Shown here piece by piece: positions 1-51,236 of a DNA stretch of 51,236 nucleotides (position 1 is the stretch's first letter; each line of letters starts with the position of its first letter). The DNA is taken from contig CANJCM010000027.1 in assembly GCA_947472765.1 (NCBI GenBank), positions 1-51,236 of the forward strand, written 5' to 3'. Source of the DNA: Opitutia bacterium (GTDB lineage: Bacteria > Verrucomicrobiota > Verrucomicrobiia > Opitutales > Opitutaceae). Both the position numbers and the translations under genes were made by a program. The notes under the pieces are model-generated. The model had not been told where the DNA came from, made no database searches, and worked only from the letters and a program-made list of their open reading frames with translations.

Positions 1-107
1 GCGGGCCGGCCATCGGCGGCATTACCCGCCCACATGTCGCGCAAGCCCTTGCTGACGGCGTCGACCGGCACCTCGACTCCGGGCAGGGCGTCAAAAATCG
101 CAGGCAT
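1..107 (-). CDS. opcA: OpcA-like G6PDH assembly protein, N-terminal fragment
   Basis: This is a partial gene that runs off the left edge; only about 35 codons are visible, starting MPAIFDALPGVEVPV. It begins 11 bp after the zwf stop on the same strand, so it should be co-transcribed with zwf. In cyanobacteria, actinobacteria and some Verrucomicrobiota the gene after zwf encodes OpcA, which assembles or allosterically activates glucose-6-phosphate dehydrogenase. The visible residues resemble what I recall of such proteins, but the identity rests mainly on position. 6-Phosphogluconolactonase is the main alternative. No clear Shine-Dalgarno sequence is visible, which fits translational coupling. 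Confidence 0.5.
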   Translation of the reverse strand, partial: MPAIFDALPGVEVPVDAVSKGLRDMWAGNAADGRP

Positions 108-118
108 GCGGTGGCAGC

Positions 119-1657
119 TCAGGGTTGGCGCCACACCTGGCCGGCGGACGCGAGCAGCGCGTCGGCACCCGCCGGACCCCAGGAACCCGCGGCGTATTGC
201 TCCATGCCTTCCCGGCCCACGCTGCGCCAGTAATCGAGGATCGGCGTGCAGAGTTTCCAGGAGGATTCGGCCTCGTCGCCGCGAATGAACAACGTGCCGT
301 CACCCACCATCGCATCGAGCACGAGGCGTTCGTAGGCCTCCGGAGTGTTGGAGCCGAAGGTCGTGGCGTAACGGAAACTCATTTTCACCGGCTGCGTCCG
401 CGTCTCGAGCCCCGGAATCTTCGTGTTGAGGATCAGGCTGAGTCCCTCGTCGGGCTGGATTTGGAAAGCGAGCGTGTTGGCCGCGAGATCGAAGCGCCCG
501 CCCTCGGCAAAGAGCGTGCCCGGTGGACGCCGGAAGTTGATCGCGATCTCGGACACGCGCCGCGCCAGCCGCTTGCCGGACCGGACGTAGAACGGCACGC
601 CCTGCCAGCGCCAGTTATTGATCGAGAGACGGAGCCCGACGTAGGTCTCGGTGGCGGACTGCGGATCAATCCCCTCCTCTTCCAGATAACCCGGCACCGG
701 CTTTCCACCCGTCAGACCCGGCGCGTACTGGGCGCGGGCGACGTCACCGGCCGGGCCGATGGTCAGGGGTTGGATCGCGCGGAGCAGCTTTACCTTCTCG
801 TCGCGAATCGCCTCCGCGTCGAGCGACACGGGCGGCTCCATCGCGGTCAGCGCGACGAGCTGCATCGTGTGATTCTGGATCATGTCGCGCAGCGCGCCAC
901 TCTGCTCGTAATAGCCGCCGCGCGAGCCGACGCCACCTTCCTCGGCGACCGTGATCTGCACGCTCGAGATGAAATTACGGTTCCAGAGCGGCTCGAAAAT
1001 CGCATTCGCGAACCGCTGGACGAGGAGATCCTGGACCGTCTCCTTGCCGAGGTAATGATCGATCCGGAAGACCTGCTCCTCGCGAAAGACGCCGCGGATC
1101 GTCGAGTTGAGCTCCCGGGCCGACGCGAGGTCACGACCGAATGGCTTCTCGATCACGACCTTCGAGTGATGCGGCAGGCCGAGATGCTTGGCGGCCAGCC
1201 CGCTCGCGCCGAGGTTCACGATGATCGGGGAAAAAACGGAGGGCGGCGTGGAGATGTAGAAGAGCCGCTGCACGTCGCGGCCGAGGCCCTTCTCGATCGT
1301 GTCGATGTGCGCGGCCAGCCGCTCGAATGCGGCGGGCTCGTCGTAGCCACCCGCGACGTAACTCGTGTGCCGGGCGACGCGCTCCCACACCCCGGGATTC
1401 AGTTCGCGACGGGAGAATTCCTCCACGGCCTCGCGGGCGGCGGTTTGAAACGCGTCGTCGGACATCGGCTTGCGACCGAAACCCACGAGGAAAAAATCGG
1501 CCGGCAGCAGGTTGTCCTGGCTGAGATTGTAGATTGCCGGGATGAGCTTGCGCGCGGTCAGGTCGCCGGAGGCGCCAAAGATGACGACCACTGTCGGCGG
1601 CGCGCCGCGATGCTTGCTGAGCCCGTGAAGGAACGGATGACGCTGGGTCTCGGCCAT
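119..1657 (-). CDS. zwf: Glucose-6-phosphate 1-dehydrogenase
   Basis: This cytoplasmic enzyme oxidises glucose 6-phosphate to 6-phosphogluconolactone with NADP(+), the entry step of the oxidative pentose phosphate pathway. The 512-residue product has the normal family length. It carries an N-terminal Rossmann motif (VVIFGASGDLTARKL) and the family active-site signature RIDHYLGKE, which contains the catalytic His and substrate-binding Lys. The ATG at 1657 was chosen because the protein then starts MAETQRHPFLHG and a GGAG lies about 12 bases upstream; the open frame continues to a TTG at 1696, but that extension looks non-coding. It lies between yraN, 74 bp upstream, and the opcA-like gene, 11 bp downstream, on the same strand. 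Identification is very secure. Confidence 0.96.
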   Translation of the reverse strand: MAETQRHPFLHGLSKHRGAPPTVVVIFGASGDLTARKLIPAIYNLSQDNLLPADFFLVGFGRKPMSDDAFQTAAREAVEEFSRRELNPGVWERVARHTSYVAGGYDEPAAFERLAAHIDTIEKGLGRDVQRLFYISTPPSVFSPIIVNLGASGLAAKHLGLPHHSKVVIEKPFGRDLASARELNSTIRGVFREEQVFRIDHYLGKETVQDLLVQRFANAIFEPLWNRNFISSVQITVAEEGGVGSRGGYYEQSGALRDMIQNHTMQLVALTAMEPPVSLDAEAIRDEKVKLLRAIQPLTIGPAGDVARAQYAPGLTGGKPVPGYLEEEGIDPQSATETYVGLRLSINNWRWQGVPFYVRSGKRLARRVSEIAINFRRPPGTLFAEGGRFDLAANTLAFQIQPDEGLSLILNTKIPGLETRTQPVKMSFRYATTFGSNTPEAYERLVLDAMVGDGTLFIRGDEAESSWKLCTPILDYWRSVGREGMEQYAAGSWGPAGADALLASAGQVWRQP

Positions 1658-1731
1658 GGAAGTCGCAGTCTCCGGTTTGATGGGCTCGCCGCGCAAGGGA
1701 AATGCCTCGGCCCGCGACTCGGGGGCGGGCC

Positions 1732-2241
1732 CTAATGAAAGTGCTTCGGGAACAGCGGCACGTTGGCAAAGTGCAACACTTCATGCCGGGCACCCCGGCC
1801 CGGCCCGGGCCGGATGATTTCCACCACATCGAAGCGGAAGGTCGCCGGCCGGTGCCGCAGGCGGGCGAGGTAGGATTTAATCGCGCGCCGCAAGACCCGC
1901 TTTTTGCGGGCGTTCACGGCGTGGTACCCAGGGACGAGTGCGCCGGCCGCCCGGGACTTCACCTCGACGAACACCAGGACGTCACCGTCGGACATGACCA
2001 GGTCGATCTCCTCGCGTTGATCGCTCGGATTGCGCCAGTTGCGGGTGACGACCCGGTAGCCGGCGGTCTCTTGCAGCCAGTCGGCGGCCCATTGTTCGCC
2101 CTCCTCGCCAGCATCGGGCACGGCAGGTCCGATCAGGCCCCTCAGCCAGTTCCGGAGCCTAAAAAGTGGAGACAGATTGGGATTGCTACGCACGCGGAGG
2201 ATTTCCGCATTGCGACTCGTATGGGCGGAATCGACAATCAC
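1732..2241 (-). CDS. yraN: YraN/UPF0102 family endonuclease-like protein
   Basis: The product of up to 169 residues belongs to the YraN (UPF0102) family, small proteins with a restriction-endonuclease-like fold. Visible family features are the GEEGEQWAADWL helix, the GYRVVTRNWRN segment, and the metal-site pattern EIDLV followed by LVFVEVKSR. The role in the cell is not established; relatives are linked to DNA repair or uptake. The start is uncertain: the longest frame begins at a GTG at 2241, and a second in-frame GTG 16 codons later is equally possible. The gene is divergent from the GspE-like gene with only 30 bp between them, so promoters must overlap one or both coding starts. It may be co-transcribed with zwf. 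Confidence 0.85.
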   Translation of the reverse strand: MIVDSAHTSRNAEILRVRSNPNLSPLFRLRNWLRGLIGPAVPDAGEEGEQWAADWLQETAGYRVVTRNWRNPSDQREEIDLVMSDGDVLVFVEVKSRAAGALVPGYHAVNARKKRVLRRAIKSYLARLRHRPATFRFDVVEIIRPGPGRGARHEVLHFANVPLFPKHFH

Positions 2242-2271
2242 CGTTCAACCCACGTTTGCGGGACAAAGACC

Positions 2272-4467
2272 ATGGCTTCCCCCTCTAATATTGCCGGCAC
2301 GCTCCGCCGCTCGCTGCTCATCAAGGTAATCTCCAAGCCGGCTCCCAGCCGCGAGGATGTTGCCTCCGTGATCGAGCTCACCGCGTCCAAGGTGGTCGAG
2401 GCACTCCAGGCGCAGTCGATGACGTTCTATCTGGTCGAGGGCAACGAGATCGCCTTCAAGCAGGTCTACTACTCTCCCACCCTCTGGGCCGGCGACGCGG
2501 CGAAGGAAAAGAAATTCCACGAGACGCAGGCCAAGTTGCTCCAGCTCCGGATCCCCACCGGCAAGGGCATCGTCGGCAAGGTCATCGAATCCGGGGAGCC
2601 GATCTTTTTCCGCAACACGGAGAGCCAGGCGCCGTTCATGCAATCGATGGCGCAGACCACCGGCTTTGAAGTCCGGTCGATGCTCACCGTCCCGCTCAAG
2701 ACCACGATCACGCTCGGCGCGATTCAGGTCCTGAACAAGGAGATGTCCGCCGGCACCGAGGGCGAGTTCACCGAGAAGGACCTCAATCTTCTCAAGGAAG
2801 TCGCCGAATACTCGTCGACCATGATTCACCGGATGGTCGATCCGAAGTTCGTGCCGAACGCGGAGGACACCGCCCGCTTCGTCGCGAAGCTCACCGATCT
2901 TCCGCTCGTCACCAAGATCGAGGATATCGAGATCGACGACAAGGTGATCGAAGTCATCGGTGACGCCGTCATCCGCCGCGAGGGGATCTTCCCCCACAAG
3001 CGGATGAGCCCCAATTCGGTCGCGGTCCTGATGACCAACCCGCTCGACTACGCGAAGCGGGAGTCCTTCACGCAGACGACCGAGATGTCGATCGAGGAAG
3101 TCAGTGTGGTGTCTGCCACGCTCTTCGACGCGCTGCTGAAGAAATTCTTCAAGGACGCCAAGACCGCGGCCCCGGGGTCCGAGGACGTCGACATCAGCAA
3201 GGTCGCGGACGTAATCAGCAATGCCTACAGCGGGGACGGCGCGACCGCCGGCGTCAGTGCCGCCGACCTGGAGAACGAAGACTCGGCGCCGATCGTTCAG
3301 CTCACGAACCGGATCATCGAGGACGCCTACGTCTCCGGCGCCTCGGACATTCACATCGAGCCGATGGAAAAGGATCTGCTCGTCCGCTACCGGATCGACG
3401 GTCTCTGCCAGGAAAAGCTCCGGCTGCCCAAGCAGGTCGCGAACTCGATGGTCACGCGCCTGAAGATCATGTGCAACCTGGACATCTCGGAGCGCCGGTT
3501 GCCGCAGGACGGACGCATCATTTTCAAGAAATACACGAAGAAGAACATCGACATCGATCTTCGCGTCGCCACTGGTCCGATGAACCACGGCGAGAAGGTG
3601 GTCATGCGTATTCTCGACAAGACCAAGAGCACGCTCCCCCTGCCCGCGCTCGGTTTTTCCGAGGAGAACCTCGCCAAGTACCGCGAGTGCATCCGCCAGC
3701 CTTACGGCATGATTCTGCACTGCGGGCCCACGGGCTCCGGCAAATCGATGACGCTTTACTCCGCGCTCGGCGAAGTGAACACGCCGGACGTCAACATCCA
3801 GACGGCCGAGGATCCGATCGAGTACACGCTGGCCGGCATCAACCAGATGCAGATGAGCCGCCAGATCGGTCTCACCTTCGAGCGCGCCCTGCGGTGTTAC
3901 CTCCGCATGGACCCTGACATCATCCTCGTCGGTGAAATCCGCGACAAGGAAACCGCCCAAATCGCCTGCGAAGCGGCGCTCACGGGTCACTTGCTCGTCT
4001 CGACGCTCCACACCAACGACGCCCCGTCGACGGTCTCGCGCATGGGTGAAATGGGCATCGAGCCTTTCAATATTTCCGCGTCGCTGGTCTGCGTCTGCGC
4101 CCAGCGTCTGCTGCGGCGCGTCTGCAAGAACTGCAAGCTGCCCTACGAACCGCAGGGCCGGGAAAAGGATCTCCTCGCCAAGGCGCTCGATGGCTGGTCG
4201 GGCCAGATTTTCAAGGCCAACCCCCAAGGCTGCCCCACGTGCAGCGGCACCGGCTACAAGGGCCGCGTCGGCATCCACGAACTGATGACCAACAGCGAGG
4301 CCCTGACGGAAGCGATCAATCGCGAGGCCGAGGTCGCCGAACTCAAGCGCGTCGCGATGAAGAGCGGCATGAAGACCCTGCACCAGGACTCCATGCTGAA
4401 GGTCAAGATGGGCCTCACCACGATCGAGGAGGCGCTCAGCAACGTGCCGCCCGACTTGATCACCTGA
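2272..4467 (+). CDS. GAF-domain-fused GspE/PilB-type secretion or pilus ATPase
   Basis: The 731-residue product is a hexameric traffic ATPase of the type II secretion/type IV pilus family with an extra sensory domain. Residues about 20-190 look like a GAF domain (IPTGKGIVGKVIESGEPIF, then VRSMLTVPL and GAIQVLNKE). Residues about 215-310 resemble a degenerate MshEN/GspE N-terminal domain (VAVLMTNPLDYAKRE). The ATPase follows, with Walker A GPTGSGKS at about 485, Walker B and Glu in IILVGEIRD at about 550, and the zinc-binding Cys pairs CKNC (about 618) and CPTC (about 654). The ATG at 2272 was chosen because the upstream frame overlaps yraN antisense and has no family likeness. No other pilus or secretion gene is nearby, so the partner machine is encoded elsewhere. 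Confidence 0.9.
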   Translation: MASPSNIAGTLRRSLLIKVISKPAPSREDVASVIELTASKVVEALQAQSMTFYLVEGNEIAFKQVYYSPTLWAGDAAKEKKFHETQAKLLQLRIPTGKGIVGKVIESGEPIFFRNTESQAPFMQSMAQTTGFEVRSMLTVPLKTTITLGAIQVLNKEMSAGTEGEFTEKDLNLLKEVAEYSSTMIHRMVDPKFVPNAEDTARFVAKLTDLPLVTKIEDIEIDDKVIEVIGDAVIRREGIFPHKRMSPNSVAVLMTNPLDYAKRESFTQTTEMSIEEVSVVSATLFDALLKKFFKDAKTAAPGSEDVDISKVADVISNAYSGDGATAGVSAADLENEDSAPIVQLTNRIIEDAYVSGASDIHIEPMEKDLLVRYRIDGLCQEKLRLPKQVANSMVTRLKIMCNLDISERRLPQDGRIIFKKYTKKNIDIDLRVATGPMNHGEKVVMRILDKTKSTLPLPALGFSEENLAKYRECIRQPYGMILHCGPTGSGKSMTLYSALGEVNTPDVNIQTAEDPIEYTLAGINQMQMSRQIGLTFERALRCYLRMDPDIILVGEIRDKETAQIACEAALTGHLLVSTLHTNDAPSTVSRMGEMGIEPFNISASLVCVCAQRLLRRVCKNCKLPYEPQGREKDLLAKALDGWSGQIFKANPQGCPTCSGTGYKGRVGIHELMTNSEALTEAINREAEVAELKRVAMKSGMKTLHQDSMLKVKMGLTTIEEALSNVPPDLIT

Positions 4468-4487
4468 TCGTGGAGTAATTACCTCAT

Positions 4488-4568
4488 CGTGGCATGGGTC
4501 TCCCGACCCATGATTAACGATCGGAGTTCGTAAAGAATTTCACGGGTCGGGAGACCCGTGCCACCACG
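4488..4568. repeat. Paired palindromic (BIME-like) repeat between convergent genes
   Basis: Two palindromic arms face each other. The left arm is a hairpin built on ATGGGTC-TCCC-GACCCAT and the right arm on CACGGGTC-GGGA-GACCCGTG. Both are flanked by GTGGCA/TGCCAC, so the whole 81 bp also folds as one long inverted repeat. It lies between the convergent ends of the GspE-like gene (4467) and the TPR gene (4606), where it could terminate or protect both transcripts. The architecture matches paired REP sequences. Confidence 0.75.
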
Positions 4569-4605
4569 AAGCACATAGCCGGCGGCTGACCCGGTGCCTG
4601 GGTTG

Positions 4606-6567
4606 CTACTTCTTCGCCGGCTCCGACTTCTTCGTTTTCGGATCCGACTTTTTGGTTTCCGTCTTCGGATTCCACTCGGCGTCGAGGCGCGTCGCGGGCG
4701 GAAAGCCCGGGCTGCGTGACAGCACCTCGCGCAGGAGACTGCGGGCCGCATCCTGGTCGCCGGCCTGCCAGTACTTTCGCCCTAGCTCGAGCACCTGGAG
4801 CGAGCGCTCGGAATCGCCATTCAGCATCAGCCGGACGGAGGTCAACATCCCCGCCCGATCGCCCTGACCGCGGCTGATCCGGGCCTGGGCCAGGCGCAGG
4901 GCCGGCTCGCGGGCGGTCAACCATGATGGCGCCGGCCGGGCTCCGCGCGCATCGCGCAGCAGGCTGTCCGCAGCGTCCCATTGGCTCCCGTCCAGGGCCG
5001 CATCAAGTTGCTGCAGGAACACTTTCTCCCCCGGCAACCGCACGCTGGTCGCGACCGGAGCGGCCGCCGCGGCGGCCGCGTCCCGTGCAGCGGCGAGTTG
5101 CTGGTCCACGTTCGCCAACCCGGTCTTCACCCACTCGTTCGTGGGAAAATTGCGTCCGGCGATCTCCAGCACCCCGCGCTGGGCATCGAGCCGCTTACCC
5201 ACCGCGAGCGCCTCCATCGATCGGCGGAACGTCGCCAGGGGCCAGGGCCGCCCGCGCAGAAATTCCAAGAGCGGAAGGTGCGCTCCTTCCTGGTTGGAAC
5301 TGGCCGCCTCGATCAAACGTTCCATCCATGCCCGCCAAAGCCGCCCCTGCGCGACATCCCGTCCTTTTTCCGGCGGGATGCCCGCCAGCACCCGGGAGGC
5401 CTCGGCCCATTCGCCGTGTTGCACGAGAAGCTGCACCAGCAAGACACTAAAACGCCCGGACGGGTAGCCGCGCTCCGCCGCCGCCGCGATTGTGCGCCGC
5501 AGCCGGGGCAGGTCGCCCAACTCGGCCAGGGGTTCGGCGACCAGCAGAAGATTCCGGGCCGAACCGCCGAAGCGGAAGATAAAGTCCTGCATCGCCGCGT
5601 CCGTCTCCGCCTCGCGTCCGGTCATCGCCTGCTGGACCACGCCAAAGGCGGCCACGGTGGGATCGGCGGGGGCGGCGGCCCGGAATTCCGCGATCGCCGC
5701 GGCGAGGGCGTCAAACTGACGGGCCTCCCGCAAGGCCCGCACCCGCAGTCGCAGCACCACAAGTTGGTCACGCTTGGGCTGCGCCCACCACTGATCGAGC
5801 ACCGCCAGCGCATCGCTGGTCCGGCCGAGCGCCAGCAAGGCCAGCACCTCGTGCTCGCGTGCGAGGTCACCGGGAGTTTCCGCCCGGGCCATCCGCAAGG
5901 CCTCGTCGTGCCGGCCCGCCGCGGACAGCGCGGCAAAGATCTTTCCCGACAGCCAGCGTTCGTCCCGAGTCGGACCGTCCTTCCGCACGGTCGGCAGATA
6001 ACGCGTGCCGAGCTCCGCCATCCGGTTGAAATCGCCGGCCTGTTCGGAGATTCCCATCAGGGTGTCGAGATAAGCCCGGCCGGGATACTCGTCCGTCAGC
6101 CCTTGGTTGAGAATCGTCGTCGCCTGTGGCGGCTGGTTGGCGAGGATGTAGAACTGCGCCAGCAGCAGGCGGCCGCGGATATCGCGCGGATATCGCTCCA
6201 GGCCCAGCCGGAGCAGCGTGGCTGCATCCCGGTACTTGCCGGCGCGAAAGAGATCCGAGCCCTGCGTGATAAACGCCTGTCCCTTCTTCTCGTTGATCTG
6301 CTGGCGGCGCACGGGATACAGCACCGCATCGGAATAAGTCAGCACGCTGTACGGGTTGCGCTGCCACGCCCAGAAGAGCGCCGTGGCCCCGACGAGGTAG
6401 GCGGCGATCGCCAGGCCGGCGCACCACAACAGCAAGCCGCGCCCCTGGATGGCGATGCCTTCGGCGTGCCGGCCCTCGCGTTGATAAGTGCCGATCAGTC
6501 CCAGGCGCCAGCGAACGGGCAGGGACGTGGGGGGTTTCCAGAAGAACCGAACCTTGCGCAGCTTCAC
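4606..6567 (-). CDS. TPR-repeat membrane protein of unknown function
   Basis: The product is about 653 residues. It has a short basic N-terminus (LRKVRFFWKPP), one predicted transmembrane segment near residues 43-66 (LLLWCAGLAIAAYLVGATAL), and then a long alpha-helical region with repeated tetratricopeptide-like helix pairs, for example FRAGKYRDAATLLRLGLERYP followed by LLAQFYILANQPPQATTIL. The C-terminus is a lysine-rich tail. It is probably anchored in the inner membrane with the TPR region outside, acting as a protein-interaction scaffold; I cannot assign a pathway. The GTG at 6567 was preferred over a TTG at 6624 because the intervening residues look non-coding, but neither has a convincing ribosome binding site. 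It lies about 80 bp behind smc on the same strand. Confidence 0.75.
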   Translation of the reverse strand: MKLRKVRFFWKPPTSLPVRWRLGLIGTYQREGRHAEGIAIQGRGLLLWCAGLAIAAYLVGATALFWAWQRNPYSVLTYSDAVLYPVRRQQINEKKGQAFITQGSDLFRAGKYRDAATLLRLGLERYPRDIRGRLLLAQFYILANQPPQATTILNQGLTDEYPGRAYLDTLMGISEQAGDFNRMAELGTRYLPTVRKDGPTRDERWLSGKIFAALSAAGRHDEALRMARAETPGDLAREHEVLALLALGRTSDALAVLDQWWAQPKRDQLVVLRLRVRALREARQFDALAAAIAEFRAAAPADPTVAAFGVVQQAMTGREAETDAAMQDFIFRFGGSARNLLLVAEPLAELGDLPRLRRTIAAAAERGYPSGRFSVLLVQLLVQHGEWAEASRVLAGIPPEKGRDVAQGRLWRAWMERLIEAASSNQEGAHLPLLEFLRGRPWPLATFRRSMEALAVGKRLDAQRGVLEIAGRNFPTNEWVKTGLANVDQQLAAARDAAAAAAAPVATSVRLPGEKVFLQQLDAALDGSQWDAADSLLRDARGARPAPSWLTAREPALRLAQARISRGQGDRAGMLTSVRLMLNGDSERSLQVLELGRKYWQAGDQDAARSLLREVLSRSPGFPPATRLDAEWNPKTETKKSDPKTKKSEPAKK

Positions 6568-6646
6568 CCTGCGAGCGAACCCAGCGCCTGCGGCCAATGC
6601 AATCCCGGAGCGACCGTTCCGCAACGGCCGGACGCGGGCGGCGGCT

Positions 6647-9600
6647 TCAGGCCGACACCGGGTTCGCCGTCGGAGCCCGGGCCCCGACGACGGACTCGGC
6701 GAGATTGCGCCCGGCGGCCTCGGGCTCGCCGCGCTCGTGATTGAAACGCATCGACACGGTCTTCGAAACGCCGCGCTCCTCCATCGTCACGCCGTAGATC
6801 GCGCTGGCCGCGGAGACGGTGCGCTTGTTGTGCGTGATGATGATGAACTGCGACTCGTTCACGAATTTCTTCAGCAGCTCGGTGAAGCGGCCGATGTTCG
6901 ATTCGTCGAGCGGCGCATCGAGTTCGTCGAGCAGACAGAACGGCGACGGCTTCACCATGTAGAGTGCGAAGAGCAGCGCGACCGCCGTGAGCGTCTTCTG
7001 TCCGCCCGACAACAGCGTGATGCCCTTGAGCTTCGTCCCCGGCGGCTGCGCGACGATCTCGATGCCGCTTTCGAGAATGTCCTCGGCCTGCACGAGCTCG
7101 AGGTGCGCCCGCCCGCCGCCGAAGAGCGTCTGGAAGGTGTACTCGAAGTTCTTTTTGATCTGCTCGAAGGTGACGTTGAACTGCTGCTGCGAGGTCAGGT
7201 TGATCTCGTCGATCGCCTTGATCAATTCGGCCTTCGCCGTGGTGAGATCATTGACCTGCCCCTGCAGGAAATCATGACGCTGCTTCAGCTCGGCGTACTC
7301 CTCGATCGCGACGAGGTTCACGGCGCCCATGCTGTTGAGCCGCTGCCGCAGGGCATCGACCTCGCCCTTGACGGCCGCCCAATCGGTCTGATCGAGCGCC
7401 GCCAAATCCTCCGCCGTCGGTTCACCCCGGGCCGCGCGGGCCTTGCGCCGGCGCTTCGGCGCGGCTTCCGCCACCGCTGCGCCTTCGGCCGCCGGGGCGG
7501 CCGGGGCCGGGGCGCTTTCATCCTCTTCCTCGTCGAGATCGAGGACCTGCAGGCCGGCGGGTTCGTCCTCGGCATGCCAGAGCTGGTGCTTCCAATCGAT
7601 GTCGGCGATGGCGAGTTGAAACTCGCGGGTGACGTCCTCCGCAATGAACTGTGCGCGCTGCCGGCTCTCCGAGAGCTTCAACTCGTGACGGTTCAGTTCC
7701 TCCAGCGCGGACTGCGCCGTGTCACGCACGGTGTGCTGCGACGCCTCGAGTTCGTTGATGGCGCGTTCCACCACCGTCAGTTCATTGCGCGCCGCCTCCA
7801 CCTGGCCCTGCGCGACGGTGAGCGTCTCGGCGAGCTCCGCGGCGCGTGCCGTCTGGCTCGCGGAGGCCTGCTCGAGTTCCGACGTCTGTTCGGTCCAGGA
7901 CTCGATTTCCGTCTGACGCTGCACGAGCAATTCGCTCAATTGCTGGCGGCGGCGTTCCATCTCGCCCAGCCCGCGGTCGATGACCTCGACCTTCTGCCGG
8001 CGCTCGGCGAGTTCGAGCCGGGCCTGCGCCAGCGACTCGCGCTTCACGTCGCGCTCGGTGCGCACCTCGGTGATTCGCGTCTCGAGCTGATGAATTCTTT
8101 CCCGCTGCGCGGTCACCAGCGCGTCGGCCTCGGCGAGACCCGCCTGGGCCTTCTCCCACCGTGCGTGCGCCTCGTCCTTGGCGCGTTCCAGCGCCGTCAG
8201 CTCCGCTTCCATCCGCGCGAGCCGGCCCGCCACGTCGTCCACCTGCCGCTGCGCGTTGCGCTGCTCCGCCTGGACGGTTGCGAGCGTCTGGCTGGCGGTG
8301 AGCACGTCGGCCCGCCGCTGCTCCAGCGTCTGCTCCGCCTCGGCCAGCTGCGTGTTCAGGACGTCGATCGCCGCCTTCTGGAGATCGTGGGCGTTCTGAT
8401 CTTCCACGAGGGCCTTCGCCGTTTCGCGCAGCTCGATCTCGCGCTGCACGATGCTGTGCGCCGCCCGCTTGCTGCTGTGGTGTCCGCCATAGATGAAGCC
8501 GCGACGATCGATGAGATCGCCGCGCCGTGTGGCCACCGCCAGAAAGGAAAAGCCTGGATTCGCCTGCCAGTAATTCAGGAATGTCTCGAGGTCATCGGCC
8601 ACGTAGCACTCGCGCAGCACGCTCAGGGCGGGATGAGCCGTCGCCGTGTCATCGAGCGCACCGATCGCCGCGATGAGCGGTGCACCCTCGGGGATCGCGG
8701 CCGCGGGCGCGGTCGCCCCCCACTCGCCCACCTGCAGGCAGGCGCTGCCGATTTGCTCGGTCTCCAGCTGGGCGAGAATGCGTTTCGCCGTCGCCGCGTC
8801 GCTCACGCTGATCGCCTCGGCAGCGGAACCGAGGATCGCCTCGATCGCCCGGCCAAATTCGGCCTTCACGGCGAGGCCCTGCATGATCGGGGAAACCCTG
8901 GCCCCGGCGAGCGCGGCCTCGAGCCGGCCCTGGAGGACGGCCTTCGCGCCTTCGCCGAAGCCTTCCCATTTTTCCTGCAACTGCTGAAGCAGGCGGAGCC
9001 GTGCCGTGCGCTGCGTGAGCTGGCGATCGATGTCGAGGAGCTTGCGCTGCGCCTCGCGGAACTCCCGCGTCAAATCCGTGATCGTCTGCTGCGCCGTGGC
9101 CGCCTCCCCGTGCACGCGTGACTTTTCCGCCAGCGCCGCCTCGAGCCGCGCCTCAACCTCGGCCGCGGCCTGGGCCGCCGCCGCCTGCTGCTGCCGCACG
9201 CCCTCGAGTTCCTGGGCGAGCGAGTCGTGCTTGTGCGCGCTCGTCTTCTGATCGACCTCGTAGCCCGAGCAGTCCGTGCGCAGCCGCGCCACGGTGCTCT
9301 CAAACTGGAGGAGCTGGAATTTCGCCTGATTGAGCTCCTGCTCGAGCTTGCTCAACTCGCCCTCGACGATCGCCTGCTCCCGGTTGCGCTGCTGGAAGAC
9401 CGCATCGCTGCCGCCGAGCAATTCGAGCTGGAGCTGCTTGTCCTGCGCCCCGGTGTCCACCTGCGCGGCCACTTCGCGGAGTTGCATCTCCAGTTCCTCG
9501 AGGTTCCGCCGGGACGAATCGAGGCGGTCCTCGAGTCCGGTGCGCCGGATCCGCGCCAGGTTCGCCCCGTTCTCGGCCGCTTCCTTCTGGGACCGAAGGT

Positions 9601-10474
9601 CAAAGACCGACTGCTGCGCGTCCTGCACCCGCTGGTTCAGCCGGCCGCGCTGCGCGCGTTGCCCGGCGAGGCCCTCCTCCTGTTCGTCGAGGGCCGCCCG
9701 CCGCGACAGCGACTCGGCGCGCAGGCCCGTGACCCGGCTCTCGAGATCGGTGAGCGTGGCCGTCAGCGCTGCATGATGAAATCCGTTCCAGGCCAGCGCG
9801 TGGTGCCGCAGCCGGTGATTGAGCCGCTTGTACCGCATCGCCTTGGCGGCCTGGCGGCGGAGGCTGCCAATCTGGCGCGAGACTTCGCCGATCACATCGG
9901 CGACGCGGGCCAGATTCTGATCGGTGAGACCTAGCTTCTGCATCGCCTCCCGGCGCTGCGATTTGTACTTCGTGATTCCGGCCGCCTCTTCGAACACCGC
10001 GCGGCGCTCCTCGGGCTTGGAGGACAGAATCTGATCGATCTGGCCCTGCGCCATGATCGAGTAGCTGGTCCGGCCGACGCCGGTGTCCATGAACAGCTTT
10101 TGAATGTCCTTCAGCCGGCACGCCTGGCCGTTGAAAAAGTACTCGCTCTGACCGTCGCGGTGCACGCGACGCATGATCTCGATTTCGTGAAACTCGCTGC
10201 CGAGCTGCTTCTCGCAATCGGTCAGGAGCAGCGCGACCTCGCACAACTGCGCCGGCTTCCGGGTGTCCGCGCCCTCGAAAATGACGTCCTGCATCTTGCC
10301 GCCGCGCAGCGCCTTCGCGCTCTGCTCGCCCAGCACCCAGCGAATCGCGTCCGCGATGTTCGACTTGCCGCAGCCGTTGGGCCCGACGACCGCGGTGACG
10401 CCGGGTTCGAAGCGAAGCGTGGAGTTGTCAGCGAAACTTTTAAAGCCGTGAAGCCTGAGGGCTCGGAGATACAT
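6647..10474 (-). CDS. smc: Chromosome segregation ATPase SMC
   Basis: This 1275-residue protein is the SMC subunit of bacterial condensin, which organises and segregates the chromosome. Order of domains: N-terminal ATPase half with Walker A GPNGCGKS (residues 31-38); a first coiled coil; a hinge near residues 520-660 (VSPIMQGLAVKAEFGRAIEAI, later DRRGFIYGG); a second coiled coil; then the conserved MGAVNLVAIEEYAEL segment, the ABC signature LLSGGQKTL near 1155 and Walker B CLLDELDAPLDE near 1180. A charged, Ala/Pro-rich low-complexity insert (DEEEDESAPAPAAPAA, then PKRRRKARAAR) lies just before the C-terminal head, roughly residues 970-1020. It is divergent from the gene at 10597, with a 122-bp gap. 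Confidence 0.97.
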   Translation of the reverse strand: MYLRALRLHGFKSFADNSTLRFEPGVTAVVGPNGCGKSNIADAIRWVLGEQSAKALRGGKMQDVIFEGADTRKPAQLCEVALLLTDCEKQLGSEFHEIEIMRRVHRDGQSEYFFNGQACRLKDIQKLFMDTGVGRTSYSIMAQGQIDQILSSKPEERRAVFEEAAGITKYKSQRREAMQKLGLTDQNLARVADVIGEVSRQIGSLRRQAAKAMRYKRLNHRLRHHALAWNGFHHAALTATLTDLESRVTGLRAESLSRRAALDEQEEGLAGQRAQRGRLNQRVQDAQQSVFDLRSQKEAAENGANLARIRRTGLEDRLDSSRRNLEELEMQLREVAAQVDTGAQDKQLQLELLGGSDAVFQQRNREQAIVEGELSKLEQELNQAKFQLLQFESTVARLRTDCSGYEVDQKTSAHKHDSLAQELEGVRQQQAAAAQAAAEVEARLEAALAEKSRVHGEAATAQQTITDLTREFREAQRKLLDIDRQLTQRTARLRLLQQLQEKWEGFGEGAKAVLQGRLEAALAGARVSPIMQGLAVKAEFGRAIEAILGSAAEAISVSDAATAKRILAQLETEQIGSACLQVGEWGATAPAAAIPEGAPLIAAIGALDDTATAHPALSVLRECYVADDLETFLNYWQANPGFSFLAVATRRGDLIDRRGFIYGGHHSSKRAAHSIVQREIELRETAKALVEDQNAHDLQKAAIDVLNTQLAEAEQTLEQRRADVLTASQTLATVQAEQRNAQRQVDDVAGRLARMEAELTALERAKDEAHARWEKAQAGLAEADALVTAQRERIHQLETRITEVRTERDVKRESLAQARLELAERRQKVEVIDRGLGEMERRRQQLSELLVQRQTEIESWTEQTSELEQASASQTARAAELAETLTVAQGQVEAARNELTVVERAINELEASQHTVRDTAQSALEELNRHELKLSESRQRAQFIAEDVTREFQLAIADIDWKHQLWHAEDEPAGLQVLDLDEEEDESAPAPAAPAAEGAAVAEAAPKRRRKARAARGEPTAEDLAALDQTDWAAVKGEVDALRQRLNSMGAVNLVAIEEYAELKQRHDFLQGQVNDLTTAKAELIKAIDEINLTSQQQFNVTFEQIKKNFEYTFQTLFGGGRAHLELVQAEDILESGIEIVAQPPGTKLKGITLLSGGQKTLTAVALLFALYMVKPSPFCLLDELDAPLDESNIGRFTELLKKFVNESQFIIITHNKRTVSAASAIYGVTMEERGVSKTVSMRFNHERGEPEAAGRNLAESVVGARAPTANPVSA

Positions 10475-10596
10475 GCAGGAGAGGCCGGAATTCAGACGCC
10501 GTCATCTCATGCGGCAAACGGAAAAAAATTATTCGCATCGAGGGAAACGCAGGCTTGCGCGCGCCTGTTGGCACGCCCACACGCTAAGCGCTGGGC

Positions 10597-11859
10597 ATGC
10601 GCGGCTACCGCCTCTTCACGGTCCTCGTCTTCATCGCGGTCACGGCCGTCGGGACCCTCATGACCACGCGCGGTTACATGGCGACGTGGATGATGTGGAA
10701 CTTCTCGCCCATGCCCCAGCCCTTCTCCGACTTTCTCGTCATCACCGCCGGCGCCGAGTCCCGCCGCGAGGGCCACGATCCGCTCGTCGACAACGTCCGC
10801 GATCCGTGGAAGCGGCTGATGAACTACCCGCGCATCTGGCAGCAACTCGAGCGCCTCGGCGTGGATCAAAGCCACACGGTCCCAATCGGCCTCGGCCTGG
10901 TGGGTGCCTTTCTGATCTCCATGTTGCTCTGGCCCGGCGAAGCTACCGTCGGCACCGCGTTCGTGCTGATGGCCGGCCTGCTGTCGCCACCCGTCATGAT
11001 GGCGATGGAGCGCGGCAACATCGAACTGGTCGTGTTCGCTCTCAGCGCCCTCGCGATCTGGACCGTCCGGCGTCCGCTCGTCTCGGCGAGTTTCGTACTC
11101 ATGGCGATGGTGCTGAAACTATTTCCGCTCGCGGGCATCCTCATCCTCGTCCGGGCCGGCCGGCGTCGCTTCCTCCAGATTTTCGCCGCCGCGATCGCCC
11201 TGACGGGGATCTACGTGGCGTTCAGTTACCGCGACCTGCTGGCCATCGATAACGGAACTCCGCGCTCGAGCATCTTCTCCTATGGCATCCACGTCGCGGC
11301 CTTCATGGCGTCGGAGCGCAAGTTACCCTTCTCCCCCGCGCTGTGGAACGCCACTTTGCATGGTCTCCGAATCCTCGCGGTCCTCATTCTCGTCGCCGGA
11401 TTCGCCCTGGATCGCCTGCGGCCCGCGCCGGCCATCCCGGAGGAGGAGACGCCGCACCGGGACGCCTTTCGTCTCGGGGCTGCGATCTACACGGGGACCT
11501 TTTTCCTCGGGAACAACTGGGACTACCGGATGATTTTCCTGTTGTTCATCCTGCCGCAGCTTTGGACCTGGAGCACCCATCGAAGCGGAGTCCTCCGCCT
11601 GCCGGCGGTGATCACACTCTTGATGGCAGGCACCTCGCTCTGGTCGTGGTGCATCGAGCCGCGCTTTGCCCGGCTGCCGCACGGCGCGGAAGCGTGGGTG
11701 TGGATCGACGAAGTCGCGAACTGGCTCCTCTTCGCTGGACTCGGGTACCTTGCGATTGCGACGCTGCCCGCGTGGCTGACGAGTTTCTGGCGCCGGCGCG
11801 CCGTGGCGGCCGTGGACGAGCCGGTTGCCGCCGCCCAGTCCGCCGTCTCCACCTCCTAG
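10597..11859 (+). CDS. GT87 (DUF2029)-like polytopic membrane glycosyltransferase
   Basis: The 420-residue product is a polytopic membrane protein with about nine or ten hydrophobic segments. The MAMERGNIELVVFAL segment matches the ERG(N/Q) motif that follows an early membrane span in GT87 mannosyltransferase-like proteins, and the acidic YFSDF-like loop is represented by QPFSDFLVITAGAE after the first span. Known members use polyprenyl-phosphate sugars as donors and act on the outer face of the membrane; donor and acceptor here are unknown. The C-terminus is an alanine-rich cytoplasmic tail. It is divergent from smc and converges on the other glycosyltransferase-like gene at 11990, with repeats between the two. 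Confidence 0.7.
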   Translation: MRGYRLFTVLVFIAVTAVGTLMTTRGYMATWMMWNFSPMPQPFSDFLVITAGAESRREGHDPLVDNVRDPWKRLMNYPRIWQQLERLGVDQSHTVPIGLGLVGAFLISMLLWPGEATVGTAFVLMAGLLSPPVMMAMERGNIELVVFALSALAIWTVRRPLVSASFVLMAMVLKLFPLAGILILVRAGRRRFLQIFAAAIALTGIYVAFSYRDLLAIDNGTPRSSIFSYGIHVAAFMASERKLPFSPALWNATLHGLRILAVLILVAGFALDRLRPAPAIPEEETPHRDAFRLGAAIYTGTFFLGNNWDYRMIFLLFILPQLWTWSTHRSGVLRLPAVITLLMAGTSLWSWCIEPRFARLPHGAEAWVWIDEVANWLLFAGLGYLAIATLPAWLTSFWRRRAVAAVDEPVAAAQSAVSTS

Positions 11860-11904
11860 GGCCGGCAAAATGTGGCGTCAGCCAAACCGGGCGTGGACGA
11901 GCCC

Positions 11905-11981
11905 CGCCCCTACGGAATTTCGTCCCCATTTCGACTGGGATTCGAAGAGGTTTTGTAGGGGCGCGCCTCGTGCGCGCCCGC
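11905..11981. repeat. Intergenic palindromic repeat, GTAGGGGCG family
   Basis: The right half, about 11955-11981, is a hairpin that starts GTAGGGGCGCGCCTCGTGCG. The left half carries the inverted short form GCCCCTAC, so the whole fills the gap between two convergent genes. Very similar right halves recur at about 20464-20489 and 24437-24461. It probably also acts as a bidirectional transcription end. Confidence 0.65.
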
Positions 11982-11989
11982 TTTTCTTC

Positions 11990-13567
11990 TCATCGGTCAG
12001 CCGTCCTTCGGATCCCGTGAACAATGAAATAATGCTCCCGCGAACGGTGGTACGTCAGCAGCGTGCAGGGCGGCAGATCGGGGAACGTTCCAGGATCCTC
12101 GGCCACTTTCCGCGCGTCGAAGCGTTCGAGGAACTGTCGCAGATATTCCCGCGTGAAGTCGTCGTGGTAGTCCGACACCCGCACGAGCAATGGCTTCGGA
12201 TGCTCGCGGAGTTCCGCTGCGACCTCGTCCAGCTGAGCTTCGGCCAGGAACAGCGTCGAGAGCCAGCCGGCCTCCGGGTATTGCGACCTCACCGTTTGTT
12301 CAAACGCGGCGTGGCGTCCGTCGGCCTGCCCGGAAAATTCCAAGCCGACCAACCGGCCGGTGACCTCGAGCGGACGCAGCACGAGCAACCCGAACAGCAA
12401 GGTCGTGGCGATCCAACCCGATCGGCCGCACAGTCGAAACCTCTGCCTCACCTCTTCCGCGACCGTGCAGACGCCCAGCGCGGCCACGATTAGAAACAGC
12501 GGCACGAGGTGACTGAGGTTCCGTTCGAAGAACACGCTGCGCGTCGCGAAATATCCCGCGAACACCACGACCGGTCCGACCAGTAATCCGAGTTCGGGCC
12601 AGCGCCGCGTCCGCGCGAGCGTCACCCCACCGACGAGGAAGGCCGCGATCGCCGCCCAGCCAAACGTCGCACCCGTGTAGCGAATCAGGAGATCCGCCAC
12701 CATGCCGCCGTCGAAATGCGAGTGCGGCGGATGCAATCCCGCGTACTGCTCCGTCAGGTGCCGGACGCCATTGGCAAACGCCGCCGGGTGCACGACCGCT
12801 CCGGGCGCGCCGCAGATGAATCCGAGTGCCATCGCGAAAGGGAGCAGTGCGCCCACCGTTTTCCTCGGTCCCGTGGTTGCCGCGAGGATCGGCACGAGGA
12901 GCACGAAGCCGAGCAACAGCATCGAAATCTTCGCCGCCACGAGCAGGCCGAGCCCGAAGGCCGCCGCCAGCACGGGCCCCGCGGAAAGCTGCGGCCGGGG
13001 CCAGCACCAGCCAACCGTGGCGAGCGTGAGCACCGTGACGAAAGCCTCAGGCCGCGCGTAATGCGCATCCTGCACCAGGATCGGCGCCACCGCGACGAGC
13101 GCCGCGGCGAGCAGCGCGGCCGGGGACCCCAGGCCACGCCGGGCCAGGCACCAAGTTTGAACGATGACCACCACCGCGAGCAGCACCGAGAAGAATCGAT
13201 AAACCGGCAGGCCGTTCGCCGCCGACCGCCACTCCGCCGTGCCGGGCCACAGCTTCACGCCGCGGTAGAAAAAGTACGTGGCGTAAAGGTGGGACGAAAA
13301 ATTGTACTGATCGTAGCGCAGCAGCGGCTCGAGGTTCGCCTTCGCCCAGTTCGTATCCCAGTCGCCCGACCGCCGCATGTAGCCGACCACCTCGACGGTG
13401 ATCGTCTCGTCGGGATGTCCGTACGGCCGCTCGTAGAAAGAACCGCGCAACATCGCGCCCAGCAGGAGCAGCAGTCCGAGGAGCCAGTATGCGCGGCGGG
13501 AGGCTCGAGGCGGGTGAGGACACCCGCCCTCCATGGGCTTCGGCCCTCCCTCGGACAGCACGGACAT
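11990..13567 (-). CDS. GT39/ArnT-like polytopic membrane glycosyltransferase
   Basis: The product of up to 525 residues has about ten membrane spans. After the first span comes GSFYERPYGHPDETI, matching the outer-face acidic loop (H-P-D-E) of PMT/ArnT-type GT-C glycosyltransferases, and DAHYARPEAF resembles the second conserved loop. The C-terminal 100 residues form a soluble domain. It would transfer a sugar from a polyprenyl-phosphate donor; the substrate is not evident. The start is doubtful. The frame opens at an ATG at 13567, 21 bp after the upstream FAD oxidase stop, and a second ATG at 13534 lies inside a dispersed hairpin repeat that encodes EGGCPHPP in this protein. Either the repeat has become part of the N-terminus or translation starts downstream of it. 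Confidence 0.7.
   Translation of the reverse strand: MSVLSEGGPKPMEGGCPHPPRASRRAYWLLGLLLLLGAMLRGSFYERPYGHPDETITVEVVGYMRRSGDWDTNWAKANLEPLLRYDQYNFSSHLYATYFFYRGVKLWPGTAEWRSAANGLPVYRFFSVLLAVVVIVQTWCLARRGLGSPAALLAAALVAVAPILVQDAHYARPEAFVTVLTLATVGWCWPRPQLSAGPVLAAAFGLGLLVAAKISMLLLGFVLLVPILAATTGPRKTVGALLPFAMALGFICGAPGAVVHPAAFANGVRHLTEQYAGLHPPHSHFDGGMVADLLIRYTGATFGWAAIAAFLVGGVTLARTRRWPELGLLVGPVVVFAGYFATRSVFFERNLSHLVPLFLIVAALGVCTVAEEVRQRFRLCGRSGWIATTLLFGLLVLRPLEVTGRLVGLEFSGQADGRHAAFEQTVRSQYPEAGWLSTLFLAEAQLDEVAAELREHPKPLLVRVSDYHDDFTREYLRQFLERFDARKVAEDPGTFPDLPPCTLLTYHRSREHYFIVHGIRRTADR
13509..13535. repeat. CCATGG-ended hairpin repeat inside the start of a coding region
   Basis: The hairpin GGCGGGTG-AGGA-CACCCGCC is followed by CTCCATGG. 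The same design (inverted GC stem, then CTCCATGG) is seen at about 17661-17688, 24405-24431 and 41113-41139, and related GACGGTG hairpins are at 17735-17763 and 33808-33834. Here it overlaps the predicted first codons of the membrane glycosyltransferase. Confidence 0.65.
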
Positions 13568-13588
13568 GAGTGCGAGACCAGCCGCCGC

Positions 13589-15025
13589 TTACTTGTGATC
13601 CCAGGGCAGCTTGATCGCCAGCCGCGGGTGCTTCCACACTTGGAAGACGTCGAACATCTTCCCGGGATTCAGTATGCCATTCGGATCGAGCGCATCCTTG
13701 ACCGCCCGCATCGCCCGGACCTGCGCGGGAGAATGTTGAATGCGGAGGAACGGTGACTTCGCGAGGCCGATGCCGTGCTCGCCGGAAATCGCACCCCCCA
13801 GGGCCACGACCGTCTTCATGAGCTGCTGCACCGCCGCCTCCGCGGCGCGCCGCTCCTTCGGATTCTCGCGGTGATACATGATGTTCACGTGGAGATTCCC
13901 GTCGGCAAGATGGCCGAACGTCGGAATGTGCAGGCCGGACTCGCGCTTCAGTCGCTTCAGGAATTTCGCGAACGCGACATAGTTCTTCATCGGGACCACG
14001 ATGTCCTCGTTCAACTTCGAGTCGCCGAGCTCGAACATCGCGCCGGAACACTTGCGCCGCACCGCCCAGAGCTCCTCGGCCTCCGCCCGGTTGCGCGCCA
14101 CGCGATGCGCCGTCGCGTGCTCCGCGGCCCATGCGAGCATCGTTGCCCGCTGCTCCCGCACTTCGGCTTTCGAGCCGGCAAGTTCGAGCAACAGGACGGG
14201 CCGTCCCGACTGGCCGGCGAAGACCACCTTGCCCGTGGCCCGCTCGGCGCAGAGCACGCTCTCGCGATCGAGGAACTCGCAGATCGCCGGCTGCACCCGC
14301 GAACGGAAGAGCGCGAGCGCCGCCTCGAGCGCCGCGGTCTCATCGCGGAACGACGTCAGCAGCGTCCAGCGTTCGGCCGGCGCGGGAATCAGTTTCAGCA
14401 CCGCACCCGTGATAATCCCGAGCATGCCCTCGCTGCCGATCCAGAGATCGCGCAGGTTGAAGCCGGCGGAAAATTTCTTGGTCGCCGTGCCCCACTGCAC
14501 CGCTTCGCCGGTCGGTAGGTAACCGCGGAGCGAGATCACGAAGTCACGCGTCACGCCATACTTCCCGCCATGCATGCCGCCGGCGTTGCACGCGATGTTG
14601 CCGCCAATGGTGCAGTATTCCTTCGAGGACGGATCGGGCGGATAAAACCAGCCCACGGCCGCGGCGGCCTCCTGGATGTCGCCGACCTTCGCGCCGGTCT
14701 GCACGTGGGCCATGCCCGCGTCGCGGTCGATCGCGATCGTGTTCAGCCCGAGCATGTCGACCACCCAGCCGCCCTTCACCGGCGTCGCCGCACCGGTCAA
14801 CGTGGTGCCGCGGCCGCGGGTCGTCACCGGCACGCGATGCTTGTTGGCCAGCTCGAGGACCACGCCGACGTCGGCTTCACGCCGCACCTTGATCACGGCG
14901 GCGGGGACGAACGGAATCTTCGCGCTGTCGAACGAGGCCTCGCGCCGGGACGCCTCGTCGGTTTTGACGACGCGGGATCCGAGACGGCGTTTCAGGGCGG
15001 CGGTGGCAACGGTGACGGAGGCCAT
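13589..15025 (-). CDS. GlcD-type FAD-linked 2-hydroxyacid oxidase/dehydrogenase
   Basis: This 478-residue flavoprotein belongs to the FAD-binding PCMH/oxidase C-terminal family that contains glycolate oxidase GlcD and D-lactate dehydrogenase. The FAD-binding core is visible in TTRGRGTTLTGAATPV and CTIGGNIACNAGGMHGGKYG, and the substrate domain in FGHLADGNLHVNIMY and AISGEHGIGLAKSPFL, ending DPNGILNPGKMFD. It should oxidise a 2-hydroxyacid such as glycolate or D-lactate and pass electrons to a membrane carrier. The ATG at 15025 was chosen (MASVTVATAALKRRL); the frame continues upstream, but that part encodes repeat-derived sequence. No GlcE or GlcF partner is adjacent, so it may act alone or with the Fe-S protein near 42 kb. 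Confidence 0.9.
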   Translation of the reverse strand: MASVTVATAALKRRLGSRVVKTDEASRREASFDSAKIPFVPAAVIKVRREADVGVVLELANKHRVPVTTRGRGTTLTGAATPVKGGWVVDMLGLNTIAIDRDAGMAHVQTGAKVGDIQEAAAAVGWFYPPDPSSKEYCTIGGNIACNAGGMHGGKYGVTRDFVISLRGYLPTGEAVQWGTATKKFSAGFNLRDLWIGSEGMLGIITGAVLKLIPAPAERWTLLTSFRDETAALEAALALFRSRVQPAICEFLDRESVLCAERATGKVVFAGQSGRPVLLLELAGSKAEVREQRATMLAWAAEHATAHRVARNRAEAEELWAVRRKCSGAMFELGDSKLNEDIVVPMKNYVAFAKFLKRLKRESGLHIPTFGHLADGNLHVNIMYHRENPKERRAAEAAVQQLMKTVVALGGAISGEHGIGLAKSPFLRIQHSPAQVRAMRAVKDALDPNGILNPGKMFDVFQVWKHPRLAIKLPWDHK

Positions 15026-15085
15026 GATCGATTTCCCGAATGAACCGCCGCGTCGGCGCGCGCAAGCCCGGGCGTGGGGCAGCAG

Positions 15086-15220
15086 CCACAGATGGACCCA
15101 AATGGACCCAGATGAGAGCAATCGCTCCAATCTCAATCTCCGAGCCGACTAAACACAAAGGCACGAAGACGCAGAGAATCCGATCCGGTTGAACTCGGTG
15201 CCTCGGTGTCTCGGTGATTA
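15086..15220. repeat. Short-period intergenic repeats (10-bp and 8-bp families)
   Basis: This fills most of the 305-bp gap between divergent genes. At about 15086-15115 a 10-bp period is seen (GATGGACCCA repeated, family GATGGACACA). At 15149-15180 an 8-bp period is seen (GCACGAAG, ACGCAGAG), answered in inverted orientation at 15194-15220 by CGGTGCCT, CGGTGTCT, CGGTGATT. The rest of the gap shows no recognisable promoter. Confidence 0.7.
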
Positions 15221-15330
15221 ATCGCCGTGCTCCTGGGCAAATTTTGTGCAGGTGATTTCCGGTTGCGGGGCCGATGCGCATGCGTCACGGCGAAAGGCTG
15301 CCGCCGCCTGCGCGAATCACGCTTTTCCTC

Positions 15331-16233
15331 ATGAGCACGTTTCACCTCCACCCCAGCCTGCCCCCCATCAGCCCCATCTGCCTCGGTGGCTCCACCTTCG
15401 GCCGCGAGATTCCGCAGGACGCCTGCTTCGCCCTGATGGACGGCGCGGTGGAGCGCGGCATCACGCTCATCGACACCGCCGCCATGTACGGCGCCGGGGT
15501 GTCGGAGAAAATTGTCGGGGCCTGGCTCGCCTCACGCCGGCCCGCGCCGGGTTCGCTGAACATCGCGACCAAGATTTATCCGCCGTTTACCGCCGCCGCG
15601 ATCGACAGCGCGGTCGCCGGGTGCGCCCAGCGGCTGGGGGTGGAAACGATCGACCTGCTTTATTTCCACAAGTGGGACGCCGGGGCCGAAACCGCGGAGG
15701 CGCTGCGGGCGCTCGACGGACTCGTCCGCTCCGGCCGGGTGCGGGCGCTGGGCGTGAGCAACTTCACGGCGGCGCAGTTGCGCTTCGTGCTGACGGTGCA
15801 GGCGCAGCTCGGACTCACGCCTTTCCGCGCCCTCCAGAACGTGAACAACCTCGCCGTGCATGAAGTCGACGCCGCACTCACCGCGCTGTGCGCCGCCCAC
15901 GGCGTGGCGATTATCACCTACAGCCCGATCGGGGCCGGTTATCTCACCGGTAAACATCGCGGCGGCGTCGCCCCCGGCTCGCGTTTCGACGTGGCCCCGG
16001 GACACCAGCCGATCTACTTCAAGCCCGGCCCCGAACGCCGGCTCGCGAAACTGGCGGCAGTCGCCGAGCGCACCGGAAAAACGATGGCGCATCTGGCCCT
16101 CGCCTGGGCGATGCACCGTCCCGGCGTGACCTCCGTGCTCGTCGGTGGTCGGACGCCCGTGCATCTCGATCAAGCGTTCACGGCGCTCGCGCACAACGAC
16201 CCGGCGCTGTTTGCGGAGCTGGAGGCGGATTGA
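15331..16233 (+). CDS. Aldo/keto reductase
   Basis: The 300-residue product is an NAD(P)H-dependent aldo/keto reductase with the usual (beta/alpha)8 barrel. The catalytic tetrad is visible as Asp48 and Tyr53 (in IDTAAMYGAG), Lys81 (in IATKIYPP) and His112 (in LLYFHKWD). Other family marks are RALGVSNFTAAQL and ITYSPIGAGYLTG, and the nucleotide-binding end is TSVLVGGRTPVHLDQ. The substrate is unknown; relatives reduce sugar aldehydes or oxidise sugars such as L-fucose or D-threo-aldose. The ATG at 15331 (MSTFHLHP) was preferred to one at 15274 because the upstream residues fall in the intergenic region. Confidence 0.92.
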   Translation: MSTFHLHPSLPPISPICLGGSTFGREIPQDACFALMDGAVERGITLIDTAAMYGAGVSEKIVGAWLASRRPAPGSLNIATKIYPPFTAAAIDSAVAGCAQRLGVETIDLLYFHKWDAGAETAEALRALDGLVRSGRVRALGVSNFTAAQLRFVLTVQAQLGLTPFRALQNVNNLAVHEVDAALTALCAAHGVAIITYSPIGAGYLTGKHRGGVAPGSRFDVAPGHQPIYFKPGPERRLAKLAAVAERTGKTMAHLALAWAMHRPGVTSVLVGGRTPVHLDQAFTALAHNDPALFAELEAD

Positions 16234-16308
16234 GAAACTCATCCGCGTAATGTACTCCGAAGTTGGCAAGGTCGCTCGCGCCGTGAGCAACCGTGTAAAA
16301 GTCCTCTG

Positions 16309-16437
16309 TCATTCTGAGCGAAGCGAAGAATCCATGCGGTCGAGTGAGCGTCAGGCGTGGATTCTTCGCTTCGCTCAGAATGACAAAGAGAGGGGCGGGG
16401 CAAGAATTGGTCCCTGCCCTCACGGGCAGGGCTACGG
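16309..16437. repeat. Palindromic repeat TCATTCTGAGCGAAGCGAAG and a second hairpin
   Basis: TGTCATTCTGAGCGAAGCGA at about 16308 is answered by its reverse complement ending near 16384, around a spacer of about 25 bp. A single arm of the same family lies near 38669. A separate hairpin (CCCTGCCC-TCA-CGGGCAGGG, 16413-16431) follows. Together they fill the 252-bp gap and could end transcription of the aldo/keto reductase gene. Confidence 0.7.
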
Positions 16438-16485
16438 CGACCCCCGAATTCCGGAATCCGAGTCTCTCTTATCTTTCCCACTCCC

Positions 16486-17502
16486 ATGAATTCCGCCCAA
16501 CGCCTGATGTTCGTCTCGTCGCCCTCCGCCCCGCGCGTCGAGCTCGAGTCGTTTCCCATTCCCGTTCCCCAGGCCGGGCAGGTGCTCGTCCGCAACACCC
16601 ACTCGCAGGTCAGCGCCGGCAGCGAATCGAACTTCCTGCGGTTCGGGCCGCAGTCCTATGGCCTGCCGGAAAGCGCGCTCCGCGCCAACATCGGCTACAT
16701 GACGGTCGGCCGCATCCTCGCGATCGGCCCCGGCGTCACCGGTTTTGCGATCGGCGATCGCGTGACCACGGCGGCCGGCCACTCCAGTCACGCGCTGATC
16801 GATGTCACGCCGACCGCGGCGATCGATCCCGTCCCGGACGGAACGCCGGACGAGGCCGCGGGTTTCGCCGCGCTCGGCGATGTGGCGCTGCACGGCGTAC
16901 GCCGCGCGCAGATCCAGATTGAGCAATCCGTCGCGATTTTCGGGATGGGCATCGTCGGGCAACTCGTCCTGCAGTTTGCCCGCTGCTCCGGCGCGCACCC
17001 CATCATCGCGATCGATCTCGTCGACGAACGCCTCGAACTGGCCCGGCGCAGCGGCGCGACCCATGTCATCAACCCGTCGCGCGAGGACGTCGTCGCCCGG
17101 GTCAGAGAAATCACGCGAGGTGCCGGCGCCGAGGTCGTGTTCCACTGCGCTCAGGCTGCCAGCATCCTGCAAACGACGATGGAATGCGCCTCCGACCGCG
17201 GCACCGTCGTTCTCACGGGCAGTCCTCCCGGCACGGCCACGATCCGGTTGAAGGAGGAATTGCTGCGCAAGGAGCTCAAGCTCACGGGCACCTACGAAAC
17301 GGGCATGACGGTCCCGCACGCCTACTGGCCCTGGACTCGACAACGCAACCGCCGCTCCTTCCTGCGGATGGTCGCCTCCGGCCAACTCCATCTCGGGCAC
17401 CTGCTCACGCATGTCGTGCCGGCCACGGACGCTCCCGGAATCTACGACCTCGTCCTCCGCGGCAGCACTGGCTGGCTCGGAATCGTCTTCCGCTGGGAGT
17501 AG
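16486..17502 (+). CDS. MDR-superfamily (zinc-type) dehydrogenase
   Basis: The 338-residue protein is a medium-chain dehydrogenase/reductase. The N-terminal GroES-like domain includes VLVRNTHSQVSAGSESNFLR, typical of the subgroup with a SAGSE/SAGTE motif in place of the catalytic zinc cysteine. The Rossmann fold is at about residues 150-170 (VAIFGMGIVGQLVLQFA), followed by the NAD-selecting acidic residue in IIAIDLVDERLELARR. No structural-zinc cysteine lobe is visible, so it is probably zinc-independent. The substrate is unknown; sugar alcohols or BchC-like substrates are the nearest family precedents. The following gene is 560 bp away, so it appears to be a single-gene unit. Confidence 0.85.
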   Translation: MNSAQRLMFVSSPSAPRVELESFPIPVPQAGQVLVRNTHSQVSAGSESNFLRFGPQSYGLPESALRANIGYMTVGRILAIGPGVTGFAIGDRVTTAAGHSSHALIDVTPTAAIDPVPDGTPDEAAGFAALGDVALHGVRRAQIQIEQSVAIFGMGIVGQLVLQFARCSGAHPIIAIDLVDERLELARRSGATHVINPSREDVVARVREITRGAGAEVVFHCAQAASILQTTMECASDRGTVVLTGSPPGTATIRLKEELLRKELKLTGTYETGMTVPHAYWPWTRQRNRRSFLRMVASGQLHLGHLLTHVVPATDAPGIYDLVLRGSTGWLGIVFRWE

Positions 17503-17521
17503 CGCGCCGGCCGCCGGCGCG

Positions 17522-17556
17522 CGATTTTGGATTTTGGATTCTCGATTTTGGATTGG
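17522..17556. repeat. 7-bp-period array, GATTTTG family
   Basis: Units read GATTTTG, GATTTTG, GATTCTC, GATTTTG, GATTGGT without gaps. The same five-unit design, including the odd GATTCTC unit in third place, recurs at 33659-33693 and 44305-44342 and inverted at 44482-44519. Confidence 0.8.
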
Positions 17557-17790
17557 TTGAAGCGCGTTCCGCCGCCCGACACGCCCGCAAAAAAGTCACC
17601 CAACACACCCCGCGCTTCGGGCACCCCTCTCCAGCCGGAACGATGCCGTGAAACGAAATCGGCGGGTGTGGGCACCCGCCCTCCATGGTAGTCGGATCGT
17701 TCAGACTTCCGTTCGCTCTCCTCTCCAAGAGCAATCCATGGAGGGACGGTGCCCCCACCGTCCAGGGCTTCCCAACCTGCGACGGAACGT

Positions 17791-17860
17791 CCACTGATCG
17801 GTGCAGGGCCGGCGCTCGTCGCCAGGCCACGGCTATCGTTCGCGAAAAGGCCCGCCGGCG
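17791..17860. repeat. GTAGGGCCGGCG-family element, diverged copy
   Basis: The segment CACTGATCGGTGCAGGGCCG and the following GGCGCTCGTCGCC core match the near-perfect palindromic copy at 45901-45989, including the central spacer TTCGCGAAAAGGCC. The right arm here is degraded. Confidence 0.7.
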
Positions 17861-17994
17861 AGCCGTTCGACAGGCTCACGGCCTGCCGTTCGCTTAGAAT
17901 AAAGGCTCTGAGCCAGTCGAAGGGCAGCGGCCCTACACTCCACAACTAGGTCCGGCCCGTCCCACTCCCCTCTCGCGGCGCCCCGGCGCCGCTT

Positions 17995-18022
17995 AGGTTT
18001 TTTGCCCCCGGGCAAAAAACCT
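17995..18022 (+). promoter_or_regulatory. Perfect stem-loop in the leader of the hydroxyacid dehydrogenase gene
   Basis: AGGTTTTTTGCCC pairs with GGGCAAAAAACCT over 13 bp around a two-base loop. It ends 42 bases before the ATG at 18064. Related stem-loops sit directly before the genes at 21378 and 23151, so it may be a shared leader element or a small repeat family. It could also be a terminator for upstream transcription. Confidence 0.5.
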
Positions 18023-18063
18023 TCCATTTTCCCTGGTCAGGCTTTGAAGTCTCCCTCCTGCCC

Positions 18064-19044
18064 ATGACGAAAATCCTTCTGACCACCACCTCGTTCCAGG
18101 ACACGCCCGGGGAACACCACAAGCTCCTCGCCGACACTGGCTGGGAAATCATCCGCGCCCGCGGCCCGCTCAATGAGGCGGACACGCTGAAGCTGGTCGG
18201 TGACATCGACGGCTACATTTGCGGCGACGACCTGATCACGCGCGCGGTCCTCGAGAAGGCCCGACCGAAGCTCAAGGTGATCAGCAAGTACGGCATCGGC
18301 GTCGACAAGATCGACGTGAAGTCCTGCACCGAGTTCGGCATCCCGCTGCTCTTCACGCCGGGCGTGAACCACACCACCGTGGCCGAGCACACCTTCCTCC
18401 TCCTCCTCGCGCTCGAGAAGAACTTTTTCTACCACACCGACTCCACCCGCGCCGGCGGCTGGAAGCGCAAGACCGGTCACGAACTGCTCGAGAAGACCAT
18501 CGGCATCGTCGGCCTCGGCCGCATCGGCAAGGAAGTCGCCATTCGCGCCCGCGCCTTCGGCATGAACGTCATCGCGTTCGATGTGTACTGGGACGAGAAG
18601 TTCGCCGCCGCGAACAACGTGAAGCGCGCCGCGAACCTCGACGAGATTTACGCCGGGTCGGACTACATCTCGCTGCACACGAACCTCACGCCGGAAACCC
18701 GCGACATGATCAGCGCGAAGTCCTTCCCGAAGATGAAAAAGGGCGTGCTCATCCTCAACTGCGCCCGCGGCGAAATCGTCCACACGATGGACATGGTCGA
18801 GGCCCTCAAGTCCGGCCAGGTCGGCGGCTACGGCACCGACGTGCTCGACGAGGAACCGCCGAAGGCCGATCACCCGCTGCTCAAGCTCCCGAACGCGATC
18901 GTCACGCCGCACATCGGCTCGCGCACCTTTGAAAGCGTCGTCCGCCAGGCCACGACCTCCGTCAAGAATCTGATCCTCGCGATGAACGGCCAGAAACCCC
19001 TCGCGCAGATAAATCCCGAGGTTCCTGTTTCGAAAGTAGTTTGA
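18064..19044 (+). CDS. D-2-hydroxyacid dehydrogenase (phosphoglycerate dehydrogenase type)
   Basis: The 326-residue NAD-dependent enzyme belongs to the SerA/formate-glycerate dehydrogenase family. The Rossmann motif GLGRIG is at residues 150-155. The catalytic residues of the family are visible: Arg235 (LNCARGEIVH), Glu263 or Glu264 (DVLDEEPP) and His283 (VTPHIGSRT). It lacks the C-terminal ACT domain of long SerA enzymes. Because an LDH2-type dehydrogenase, an enolase-superfamily dehydratase and a KDG-type kinase follow on the same strand, a role with sugar-acid derived hydroxyacids is more likely than serine synthesis, though the latter is not excluded. Confidence 0.9.
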   Translation: MTKILLTTTSFQDTPGEHHKLLADTGWEIIRARGPLNEADTLKLVGDIDGYICGDDLITRAVLEKARPKLKVISKYGIGVDKIDVKSCTEFGIPLLFTPGVNHTTVAEHTFLLLLALEKNFFYHTDSTRAGGWKRKTGHELLEKTIGIVGLGRIGKEVAIRARAFGMNVIAFDVYWDEKFAAANNVKRAANLDEIYAGSDYISLHTNLTPETRDMISAKSFPKMKKGVLILNCARGEIVHTMDMVEALKSGQVGGYGTDVLDEEPPKADHPLLKLPNAIVTPHIGSRTFESVVRQATTSVKNLILAMNGQKPLAQINPEVPVSKVV

Positions 19045-19054
19045 GAATGATGCC

Positions 19055-19173
19055 TCGGTTGAGAGTTGAGAGCTGAGAGTTGAGAGAACCAGTCATCGGT
19101 CTCCGCAACTTCTCAATCTCGGCACTTCATCCCGGGCTTCGCTCTCAACTCTCAACCCTCAACTCTCAACTAC
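19055..19173. repeat. 7-bp-period inverted pair, GAGAGTT family
   Basis: The left arm (about 19057-19083) reads as GAGAGTT units and the right arm (about 19143-19173) as CTCTCAA units. The arms are inverted relative to each other around about 60 bp. This fills the 139-bp gap between two genes that are probably co-transcribed, so the RNA could fold into a long hairpin. Confidence 0.75.
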
Positions 19174-19183
19174 TCTGCCCCCC

Positions 19184-20281
19184 ATGTCCGAAATATTCTA
19201 CGTCGTCCCCGAGGAACAGCATAACGCGCTCGTCACCGCCGCCTACAAGAAGCGCGGCTATTCGGGCCAGGAAGCCGAAGCCGGCGCGCGTTTCTGCGCC
19301 GAGGCCACGCGTCACGGCATCCGCACGCACAACGCGCTCAAGGCGCTGCATCTCGATCATCTCTTCGGTTCCGGCGCCGGCGGCTGCGTGCCGAAGGCGA
19401 AGATCGAAAAGATCAAGCTGCCCTACCGCGCGTCGCAGGTCTGGAACGCCAACCGCAAACTCGGTCAGGCCACCGGTTACGCCGCCATCGAGACCGCCAT
19501 CAAGCTCGCCGACAAATACGGCGTCGGCATGGTCTCGGTCGACAACGCGTTCCACTATCTCTGGGGCGGCGGTTACGTGATGGAGGCCGCCAAACGCGGC
19601 TACATCGCCTACACCAACTGCACCGCGTCGCTCGCGGAGGTCGTTCCCTTCGGCGGTAAGTTCCCCACCCTCGGCACGAATCCGCACTCGTGGGGCTTCC
19701 CGACGCAGGATGCGATCGGCTACCCGATCGTGATCGACTGGGCCACGTCCGTCGTGGCCATGGGCCGAGTGCAGCAGCTCGCCCGCGAGGGGAAGCAGCT
19801 TCCTCCCGGCGCCGCGGTGGACGATCAGGGCAACCCGACCACCGATCCGACGAAGGCGAAGTTCCTCGTCCCGTTCGGCCAGCACAAGGGCTACGGCCTC
19901 GCGCTGATGAACGAAATCATCGGCGCCTTCATCGGCGGCTCGCTCCCGACGATCCGCAATCGCTGGGGCAATGCCGAGGCCGGCGAAAAGCAGACCTGCG
20001 ACTTCTTCTTCCAGGTGTGGAAGCCGGAAGCGATGAACTCCGGTTCCTTCGCGAAAGGCCGCAGCCAGACGGAGAACGTCAAGGCCGTCATCCAGGACAT
20101 TCTCGGTCACGGCAACGAGAACTGCATGCTCCCCGGCCAGCTCGAGGCGAACGCCGCGGCCCGCAGTGCAAAGAACGGCGGCCTCCTCTTCTCGGAGGCG
20201 GAAATCAACGCCTTCAACGAACTAGCTGCGGAAGCGCGCAAAAAGAAGTGGAATCTGGCCGACCTTAAAGTCGCACAGTAA
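19184..20281 (+). CDS. Malate/L-lactate dehydrogenase family (LDH2) oxidoreductase
   Basis: This 365-residue protein belongs to the LDH2/MDH2 family of NAD(P)-dependent dehydrogenases, which is unrelated to classical LDH. Marks of the family are the N-terminal RHGIRTHNALKALHLD (normally R/H-GxxSHG), the SVDNAFHYLWGGGYVMEAAKRGYI region containing the catalytic His, the cofactor stretch PIVIDWATSVVAMGRVQQLAREG, and PFGQHKGYGLALMNEIIGA. Known members reduce 2,3-diketo-L-gulonate or delta-1-piperideine-2-carboxylate, or oxidise ureidoglycolate or sulfolactate. The neighbouring dehydratase and kinase favour a sugar-acid or keto-acid substrate. It lies 139 bp after the hydroxyacid dehydrogenase gene. 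Confidence 0.9.
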   Translation: MSEIFYVVPEEQHNALVTAAYKKRGYSGQEAEAGARFCAEATRHGIRTHNALKALHLDHLFGSGAGGCVPKAKIEKIKLPYRASQVWNANRKLGQATGYAAIETAIKLADKYGVGMVSVDNAFHYLWGGGYVMEAAKRGYIAYTNCTASLAEVVPFGGKFPTLGTNPHSWGFPTQDAIGYPIVIDWATSVVAMGRVQQLAREGKQLPPGAAVDDQGNPTTDPTKAKFLVPFGQHKGYGLALMNEIIGAFIGGSLPTIRNRWGNAEAGEKQTCDFFFQVWKPEAMNSGSFAKGRSQTENVKAVIQDILGHGNENCMLPGQLEANAAARSAKNGGLLFSEAEINAFNELAAEARKKKWNLADLKVAQ

Positions 20282-20296
20282 GGCGCGCCGCGCTTG

Positions 20297-20345
20297 GGAT
20301 TTCGCTGCCGCGAAATCCTAGGCCATTTTGGCTGCGCCAAACTGG
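20297..20345 (+). other. Two adjacent small hairpins after the LDH2 gene
   Basis: GGATTTCGC-TGCC-GCGAAATCC (20297-20318) is related to the leader stem-loops at 21350 and 23123. It is followed by an imperfect hairpin, about 20323-20345, with stem TTTGGC/GCCAAA. They lie between the LDH2 stop and a stronger terminator. Confidence 0.5.
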
Positions 20346-20355
20346 CGAGTGCATG

Positions 20356-20383
20356 AAGACCGCGGGTGACCGCGGTCTTTTTT
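20356..20383 (+). terminator. Rho-independent terminator
   Basis: AAGACCGCGG-GTGA-CCGCGGTCTT is followed by a run of T. The 10-bp GC-rich stem with a short loop and T tract is a textbook terminator ending the transcript that carries the two dehydrogenase genes. Confidence 0.9.
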
Positions 20384-20411
20384 GTGCCCGGATAACGAGT
20401 CGATGCGGCTT

Positions 20412-20489
20412 TGTGGGGCCGGCGCTCGCCGCCGGGCCGCTTCATGACGCCTTCTCCTCTCTCGTAGGGGCGTGCCTCGTGCGCGCCCT
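20412..20489. repeat. GGCCGGCGCTCG and GTAGGGGCG hairpin repeats
   Basis: A GGGCCGGCGCTCGCCGCCGG-type hairpin (about 20412-20440) is followed by a GTAGGGGCGTGCCTCGTGCG hairpin (about 20464-20489). Both belong to families seen elsewhere in this window. Confidence 0.65.
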
Positions 20490-20594
20490 CCGGGTGTGTC
20501 GGCTACACCTCCCATTATTCGACTCCGTCGCTCGGCGTTTCTTCAGCGTAATCGAGAATCGCACGAATTCGCGCGGCGGTTCTCTCGCCGATAA

Positions 20595-20687
20595 CCGCCA
20601 GAGTTAGTGTCGGGTTAGTGAGAGTTAGTGGTTAAATTCCCCGGAGCTTTGGAACCACTAACGGACACTAACGGAACACTAACGTCC
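20595..20687. repeat. TTAGTG-type inverted-pair repeat, period about 10 bp
   Basis: The left arm has three GTTAGTG units spaced 10-11 bp (20600-20632). The right arm has CACTAACGGA units (about 20654-20686). The arms face each other across AAATTCCCCGGAGCTTTGG. Related arms lie at about 40815-40856, 41056-41096 and 41210-41243. The element abuts the larger repeat that starts near 20690. Confidence 0.75.
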
Positions 20688-20689
20688 CG

Positions 20690-20956
20690 AGCCGGGGTGG
20701 GAGCCTGAAGCCATGAATCCAGAAAACGATCCGCTCCGGGCATCCTGCCCATCCTGTTCATCCTGTCCAAATCTTGATCGGAGCCTGCCCTGCGACTCTG
20801 CGCCCTTTGTGTTCCGATTCAGATCGTGGCCGCGAGCGTGAGCGAGTGGAGCTGAGCAGAGCTGATCCGCAGATGAAGCCGGGCGGCTGACCGACGGTCG
20901 TGGCAGGTACGAATCCGACTTCCGGAACTCTAGGTTCACCGGTGCCACGCGTCGTC
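20690..20956 (-). repeat. Dispersed repeat of about 270 bp, copy A (inverted)
   Basis: Read on the minus strand this matches the stretch at 38818-39110 almost throughout and, in part, 40906-41041. It begins with CGACGCGTGGCACCGG, contains a 9-bp-period block (CAGGATGAA, CAGGATGGG, CAGGATGCC), and ends near GGCTTCAGGCTCCCACCCCG. Its first part forms the 3' end of the truncated ERCC4-type gene. Confidence 0.85.
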
Positions 20957-21300
20957 ACATTCAAGGCCCGTAGATCCTCCGCCTTGCCTTCCAGCACCAG
21001 CACGCGCCGAAGCGAAGACTGAGCCAGCCGACTCGCCTGACGAAATAACCGTCCATCCAACAGAGACTGCGCGAAGTCCCGGAGGGTCTTCCGCTCCACC
21101 ACAAACTGTCTTTCCACCACGAAATCCCCCTCTTCGATCCTCTGCACCTCCACCCGCACGTCCGTCATCTCCTCCAGGCACTCAATCACCCCGCCCCTCC
21201 GCTCCCGATCATCCGCCACAATCATAAGGATCGCCGAATCCACCTTTGGCTCACGCTCAGAAGCTCGAAGGTCGGTGTCCATTTCCCGTGTAGGCCCCAT
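20758..21300 (-). pseudogene. ERCC4-type nuclease, C-terminally truncated by a repeat
   Basis: Residues 24-119 of this 180-residue frame match the ERCC4 (XPF-type) nuclease domain. The acidic start IVADDRE is at 28-33. The catalytic pattern GD (58-59), ERK (69-71) and Asp75 is intact in GDFVVERQFVVERKTLRD, and DGRLFRQA follows. After LNVTTRG the reading frame enters the dispersed repeat (copy A), so the last 60 residues are repeat-encoded and the remaining part of the family domain is missing. The product may be non-functional or a minimal nuclease. The start at 21300 is an ATG, 77 bp from the divergent enolase-superfamily gene. Confidence 0.75.
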
Positions 21301-21349
21301 CGCACACCACCTCCCGCCAATTGTCTCGCCCCCCCATCCCCCAAAAATA

Positions 21350-21372
21350 GGGTTTTCGCACCGCGAAAACCC
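21350..21372 (+). promoter_or_regulatory. Stem-loop covering the ribosome-binding region of the dehydratase gene
   Basis: GGGTTTTCGC pairs with GCGAAAACCC over 10 perfect base pairs around a three-base loop, and ends five bases before the ATG at 21378. No Shine-Dalgarno sequence is present between stem and start. The placement matches the stem-loop before 23151. Confidence 0.6.
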
Positions 21373-21377
21373 CTCCG

Positions 21378-22907
21378 ATGAAACCTGCGCTCAAGCACCT
21401 CGCCCTGTATAAAAACGTTGAGCGCCAGGCCCAAACCGCGGCCGCCCAACCCGCTCAGGCGCAGTCGTCGCGTCGCGATTTCCTCAAGCAAAGCACCGTC
21501 CTAGGCGGCATCACCCTCGCGGGCATGTTCGGCGCCTCGATCGAAGACACGGTCGCCCAAACGACCTCCAACGTTTCCCGCGCCAGCGCCCCGTCCGATC
21601 TCAAGATCACCGATCTCCGCTACACGACGATCGCGAACGGCACCGGTGCGACCAACGCGCGCAACGTCATCATCCGCATCGACACCAACCAGGGCATCCA
21701 CGGCCTCGGCGAGGTCCGCGACGGCGCCGACGCCCGCTTCGCCCTTTTCCTGAAGAGCCGGCTGCTCGGACTCAACCCGTGCAACGTCGAGCTCATCTTC
21801 AAAATCATCAAACAATTCGGCGGACACGGCCGGATGGGCGGCGGCGTCAGCGGCGTCGAGATGGCGCTTTGGGATCTCGCGGGCAAGGCGTTCAACGTCC
21901 CCGTCTGGGCCCTGCTCGGCGGCCGTTATCGCGAGCAGGTCCGCCTCTACTCCTACATCCCCAACTCCGGCGGCATGCCGCTCGCGGATATCGACCTCGC
22001 CAAGTTCAAGGCCGACGTGAAACACCGGCTCGAGGTGCAGGGCTTCACCTGGCTGAAGATGCACCCCGGGATCGAGAAGATCGCCGGCATTCCCGGCACG
22101 ACCGTGAACTCGAAGTTCATCCCCGGCTTCAACACCAAGGTCCGCTCCTCGCGCTCGGAGCAGTATCTCTCGTATCAGAATTCGCGGCACGCGTTCACCA
22201 GCGTGCAGATCACCGACAAGGGGCTCGAGGAACTCGCCCGCTATGTCGGCACGATTCGCGACGTCGTCGGTTATGACGTCCCGCTCTCCGCCGACCATCA
22301 GGGCCACTTCGACGTCAACACCTGCATCCGCGTCGGCAACGCGCTCGAGAAGTTCAGCCTCGCCTCGCTCGAGGACTTCCTGCCCTGGGACAGCACCGAG
22401 CAGCTCAAGATGATCACCGATGCGATCAACACGCCGACGATCACGGGTGAGGACATCTACCTGAAAGAGGACTTCAAGAAACTCTGCGACGCCCGCGCCG
22501 TGGACATGGTCCAGCCCGATCTCGCGACGGCCGGCGGTATTCTCGAGACCAAGAAGATCGGCGACTACGCCGAGGAGAAGGACGTCGGCATGGTCCTGCA
22601 CTTCGCGGGCACGCCGATCGGATTCATGGCGAACGTGCATTCCGCCGCCGCGACCGAGAACGCCCTCGCCCTCGAGGTGCCGAACCAGATCGTCGACAAC
22701 GAATGGTGGCCGCGGCTCGTGAAGACCACCGACGGCCGCCAGCTTTGGGCCAAGGGCCACGCGCCAGTTCCGAACTCCGCCCCCGGCCTCGGCATCGAGT
22801 TGAACGAGGAAGTAATCAAGGAACACCTCCACCCCGAGGACCGCAGCTTCTTCGATCCCACCCCGCAGTGGAACGAGGTCCGCTCGTACGACCGGATCTG
22901 GAGTTAA
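21378..22907 (+). CDS. Tat-exported enolase-superfamily (mandelate racemase group) enzyme
   Basis: The 509-residue protein begins with a long N-region and a twin-arginine motif RRDFLK at 32-37, followed by a hydrophobic stretch, so export by Tat is predicted. The enolase-superfamily fold follows. The conserved GVSGVEMALWDLAGKAFNVP is at 156-175. Likely base/ligand residues are Lys227 (WLKMH), metal ligands Asp306 (SADHQGHF), Glu332 (LEDFLP) and Glu358 (TGEDIY), and the His/Asp dyad Asp381 and His408 (LHFAGTPIG). An insertion of about 45 residues lies between Lys227 and Asp306. Members dehydrate or racemise sugar acids. With the KDG-type kinase downstream, a sugar-acid dehydratase is likely, but the substrate is unknown. 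Confidence 0.85.
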   Translation: MKPALKHLALYKNVERQAQTAAAQPAQAQSSRRDFLKQSTVLGGITLAGMFGASIEDTVAQTTSNVSRASAPSDLKITDLRYTTIANGTGATNARNVIIRIDTNQGIHGLGEVRDGADARFALFLKSRLLGLNPCNVELIFKIIKQFGGHGRMGGGVSGVEMALWDLAGKAFNVPVWALLGGRYREQVRLYSYIPNSGGMPLADIDLAKFKADVKHRLEVQGFTWLKMHPGIEKIAGIPGTTVNSKFIPGFNTKVRSSRSEQYLSYQNSRHAFTSVQITDKGLEELARYVGTIRDVVGYDVPLSADHQGHFDVNTCIRVGNALEKFSLASLEDFLPWDSTEQLKMITDAINTPTITGEDIYLKEDFKKLCDARAVDMVQPDLATAGGILETKKIGDYAEEKDVGMVLHFAGTPIGFMANVHSAAATENALALEVPNQIVDNEWWPRLVKTTDGRQLWAKGHAPVPNSAPGLGIELNEEVIKEHLHPEDRSFFDPTPQWNEVRSYDRIWS

Positions 22908-22924
22908 GCCGGGAGCATGCAGTC

Positions 22925-23008
22925 AAGTGTAGGGCCGGCGCTCGTCGCCGGGCCGCGAGGCGAATGAAGTTCGCGGCGTGCCGGCGAGCGGCAGCCCTAC
23001 ACCGGACA
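22925..23008. repeat. GTAGGGCCGGCG-family palindromic element
   Basis: TGTAGGGCCGGCGCTCGTCG at the left is answered by an inverted GCCGGCGAGCGGCAGCCCTA at the right around a spacer of about 25 bp. It occupies much of the 243-bp gap between the dehydratase and kinase genes. Confidence 0.75.
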
Positions 23009-23122
23009 GTAATGCTAGTTTCCCTCGTGAATGACGATTCAACGGCATCGATCTGGCTGGGACCTCCACGGCGGCCCGACCGCCTATCTTCTGGACGAAG
23101 CGAAGCGAAATCCCTCAACCTA

Positions 23123-23144
23123 GGTTTTCGCGTCCGCGAAAACC
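23123..23144 (+). promoter_or_regulatory. Stem-loop covering the ribosome-binding region of the kinase gene
   Basis: GGTTTTCGC pairs with GCGAAAACC around GTCC and ends six bases before the ATG at 23151. It is nearly identical in sequence and position to the stem-loop before 21378. Confidence 0.6.
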
Positions 23145-23150
23145 CATCTC

Positions 23151-24248
23151 ATGAGCCTCACCATCAAACCCGCCAACTCCTGCGCCTTCGATCAAATCTC
23201 GCTCGGCGAAGTCATGCTCCGCCTCGATCCGGGCGAGGGCCGCATTCGCACTGCTCGCGAATTCCAAGTCTGGGAGGGCGGTGGCGAGTACAACACGTCC
23301 CGCGGCCTGCGGAAGTGTTTCGGTTACAAGACCGCGGTCTGCACTGCGTTCGTCGACAATGAAGTCGGCCACCTGGTCGAGGACTTCATCATGCAGGGCG
23401 GCGTCAGCACCGACTTCATCAAGTGGCGTGAGGACGACGGCATCGGCCGCACCGTCCGCAACGGTCTCAATTTCACCGAGCGCGGCTTCGGCATCCGCGG
23501 CGCCGTCGGCAATCCCGACCGCGGCAACACCGCCGCCTCGCAGCTCAAGCCGGGTGACTTCGATTGGGATCACATTTTCGGCAAGCTCGGCGTCCGCTGG
23601 TTCCACACCGGCGGCATCTTCGCCGCGCTCTCCGCCTCCACGGCCGACCTCACCGTCGAGGCCGTCAAGGCCGCGAAGAAGCACGGCACGATCGTCAGCT
23701 ACGATCTCAATTACCGCCCCTCGCTCTGGAAGACCATCGGCGGCCTGAAGAAGGCCCAGGAGGTCAACCGCGAGATCGCGAAGAACGTCGACGTCATGAT
23801 CGGCAACGAGGAGGACTTCACCGCCTCCCTCGGCTTCGAGGTCAAGGGCGTGGACCACAACATCAGCGCGATCGAGACCGACGCCTTCAAGACGATGATC
23901 GAGAGCGCGGTGAAGGAGTTCCCGAACTTCAAGGTCGCCGCGACCACGCTGCGCGTCGTGAAGAGCGCGACGATCAACGACTGGTCCGCGATCCTCTGGC
24001 ACGACGGCAATTTCCACGAGAGCCGCAAGTACCCGGACCTCGAGATCCTCGATCGCGTGGGCGGCGGCGACAGCTTCGCCAGCGGCCTCCAGTTCGGCTT
24101 CCTCCAGTTCAACGACGCCCAGAAGGCCGTGGAATACGGTGCCGCGCACGGCGCGCTGGCCTCCACGACCCCCGGCGACACCTCGATGGCCACCCGCAAG
24201 GAAGTCGAAAAGACCTTTGGCGGCGGCGGCGCGCGCGTCGTTCGCTGA
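23151..24248 (+). CDS. PfkB-family sugar kinase, 2-keto-3-deoxygluconate kinase-like
   Basis: The 365-residue protein is a ribokinase/PfkB-family kinase. The N-terminal substrate lid region (GEVMLRLDPGEGRIRTAREF, WEGGGEYNTSRGL) matches the KdgK-like group. The C-terminal ATP/anion-hole signature is DRVGGGDSFASGLQFG, with the catalytic Asp at about 307. It is expected to phosphorylate a keto-deoxy sugar acid in the cytoplasm, which fits the adjacent sugar-acid dehydratase. No aldolase is present in the window. A strong terminator follows the stop, and a stem-loop overlaps the ribosome-binding region. Confidence 0.88.
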   Translation: MSLTIKPANSCAFDQISLGEVMLRLDPGEGRIRTAREFQVWEGGGEYNTSRGLRKCFGYKTAVCTAFVDNEVGHLVEDFIMQGGVSTDFIKWREDDGIGRTVRNGLNFTERGFGIRGAVGNPDRGNTAASQLKPGDFDWDHIFGKLGVRWFHTGGIFAALSASTADLTVEAVKAAKKHGTIVSYDLNYRPSLWKTIGGLKKAQEVNREIAKNVDVMIGNEEDFTASLGFEVKGVDHNISAIETDAFKTMIESAVKEFPNFKVAATTLRVVKSATINDWSAILWHDGNFHESRKYPDLEILDRVGGGDSFASGLQFGFLQFNDAQKAVEYGAAHGALASTTPGDTSMATRKEVEKTFGGGGARVVR

Positions 24249-24274
24249 GCGACTCGCCTCCTGGTAACGTTTTC

Positions 24275-24303
24275 AACCCGGGCCACCCTGGCCCGGGTTT
24301 TTT
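24275..24303 (+). terminator. Rho-independent terminator after the kinase gene
   Basis: AACCCGGGCC-ACCCT-GGCCCGGGTT is followed by a T run. It is a strong stem 27 bp after the kinase stop codon. Confidence 0.92.
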
Positions 24304-24404
24304 GTTGGGCCTACCACCAGCCCAATAGAGGGCGGGTGCCTCACGCGCCGGATCCCACAGCAACCAAGTTTGCGCCCTGTCGCATCGATCGGATGGCTCA
24401 TCCG

Positions 24405-24535
24405 GCCGGTGAGGACACCGGCCCTCCATGGCTCGCGTAGGGGCGTGCCTCGTGCGCGCCCACGACGTCTTGCCGGCCTACCACGCATTTCATTCGCGAA
24501 GCGGCCCGGCGGCGAGCGCCGGCCCTACATTGAAA
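24405..24535. repeat. Cluster of three hairpin-repeat families
   Basis: A CCATGG-ended hairpin (24405-24431) is followed by a GTAGGGGCG hairpin (24437-24461) and the inverted arm of the GTAGGGCCGGCG element (about 24491-24531, ending GCGCCGGCCCTAC). All lie between the convergent kinase and dtd genes. Confidence 0.7.
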
Positions 24536-24541
24536 GGCCGG

Positions 24542-24994
24542 CTATTCCCGCACCTTGGAATCGATCACCAACGTGACCGGTCCATCATTCACGAGCGCGA
24601 TCTCCATGTAGGCGCCGAACTCTCCGGAAGCCACGGGCCGTCCGAGGGCTGTCGCCGCGAACCTCTTGAACGCCTCGTAGAGCGGGATCGCCACTTCCGG
24701 TCGCGCCGCGTCGTTGAACGAGGGTCTCGTTCCCTTCCGCGTACTCGCCAGCAGCGTGAACTGACTGACGACCAGGATGCCTCCCGTAACGTCCACGACG
24801 GAGCGGTTCATGCGCCCTTCGGCGTCCTCAAAAATCCGCAACGCCGCCACCTTCTCGGCCAGCCATTGGGCGTCCGCCGGGGTGTCCTCATGACCCACAC
24901 CCAGCAGGACGAGCAGGCCGCCGGCGATTGCGCCGATTTCGACGCCGGCCACCTTGACCGAGGCCGAACTCACCCGCTGCACCACCGCACGCAT
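24542..24994 (-). CDS. dtd: D-aminoacyl-tRNA deacylase
   Basis: The 150-residue protein is DTD, which hydrolyses D-aminoacyl-tRNA (and Gly-tRNA(Ala)) to keep D-amino acids out of translation. It has the standard length, the N-terminal [13 protein letters not shown], the SQFTL motif at 77-81, and the GPVT motif of the chiral-proofreading site near the C-terminus ([12 protein letters not shown]). It follows fabV by 9 bp on the same strand and is probably co-transcribed with it. Confidence 0.96.
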
Positions 24995-25003
24995 CGCCGG
25001 TGC

Positions 25004-26191
25004 TTACGGCAGCGTGCGATGCGGCTCGGTCTCGGCGTCGTAGTTCACGCCATTCACGCCGAAGCCGAAGAGTTTGAGGAAATCGCTGCGGTAGCCGGCG
25101 ATATCCGTCTCGGCCGCGAGATTCTCGGTCGTCACCCGCGGCCAGATGTCCCGGACCGCCGCCTGGATCTCCGGGCGCATCTCCCAGTCGTCGATCCGCA
25201 CGCGGCCAGCTTCGTCGAGCTTCGGCGTGTTGCCGTTGTACAGGTGCGTGGCGAAGAGCCGCTGGATCTGCTCGATGCAACCCTCGTGCGTGCCGGCTGC
25301 CTTCATGATCTTGTAGAGGATCGAGATGTAGAGCGGCACGACCGGGATGGCCGAGCTGGCCTGCGTCACAAGCGCCTTGTTGACCGAGATGAAGGCGCGC
25401 CCGCCGCCGTTCAACTTGAGCAGCGAGTCGATGTTGCGCGCCGCCCGTTCGAGATCGTTCTTCGCCAGGCCGATGGTCCCATTCTTGTAAATCGCCCAGG
25501 TCACTTCGGGCCCGATGTAGGAGTACGCCACGGACTGGGCGCCCGGCGCCAGCAGCTTGGCCTCGGAGAGGGCGTTCATCCACATCTCCCAATCTTCGCC
25601 GCCCATGACGGCCACGGTGTCGGCAATTTCGGCGTCGTTCGCCGGCTCGATCTTCACCTCGCTGACGAGGCCCTTGTCGGTGTCGACCGTCTTGTTCGTG
25701 TACGACACTCCGACCGGCTTGAGCACCGATTTATGCGTGGCTCCGGTGCGCGGATGCGTCCGCCGCGGCGAGGCCAGCGAGTAGATCACGAGGTCCACCG
25801 GTCCGAGATCCGCGCGGAGGCGCTCGATCGCCTGGCGCTTGATGTCGTCGGAAAAGGCATCGCCGTTGATGTTTTCGGCGTAGAGCCCGGCGGCCCGGGC
25901 GGCCTGCGTGAACCCAATCGAGTTGTACCAACCCGGGGTGGCGGTCCGGCCCTCTTCGGAGGGACGCTCATAAAAGATTCCCAGGGTACCGGCGCCCGAG
26001 CCGAAGGCGGCGGTGATCCGCGACGCCAGCCCGTAGCCGGTCGACGCCCCGATGACCAAGACCTTCTTCGGGCCTCCCTTGATCGGACCTTTGGATTTAA
26101 CGTAGTCGATCCACTCCTGCCCGTGAGCCGCGCAGCCCTCCGGGTGGGCGGTCACACAAACGAATCCGCGAACCTTGGGTTTGATGATCAT
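25004..26191 (-). CDS. fabV: Enoyl-[acyl-carrier-protein]/trans-2-enoyl-CoA reductase FabV
   Basis: The 395-residue NADH-dependent reductase performs the last step of the fatty-acid elongation cycle, or of reverse beta-oxidation in some bacteria. Family marks: the start MIIKPKVRGFVCVTAHPEGC, the nucleotide-binding loop VLVIGASTGYGLASRI, SLASPRRTHP, and the FabV active-site arrangement Tyr-x8-Lys within AYSYIGPEVTWAIYKNGTIG. Length is normal. The ATG at 26191 gives the conserved N-terminus; the open frame extends further upstream without family likeness. FabV is a triclosan-resistant enoyl reductase type, so this organism may lack or supplement FabI. Confidence 0.96.
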   Translation of the reverse strand: MIIKPKVRGFVCVTAHPEGCAAHGQEWIDYVKSKGPIKGGPKKVLVIGASTGYGLASRITAAFGSGAGTLGIFYERPSEEGRTATPGWYNSIGFTQAARAAGLYAENINGDAFSDDIKRQAIERLRADLGPVDLVIYSLASPRRTHPRTGATHKSVLKPVGVSYTNKTVDTDKGLVSEVKIEPANDAEIADTVAVMGGEDWEMWMNALSEAKLLAPGAQSVAYSYIGPEVTWAIYKNGTIGLAKNDLERAARNIDSLLKLNGGGRAFISVNKALVTQASSAIPVVPLYISILYKIMKAAGTHEGCIEQIQRLFATHLYNGNTPKLDEAGRVRIDDWEMRPEIQAAVRDIWPRVTTENLAAETDIAGYRSDFLKLFGFGVNGVNYDAETEPHRTLP

Positions 26192-26261
26192 GCGCCTCCA
26201 ACAATCGCGGCGACGCGGGGGGTGGCAAGTGGGTTTTCCGCGCGGCGGGGGCGCGTCCCGG

Positions 26262-27146
26262 CTACTTTCCGAGCAGCACAAACGGCCCCTCGGCCTTCGG
26301 CACGCCACCCTTGCGTTCGAGCGTCACGGCGAACGCATTCACCGCCCCGACCCGCTGCTTCGCCTTGAAGGTCATCCGCGCTTCCCCTGATTGCGGGTCG
26401 ACCGTGAAGACGCCGCCATCGACCGGATTCGGGTACTGGGGATCGACGACCCACAACTGATAATCCTGCGAGGGCATCAACGCGGGAAGTTTCTCCACGG
26501 TCAGGACACCTTCCTGCCGGTTCGGATCCCAGACCGCCACCGCGTGCGCCTGCGGAGTATTGTTCAACATCGAGGCGAGCGCCGTGATCTTCAGATTCGC
26601 CAGCGCGCCCTCTTCCTTCATGCGCCGGGTCAGAGCGACGAGTTCGCCATCCGCGGCGGCCAGCTTGCCCCCGAGATCCGCCGTCTCGCGGAGGAGCACA
26701 ATGCGCTCGGCTTCGAGCTGGTTCTGCACGCTGCGCCGGCTGAGATTCGCGAGTTCGGATTCGGTCCGGGCGAGTTGCAGTTCACCGGAAAGGGTCGCCA
26801 GCCGCTGCGCCTGCCACGCCGCCACCACCGCCAGCCCGGCGGCCATCGCCCACGGCACGAACGCCCGGAAGCGGCTCAATGCCGCGTTGGGACGCGAACG
26901 GTCCTCGGACTGGCCGGTCTGCGGAGCAGATTGATCCAAATCGGCCAGAATCCGCGCGCGGAGCGAATCCGGGGGCCGCACCACCGCGAGCCGCGCCAGC
27001 GAGGACGCGGAATCCCGAAGTTCCACCACCAGACGCTGCAACCGGGCATCGGCCGAAAGCTCCTGTTCGAACGCCGAGCGCTCCTCGCCCTCGATCAGGT
27101 CGAGCGCGTAGAGCGTCGCGAGTTCTTCCTGGCGTTCGTCGATCAT
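26262..27146 (-). CDS. Anti-sigma factor, RskA/ChrR-like
   Basis: The 294-residue protein starts MIDERQEELATLYALDLIEG, the usual N-terminal anti-sigma domain of RskA-type regulators that binds an ECF sigma factor. A single membrane span lies near residues 92-108 (FVPWAMAAGLAVVAAW), followed by a coiled-coil stretch and a C-terminal RskA domain (AHAVAVWDPNRQEGVLTV, YQLWVVD, FAVTLERKGG). It would hold the sigma factor at the inner membrane and release it after proteolysis. Its ATG overlaps the stop of the sigma gene (ATGA), showing translational coupling. The same frame stays open far upstream, but that part is antisense noise over the sigma gene. Confidence 0.92.
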   Translation of the reverse strand: MIDERQEELATLYALDLIEGEERSAFEQELSADARLQRLVVELRDSASSLARLAVVRPPDSLRARILADLDQSAPQTGQSEDRSRPNAALSRFRAFVPWAMAAGLAVVAAWQAQRLATLSGELQLARTESELANLSRRSVQNQLEAERIVLLRETADLGGKLAAADGELVALTRRMKEEGALANLKITALASMLNNTPQAHAVAVWDPNRQEGVLTVEKLPALMPSQDYQLWVVDPQYPNPVDGGVFTVDPQSGEARMTFKAKQRVGAVNAFAVTLERKGGVPKAEGPFVLLGK

Positions 27147-27739
27147 GGCCGGGTGAGCGTCGAACGCAGTTTGATCAGGCCGCGACGGATTCGTGCCTTC
27201 ACGGTCCCGAGGGGTTCGCGCAGCTTCGTCGCAATCTGCTCCTGCGTGAGCCCGCTGAAGAACGCGAGTTCGAGGGCCCGCTGTTGTTCCATGGGCAGCG
27301 AGGCCACCGCGGCGCGAACGGCCTGCGCCTCGTCCTGGTTCGCGGCCACGTCGCCCCCGGAAGGGCCGGCATCGGTGCTGAGGTGTTCCGTGTCCGTCGT
27401 CGGGGCCTCGGCCAGCAATTCCTGGCGGCGCCGGCGCATCCGCAGCCGGTCGATGGCCCGGTTGCGCACCATGGTCAGCGCCCACGAAAACGCGGTGCCG
27501 CGGCTGGTCTCGTACGTCGAGGCCTTGTTCCAAATCGCGAGAAACCCGTCGTGCACGACGTCCTGCGCCTCGGCGGCATCCTGCAGGATCCGCAAGGCGG
27601 TGCCGTAAAGCGGCCCGGAAAAGCGCCCGTAGATCTCGGTGAACGCGTCGCGATCGCCGCCGGCCACGCGCATCAACAACTGGGCGTCGACGCGTTCGCG
27701 ATCCTCCTCGGGCGGTGGGGTGGAGCGGGGGGAAGTCAT
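27143..27739 (-). CDS. ECF RNA polymerase sigma factor, SigK-like
   Basis: The 198-residue product has sigma-70 region 2 (FTEIYGRFSGPLYGTALRIL, QDVVHDGFLAIWNKA, SWALTMVRNRAIDRLR) and region 4 (LPMEQQRALELAFFSGLTQE followed by IATKLREPLGTVKARIRRG), as in SigK-type ECF factors. It is co-encoded with its anti-sigma factor through a 4-bp overlap. The start at 27739 (MTSPRSTPPPEEDRER) was preferred; in-frame ATG codons at 27781 and 27823 are possible but would add unconserved residues. The regulon cannot be seen from this sequence. Confidence 0.92.
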   Translation of the reverse strand: MTSPRSTPPPEEDRERVDAQLLMRVAGGDRDAFTEIYGRFSGPLYGTALRILQDAAEAQDVVHDGFLAIWNKASTYETSRGTAFSWALTMVRNRAIDRLRMRRRRQELLAEAPTTDTEHLSTDAGPSGGDVAANQDEAQAVRAAVASLPMEQQRALELAFFSGLTQEQIATKLREPLGTVKARIRRGLIKLRSTLTRP

Positions 27740-28351
27740 CCGGACCTGGACGCGCCCGGCGGCGTGCGATGCTTCCATCGCGCACACCAGTCCGGCCGAG
27801 AGGCAGGGAAGAAGGATGGCCATTGCATCTTCATACGCGCGTCGCCCGACAGGGGATGCAGCGCAGTTTGGATTTGGCGAGGCATTTCCGCGCCGTTTCC
27901 CAGCGTGGACCCGCGGCTGTTTCCGCCGGGCCCGCGTCACCAATTGCCTGCTGCGCAGTCGGAAGCAGGCCACGCCCGTCCGGCAGCCGACACAGTCGGA
28001 TGTCCGCCGTCCAAACCTTGCACGTCACTCAATACTTGGATTCCGAATTGAATAGGCTCGGCGTGGCCCTGTCCGTGAGGACAGGGACTTCGCGATCGCT
28101 TCGCCTAAAGTCGTCCCGCTGCTCACGCAGCGGGCTACGACGCCGACTTCTGAATCCAAGCAATCCCTGACGTGCAAGGACTTGATTTTGCATTGAACGA
28201 AGCCGCGACGATCCGAATCTCGGCACCGGTAACGTCCGCCCTCGCCTAGTCGCACTTGAAGTCGCCTCACAAGCCGATTGCCTAAGCCGAAGCCGTGCCT
28301 CGGCCGCTGTCCTGATTCTCCCGCTTCCGATCTCCCAACCCTCCAACCTCC
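27740..28351. other. Divergent intergenic region with one long repeat
   Basis: About 600 bp separate the sigma gene from the divergent isomerase-like gene. Bases 27740-28020 may include extra N-terminal codons of the sigma gene and its promoter, but I see no certain element. A repeat occupies about 28030-28160. The rest shows nothing clear. Confidence 0.5.
28030..28160. repeat. Direct repeat flanking the isomerase-like gene, left copy
   Basis: It contains two hairpins: CCCTGTCC-GTGA-GGACAGGG, then CCCGCTGC-TCAC-GCAGCGGG with GCTAC after it. The right copy at about 29300-29435 has the same order, spacing and orientation, bounded by GATTCCGAA and GAATC(T/C)AA-type ends. Confidence 0.75.
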
Positions 28352-29251
28352 ATGTCCTCCCCTGCTCCCAGTCGCCGTGATTTTCTCGCCACCGCCGCGG
28401 TCGCCACCGCCGCCGCGTTTCTCCCGGCCGCCCTCCGCGCGGCCGCCCCGGCTTCGCCCGCCGGCTGGACGATTGGCTGCTTCAACCGGCCGTGGGCGCA
28501 GTGGAGCTTCGACGAGACGCTCGATGCCGTCAAAGGCGCCGGTTATCAGGTCACCGGACTGCTGACCGAGACGAAGGACGATCCCTTCATCGCGTCGCGC
28601 TCGACGCCCGAATATCTCGCGGCCCTGAAGCAGAAGATCGCGTCCCGCGGCCTCCGGGCGAACATGGGGGCGTTGCGCGTGAAGAACGAGGCAACGCTCG
28701 CCGAGGCGATTGCGGATGTCCGCCAGCAAATCACGAACGCGCAGACGCTCGGCCTCGAGTTCGCCCTCACCTTCGGCGTCGACGACCCGAAGCACTACGC
28801 GCAGTACTATCGCGTCATGGCGGATGCGGCGGCCTTCGCCCGCGAGCGCGGCGTGAAGCTCGTCCTCAAGCCGCACGGTGGCGGCAGCGGCGCCGCCGAG
28901 GAGATTCTCCGCTGCATCAAGGAAGTGGCGCACCCGAATTTCAAAATCTGGTACGACGCCGGCAACATCATCCACTACACCGGCAAGGATCCCGTCGCGG
29001 AACTGGATCCGATCGCGGAACACGTCACGGGCTTCTGCGCCAAGGACTGTGCCGCGCTGAAAGGGGATGTCCTGGTGCAGTTCGGCACAGGCAAGGTGGA
29101 TTTCGCGGGCGTCTTCCGCCGCCTGAAAGCGGCCGGTTTCAACGGGCCCATCATGGTCGAGGGTTGCGCGATTGGCGAAACGCCCGCAGCGACAATGGCG
29201 AATGCGCGCGCGAATCGCCTGTTCCTCAACAAGGTGCTGGCGGCCGTCTGA
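28352..29251 (+). CDS. Tat-exported sugar phosphate isomerase/epimerase-like TIM barrel protein
   Basis: The 299-residue protein starts with a twin-arginine signal (RRDFLATAA at 8-16, then a hydrophobic run to about 31). The rest resembles the xylose-isomerase-like TIM barrel family (AP endonuclease 2 fold): WTIGCFNRPWAQWSFDETLD, LKPHGGGSGAAEEIL, KIWYDAGNIIHYTGKDP and GPIMVEGCAIGETP, where His, Asp and Glu residues would bind a divalent metal. Such exported members are common in Planctomycetes and Verrucomicrobiota. The substrate is unknown, probably a sugar or sugar derivative in the periplasm. It is flanked on both sides by directly repeated intergenic elements. Confidence 0.82.
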   Translation: MSSPAPSRRDFLATAAVATAAAFLPAALRAAAPASPAGWTIGCFNRPWAQWSFDETLDAVKGAGYQVTGLLTETKDDPFIASRSTPEYLAALKQKIASRGLRANMGALRVKNEATLAEAIADVRQQITNAQTLGLEFALTFGVDDPKHYAQYYRVMADAAAFARERGVKLVLKPHGGGSGAAEEILRCIKEVAHPNFKIWYDAGNIIHYTGKDPVAELDPIAEHVTGFCAKDCAALKGDVLVQFGTGKVDFAGVFRRLKAAGFNGPIMVEGCAIGETPAATMANARANRLFLNKVLAAV

Positions 29252-29299
29252 CGCCGCGCCCCGCCCGCCGCCCTCCTCCCATTCCGGCTCGGATTCGTT

Positions 29300-29440
29300 G
29301 TCATCTGACACCCGGATTCCGAAGTCGGGCGGCTCGAGGAAGTCCCTGCCCGTGAGGGCAGGGACTTCCTGAACGCTTCGCATCATGCCGTCCCGCTGCT
29401 CACGCAGCGGGCTACAAGGCCAATTTCGGAATCTAATTGA
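29300..29440. repeat. Direct repeat flanking the isomerase-like gene, right copy
   Basis: Hairpins CCCTGCCC-GTGA-GGGCAGGG and CCCGCTGC-TCAC-GCAGCGGG occur in the same order as at 28030-28160. The remaining bases to 29600, before the DUF5916 gene, show no gene and no clear promoter. Confidence 0.72.
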
Positions 29441-29600
29441 AAGATAACAACGCTGAGACGCCGGCCGCGAACACCGCGGGGCCCGGTGTGAGGCCCGGCC
29501 TTTCGCCCGCACAACTGCGATTGCGCTTTGACGGCGTGGTCGAAAATGTCGTTACCCCGCTGCCCCGCGGCGAAATCCAAATCACGGCTCGCTCCCCATC

Positions 29601-31835
29601 ATGGTGAATTCCCCGCGTCCTTCCGTCGCGCTCCTCGCGGCATTCCTTCTCCTCCCCCTGCGCCTCGCCGCGGCGGAACCCCAGGCCGCCTCCGGCGCAA
29701 GTGAGGCCCCTCCCACCGCCGCCGTCACGGCCATTACCGGAAAGATCACGATCGACGGCCAACTCGATGAACCAGAGTGGCAGAGCGCACCGAAACTCGC
29801 CCGGCTCGTCCAGCGCCAGCCGAACCCTGGACAGGCCCCGACGGAGCGGACCGAGGTCACCCTGCTCCATGACGCGGACTATCTCTACATCGGCGTACTC
29901 GCCCTCGACTCGGAACCGGGCCGCGTCATCGGCACGCAGATGTCGCGCGATGCCACGCTCGGCTCCGACGACCGGATCGAGGTGCTCCTCGATACCTTTC
30001 TCGATCAGCGGAACGCCTTCTACTTCGCCACGAATCCTTCCGGCGCGCTCGTCGACGGTCTGCTTTCCTCCGAGCAACTGAACACCAACTGGGACGCAAT
30101 CTGGCAGGTCCGCACCCGTCGCACCGATCGCGGCTGGATCGCCGAGTTCGCGATCCCGTTCAAGAGCCTCAGCTTTCCCGCGGACCGGACTTCGTGGGGC
30201 TTCAATCTCTCCCGCAGCGTGTATCGCAAGCTGGAGGAAATTCGCTGGTCCGGCGCCCGGCTCGAGACGCCGTTCAACCAAGTTTCCGAGGCGGGCCAGA
30301 TCACGAATCTCGTCGGGTTGAAACAGGGCATCGGCCTGGACGTCCGGCCTTATGTGGCGGGTCACTGGCTGAACCGGCGGTCGACGGCCGGTTCCGACTA
30401 CGCGAAAGGCCACACCGGGCTCGATGTTTTTTATAACATCACGCCCAGCCTGAAACTCACCGGCACGCTCAACACCGACTTCGGCGAGACGGAGGTCGAT
30501 GCGCGCCAGATCAACCTGTCGCGCTTCTCGGTCCTGCTGCCGGAGAAGCGCTCGTTCTTTCTCGAGGACGCCGGCGTCTTCAACTTCGCCAGTATCGGAC
30601 CGACGCCGGCCGGCGGCATCGCCAGCACCGGCGCGGACATCTATCCGTTCTTCAGCCGGCAAATCGGATTGCTCGCCGGCCAGGAAGTACCGATCGACGG
30701 CGGACTCAAGCTCACCGGCAAGACCGGTCGCACGGATCTCGGACTGCTCGCGGTCCAGACCGGCGACACCTCATTCGTCGAGGGGAAGACGTTCCTGATC
30801 GGCCGCGTTCGCCAGAACCTCTTCGAGCAATCCTACGTCGGCGCCATCTTCACCGACGGACATCCCGGCGCCCGCCAGTCGGGCCAGACTTACGGCGCCG
30901 ACTTCCGGCTCGCGACGTCCCATTTCCTCGGGGAGAAGCGCAACTTCGTCGTCGATGGCTATGCGTTGCGCAGCGCGAATCGCGGCGTGTCCGACGACGA
31001 TGTCTCGTGGGGTTTCTCGGCGCGTTACCCCAACGACAAGTTCGACACGCAGTTCGTGGTGCGCGAGATACCGCGCAACTTCCGTCCCGGCCTCGGCTTC
31101 GTCCAGCGCAGCAATGTCCGGATGTACCGCGGCGCGGTCAGCTTCAACCCGCGGCCGGACGACTTCCTCAACATCCAGCAGATGTTTCACGACGTCTACT
31201 ACACCCGCTTCGAACGCGCCGACACCGGCCAGCTCGAGAGCTCGGATCTCTACATCACGCCGCTCGACTGGCACTTCAAGTCGGGCGATTCGGTGCACGC
31301 CGTCTTCGACCCGAATTGGATCTACGAGCGGCTCTTCTCGAACTTCGAAATCGCCCCCGGCGTCGTTCTCCGCCCCGGCGAGTATCGGTTCACCCGCTAC
31401 AAGGCCTCGATCGCCTCCGCGTCGAAGCGCCGGTTGTCCGGCAGCGTGAACCTCAATTGGGGTGACTATTGGTCCGGCTCCGCCGAGCAGGTTTCGACTT
31501 CGCTCACGTACAAGCTGCCGCCGTGGTTCACGTTCACCCTGAGCGCCAATCAGACTTTCGCGCGGCTACCCGAGGGCGACTTCACGGCGCGGATCTACAC
31601 CTCGACCGTGAACTACTCGTTCTCGCCGCAACTCTCGCTCTCGAACCTCATCCAGTTCGACAACCGGTCGCGCAATCTCGGATGGCAGGGACGACTGCGC
31701 TGGACGCCCGTGCCGGGCCGTGACCTGTTCCTCGTCTTCAGCCAGGGCTGGCTGAAGGATCCCACCGGCAGCGGCCGCTTCACGCCGCAGGACAGCAAGC
31801 TCTCGACGAAGCTGCAGTATACTTTCCGGTTTTAA
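29601..31835 (+). CDS. CBM9-like/DUF5916 outer-membrane protein
   Basis: The 744-residue protein has a signal peptide (to about residue 25). A carbohydrate-binding family 9-like domain follows (about 45-235; KITIDGQLDEPEWQ, DYLYIGVLALDSEP, WIAEFAIPFKSLSF), then a DUF5916 region rich in amphipathic beta-strands that ends in aromatic FRF, typical of an outer-membrane barrel. Family precedent suggests a surface protein that binds or admits glycans; no enzymatic residues are recognised. It is followed by a repeat and the LamG-like secreted protein gene on the same strand, suggesting a surface-polysaccharide locus. Confidence 0.85.
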   Translation: MVNSPRPSVALLAAFLLLPLRLAAAEPQAASGASEAPPTAAVTAITGKITIDGQLDEPEWQSAPKLARLVQRQPNPGQAPTERTEVTLLHDADYLYIGVLALDSEPGRVIGTQMSRDATLGSDDRIEVLLDTFLDQRNAFYFATNPSGALVDGLLSSEQLNTNWDAIWQVRTRRTDRGWIAEFAIPFKSLSFPADRTSWGFNLSRSVYRKLEEIRWSGARLETPFNQVSEAGQITNLVGLKQGIGLDVRPYVAGHWLNRRSTAGSDYAKGHTGLDVFYNITPSLKLTGTLNTDFGETEVDARQINLSRFSVLLPEKRSFFLEDAGVFNFASIGPTPAGGIASTGADIYPFFSRQIGLLAGQEVPIDGGLKLTGKTGRTDLGLLAVQTGDTSFVEGKTFLIGRVRQNLFEQSYVGAIFTDGHPGARQSGQTYGADFRLATSHFLGEKRNFVVDGYALRSANRGVSDDDVSWGFSARYPNDKFDTQFVVREIPRNFRPGLGFVQRSNVRMYRGAVSFNPRPDDFLNIQQMFHDVYYTRFERADTGQLESSDLYITPLDWHFKSGDSVHAVFDPNWIYERLFSNFEIAPGVVLRPGEYRFTRYKASIASASKRRLSGSVNLNWGDYWSGSAEQVSTSLTYKLPPWFTFTLSANQTFARLPEGDFTARIYTSTVNYSFSPQLSLSNLIQFDNRSRNLGWQGRLRWTPVPGRDLFLVFSQGWLKDPTGSGRFTPQDSKLSTKLQYTFRF

Positions 31836-31857
31836 GCGTAGCGAAGATTCGAGCCGT

Positions 31858-31937
31858 TTAACCACGAAGTCACGAAGACACAGAGATCGGGATCCATCCG
31901 CCCGCTCCGTGCCCTTCGTGCCTTCGTGGTTAAACCC
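31858..31937. repeat. 8-bp-period inverted pair, CACGAAG family
   Basis: The left arm reads CCACGAAG, TCACGAAG, ACACAGAG. The right arm answers with CCTTCGTG, CCTTCGTG and GTTAAA. The two arms form a long inverted repeat bounded by TTAACCACGAAG and CTTCGTGGTTAA. Confidence 0.85.
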
Positions 31938-32077
31938 GGTTTGAGGATTGGCGCCTTGGAGGTTTGCCCTCGAACTCGTGGCCGTCACCCTCTGTTCGCC
32001 GCGCAGAGAAAGAGAACGAGCCCCCCCGCCGACGCTCACCCCGATAACTTTTCCAGCCAGCCCCCAACACCCTCACC

Positions 32078-32764
32078 ATGACCCTCGCTCCCCGCGTGCC
32101 CCACCTCCTCGCCGCCCTCGCCCTCCTCCTCCCCGCATCACTCAACGCCGCCGAAATCTGGAAGCTCGACAACACCGACCAGATTGGCGGCCACCTGGTC
32201 GTCATGCTCGGCGAGCCCAAGGTCCAGGATCAGGCCGGCATCAAGGGTCTGTTTTTCGACGGAGCGAAGGACGGGATCATTCTTCCGACCCTCCCGATCG
32301 CCGGCGCGGAACAGTACACGGTTGAAATCCTCTTCTATCCGGCGGAAGGCGGCACCGTCACGCCACGCTCAGGCCTCGTCGAGGAGCGGTTCTTCCATCT
32401 CGGCGATCGCGCGTTCGGACGGCTGATGATGGAGACGCGCAAGAACGGCCAGGGCGTCTGGTGGCTCGATCACTTTATCTCCACGCCAAGCCAGAAGAGC
32501 ATCGTCTCGATCAATCCGAAGCTCACGCACCCGACGAACCAGTGGTACTGGGTCGCCGTACGCTGGGACGGCACGACGATGTCGTCATACATTAATGGGC
32601 AGAAGGAATTCGAGAAATCCGGCAAGGCCATCCCCTTCGTCAAGGGCCAGGTCTCACTCGGTGTCCGCCAAACGATCGAGTACTGGTTCAAAGGCGGCAT
32701 CAGCGAGGTGCGGTTCCACCGCGAGGTGGTCGCGCCGGACAAACTGCAACGCGTCAATAAATAG
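32078..32764 (+). CDS. Secreted LamG-like (concanavalin A-fold) domain protein
   Basis: The 228-residue protein has a signal peptide (LLAALALLLPASLNA, cleavage about residue 24) and one domain with the LamG/pentraxin pattern: GLFFDGAKDGIILPTLP, YTVEILFYPAEGG, and WYWVAVRWDGTTMSSYINGQ followed by an acidic residue. Such domains bind carbohydrates and are common in Verrucomicrobiota secretomes. No catalytic domain is present. The cyclase gene follows 88 bp later, so the two may be co-expressed. Confidence 0.8.
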   Translation: MTLAPRVPHLLAALALLLPASLNAAEIWKLDNTDQIGGHLVVMLGEPKVQDQAGIKGLFFDGAKDGIILPTLPIAGAEQYTVEILFYPAEGGTVTPRSGLVEERFFHLGDRAFGRLMMETRKNGQGVWWLDHFISTPSQKSIVSINPKLTHPTNQWYWVAVRWDGTTMSSYINGQKEFEKSGKAIPFVKGQVSLGVRQTIEYWFKGGISEVRFHREVVAPDKLQRVNK

Positions 32765-32852
32765 CCTCAGCCCAAAGCCGGCCGCCCTGTCCTCCGGCTT
32801 CCGTCCTCCGTCCCTCCGCCCCTCCGACCCTCGGAACCTCCGACCCTCCGGC

Positions 32853-33656
32853 ATGAAAGAACTGCTCCGCCTGCTGCGCGGCTCGCGCGTGATCGATCTC
32901 GCGCAGCCGTATTTCGCCGGCATGCCGCACCACCCGGCCCACGCGCCGTATCTCTACGGCATGATCAAGCAGCACGGCGACATGATCACCGCCGGTGGAG
33001 TCAGCTCCGCCGCCGATGCGATCGCCCTGGGCTGTCACGTCGGCACGCACGTCGACGCGCTCTGCCATTTTTCCTGCGGCGGCAAACTCCACGCCGGCGT
33101 CGAGGCCCGCCCGCTCCAGTCCGCGACCGGCGGACTGCAGAAGTACTCCATCGACACGATCGCGCCGTTCTTCCGCCGCGGCGTGCTGCTCGATGTCGCG
33201 GCGCACGTCGGCCAGGAAGCGCTCGCCACCGACTTCGTCATCACGCCCGCGCACCTCGAAGCCACGGCCAAGGCCCAGAAGGTCGCGATCGAGCCGGGCG
33301 ACGTCGTTCTGCTCCGGACCGGCTGGGCGAAATACTGGCATGACGCGCCCCGCTACATCAGCGGCGGACACGGCCTCGGCGCTGCCGGACCCGGCCCGAA
33401 AATCGCCGGCGCCCGGTGGCTCAGCGAACGCGGCATCGTCGCCGGCGGCTCGGACACGGTGGCGTTCGAAAGCCTGCCGGATCCCGAGATGCCCGTGCAC
33501 GTGCACTTCCTCGTCGAAAGCGGCATCCACATCATCGAGGCCCTCAACCTCGAGGAACTCTCCCGGCTGCGGATCTATGAATTCGTTTTTGTCGCCGCGC
33601 CGCTGAAAATCATCGGCGGCACGGGTTCGCCGATCCGGCCGCTCGCGCTGGCCTGA
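32853..33656 (+). CDS. Metal-dependent cyclase/kynurenine formamidase-family hydrolase
   Basis: The 267-residue protein belongs to the cyclase (PF04199-type) family. The metal-binding motif HxGTHxD is at residues 62-68 (CHVGTHVDALCHF). Other conserved parts are VIDLAQPYFAGMPHHP, GDVVLLRTGWAKYW and GIVAGGSDTVAFE, the last near the usual second metal-site region. Known members hydrolyse N-formylkynurenine, isatin or cyclic amides/lactones. No tryptophan-degradation gene is nearby, and the setting among carbohydrate genes makes a lactonase-like role possible. The ATG at 32853 was chosen; the longer frame overlaps the LamG gene. Confidence 0.88.
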   Translation: MKELLRLLRGSRVIDLAQPYFAGMPHHPAHAPYLYGMIKQHGDMITAGGVSSAADAIALGCHVGTHVDALCHFSCGGKLHAGVEARPLQSATGGLQKYSIDTIAPFFRRGVLLDVAAHVGQEALATDFVITPAHLEATAKAQKVAIEPGDVVLLRTGWAKYWHDAPRYISGGHGLGAAGPGPKIAGARWLSERGIVAGGSDTVAFESLPDPEMPVHVHFLVESGIHIIEALNLEELSRLRIYEFVFVAAPLKIIGGTGSPIRPLALA

Positions 33657-33658
33657 TC

Positions 33659-33693
33659 GGATTTTCGATTTTGGATTCTCGATTTTGGATTTC
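33659..33693. repeat. 7-bp-period array, GATTTTG family
   Basis: Units read GATTTTC, GATTTTG, GATTCTC, GATTTTG, GATTTCA. The odd GATTCTC unit sits in the same place as in the other copies, showing common descent. Confidence 0.8.
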
Positions 33694-33881
33694 AGCGCCG
33701 TAGGGCCGGCGCCCTTCGGCTAGTTCAGGGCCTGCCATACGTAATGTCCTACCGTGAGCCCGTCGAACCGGCTCGCCGCCGGACCTCTTCGTTCCAAGCA
33801 GCCATCCCTGGAGGGACGGTGCCCCCACCGTCCATCCGCCGTAACGTCCGACTGACGGCGCCCACGCCAAACGCCGGAGAC

Positions 33882-33913
33882 AACCACAGATGGACACGGA
33901 TGGACACAAATTC
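33882..33913. repeat. 10-bp-period array, GATGGACACA family
   Basis: AACCACA is followed by GATGGACACG, GATGGACACA and AATTC. Related arms are at 15086, 35720, 35823, 46074 and 46177. Confidence 0.75.
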
Positions 33914-34267
33914 ATGTCGCAGGCCGGCGAACTTCGAGCTCAGAACAGGAAGATCGGGGAGTTCGGGAAGCGCAGCTGCTCACTCCCTTGATGGAGGTCG
34001 AATTTCAATCGGTGAACTCGGTGCGCTCTGTGGTTAAACTCCGGACGCTTGGACCACGGAGTGCACAGATTCAAACCCGACCATGGCCAGGGAATCCGCG
34101 TCCATCTGCGGTTCAACTAAAGCCCCCCGCTGCGCCTTCCCTTCCCCTCCGCGTCCTCTGCGTTCCAAACCGAGCACACGCAAAGTCCTCGGGCCACTCG
34201 CTCACGCTCGCAGCCACCCACCGAATTCCGGCCTTCCTCGTTTCAGGCTCAACCGGATTGCCTCCAA

Positions 34268-34350
34268 AAAAATTCGGCACTCGCCACTCGGCACTCGAAA
34301 CTTGGTTCCCATTCGGCACTCGCCATTCGCCAATCGGCACTCACGGCAAT
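34268..34350. repeat. 7-bp-period array, CACTCGC family
   Basis: Units such as CACTCGC, CACTCGG, CACTCGA, then TCGGCAC, TCGCCAT, TCGCCAA, TCGGCAC keep a 7-bp step for about 80 bp although the unit changes. It lies about 90 bp before the next gene. Confidence 0.7.
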
Positions 34351-34435
34351 CCGCACTCGACGCAAGTTTCCCTCCCGCTTCAGATGCTCGCACCGGACGC
34401 CTCGCCCGCGCGCCGCCCCAACCCCTCCCCGCCTG

Positions 34436-35680
34436 ATGATTCCCCAATCCCGTCGCTCGTTTCTCGCGTCGCTGACCGGTCTCTCGGCCGTCGGCTTCCT
34501 CGGTGCTTTCAACCAGCTCGCCGCCGCCGAACGCGGCAAGGTGAAGATCACCGGCATCCGCACGATGATCCTCAAGGGTCCGCGCACTTACACGCTGATC
34601 CGGATCGACACCGACGCCGGCGTTCACGGTTTCGCCGAGGCCTATGGGTCGCCCGGCCTCGGCGTGCGCGAGGCGATCGAGGGCGTGAAGGGTCTCTTCA
34701 TCGGCCGCGATCCGCTGCAGATCGACCGGCTCTACACCCAGTTCAACTACTCCGACGGCAGCGCCCACGCCCAGCAGCGCGCGATGAGCGGCATCGAGAT
34801 GGCGCTCTGGGATCTCGCCGGCAAACTGCTCAACGTCCCGGCCCACTCGCTGCTCGGCGGCAAGTTCCGCGACAAGGTTCGGCTCTACGATCACGCCTCG
34901 CCCAAAAACTACCTCGATAAGGTCGCGTGTCGCGACTGGGCCCAGGCCGTGAAGGCCAACCCCAACGGCATCACCGCCCACAAGTTCGAGGGTCCGCGCA
35001 CCACCGCGAAGGACGACCCCGGCGGCTTCGACGCCGCCAACCGCGTGCTCACCAAGTACGAGCTCCGCCAGATTCGCCAGGGCTGGGAAAATTGCCGCGA
35101 GGCGCTCGGCTGGGAGCACGACCTGATGGTCCACTGCCACTGGCAGTACGACACGCGCACCTCGATCGAACTCGCCCACGCCGTCGAGTCGATTAAACCG
35201 CTGTGGCTCGAGGATCCGATGCCCGTGCCGTACACCGACGGCTGGAAGCGGCTCGTCGCGAGTTCGCCCGTGCCGATCTGCACCGGCGAGAACTGGATGC
35301 GCCGCTCCGATGCGCTGCCGTTCGTCGTCAACTCGGCCGTCGATATCCTGCACCTCGATCTCCGCAACTCCGGCGGCTTCCTCGAGAGCAAACGCTGCGC
35401 GGATCTCGCCGACCTCTACTCGCTGCCGATGGCGAATCACAACACGGGCTCCATCGTCTACAGCATGGCGGCCGTGACCTGGGGCTCAACCGTCCGCGAT
35501 TACCTCGGCCTCGAGACCGTCTTCTTCGAAGGCGGCTGGATGGACGACGTCATCGTCCACGACAAGCCGCTCTGCCGCGGCGGATTCGTCGACGTCCCCA
35601 ACGGCCCCGGCCTCGGCATCACGCTGAATCCCGACGTCGTGAAGGCGCACCTCGCCCCGGGCGAAGAATGGTGGGGCTGA
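34436..35680 (+). CDS. Second Tat-exported enolase-superfamily enzyme
   Basis: The 414-residue protein has a twin-arginine signal (RRSFLASLTG at 6-15). It is a mandelate racemase/gluconate dehydratase-like enzyme with MSGIEMALWDLAGKLLNVPA (117-136) and LLGGKFRDKVRLYDHAS. Predicted metal ligands include Glu259 (WLEDPMP) and Glu285 (CTGENW), and His335 (MANHNTGS) fits the usual base. Where most relatives have an Asp as first metal ligand, the strand here reads MVHCHWQYD (His233). It is about 25-30 percent like the enzyme at 21378 by eye. Substrate unknown, probably an exported sugar-acid dehydratase. Confidence 0.85.
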   Translation: MIPQSRRSFLASLTGLSAVGFLGAFNQLAAAERGKVKITGIRTMILKGPRTYTLIRIDTDAGVHGFAEAYGSPGLGVREAIEGVKGLFIGRDPLQIDRLYTQFNYSDGSAHAQQRAMSGIEMALWDLAGKLLNVPAHSLLGGKFRDKVRLYDHASPKNYLDKVACRDWAQAVKANPNGITAHKFEGPRTTAKDDPGGFDAANRVLTKYELRQIRQGWENCREALGWEHDLMVHCHWQYDTRTSIELAHAVESIKPLWLEDPMPVPYTDGWKRLVASSPVPICTGENWMRRSDALPFVVNSAVDILHLDLRNSGGFLESKRCADLADLYSLPMANHNTGSIVYSMAAVTWGSTVRDYLGLETVFFEGGWMDDVIVHDKPLCRGGFVDVPNGPGLGITLNPDVVKAHLAPGEEWWG

Positions 35681-35719
35681 ACGCCGCGGCCGACTCGACC
35701 CGGAACGATGCAGTTGAAA

Positions 35720-35855
35720 CTACAGATGGACACAGATGAACACGAATGAAGCCGGAACCGCACAGCGAGGTTACCGGTCAGTGCCCCGCTCTCTTAGCGA
35801 AGGATTTAGAACCGTTCGCTCTTCATCTGAGTCCATCAGTGTTCATCTGTGGTTG
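35720..35855. repeat. 10-bp-period inverted pair, GATGGACACA family
   Basis: The left arm (35720-35750) reads GATGGACACA, GATGAACACG, AATGAA. The right arm (35823-35855) is the inverted form ending CATCTGTGGTTGG. The 70-bp spacer shows no gene. Confidence 0.8.
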
Positions 35856-35959
35856 GTCCTTCTCGATTGATCCGGTTTCAGGTCGATGATCGTGACGGCC
35901 AAACTTCTTGCCATGCCTTGCACCCCCACGAGACTCGCGCCGCCGCGCGGCTCCACCAC

Positions 35960-36802
35960 GTGAACCCCCACCCCCATTCGGCCGGCCATCACGGCCACGT
36001 CCACCTCCCGTCGTCGACCCCGCGTCGCTCGGGCAAGAAGACGACCCACAATCTCGTCGCCCTCGGATCGGCGGCCGTCCTCGCCGTCTACGCCGCCGGC
36101 TACTACCGCACGAAATCCGCCGCCCAGCGCTTCGAAGGCGACGGTGGCGGACGCCGCCAGCCGCTGGTGACCAAAGGGACGAAAACGACGGTGGCGACCG
36201 CAACGACGGCGCCACTGATCGGACCGCCCGCTCCGACGCCAGCCACACCCGTCGCACCGGCCGCGCCCGTCGAAGCCATTACCCAATCTCCGGTCGCACC
36301 GGCTGCAGCACCCGCCATCGCGCCCACCTTCGCCGCCGCGGAGCCCACGCCCGCGCCCACCGTCGCCATCGACCCGTGGATCCCGAACGCCACCCGTCTC
36401 CCCGTCCCCGCCTACGTCCCGCCCGTCGCGGTCGTCACCCCTCCCGTTTCGGCGAAAGTCGCCGAAACCTCGGGAACGGCGGCCGCCGCCGTTCCCTCGG
36501 AATGGAAGGACGGCAAGTATTCCGGCTGGGGCTCGTGCCGTCACGGTGACATCCAGGCGCTGGTTGAGATCAGGGGCGGCCGCATCGTTTCCGCCGTCAT
36601 CTCGTCCTGCCGCACCGTCTACTCGTGCGATGTGATTTCCAAAGTCGTTCCCCAGGTCGTGACGCGCCAGAGCGCGGACGTCGACAGCGTGTCCGGCGCC
36701 ACCCAGAGCGCGGACGCGTATTTCTGGGCGGTGTCGTCCGCGCTGACGGACGCCAAGAACGCGAAGGCCGAAACGAAAACTTCCGTGCCCGCGGCCAAGT
36801 GA
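35960..36802 (+). CDS. Membrane-anchored FMN-binding domain protein (flavinylated by ApbE)
   Basis: The 280-residue protein has a histidine-rich N-tail (His 4, 6, 10, 11, 13, 15), one membrane span (about 31-49), a Pro/Ala/Thr-rich linker to about 180, and an FMN_bind domain (182-264: KDGKYSGWGSCRHGDIQALV, then VSGATQSADAYFWAV). The SGAT motif at 245-248 is the site where ApbE links FMN to Thr248. Three cysteines lie in the domain (193, 217, 223), unusual for an exported flavodomain. The GTG at 35960 was chosen because the preceding sequence is repeat-derived; an upstream in-frame GTG at 35849 lies in the repeat. It overlaps apbE by GTGA, making this the first gene of a three-gene operon. Confidence 0.85.
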   Translation: MNPHPHSAGHHGHVHLPSSTPRRSGKKTTHNLVALGSAAVLAVYAAGYYRTKSAAQRFEGDGGGRRQPLVTKGTKTTVATATTAPLIGPPAPTPATPVAPAAPVEAITQSPVAPAAAPAIAPTFAAAEPTPAPTVAIDPWIPNATRLPVPAYVPPVAVVTPPVSAKVAETSGTAAAAVPSEWKDGKYSGWGSCRHGDIQALVEIRGGRIVSAVISSCRTVYSCDVISKVVPQVVTRQSADVDSVSGATQSADAYFWAVSSALTDAKNAKAETKTSVPAAK

Positions 36803-37722
36803 ACGAGGAGTCGGTCCACACGGTCGCGTTGATGGGCACCGTGGTCACGATCCGGATCGTCGGTGACGCCGGCCAGCCGGATGACGAGTCCCGGCGCCAC
36901 GCCGCCAGCGAGGAAGCGCTCGGTTGGTTCCGCCAGGTCGAACAGGCCTGCTCGCGTTTCGATCCGGACAGCGAACTCAGCTCGCTCTGCCGGCGCCCGG
37001 GTAAAACGATCGCCGTCAGCCCGCTCCTCTTCGAAGCCGTCCGGTTCGCCCTCGCCGTCGCCGGGGAAACCGACGGCGCCTTCGACCCCACCGTCGGCCT
37101 GCGCATGAGTGCCCGTGGCTACAATCGCGACTACCGCAGCGGCACGACCGTTCGATCGGCCGTGGAGCCCGATCCGTCCGCGACGTTTCGTGACGTCCAC
37201 CTCGATTCCGATCGCGGCACGATCACGCTGCGCCGCCCACTCCTCCTGGATCTCGGTGCCGCCGCGAAGGGCTTCGCGATCGATCTCGCCGCCGAGTCGC
37301 TGCGGTCGCGGGGAAATTTCCTGATCGACGCCGGCGGCGACCTCTCCGCCGGCGGCCACAACGCCCGCAGCACCGCGTGGTCCGTCGGCATCCGGCATCC
37401 GCGCGGCGACGGGCTTATCGACACGGTCGCGGTGTCGGACGCCGCGGTCTGCACCTCCGGCGATTACGAGCGTGGATCGCATTTGCTCGATCCCCGCACC
37501 GGCGAACCTGCCTCGGCCCTGGCGAGCGTCAGCGTCGTCGCGGAGTCTGCGCTCGTGGCCGACGTCCTGGCCACCGCCGCCTTCGTCCTCGGCCCGCGCG
37601 AAGGCAGGAAGCTGCTCGAGCGGCACGGGGTTGAAGGACTGCTCATCACGCCCGACCTTACCCTTCACGCCACCGCCGGCTGGGATGCCCTCCGCCCGGC
37701 GACCGCCTCATTGCCTTCATGA
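36799..37722 (+). CDS. apbE: FAD:protein FMN transferase
   Basis: The 307-residue enzyme moves FMN from FAD onto a Ser/Thr of a target protein. Family motifs: ALMGTVVTIRI at 10-20, DLGAAAKGFAID at 151-162, the FAD-binding LIDAGGDLSAGG near 175-186, CTSGDYER at 218-225, HLLDPRTG at 228-235, and the metal-site AESALVADVLATA near 250-262. No signal peptide or lipobox is visible, unlike many ApbE proteins, so it may act in the cytoplasm or the exported start may be missed. The GTG start overlaps the stop of the FMN-binding gene (GTGA), and its stop overlaps the next start (ATGA). The target is very probably the SGAT motif of the neighbour. Confidence 0.93.
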   Translation: MNEESVHTVALMGTVVTIRIVGDAGQPDDESRRHAASEEALGWFRQVEQACSRFDPDSELSSLCRRPGKTIAVSPLLFEAVRFALAVAGETDGAFDPTVGLRMSARGYNRDYRSGTTVRSAVEPDPSATFRDVHLDSDRGTITLRRPLLLDLGAAAKGFAIDLAAESLRSRGNFLIDAGGDLSAGGHNARSTAWSVGIRHPRGDGLIDTVAVSDAAVCTSGDYERGSHLLDPRTGEPASALASVSVVAESALVADVLATAAFVLGPREGRKLLERHGVEGLLITPDLTLHATAGWDALRPATASLPS

Positions 37723-38567
37723 GTTCGAAGACGACTCACGCCCCTCGCCCGCATCACCATCACGCCCGCCACGGCGGAAAGCTGCGCCGCTTTCTCCAGA
37801 AGCCGAAAGGCATCCTGATCGTGCTCCTCGCCGGCCTCACCGCCGTCGCCGCCATGACGGCGGGACCGGCGCTCGTGGCCCCCGGGCTTCTGGCGGCCGT
37901 CGCCACCGCCTTCCTGCTCGATGGCGTGCTGCTGCGCTGGAAGACGGGCAAGTGGACCTTTCCCGACGGCGCGATCCTGACCGCGCTGATCGTGGCGATG
38001 ATCCTCAGCCCGCACGAATCGTGGTGGATCGCGGCCGCGACGACTGCGTTTGGCGTGGTGAGCAAGTATCTGCTGCGCACCCGGACCGCGAATGTCCTCA
38101 ACCCCGCCGCCGCCGCGCTGCTGGTGAACTACTTCGTGTTTCACTCCGGCCAGAGCTGGTGGGGCGCGCTCTCCGAAAGTGAGTTGCCGCTGGTCGGACT
38201 GCTCCTCGCCATCGGCATCTACATCGCGGATCGCGTGACGCGGCTCACCGCCGCCGTCGCGTTCCTCGGCGGCTACTACGTCCTCTTCACGCTCGCCGCC
38301 TTCCTCGGCGACCCCGCGCACGTGGCCGGAATCTTTCGTCCGCCGGACCTCCAAGCTGCGTTGTTCTTCGCCCTCGTGATGGTGACCGACCCGCCCACCT
38401 CGCCGCCCCGGCCCCGCGACCAGATCCTCTTCGGCCTCGCCGTCGCGCTCATCGCCTTCGGCATCCACCACTTCGCCCAGGGCATTTATTATCTGCTCGT
38501 CGCCCTCCTCATCGCGAACGTTGGAGAAGCGTGGCGGAGGTCACACGCGCGCCGGGCGCACGGGTGA
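37719..38567 (+). CDS. RnfD/NqrB-like integral membrane protein
   Basis: The 282-residue protein resembles the membrane core of RnfD/NqrB: DGAILTALIVAMILSP, SKYLLRTRTANVLNPAA, and a late FALVMVTDPPTSPPRP matching the TDPxTSP motif of the family. About seven or eight spans are predicted. The FMN-attachment motif (SGAT) of canonical RnfD/NqrB is absent. The N-tail is histidine-rich (His 7, 12-15, 18), as in the FMN-binding partner. The ATG overlaps the apbE stop. It probably passes electrons across the membrane to the flavinylated partner; other Rnf or Nqr subunits are not present here. Confidence 0.85.
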   Translation: MSSKTTHAPRPHHHHARHGGKLRRFLQKPKGILIVLLAGLTAVAAMTAGPALVAPGLLAAVATAFLLDGVLLRWKTGKWTFPDGAILTALIVAMILSPHESWWIAAATTAFGVVSKYLLRTRTANVLNPAAAALLVNYFVFHSGQSWWGALSESELPLVGLLLAIGIYIADRVTRLTAAVAFLGGYYVLFTLAAFLGDPAHVAGIFRPPDLQAALFFALVMVTDPPTSPPRPRDQILFGLAVALIAFGIHHFAQGIYYLLVALLIANVGEAWRRSHARRAHG

Positions 38568-38817
38568 AATTTGAAATTTGAGATTTGAAATTTGAGACGA
38601 CGACCGTGGCTCACTCGGAGACGCGAAGCCGCGGAGGCCACTGACCAAAACCCCTTGAAACCCCGGCCTGTCATTCTGAGCGCAGCGAAGAATCCACGAA
38701 CACCCCCGAGGCCCGCACCTTCCCGAAACCCAGTTGAACAGGAGGCAAACCGAGGGCGATCCGAGCTGGCCCGGGAAGCCCTCAGTGGGACAAGTCTTGA
38801 CTCTTGACAGGCCGATC
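38568..38817. other. Intergenic region with a 7-bp array and a single palindrome arm
   Basis: Bases 38568-38598 form a 7-bp array (GAAATTT, GAAATTT, GAGATTT, GAAATTT, GAG). A single TCATTCTGAGCG arm with CAGCGAAGAATCC is at about 38668-38695. The remaining 120 bp show nothing recognisable. Confidence 0.65.
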
Positions 38818-39110
38818 GTGCCGACGCGTGGCACCGGGTGAACCTACAGTTCCGGAAGTCGGATTCGTACCTGCCACGACCGTCAGTCAGCCGCCCGGCT
38901 TCGTCTCCTGAAATCGGCGCCATCTGCGGATCACCTCTGCTCCGCTCCACTCGCTCACGCTCCCGGCCACGATCTGATTTGGAACCCAAAGGGCGCAGAG
39001 TCGCAGGGCAGGCTCCGATCAAGATTTGGACAGGATGAACAGGATGGGCAGGATGCCAGGAGCGGATCGTTTCCTGGACTTCTGGCTTCAGGCTCCACCC
39101 CGGCTCCGGC
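38818..39110 (+). repeat. Dispersed repeat of about 270-290 bp, copy B
   Basis: It matches copy A (20690-20956, opposite strand) from CGACGCGTGGCACCGG to GGCTTCAGGCTCC, with a few small differences, including the 9-bp-period CAGGATGAA/CAGGATGGG block. It ends two or three bases before the left inverted repeat of the RAYT element. Confidence 0.85.
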
Positions 39111-39112
39111 CC

Positions 39113-40202
39113 AAAAAGGGGTCATGGTAGGATTCGGGATATTGCAGTCTGAACCGCGGCCTGATCGAGGGCGCCCGACTTCCGGAACCGACACAGCCAG
39201 GGTCCGAGACTGGCCGGTGCTCCCATCTGCAGCCGTTGCGCGAGCCAGCTTCGCGAGACCGACGTCTTGAGCTTCATCGCTGCGGCCAGCAGCAGCTTTT
39301 CATCGGCGGATTTCTTCGGCGGGAGACTGTCGAGTGAAATTCCGAGTTCACCGGCCAGTCCACGTAACTGCTCTTCCCAGAGCTCGGCCCGGGCCGCGAC
39401 GACCGCCTCGCGATCCGCGCCCAGGATTGAAAAGCTCTCCCGCCGGTCCTGGAGACGGGAGCGTAACTCCGCGCGATAGGCGGGAGAGCCCAAGGCCCAG
39501 GCCCGTCTGAGCTTCGCGAATCCCTTTTCGCGCATCACCGGATCCTTTTCCCAGAGCACACCCAGATTCTCGCGATAGCGGCGCCATCCTGTCAGGGTGT
39601 CATTGAGACGCCCGCTTTCGCCGAGCACCGTCGCCGGTTCCAGCCACGCCGGCCGATCGCGACGAGGGAACGAAGCCAGGCTGCTCCACCGATAATCCCC
39701 CACCCGTTCCACCGGAACGAGTCCTGCCTCGACTGGATTCAGGTGAACGTAGTGCGCGACCTGGGCGACGACGTGCCCCGGTTCGAGGGGCTTGGCGAAG
39801 AACCGGCCCTGAAACGGACGGCCTTTGATCCCACGGTACCGGTTGAAGCGCTGGGCCCAGGTGCCCTGCAGCCACTGCATGCCCTCGCTCAAATTTGGCT
39901 CCGGAGTTTCGAGCACGAGATGAAAATGGTTCTGCATGATCGAGTAAGCGTGCACGAGCCACCCGTGGCTCGTGCACGCTTCATCGAGGCAGCGGTAGAA
40001 CGACCGGGCGGCGCCTTCTGGCCCGAAGATTGGCTGCCGGTAGTTGCCGCGGTTGATGACGTGGTAGCAGGCGCCCGAGAACTCGAGCCGGAGCTGGCGA
40101 GGCATAATCCCGCCTAACTCCGGCCGGGGACACGGTCGCTTCAAACGTCGAGAGGCCCCAATTCGCAGGGAAATATCCCGAATCCTACCATGACCCCTTT
40201 TT
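39113..40202. mobile_element. RAYT (Y1 transposase) element bounded by perfect 31-bp inverted repeats
   Basis: Bases 39113-39143 and 40172-40202 are exact reverse complements; the outer end starts AAAAAGGGGTCATGGTAGGA. Between them lies a single REP-associated tyrosine transposase gene. The right end interrupts a secreted-protein gene, and the left end abuts repeat copy B. No target-site duplication is obvious, which fits Y1-type transposition. The inverted ends are unusual, because IS200/IS605-type elements normally use subterminal hairpins. Confidence 0.8.
39122..40105 (-). CDS. REP-associated tyrosine transposase (RAYT), Y1 HUH family
   Basis: The 327-residue protein has the Y1 transposase domain. 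The HUH metal motif is His60-Phe-His62 in MQNHFHLVLETP, and the catalytic tyrosine is probably Tyr119 in HYVHLNPVEAGLV. The start MPRQLRLEFSGACYHVINRG is typical. A C-terminal extension of about 190 residues contains a helix-turn-helix-like SWLAQRLQMGAPASLGPWL. The ATG at 40105 was chosen over a TTG/ATG extension to 40144. The stop codon lies inside the left 31-bp inverted repeat. RAYT proteins spread or process palindromic intergenic repeats, which are exceptionally frequent here. Confidence 0.92.
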   Translation of the reverse strand: MPRQLRLEFSGACYHVINRGNYRQPIFGPEGAARSFYRCLDEACTSHGWLVHAYSIMQNHFHLVLETPEPNLSEGMQWLQGTWAQRFNRYRGIKGRPFQGRFFAKPLEPGHVVAQVAHYVHLNPVEAGLVPVERVGDYRWSSLASFPRRDRPAWLEPATVLGESGRLNDTLTGWRRYRENLGVLWEKDPVMREKGFAKLRRAWALGSPAYRAELRSRLQDRRESFSILGADREAVVAARAELWEEQLRGLAGELGISLDSLPPKKSADEKLLLAAAMKLKTSVSRSWLAQRLQMGAPASLGPWLCRFRKSGALDQAAVQTAISRILP

Positions 40203-40698
40203 CTAAATCGAAATCCATCGACCAGAAGACCTCGATGTTATTTTTCCGGCCGAACTCGATCATCACCCGCAGGGGATCGATGCCGGCATCGAGGAGGGCG
40301 CGGGTCTGATTGCGGGCAAAATGGCCCTCCCGGGTGTCGAAGATTTGCCCGACCTTCGTATTGTGCGTGAACAGTCCCAGGCCGGAGCCCCAACTGGAAT
40401 AAAAGATCGTGCCGACATGCGATCCGGCCAGGCCGGCGGTGCGGGTCTGGAGCAGGCTGGCAGCGGTCGGTTCCTTCATCTCATAGACGGGTTCGTTGCC
40501 GTCATTGTTGAAGATGAGCGCCCTCGTCCGGCTGGAGGCCTCCCGGCGGAGCGCCTTCATCGACTCGGCCCCGCTGAGCGGCGCCACGAGCGCGAGGGCC
40601 AGGCAGGTGCCGGCATTCAGGCGCCGGGCCAGCTGCCGGAGGGAGGCGAAGGCGCCTCGGGGGATGACGCCGGACAAGTGGCTGCGTTTCGGGGCCAT
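40203..40698 (-). pseudogene. Secreted protein gene truncated by the RAYT element
   Basis: The frame opens at an ATG at 40698 behind a good GGAGAG site and encodes a signal peptide (LNAGTCLALALVAPLSGAES). A conserved-looking N-terminus follows: RALIFNNDGNEPVYEMKEPT and VGTIFYSSWGSGLGLFTHNT, then GRKNNIEVFWSM. About 13 bases later it runs into the right inverted repeat of the RAYT element and reads through it to a stop at 40141. The intact family, which I recall only as a Planctomycetes/Verrucomicrobiota glycosidase-like secreted group, is much longer. No C-terminal remnant is visible beyond the element. Confidence 0.7.
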
Positions 40699-40814
40699 CT
40701 CTCCGCGTACTTTTGCGGCGCGGAGTTGTCGAGCATCGGGCGCAGCTTCACGCTTATAGCTGAATTGGAACACGGAGGTCGCCGAGGTTAAGGGAGGACG
40801 CAGAGTCGGGCGGG

Positions 40815-41290
40815 CTTAACCACCAACTTTCACTAACCGAACCGCTAACTCTGGCGGGGCGAGTCGAACGCGCGGTGACACCACGCCTCCATGTTTATGC
40901 ACTTGAGATCGCTCCACTCGACACAGAGTCGCAGGGCAGGCTCCGATCCACATTTGGACAGGATGAACAGGATGGGCAGGATGCCCGGAGTGGTTCGTTT
41001 CCTGGATTCCTGGCTTCAGGCTCCCACCCCGGTTTGGGTTCGTGCCAATCCTCCAGATTTAACCACTAACTCTCACTCACCGGACACTCACGCTGGCGAT
41101 CAGGCCAGAACGCGCGGTGAGGGCACCGCGCCTCCATGGTTATGCATGCGAGATCGCTCCACTGGCTCACGCTCGCAGCCACGAGAAAGCCGCAACAAAT
41201 CGGAACACTTCGTTAGTGTCCCGTTAGTGCCCGTTAGTGGTTCCAAAGCTCTGCTCTGAATCAGTGTCCGATAAGTGAAAATAAGTGGTT
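40815..41290. repeat. Composite repeat region including copy C and TTAGTG arms
   Basis: A module of about 110 bp (TTAACCACCAACTTTCACTA, then a CGCGGTG hairpin, CCTCCATG, GAGATCGCTCCACT) occurs twice in direct order at about 40815-40925 and 41055-41165. Between them lies partial copy C of the dispersed repeat (about 40906-41041, with the CAGGATG block). A TTAGTG array at 41210-41243 is inverted relative to the one at 41056, and a weaker form continues to 41290. Confidence 0.8.
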
Positions 41291-41296
41291 CGCCCC

Positions 41297-44257
41297 TCAG
41301 CGGTGATTGGATTCGCGGTGCGCCAGCTGCAGGACCTCCGCGATATGCAGCGGTTCGCGCGATGAGTTCTGGACGATCTGCTCGCGGCAGCTGAAACCGT
41401 CGGTGACGATGAGCGTTTCCGCCGAGGCCTTGCGCACGGCGGGCAGCAGCACGCGTTCGCCAAGGGCTTGGGAGATTTCGAACTTCTCCGCCTCGAAACC
41501 GAACGGTCCCGCCATGCCGCAGCAGCCGCTGTCGAGCGTCTTGGACTCCACGCCCATCCGCTTCAGCAGCGCTTCCTCGTCGGCAAACTTCAGCACCGCC
41601 TTGTGATGGCAGTGCCCGTGGAGCACGACCTTGCGGCCCGTCAGCCTCGGCGGAGTGTAGTCGGCTCCCTTGCTCTGGAGAAATTCGCTTAACGCGAACG
41701 TCTGCGCCTTCAGCTTCTTCGCCCCGGCATGATTCGGCAGCAGGTTGCACATCTCGTCGCGAAACACGCTCGCGCAACTCGGCTCGAGCATGATCACCGG
41801 CAGCCCGGCCTCAATCTGCGGCGCCAGGACCTCGAGCACGCGGTGGAGATATTTCTTCGCATCATCGAGCAGTCCGAAGTCGTAGAGCGGACGCCCGCAG
41901 CAGATGTGCTCGTTCAATTGCGGCACATGCACTTTGTAACCCGCCGCGGTGAGCACTTCCCACGCGGCCTGGGAGGTCGAGGGATGGAAGTAGTTGTTGA
42001 AGGTGTCCGCGAAGAGTACGACCTCGCCCTTCGAGCCGGGCGTGACTTTCTGTCCGCGCAACCACTGCACGAAACTCTGCGGCGCGAACTTCGGCATCGC
42101 GCGCTGCTTCGCCAGCCCGAGCATCTTCTGCGTCAGCTGCCGGATCCCCGGCGCCGCCGCGAAGAAGTTGACCAACCGCGGCGCATGCGACGCCAGCCGC
42201 GCCCAGCGATCGATGAAGCCAAACGCGTAGTGATGCAGCGGACGCCGCTGCTCCTCGTAGTGATGCGAGAGGAACTCCGACTTGTACGTCGCGATATCGA
42301 CGGCCGTCGGGCACTCGTTCTTGCAGCCCTTGCACGACAGGCAGAGGTCGAGCGATTCCTTCACGACCGGGTCCTTCCAGCCCTTGATGATCTCGCCCTG
42401 CAGCATCTCGAACAGCAGATGCGCGCGACCCCGGGTGCTGTGGATCTCCTCCTTCGTCACCTGGTAACTCGGACACATCGTGCCCGCATCGAGCTTGCGG
42501 CACGCACCGACACCGACGCAGCGCTGCGTCGCTTTCTCGAGCGAACCCTGATCGTCGGGGAACGAGAAGTGAGTCTTCGGCCGCGCCGGATTGTAGTCCG
42601 CGCCGAGCTTCAGGAACGCCTCGGGCGGATGCGCATCGACGACCTTGCCCGGATTCAGCCCGTTCTCCGGATCCCAGAGCCGCTTGAATTCGCGGAAGCC
42701 CTGCACGAGCTCGGGGCCGAACATTTTGTCGTAGAGGAACGCGCGGCCGTGGCCGTCGCCGTGTTCGCCGGAAATTGATCCACCATAGCGCACGACCAAG
42801 TCCGCCGCCTCCTCGAGAAACCGCCGGAATTCGCGCACGCCTTTTTCGCTTTCGAGATCGAAGGTCACCCGCTGGTGCACCACGCCCTCGCCGAAGTGGC
42901 CGTAATACCAGCCCTGGTAGCCGAACTTCGCGAGCAGCGCCTTGTAGTCCCGGAGATACGGTCCGAGCACGCGCGGATGCACCGCGGCGTCCTCCCAGCC
43001 TTCGTGCGTCACGGACGGCAGGCCGGGAATCACGGTCGTCGTGCCGTTGCCCGACTCACGCACCTTCCAGATGCGTCCAACTTCGCCCTTGTCGCGCACC
43101 ACCTTGATCGCCGGAGCATCGGCCTGCGTCCGCAGCCAGGCGACGAGCTTGTCGGCTTCGGCGTCGGCCTGGGCCACCGTGTCACCGCCGAATTCCACCA
43201 GCAGATAACCGTTCCCCGGCGGCAGGAGGGCGATGTTGTCGAGCTGCAGTTTCCGCTGACGCATGACGTCGAGCACGGCGCCCTCGAAACCTTCGAGCGC
43301 GATCGGTTTGAACTTCAGGAGATCGCACACGGCTTCGGCGGCGACGTAGACGTCCTTGTAGCCGAGGCAGACGAGCGACTTCACCTTCGGGCTCGGCACG
43401 AGCCGGAGCTTGGCCTCGAGGATGACCGCACAGGTGCCTTCGCTGCCGACGAGGGCGCGGGCGACGTTGAACGGCGTCTCGGGGAGGAGTTCGTCGAAGT
43501 TGTAACCCGACACGCGCCGCGGAATCTGCGCGAACTTCTCGCGGACGAGTTTCCCGTACTTCTCTCGAAGCCCGAACAGTCCCGCGTAGATTTCACCGCG
43601 GCGTCCACCGGCCGCGATGATCGCCTTGAGTTCCTCGGGCGAGGTGCGGCCGACCGTGAGAATGGTGCCGTCGTAGAGGAGAATCCGCAGTTCCTCGACG
43701 TTCTCCTGGACCTTGCCGGCCATGAGGCCGTGGGCGCCGGAGGAGTTGTTGCCGATCATCCCGCCGATGGTGCAGCGGTTGTGCGTCGAAGGATCGGGAC
43801 CGAAGGTGAAATGACTTTCCTCGGCGGCATCGCGCAGCACGTCGAGGACGATGCCCGGCTGCACGCGCGCGAACCGCTGCTCGATGTTGAGTTCGACGAT
43901 CCGGTTCAGGTACTTCGAGAAATCGAGGACGATGGCGACGTTGCAGGCCTGGCCGGCGAGACTCGTGCCCGCGCCGCGCGCGAGGATCGGCGCCTTGAAC
44001 TTCCGCGCGATCGCGACGGTCTTGATGACGTCCGCCTCGGTCTTCGGCACGACGAGTCCGATCGGAAACTGCCGGTAGTTGGAGGCATCGACGGCGTACG
44101 CAGCACGGGAGGCCCGGTCGAAGCGCACTTCGCCCTCAATCGCGGCCCGAAGCGCCTTTTCCAGCGCGGCGGCCTCGGCGAACGAATCGATCGGCGTGGC
44201 GTGGGAACTGGGCGGCAACTTGGCCGGGGCGGGGCTGGGGGCGGTCGCGGTGGACAT
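41297..44257 (-). CDS. FAD- and Fe-S-cluster 2-hydroxyacid dehydrogenase (D-lactate/D-2-hydroxyglutarate type)
   Basis: The 986-residue protein fuses a GlcD-like flavin half with a GlcF-like Fe-S half. FAD half: ILARGAGTSLAGQACNVAIV, CTIGGMIGNNSSGAHGLMAG and SISGEHGDGHGRAFLYDKMF. Fe-S half: CVGVGACRK with MCPSYQVTKEE, then CLSCKGCKNECPTAVDIATY, and two CCG-type domains (HICCGRPLYDFGLL; HGHCHHKAVL and LDSGCCGMAGPFGFE). Such fusions oxidise D-lactate or D-2-hydroxyglutarate and feed electrons to quinone or another carrier. It lies upstream of no obvious operon partner; the aminotransferase gene 258 bp upstream on the same strand may be related through glyoxylate metabolism. Confidence 0.93.
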   Translation of the reverse strand: MSTATAPSPAPAKLPPSSHATPIDSFAEAAALEKALRAAIEGEVRFDRASRAAYAVDASNYRQFPIGLVVPKTEADVIKTVAIARKFKAPILARGAGTSLAGQACNVAIVLDFSKYLNRIVELNIEQRFARVQPGIVLDVLRDAAEESHFTFGPDPSTHNRCTIGGMIGNNSSGAHGLMAGKVQENVEELRILLYDGTILTVGRTSPEELKAIIAAGGRRGEIYAGLFGLREKYGKLVREKFAQIPRRVSGYNFDELLPETPFNVARALVGSEGTCAVILEAKLRLVPSPKVKSLVCLGYKDVYVAAEAVCDLLKFKPIALEGFEGAVLDVMRQRKLQLDNIALLPPGNGYLLVEFGGDTVAQADAEADKLVAWLRTQADAPAIKVVRDKGEVGRIWKVRESGNGTTTVIPGLPSVTHEGWEDAAVHPRVLGPYLRDYKALLAKFGYQGWYYGHFGEGVVHQRVTFDLESEKGVREFRRFLEEAADLVVRYGGSISGEHGDGHGRAFLYDKMFGPELVQGFREFKRLWDPENGLNPGKVVDAHPPEAFLKLGADYNPARPKTHFSFPDDQGSLEKATQRCVGVGACRKLDAGTMCPSYQVTKEEIHSTRGRAHLLFEMLQGEIIKGWKDPVVKESLDLCLSCKGCKNECPTAVDIATYKSEFLSHHYEEQRRPLHHYAFGFIDRWARLASHAPRLVNFFAAAPGIRQLTQKMLGLAKQRAMPKFAPQSFVQWLRGQKVTPGSKGEVVLFADTFNNYFHPSTSQAAWEVLTAAGYKVHVPQLNEHICCGRPLYDFGLLDDAKKYLHRVLEVLAPQIEAGLPVIMLEPSCASVFRDEMCNLLPNHAGAKKLKAQTFALSEFLQSKGADYTPPRLTGRKVVLHGHCHHKAVLKFADEEALLKRMGVESKTLDSGCCGMAGPFGFEAEKFEISQALGERVLLPAVRKASAETLIVTDGFSCREQIVQNSSREPLHIAEVLQLAHRESNHR

Positions 44258-44304
44258 TTGGATCAGAGTAGCGTGAGGGCGGCCGGGGGCCGGATCAATT
44301 CAGA

Positions 44305-44519
44305 GGATTTTGGATTTTGGATTCTCGATTTTGGATTTTCGAGCTGTAGGGCCGGCGCTCGCGCCGGGCCGCATGTTTCGCAGATGCCAGACCGGACAAC
44401 CACAGATGAAGGGATGGCGCTCTCCTAAATCAGGGGCCACCTTCAAGGCGCGAAAGGCCTTCTCAACGCCGGCGTCGCCGACCAATCCAAAATCAAGAAT
44501 CCAAAATCCAAAATCTCAA
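44305..44519. repeat. 7-bp-period inverted pair, GATTTTG family, with a hairpin inside
   Basis: The left arm (44305-44342) reads GATTTTG, GATTTTG, GATTCTC, GATTTTG, GATTTTC. The right arm (44482-44519) is the inverted form with units AATCCAA. Between them lie a GTAGGGCCGGCG hairpin (44346-44372) and a short CCACAGATGAAGG fragment. Confidence 0.8.
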
Positions 44520-45694
44520 CGGCTCGCCAGATAAGTCAGCGCCGCGGTCACCCCACCCGGCCGGCTCGGGACGCCGGCTTTCTGCAGCGTCATCTCCACG
44601 CCACACAGCGTGCCGCAGAGCATGAGATCGTTGAAGTCGCCGAGGTGACCGATCCGGAAAACCTTCCCCGTCACCTTGCCGAGGCCGGCGCCGAGCGAGA
44701 GGTCGAAGCTCTCGAGCGCGACTTTCCGGAAATCCACTTCGCTGAAGCCCGCGGGCATCATGACCGCCGTCAGCGCCGGGCTGTATTCCTCGGGATTGAG
44801 CGGCAGGAGTTCGAGCCCCCACGCCTGCACCGCCGCGCGCGTCGCCGCCGCGTGGCGCTGGTGACGCTTGAACACGTTGGCGAGGCCTTCCTCGTGCACC
44901 ATCATGTGAATCGCCTCGCGCAGACCGAAGAGAAGATTCGTGGCGGGCGTCGTCGGGAAGAACCCGTTCTGGTTCGCCGCGATCATTTCGTGCCACGACC
45001 AGTAGGCCTTGGGAAACTTCGAAGTCTTCGAGGCAGCGAGCGCCTTCGGGCTGATCGCGTTGAACCCGAGTCCGGGCGGCAGCATCAGACCCTTCTGCGA
45101 ACCGGCGATGCTGACATCGACGCCCCACTCGCTGTGACGATAATCCGCGCTGCCGAGTCCGGAAATCGTATCGACCATCAGCAGCGCCGGATGCTTCGCG
45201 GCATCGATGATGCGCCGCACCTCGCTGATCTTCGTCGTCACGCCGGTCGAGGTCTCGTTGTGCACGCACATCACGGCCTTGATCGCGTGGCCCGGATCGG
45301 CGGCGAGTTTCTGCGCCAGCACGTCCATCGGCACGCCATGGCGCCAGTCGCCGGGGACGAAATCCACCTGCAGGCCGAAGTTGTCGGCGATGCGCCGCCA
45401 GAGGCTGGCGAACTGGCCGGTCTCGAACATGAGGACGCGGTCGCCCGGTGAGAGGGTGTTGACGATCGCCGCCTCCCAGGCGCCGGTGCCGCTCGCCGGA
45501 TAGATGATGACGTGGCCCTCGCTCCCCATCTGGAAGATCGCCCGCATGCCCTCGAGGCACTCCTTCCCCAGCTTCGCAAAGTCCGGGCCACGATGGTCGA
45601 TCGTCGGCCGGTCAATCGCGCGCAGGATGCGGTCCGGAACATTGGTCGGTCCGGGAATCTGCAGGAAGTGCCGACCAGCCTTGTAGGAAGACAT
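44516..45694 (-). CDS. Class V aminotransferase, serine-glyoxylate/alanine-glyoxylate type
   Basis: The 392-residue PLP enzyme has the family start HFLQIPGPTNVPDRILRAID and PASGTGAWEAAIVNTL. Asp175 pairs with the PLP nitrogen (LLMVDTISGLGS), and the Schiff-base lysine is Lys201 in IAGSQKGLMLPPGLGF. The C-terminus (FRIGHLGDFNDLMLCGTLCG) is typical. It should transfer the amino group of serine or alanine to glyoxylate, yielding glycine. With the glycolate/D-lactate type FAD enzymes in this window it suggests a route for two-carbon acid use. Confidence 0.92.
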   Translation of the reverse strand: MSSYKAGRHFLQIPGPTNVPDRILRAIDRPTIDHRGPDFAKLGKECLEGMRAIFQMGSEGHVIIYPASGTGAWEAAIVNTLSPGDRVLMFETGQFASLWRRIADNFGLQVDFVPGDWRHGVPMDVLAQKLAADPGHAIKAVMCVHNETSTGVTTKISEVRRIIDAAKHPALLMVDTISGLGSADYRHSEWGVDVSIAGSQKGLMLPPGLGFNAISPKALAASKTSKFPKAYWSWHEMIAANQNGFFPTTPATNLLFGLREAIHMMVHEEGLANVFKRHQRHAAATRAAVQAWGLELLPLNPEEYSPALTAVMMPAGFSEVDFRKVALESFDLSLGAGLGKVTGKVFRIGHLGDFNDLMLCGTLCGVEMTLQKAGVPSRPGGVTAALTYLASR

Positions 45695-45900
45695 GCGCGG
45701 GAGGATGCGGGGTAAGGAAATTCAGGGCAATGACCGGCTCAAAACGCGCTCCGGGGACCGGTGAGGCAAGAATATTTGCCACGGGGTGGTCGGGGTCGTG
45801 CTGAGAGCAGGCCCCGGGAATCGTTCTCGTTCTCGGGAGGCACGGCCGTCGATTTGAGAGAACGAGAAAGATAACGATTACGAGCACGAGAAAATGGAGA

Positions 45901-45989
45901 GTCACTGATCGGTGTAGGGCCGGCGCTCGTCGCCGGGCCACAGCTTTCATTCGAGAAAAGGCCCGGCGGCGAGCGCCGGCCCTACATTC
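45901..45989. repeat. GTAGGGCCGGCG-family element, most complete copy
   Basis: GTGTAGGGCCGGCGCTCGTC followed by GCCGGGCC on the left is matched by GGCCCGGCGGCGAGCGCCGG and CCCTAC on the right around a spacer of about 20 bp, TTTCATTCGAGAAAA. It is nearly a perfect palindrome. Confidence 0.85.
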
Positions 45990-46073
45990 AACTGCGTCGT
46001 TCCGGCTCAAGAGGGGACCTTTCGAACCGCGTTCCGAAGGTCCCCTCTGGAGCCCGATCTATGCAGTGGAAAC

Positions 46074-46210
46074 AATCACAGATGGACACAAATGGACACG
46101 GATTCAGATGCGCCGATAACACCGGGCGGCTAGAAATCAGGCACACCGTTTGGTGGGCGATGGCCGGGGTCTTCCCCATCTGTGTGCATCGGTGTCCATC
46201 TGTGGTTCAA
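46074..46210. repeat. 10-bp-period inverted pair, GATGGACACA family
   Basis: The left arm reads GATGGACACA, AATGGACACG, GATTCA. The right arm (46177-46210) is inverted and ends CCATCTGTGGTTCAA. The spacer is about 70 bp. Confidence 0.8.
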
Positions 46211-46265
46211 CTGAATGGTGCCGTTCTGCGTCCTCCCTTAACTTCTGTGTCCTCTGCGTTCAAAG

Positions 46266-46450
46266 GATGGGAGTTTGGAGTTTGGAGTTTGGAGTTTGGA
46301 GTTTGGAGTTTGGAGTTTGGAGTTCGTTGTCCGCCGTCTGTGGTCTGTCGTCCGCGTTCTATGGTCCATTGTCCGTGGTCTATCGTCTTTGGTCCGCCGT
46401 CTGCCGTCCGTCGTCCCATCGCAGAACTCAAAACTCAGAACCCAAAACGG
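46266..46450. repeat. Block of three successive 7-bp-period arrays
   Basis: First about eight copies of GGAGTTT (46267-46325). Then about thirteen 7-mers of the form xxxGTCy (for example GTGGTCT, GTCGTCC, ATGGTCC; to about 46418). Then AAACTCA, GAACCCA, AAACGGC (46425-46450). The step stays at 7 bp while the unit changes. The block ends about 50 bp before the RND start codon. Confidence 0.82.
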
Positions 46451-46499
46451 CTCCCTTGCGCAACCGGCACGGCTCTAGCAGCGTCCGTCCTCTCCATCC

Positions 46500-49400
46500 A
46501 TGTGGATCGTCCTCTTTGCTCTCCGCTACAAGTACACCGTCGCCGTCTTCGCGATCCTCATCCTCCTGTTCGGCGTCCTGAGCAGCCGGAAGATGTCGAC
46601 GGACATCCTGCCGCGGGTCGATAGCCCGGAACTGCTGCTGGTCTGGAACTACGGTGGCCTCAACGCCACCGACATGGCGGCGAAGCTCACGTCTTTCTCG
46701 GAAACGGCGACGATGAACAACGTCGACGACCTCGCCGAGATCCGCTCCGAGACTTCCAACGGCATCGGGTTGGTGAAGCTCCGCTTCCAGCCGTATGCCG
46801 ACATGTCGACCGCGGTGGCGCAGGCGACGGCCATTTCCCAGGCCATCATCCGGCGCATGCCGCCCGGCACGGTACCGCCGCTCGTCATTCGCACGCGGCC
46901 TTCCAGCGTTCCAATCATCCAGCTCGTCGTCGCGTCCGACTCGATGAGCAACGGCCAGCTCTTCGACTACGCCCGCTTCAACCTCCGCGCCCAGCTCCAG
47001 AGCATCCCGGGCATGCGCATCACCCTGCCCTACGGCGGCGCGCAGCGGCAGGTGATGATCGACCTCGATCCCGGCTCCCTCGACACGTTCGGCCTCTCCG
47101 CCGGGGAGGTCGCCAACGCCGTCTCCCGCCAGAACCTGACCCTCCCCGCCGGCACGATCCGCGAGGGCAGCCGCGAACTCCCGATCGAAATCAACGCGAG
47201 CCCGGAAACCATCGACGCGTTTCTCGACCTGCCGCTGCGTTCCATCAACGGCAACACGGTGCTCCTCCGCGACGTCGCCCACGTCCGCGACGGCGAGGCC
47301 GTCATCACCAACATCGCACGACTCGACGGCCAGAACGCCTGCATCGTTTCCATCCTGAAGCTCGGCAGCGCCTCAACCGTCGACATCATCGACGGCATCC
47401 GCGCCCGGCTGCCGGAGATCCGGCTGGCGGCGCCCCCGGGCGTCAGCGTCGAGCCCATCTTCGATCAATCAATTTTCGTCCGCGCCGCGGTCAGCGCGGT
47501 GCAGCACGAGATTCTCCTCGTCGGTGGCCTCGTCGCGCTGGTCGTCCTGCTTTTCCTCGGCTCGTGGCGCTCGACCGCGATCGTGCTCACATCCATCCCG
47601 CTCGCCCTGCTCTGTTCGGTGCTCGGCCTCTACCTCGTCGGCTCCACGTTCAACCTGATGACGCTCGGCGGCCTTTCGCTCGCCATCGGCATCCTCGTCG
47701 ACAACGCACTGGTCGAAATCGAAAACACGAAGCGCCAGATCGCGCTGGGCAAGGACGTCCACCAGGCGATCGTCGACGGCGCCCGCGAGGTCGCGTTTCC
47801 CGAGTTCGTCTCGACGCTCGCCATCTGCATCGTGTTCCTGCCGGTGTTCCTGCTCAGCGGCACGGCGGCGGATGTGTTTCGTCCGCTCGCCCTCGCGGTC
47901 GTCTTCGCGATGGCGGCGAGTTACGTCCTGGCCCGCACGCTCGTGCCGACCCTCGCTTCTATTCTGCTGCCCGCCGAGCAGGAGGCCGAGCGCCGGGCCG
48001 CCGGCCAGCCGCCGCGCGGACTCGCCTGGCTCCATCATGCGATCGAACACGGCATCGACCTGGTCTCCATCCGCCAGAAGCGCTGGCTGCAGCGGTTGCT
48101 CGCCCGCAAGAGCCTCATCCTGATTCCGGTTGGCCTCGCAGTGGGCCTCGGTCTCCTCGCGACATGGAAGGCCGGTCGCGAGTTTTTCCCCAAGACCGAC
48201 GCCGGGTTGATGCGCCTGTTCGTGCGCCTGCCGAGCGGACTTCGTCTCGAGGACACCGCGAACACGCTGGCGGACATCCAGCGTGAGATTCGCACCCTCA
48301 TTCCAACGGGGGAACTGCAGTTCGTCGTCGAGAACATCGGGGCCCCCGCCGCGGTGAACCAGGCCTGGATCGAGACCGCGTCGATCACCTCCTCCGACGG
48401 CGAAGTCCTGATCCAGTTGCACGGCCGGCATGCTCCGACCGTGTCGTACGAGGGAAAGATCCGCGCGATGCTAATCGCGAAGTTTCCGCAGGTCCGCTTC
48501 TTCTTCCGGCCCGCCGATGCCACCAGCCAGACGCTCGCCTCCGGCGCGGCGACGACCTTTGAGGTGCGTTTCCTCGGCCGTGATGTCCCCGGCAACCTTG
48601 CCCTCGCCCGCGAACTGAAGGAACGGCTCTCGAAAGTTCCCGGCGCCGTCGACGTCGATGTGCGCGAGGTGCTCGATCAACCGAGTTACGCCGTCCGGAT
48701 CGATCGCATTCGCGCCGCCACCCTCGGCGTGAGCCAGCAGGACGCCGCGACGACGCTCCTCTCCGCCCTCGGCAGTGCGGGCTCGATCGCCTCGAACGTC
48801 TGGGCGGATGCCAGCGTCGGCACCTCCTACGATGTCCAGGTCATCGCGCCGCCGGCCAATCTCGTTTCGGTAGAGCAGCTCCTTAATCTCACCGTGCGCC
48901 CGGGCAACGGCGGAGCGCCGGTGCCGCTGCGGGCTTTCGCCACCATCACGGAGAAGCGGTCGCCAGCGAGTATCTCCCGCACGACGCTGCTCCCGACGAT
49001 GACGCTGGTCGCGAACGTCGCGGGCCGCGACCTCGGCAGCGTATCCCGGGACCTCGACGTAATCCTCAAGGACATCCGCACCCGCTTGAAGCCGGGCAAC
49101 CGGATCGAACTCGCCGGCCAGGCCGCCCTGATGCGCTCCTCCTACGCGGAACTCATCGGTGGTCTCGGACTCGCCGCCGTCCTCGTGTTTCTCGTCATGG
49201 TCGTGAACTTCCAGTCATGGTCGCTGCCGTTTGTCGCGATCAGCGGACTTCCGGTGGCGGTCTCCGGCGCCGTGTTTGCGCTCTGGGTGACCGGCACGCC
49301 GGTCAGCGTCCCGGCCCTCATGGGCATCATCATGGTCGTCGGCGTCTCGACCGCGAACAGCGTGCTCGTCGGCAGCTTCGCCCGCGACCGCTTCGACGCG

Positions 49401-49730
49401 GGCCTGAGTGCCTACGACGCCGCCATCGAGGCCGCGACCACGCGTCTTCGTCCCGTATTGATGACCGCACTCGCAATGATTCTCGGCGTCATTCCGATGG
49501 CCATCGGCGCGGCGCAGGGCGGCGAGCAAAACGCCCCGCTCGGCCGCGCCGTCATCGGCGGCCTCGTCTTTGGCACGTGGGCGTCGCTCTTCCTCGTCCC
49601 GGTCGCGTTCGCGATCGCTCGCGGCCGGACCCGGCACTCCACGCCGGCCGCAAAATCGACCGGCGCGCCCGCTCCCACCATCCGCGCTGTCACCGCCGCT
49701 CCCGAACGCGTCCTCACACCTTCGTCATGA
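46500..49730 (+). CDS. RND-family efflux transporter permease
   Basis: The 1076-residue inner-membrane pump subunit has the usual RND plan: a first span near residues 12-29, two large periplasmic loops and a total of about twelve spans. MSTDILPRVDSPELLLVWNY, the TM4 stretch GGLSLAIGILVDNALVEIEN and the TM10-11 stretch IIMVVGVSTANSVLVGSFAR are visible. Asp401 matches one of the two proton-relay aspartates of AcrB. The next residue is Asn402, and the position of the AcrB TM10 lysine appears to be Ala952, so the relay differs. The gene precedes, and overlaps by ATGA, its adaptor gene. No outer-membrane channel gene is adjacent. Substrate unknown. Confidence 0.93.
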   Translation: MWIVLFALRYKYTVAVFAILILLFGVLSSRKMSTDILPRVDSPELLLVWNYGGLNATDMAAKLTSFSETATMNNVDDLAEIRSETSNGIGLVKLRFQPYADMSTAVAQATAISQAIIRRMPPGTVPPLVIRTRPSSVPIIQLVVASDSMSNGQLFDYARFNLRAQLQSIPGMRITLPYGGAQRQVMIDLDPGSLDTFGLSAGEVANAVSRQNLTLPAGTIREGSRELPIEINASPETIDAFLDLPLRSINGNTVLLRDVAHVRDGEAVITNIARLDGQNACIVSILKLGSASTVDIIDGIRARLPEIRLAAPPGVSVEPIFDQSIFVRAAVSAVQHEILLVGGLVALVVLLFLGSWRSTAIVLTSIPLALLCSVLGLYLVGSTFNLMTLGGLSLAIGILVDNALVEIENTKRQIALGKDVHQAIVDGAREVAFPEFVSTLAICIVFLPVFLLSGTAADVFRPLALAVVFAMAASYVLARTLVPTLASILLPAEQEAERRAAGQPPRGLAWLHHAIEHGIDLVSIRQKRWLQRLLARKSLILIPVGLAVGLGLLATWKAGREFFPKTDAGLMRLFVRLPSGLRLEDTANTLADIQREIRTLIPTGELQFVVENIGAPAAVNQAWIETASITSSDGEVLIQLHGRHAPTVSYEGKIRAMLIAKFPQVRFFFRPADATSQTLASGAATTFEVRFLGRDVPGNLALARELKERLSKVPGAVDVDVREVLDQPSYAVRIDRIRAATLGVSQQDAATTLLSALGSAGSIASNVWADASVGTSYDVQVIAPPANLVSVEQLLNLTVRPGNGGAPVPLRAFATITEKRSPASISRTTLLPTMTLVANVAGRDLGSVSRDLDVILKDIRTRLKPGNRIELAGQAALMRSSYAELIGGLGLAAVLVFLVMVVNFQSWSLPFVAISGLPVAVSGAVFALWVTGTPVSVPALMGIIMVVGVSTANSVLVGSFARDRFDAGLSAYDAAIEAATTRLRPVLMTALAMILGVIPMAIGAAQGGEQNAPLGRAVIGGLVFGTWASLFLVPVAFAIARGRTRHSTPAAKSTGAPAPTIRAVTAAPERVLTPSS

Positions 49731-50827
49731 TCGCCCGCTCCCGTTCGCTTCATCTCCTGATTCTGTCGCTGGTCGCGGCTCCCTGGCTCGCGGCCCAGAC
49801 GCCACCAGCTCCCGCCACTCCGCCGGTCGTGCGCACCGTGGCGCCAATCCCGGCCACCAAGGCCGCCGCCTATTCGGTGCCGGGGCGCACCGAGCCAATT
49901 GAGTCCGCGCGGATTTTCACCCGGGCGACCGGCATCGTGAAGGAACGCCGGTTCGACATCGGCGATCGCGTGAAGGCCGGCGACATCCTCGCCGTGGTCG
50001 ACGTGCCGGATTTGACCCGGGCTGTGGAGTCCTCACGCGCCAACGTCGAGCAGGCCGAGGCCCGCGCGGCGAACGCGAAGACGCTCGCGCAACGCGCCAC
50101 GCAGCTGATGGCGGCGAATTCCATTTCCCGCGAGGAGGCGGACCAGCGCGCCGCCAACGCCGACATCGCCGAGGCCGCCCTCCGCGTGGCGCGGTCGGAT
50201 CTCGCCCGCTTCGAGGAGCAGTTGAATTTCGCCACGGTCCGCTCGCCCTTCGACGCCGTGGTGGCCGCGCGGAATTTCGACCGCGGTGATCGCGTGCGCG
50301 GCGATGCCGCCACGGCGGAAGGCTGGCTTTATCATCTCGTCCGCATCGACACGCTGCGCTTCGCGCTCAGCGCCGCGCCGGACCTCGCCCTGCGGCTCGA
50401 GCCCAACACTCGCGCCCAAATCCGGTTCGGGGAGTTTCCCGGCCGAACGTTTGCCGCGACCGTCGCCCGGTCGAGCCGCGTCTTCGATCCGGCGGCCGGC
50501 ACGATGCGCGTCGAGCTGCTGGTGGAAAACCCCGAACTGGTGCTCCCCGCCGGCCTGACCGGCACCGCGATCTTTGAACTCGTGCCGGCACCCGGCACCT
50601 TTCTCGTGCCGACCAATACGGTCGTCAGCCGCGCGGGACAGAACTCCCTTGCGACCGTGCAAGGCGGCAAAGTGAGCTTCGTCGACATCGGCCTCGGCCG
50701 GAATCTCGGCTCGACCGTCGAGGTCACGTCCGCCGCCCTGACGCCCAAGACGGCGGTCATCGTGAATCCCAACGCGCTGTTCCGCGCGGGTGATGCCGTT
50801 ACGATCGCCGCGCCGAACGCCAAGTAA
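49727..50827 (+). CDS. RND periplasmic adaptor (membrane fusion protein)
   Basis: The 366-residue protein has a signal peptide (LLILSLVAAPWLAAQ). The adaptor domains follow: lipoyl-like half-motifs (FDIGDRVKAGDILAVVDVPD and TVRSPFDAVVAARNFDRGDR) around an alpha-helical hairpin (about 95-165), then beta-barrel and membrane-proximal domains (LRLEPNTRAQIRFGEFPGRT, LVPTNTVVSRAGQNSLATV). Its ATG overlaps the stop of the permease gene, so the two are translated together. The short hairpin is within the range of single-hairpin adaptors. The gene order, permease before adaptor, is the reverse of the common acrAB order. Confidence 0.93.
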   Translation: MIARSRSLHLLILSLVAAPWLAAQTPPAPATPPVVRTVAPIPATKAAAYSVPGRTEPIESARIFTRATGIVKERRFDIGDRVKAGDILAVVDVPDLTRAVESSRANVEQAEARAANAKTLAQRATQLMAANSISREEADQRAANADIAEAALRVARSDLARFEEQLNFATVRSPFDAVVAARNFDRGDRVRGDAATAEGWLYHLVRIDTLRFALSAAPDLALRLEPNTRAQIRFGEFPGRTFAATVARSSRVFDPAAGTMRVELLVENPELVLPAGLTGTAIFELVPAPGTFLVPTNTVVSRAGQNSLATVQGGKVSFVDIGLGRNLGSTVEVTSAALTPKTAVIVNPNALFRAGDAVTIAAPNAK

Positions 50828-50852
50828 GAAGGCCGCCACTTCAGTCGATTCA

Positions 50853-50917
50853 CCACCGAGACACGGACGCACCGAGAGGTCGGAGTTTGCTCGGTGTCTC
50901 GGCGTCTCGGCGGTTCA
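50853..50917. repeat. 8-bp-period inverted pair, CACCGAGA family
   Basis: The left arm reads CACCGAGA, CACGGACG, CACCGAGA. The right arm reads CGGTGTCT, CGGCGTCT, CGGCGGTT, inverted to the left. It lies between the adaptor gene and larE; the remaining 85 bp before larE hold nothing recognisable. Confidence 0.82.
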
Positions 50918-51003
50918 ACTGCTGTCCGGCGGGCGGCAGCCTTCGTTCCCTTAGTCGGGACTTCCCATTTCCATAGCCGCTCCCTAAAACCGCCGACCTT
51001 TTC

Positions 51004-51236
51004 ATGCGTTCGCCCGAAAATCTGCCGGAGGAGCTGCGCCTCAAGTATCGCGCGCTGCAAACCCTCCTGCGTCCGCGGCTCCAATCGGGCCTGATTGTCG
51101 CGTTTTCCGGCGGGACCGACAGCGCCTTTCTCCTCTGGACCGCCGAACAGGTCCGGCGCGAATCCGGCGGCCGGCTGCTCGCCGTGACTGCGGTCAGTGC
51201 GAGTCTGCCGGAGGTCGAGCGTCGCGATGCCGCCGA
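51004..51236 (+). CDS. larE: ATP-dependent sacrificial sulfur transferase LarE, N-terminal part
   Basis: The gene runs off the right edge; 77 codons are visible. Residues 33-46 (LIVAFSGGTDSAFL) are a PP-loop ATP pyrophosphatase motif in the form typical of LarE, which adenylates and then sulfurises the nicotinate-derived pincer cofactor of nickel-dependent lactate racemase and related epimerases. The following LLAVTAVSASLPEVERRDA fits the LarE family. The ATG at 51004 gives an N-terminus (MRSPENLPEELRLKYRALQ) of the usual length. LarB, LarC and LarA homologues would be expected beyond the window or elsewhere. NAD synthetase-like PP-loop proteins are the alternative. Confidence 0.85.
   Translation, partial: MRSPENLPEELRLKYRALQTLLRPRLQSGLIVAFSGGTDSAFLLWTAEQVRRESGGRLLAVTAVSASLPEVERRDAA

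Follow-up and report, generated by a model that had tools for sequence, protein, structure and literature searches.

The intergenic gaps of the window (the whole 51,236-nt stretch of Opitutia bacterium contig CANJCM010000027.1 that was analysed) hold repeat arrays with units of 6, 7, 8, 9 and 10 bp side by side, which raises the question of whether five periods mean five repeat systems. They do not: the arrays are dispersed intergenic motifs of about 30 nt that form two classes, A and B (Table 1). No Rfam family matched the window at gathering scores, and ARAGORN found no tRNA or tmRNA in it. The periodicity described in the earlier note is real. Based on self-match at lags 5 to 12 against 300 dinucleotide shuffles in a 400-nt context, 24 of 26 arrays or arms beat the shuffles (p ≤ 0.037), with the best lag equal to the claimed lag in all 24; the 26 comprise the arrays listed at the outset, their partner arms and two CAGGATG blocks (39 and 41 kb). 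The arms at 15149-15180 (p 0.23) and 50853-50880 (p 0.46) failed against shuffles; both are inverted partners of significant arms and show, by eye, three CRCNRAN-fitting cores at step 8. The autocorrelation proposed earlier was run on a 451-kb sample of the window's own genome (58,715 intergenic bases, home-made gene caller), giving an excess at lag 7: 31 intergenic segments, where none of the 20 shuffles had any and coding density predicts 0.4. Under the same strict threshold, two segments were found at lag 8, three at lag 9 and none at lag 10, since such arms comprise only some three diverged units; for them, a grammar test was required.

Table 1. Repeat arms and arrays of the window (rc, reverse complement)
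Feature	Coordinates	Strand	Evidence
Class A-like arm ACAGATG, step 10, single	15086..15116	+	lag test p 0.007
Class A arm CACAAAG/CACGAAG/CGCAGAG, step 8, diverged; partner 15194	15150..15178	+	lag p 0.23, cores by eye
Class A arm (rc CACCGAG), step 8, partner of 15150	15194..15219	-	lag test p 0.003
Class B arm GATTTTG/GATTCTC, 7 bp, 20 nt past stop codon	17523..17554	+	lag test
Class B left arm GTTGAGA	19058..19086	+	lag test, inverted repeat, fold z -4.3
Class B right arm, inverted partner of 19058	19142..19170	-	lag test, orthologous gaps compared
Class A arm (rc CACTAAC), caps inward	20603..20633	-	lag test p 0.037, grammar
Class A arm CACTAAC, steps 10 and 11	20653..20683	+	lag test, grammar
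CAGGATG-NN 9-bp block within longer repeat	20741..20769	-	
Class A arm AACCACGAAG, step 8	31856..31877	+	lag test p 0.007, fold z -7.1
Inverted class A partner of 31856	31914..31935	-	lag test
8-bp array CCTCCGAC, not assigned to a class	32805..32850	+	
Class B arm GATTTTC, 3 nt past stop codon	33660..33692	+	lag test
Class A arm AACCACAGATG	33882..33911	+	lag test
Class B array TCGGCAC/CACTCGC	34274..34342	+	lag test p 0.003
Class A arm ACAGATG	35718..35746	+	lag test, fold z -4.9
Class A arm, inverted partner of 35718	35822..35853	-	lag test
Class B arm AATTTGA, immediately past stop codon	38568..38595	+	lag test
CAGGATG-NN 9-bp block inside long repeat	39027..39055	+	lag test
CAGGATG-NN 9-bp block inside long repeat	40955..40983	+	lag test
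Class A arm AACCACTAAC	41061..41092	+	inverted-repeat scan
Class A arm (rc CACTAAC), steps 11 and 10, partner of 41061	41211..41242	-	inverted-repeat scan
Class B arm GATTTTG	44306..44337	+	lag test, inverted repeat
Class B inverted partner of 44306, abutting stop codon	44484..44515	-	lag test, inverted repeat
6-bp inverted array TCGTTC/GAACGA, sole 6-bp case in window	45820..45895	.	lag p 0.003, z -1.8
Class A arm	46074..46103	+	lag test
Class A arm, inverted partner of 46074	46178..46207	-	fold z -6.9
Class B array GGAGTTT, 7.9 perfect units	46270..46324	+	lag test
Class A arm CACCGAG, diverged	50852..50877	+	lag p 0.46, cores by eye
Class A arm, inverted partner of 50852	50890..50915	-	lag test p 0.003

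A class A arm contains three copies of a 7-nt core (CRCNRAN + 1-4 nt + CRCNRAN + 1-4 nt + CRCNRAN) and is mostly capped with AAC. The periods 8, 9 and 10 are spacer-length variants of this one superfamily, and the separate families assumed for them earlier dissolve into a single grammar. The step, which had been taken as constant within each family, is exactly 7 in the heptamers; some arrays of the 8-10 bp class combine unequal steps (10/11 at 20654, 11/10 at 41211). Since steps can differ within one array, the core and not the step is the constant part. After merging and duplicate removal there were 172 non-7 arrays, 73 of them copies of the bait, and the bait-free count is taken as the headline: 53 of 99 arrays fit CRCNRAN versus 0 of 99 in reversed sequence, a test that is partly post hoc because the core was read off the same data. 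Fits were found in 20/36 mixed-step and 33/63 equal-step 8-12 arrays (reversed 0/36 and 0/63), 46 of the 99 did not fit, and neither did any of 24 heptamer arrays (bait-free, duplicates removed); in this bait-free count, own plus genus sequence alone gave 18/44 versus 0/44 reversed. With bait copies kept, 21/37 mixed-step and 104/135 equal-step arrays fit; before duplicate removal the counts were 22/40, 107/148 and 0/30 for heptamers (129/188 non-7 in total). One class A grammar retrieves 259 arms versus 1 in the control. Outside predicted genes lie 27 of 28 arms in the own-genome sample, where the outside-gene share is 13%; within 30 nt of a stop codon lie 29 of 118 versus 7.6 expected. A partner at ≤350 nt was present for 33 of 96 arms, and neighbouring arms stand caps-out in 52 cases, in tandem in 42 and caps-in in 12. 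Followed by phase, the core is clear in 151 capped 10-bp arrays (core positions constant, others free), weaker in 27 capped 8-bp arrays (0.08 0.15 0.17 0.22 0.00 0.03 0.09, with 0.22 in the spacer); the 28 capped 9-bp arrays do not show it, and many of them resemble coding repeats.

Constant core positions among free ones in the capped 10-bp arms and closeness to stop codons might both point to iteron-like sites of a DNA- or RNA-binding global regulator or nucleoid protein, selected at gene ends. So might the conservation of arms and not loops: at one orthologous gap, the left arms of the own genome and of G029 are identical over 29 nt while their loops are unrelated. Paired tandem sites of Geobacter metallireducens were read as regulator sites in 2009 (PMC2700814). 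According to the available part of that source, these predicted global regulator sites (classes 1-3) likewise comprise three to five tandem 7-9 bp repeats in opposite-strand pairs, at variable distance for classes 1 and 2; compared by eye, the consensus of class 2, TCTCCGTS[Y], would fit the complement of CRCNRAN if S = G. Unlike the arms here, they come from one genome and are divided into separate classes, of which 1 and 2 are called evolutionarily related; that part mentions neither a cap nor a shared core. Selected binding sites are unlikely overall: 20 of 27 genus genomes lack the GATTTT pattern, 137 of 145 phylum genomes lack the class A pattern (the other 8 each have several copies), and the same gap has unrelated units or nothing in relatives.

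Class B arms consist of about 4.5 contiguous heptamers and are of an already described kind, namely STRR-like heptamers near stop codons. Within 10 nt of a stop codon lie 13 of 31 heptamer arrays versus 2.7 expected, and 10 period-7 inverted pairs occur in the own-genome sample. A unit class shared with the own genome or genus was found in 8 of 55 heptamer arrays of other phyla, which lies within the range of the null (mean 2.5, maximum 10). STRR heptamers of filamentous cyanobacteria are reportedly the subject of works by Mazel (1990) and Vioque (1997). In the available text of PMC2670836 and PMC2408588, they are the same 7-bp intergenic hairpin-forming units, e.g. in the hupS-hupL gap, with no function established; the arrays here differ in occurring in Opitutaceae-like bacteria, in having several unit families per genome and in unit turnover at orthologous gaps. 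The statement that no named system accounts for the arrays is therefore too strong, as heptamers near stop codons, also inverted (PMC4692102), hairpin-forming STRR heptamers (PMC2670836), TAACTGA heptamers (PMC4679880) and the paired Geobacter metallireducens sites described above (PMC2700814) have all been published. The GGGNATC / GGGGA(C/T)T heptamers of Xanthomonas and Nostoc likewise prefer four units, occur in inverted forms too, lie near stops when on the coding strand and near starts when on the non-coding one, and have no link to mobile genes according to the available part of PMC4692102. They form G-quadruplexes, whereas the window families GATTTTG, GTTGAGA, ATTTGAA and CGGCACT are, by eye, free of G tracts and do not offer the four G runs of such heptamers. 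TAACTGA of Beggiatoaceae is likewise an intergenic heptamer scattered over distant phyla, with horizontal spread proposed without a mechanism; unlike here, its repeats are direct with a single indirect exception, and most stand shortly before start codons (PMC4679880, available part).

The build as inverted pairs is confirmed by 76 inverted repeats in the sampled gaps, 21 of them with periodic arms under a loose criterion. RNA folding in silico supports the suggested long hairpins at five loci, with z from -4.2 to -7.1 at 19045, 20600, 31850, 35715 and 46070; z is -1.8 at 45815 (6-bp array) and -0.1 at 44300-44440, a segment ending before its second arm. Comparison of 31 gaps shows that an arm matches a partner from its own unit family and none from other families. 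The own genome has 13 +/- class A pairs 104-109 nt apart, including 46074/46178. The copied unit is best taken to be the arm, some 30 nt long, which occurs singly or with an inverted partner across a variable loop.

Arms occur at many loci with unrelated flanks, alone or paired, and families are patchy between related species. An identical 32-nt arm with an identical internal variant unit recurs across the own genome and five congeners between unrelated flanks, and overlapping matches to the GATTTT pattern number 142 in the own genome, 57 in G004, 50 in G001 and 0 in the control. A class A 30-mer pattern with 25 fixed bases occurs under at least 14 phylum-level names among the 80 matches listed (Deltaproteobacteria counted apart), including nearly complete cyanobacterial isolate genomes and Lacunisphaera and Didemnitutus records. 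Such near-unchanged recurrence in very distant bacteria suggests a copying or reading machinery. Four operon gaps were picked for the presence of arrays in the own genome; the gap is empty in some relatives at three of the four sites and has different units in others at all four. Among the 87 orthologous gap sequences (own included), 26 are ≤15 nt, and of the 55 gaps ≥40 nt, 35 are periodic, 37 inverted and 31 both. Spacing is kept while units drift, as the earlier note had observed; at one gap this holds between species too.

Growth in situ through replication slippage, in which template switching within the hairpin homogenises the two arms, would fit this kept step, the co-change of arms within a species and the 7.9 perfect GGAGTTT units at 46270. 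The specific 32-nt arm repeated between unrelated flanks, the class A pattern under so many phylum-level names and the unequal steps inside arrays go against it. The loci do not each grow their own unit, as a simple slippage microsatellite would; slippage as sole cause is already contradicted, and this origin, which had been put forward earlier, is very improbable.

The best reading, to which we lean slightly, is that these are REPIN-like mobile arms spread by copying via a putative trans-acting machinery. Arms and pairs would spread by transposition-like, REPIN-like copying, with the machinery reading the repeated heptad, and spacing would be kept because the reader needs heptads in register. 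The arms would persist in gaps past stop codons, where they may do little harm; slippage and conversion between arms would merely tune copy number later, and the mRNA hairpin would be a by-product that may affect transcript ends. According to the available parts of PMC3733652 and PMC3116915, REP/REPIN elements with RAYT are likewise extragenic, present as singlets and inverted doublets, high in copy and patchy; each REP is a palindrome tagged with GTAG or CGTC, whereas the arms here are direct-repeat arrays. The arms have the singlet and doublet form, with neither a palindromic tagged REP nor a linked RAYT/Y1 found.

Another possibility might be REPINs proper, moved by RAYT/Y1 transposases of the same genomes. 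Besides the shared singlet and inverted-pair forms, the own genome has 7 Y1 genes, one of them in the window (39122-40144) adjoining a CAGGATG block; arrays are present at 3 of the 7 loci, and one Y1 is flanked by ordinary palindromic REPs. However, the arms are not GTAG/CGTC-tagged palindromes, an array is found at only 2 of 28 Y1 loci from relatives (5/35 overall), Y1_Tnp is present in 8/8 class A-positive and 15/16 class A-negative genomes, and G005 and G007, with arrays at the tested gaps, have one Y1 each. RAYT/Y1 was rejected as driver, with no association in counts over 27 genus and 24 chosen genomes and inspected flanks, and REPINs proper appear quite improbable. Telomerase-like copying of a repeated template by a reverse transcriptase would yield a defined unit in about 3 to 5 copies per arm, and the available part of PMC12632851 reports a bacterial reverse transcriptase making tandem-repeat DNA; with no RVT_1 match in the own genome (95.9% complete), this is extremely unlikely and disfavoured, as is slippage alone. 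No machinery for REPIN-like spread was found among these candidates, Y1_Tnp being without association and RVT_1 absent from the own genome. Class A as an ordinary transposon carrying a gene between widely spaced arms was considered by listing the ORFs of 6 loci.

A wider claim is doubtful: class A might be an unnamed pan-bacterial superfamily of mobile arms, with an AAC cap and three CRCNRAN heptads with flexible 1-4 nt spacers, whose heptads would be read by a trans-acting enzyme that places single arms or inverted pairs past stop codons; class B would be the zero-spacer counterpart, and periods 7-10 one recognition mode of 7 + k. No description of an AAC-capped CRCNRAN superfamily was found in the available parts of the literature searched, with subscription journals outside its reach, and searching by literal repeat strings gave nothing relevant. 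Very short intergenic repeats have so far been described one genome at a time, each as a curiosity of its own. With one grammar for the 8, 9 and 10 bp families there is a concrete search key, and it can be asked what genes accompany the arms, how a motif of 30 nt remains near-constant across phyla and why the inverted pair in an operon gap differs from species to species. A dedicated enzyme, should there be one, would represent a new system of small-element mobility or binding.

In the relatives compared, no insertion with exact borders or target duplication was found. Five-gene likeness is 96% for the closest relatives and 93.5% for the closest array-rich pair, and the best array-rich pairs (G005/G007, G017/G020) differ too much in their intergenic sequence to show exact insertion borders. 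Array density per relative was taken from 11-40 kb samples, with noise too high for ranking genomes. A transfer vehicle was not seen with one 45-nt query of low sensitivity (1 plasmid record, 0 phage, 0 E. coli). Some copies share sequence beyond the arm, with alignments of 66-398 nt at 68-83% in G072, G069, G120 and G180, where several arms adjoin.

Periodic intergenic arrays exist in the source genome (157 contigs totalling 4,968,708 bases; completeness 95.9%), as the earlier note had observed. When 26 arrays and arms were compared with 300 dinucleotide-shuffled versions of their context, 24 proved significant, each with the claimed lag as its best lag, while the remaining two, at 15149 and 50853, are diverged partner arms. 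A 451-kb sample (the window plus 400 kb) was partitioned with a home-made gene caller, giving 58,715 intergenic bases. Autocorrelation at lag 7 recovers 31 intergenic segments in this sample, versus none in each of 20 shuffles. With an equally strict threshold, lags 8, 9 and 10 yield only 2, 3 and 0 segments, so the shorter arrays with these steps required a different test. The earlier interpretation is about half right. Its division into five separate period families does not hold, since two classes rather than five underlie the five periods: contiguous heptamers (class B), and arrays with steps of 8 to 10 bp which share a 7-nt core, CRCNRAN, and usually an AAC cap (class A).

The cap is seen as an excess of AACC/GGTT at the ends of arrays with steps of 8–10, with 6 of 13 in the source genome (0.7 expected), 4 of 17 in the genus (1.0 expected) and 22 of 41 in loci from other phyla after removal of copies of the searched pattern (2.9 expected). 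Heptamer arrays have no such excess in the same three sets (1/35, 0/21 and 4/55, against 2.0, 1.3 and 3.9 expected). The expression AACC[AG]C-NRAN-n(1-4)-C[AG]C-NRAN matches 259 arms in 257 distinct contexts, and a single one in the reversed sequence. These arms come from the source genome (28), the genus (13), other-phylum loci (164) and Verrucomicrobiota loci (54). Their steps are 8 (13 arms), 9 (18), 10 (227) and 11 (1), proportions that are biased because the last two sets of loci were retrieved with the 10-bp form.

In 151 capped 10-bp arrays, some of which were retrieved with a pattern in which certain letters are fixed, mismatch between successive units is 0.04, 0.04, 0.02, 0.27, 0.05, 0.01 and 0.02 over the seven core positions counted from the cap, and 0.20, 0.41 and 0.09 over the spacer. 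This contrast is weakly present in 27 capped 8-bp arrays and absent from 28 capped 9-bp arrays. Exact-core triples with unequal steps number 95, versus 12 in a block shuffle; their maximal cores are 6 nt in 46 cases, 7 nt in 35 and longer in 14, and all 12 of the shuffle are 6 nt. When scored for a repeated 7-mer fitting CRCNRAN on either strand, a partly post hoc test as the motif was derived from the same data, 22 of 40 unequal-step, 107 of 148 equal-step (8–12) and 0 of 30 heptamer arrays fit, versus 0/39, 0/149 and 0/32 in reversed sequence. A recount with overlapping triples merged, duplicates removed and bait-pattern copies set aside gives 20/36, 33/63 and 0/24 (reversed 0/36, 0/63 and 0/24), and the source genome and genus alone give 18/44 versus 0/44 reversed. 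Class A is therefore a 7-nt core with spacers of 1–4 nt. The claim of a constant step per family is valid for the heptamers, which keep 7; class A is constant in its core, not in its step. Among the non-7 arrays, 46 of 99 do not fit the motif, some being coding-like repeats. Outside it are also the CAGGATG 9-bp blocks, which appear as 8/9 step mixtures, and CCTCCGAC at 32805; a 6-bp step is represented by one array only.

Class B can be grouped with heptamer repeats already described for cyanobacteria (PMC2670836, PMC2408588), Xanthomonas (PMC4692102), Beggiatoaceae (PMC4679880) and Geobacter (PMC2700814), and to this extent the statement that no named system explains the families falls. Geobacter metallireducens has paired tandem octamers and nonamers that resemble class A in architecture, and one consensus, compared by eye, fits its core if S is read as G. 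The papers found mention neither the unification of class A, its cap and its reach across phyla, nor that orthologous gaps are refilled.

This reach was assessed with AACCACAGATGNACACNNATGNACACNGAT, a pattern of 25 fixed bases for which about 0.0005 chance matches are expected in 257 Gb by our own arithmetic. It matches at least 118 stretches, and 14 phylum-level names occur among the 80 matches listed, including cyanobacterial isolates and many MAGs, for which binning errors are possible. In 96 distinct copies, the five free positions favour A or G, and one of them G alone. Conservation drops outside the pattern, where purines still predominate at the two positions directly after it. The matching loci also hold 48 lag-7 arrays (threshold 14), several of them inverted pairs. 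Within Verrucomicrobiota, 8 of 145 genomes carry a 26-nt class A form, always in multiple copies (48, 15, 11, 5, 5, 3, 2 and 2), with no control match. A class A 30-mer pattern was also observed in 11 uncultivated viral contig stretches (L346–L356), where binning errors are possible as well.

As to what is copied, a 20-nt pattern of the 10-bp type has 59 matches in the source genome, including 13 plus/minus pairs 104–109 nt apart. Among the pairs examined in full, five have, by eye, a common loop and outer flanks, making an element of roughly 220 bp; further copies are single arms. In other Verrucomicrobiota, the two class A copies of genome G143 have 40 nt in common and those in G120 mostly 36–50 nt, more in some pairs. 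Copies in G072, G069, G120 and G180 are joined by alignments of 66–398 nt (68–83%), and several arms adjoin there. At a locus of the relative G029 (L369, C1:4470000-4486000), four class A arms of the same orientation follow one another at distances of 3.1–3.3 kb, and the region is rich in further repeats.

Growth by slippage, one of two explanations offered earlier for the arrays, is not borne out as the main origin. Heptamer arms of sequence GATTTTSGATTTTGGATTCTCGATTTTSGATT stand at many loci whose flanks are unrelated, each time with the odd third unit, and this unit is present in five congeners, ruling out independent slippage as the origin of these arms. Its 25-nt pattern gives 142 overlapping matches in the source genome, 57 in G004, 50 in G001, 16 in G015, 6 in G018, 4 in G017 and 1 in G014, and is absent from 20 of the 27 genus genomes. 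At 46325-46416, a GTCCGCC-like array directly follows a perfect GGAGTTT array, so that two different heptamer families abut.

Turnover was traced in relatives at four gaps between conserved genes, selected for the arrays that they hold in the source genome; a fifth query (31000-33700), which few relatives matched well, was excluded. Of the 87 gap sequences, source genome included, 26 do not exceed 15 nt, and these are confined to three of the four sites. Another 55 measure 40 nt or more; 35 of them are periodic, 37 contain an inverted repeat and 31 combine the two features (p ≤ 0.05, each against 100 mononucleotide shuffles). In 15 of 25 species, one gap measures 8–15 nt; elsewhere it holds inverted pairs of GATTTTG (source genome, G004, G001), GATTGCG types (G005, G007), CACGAATG (G020) or GATTTCA (G002), or other sequence (G018, G010, G023). 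For three gaps, the Fitch method counts 6, 6 and 8 transitions among the states empty, array and other. At the gap between the co-directional 2-hydroxyacid dehydrogenase and Ldh genes, the source genome and G029 have the same left GTTGAGA arm over 29 nt, but unrelated loops. Wherever a gap is both periodic and inverted (31 cases), its left arm is complementary to right arms from the same species or unit family and not to those of others; the arms change together. Between G020 and G017 (92% gene identity), the L213/L215 gap holds a 102-nt class A pair in one and is 10 nt long in the other, the best candidate found for a recent insertion.

Class A arms lie outside predicted genes in 27 of 28 cases in the source sample, such DNA making up 13% of it. 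Of 31 heptamer arrays, 13 have a stop codon no more than 10 nt away (2.7 for random placement) and 4 a start (1.6 expected), and a sense stop precedes the cap by at most 30 nt in 29 of 118 class A arms (7.6 expected). Part of this proximity arises because pairs fill tight operon gaps.

These data point to a process in which defined arms of about 30 nt and their pairs are copied, the copies insert or survive in gaps, and both arms of a pair change in concert, with a putative trans-acting reader recognising the repeated heptads. Folding into long hairpins, also suggested earlier, is strongly predicted in silico for 5 of 7 stretches. Yet only 33 of the 96 distinct class A copies from other phyla, about one third, have an inverted partner within 350 nt, so that hairpin formation cannot be the sole purpose of the arms. 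The search for the reader gave no candidate. Y1 (IS200-like, RAYT-type) transposases do not discriminate, being found in 8 of 8 class A-positive and 15 of 16 class A-negative genomes, and arrays are present at just 5 of 35 Y1 loci examined. No RVT_1-family reverse transcriptase was found in the 95.9% complete source genome.

Coordinates of the Y1 gene and neighbouring repeats in the window
Feature	Position	Strand	Remarks
Y1 (IS200-like, RAYT-type) transposase gene	39122-40144	-	50-nt inverted repeats at ends, beginning AAAAAGGGGTCATGG
Inverted ends of the Y1 gene	39113-39162 / 40153-40202		
Composite intergenic block copies	20695-20881 and 38915-39101; 20866-20940 and 38837-38911; 40924-41038		Long inverted/direct copies, 92-93%
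REP-like inverted pairs (examples)	11884-11984, 17665-17759, 22927-23002, 45913-45986		
REP-like inverted pair, TGTCATTCTGAGCG..	16304-16388		

The composite intergenic block includes a CAGGATG array, and class A arms adjoin two of its copies. Non-periodic pairs account for 55 of the 76 inverted pairs in the source sample, where ordinary REP-like families starting with GTAGGGGCG, GTAGGGCCGGCGC, CATGGAGGGACGGTG and TGTCATTCTGAGCG occur as inverted pairs. At a further Y1 locus (L036, G000:C32), the gene has repeated GGCGGGTGTGGGCACCCGCC / CATGGAGGGACGGTG units on both sides and is likely a classical REPtron.
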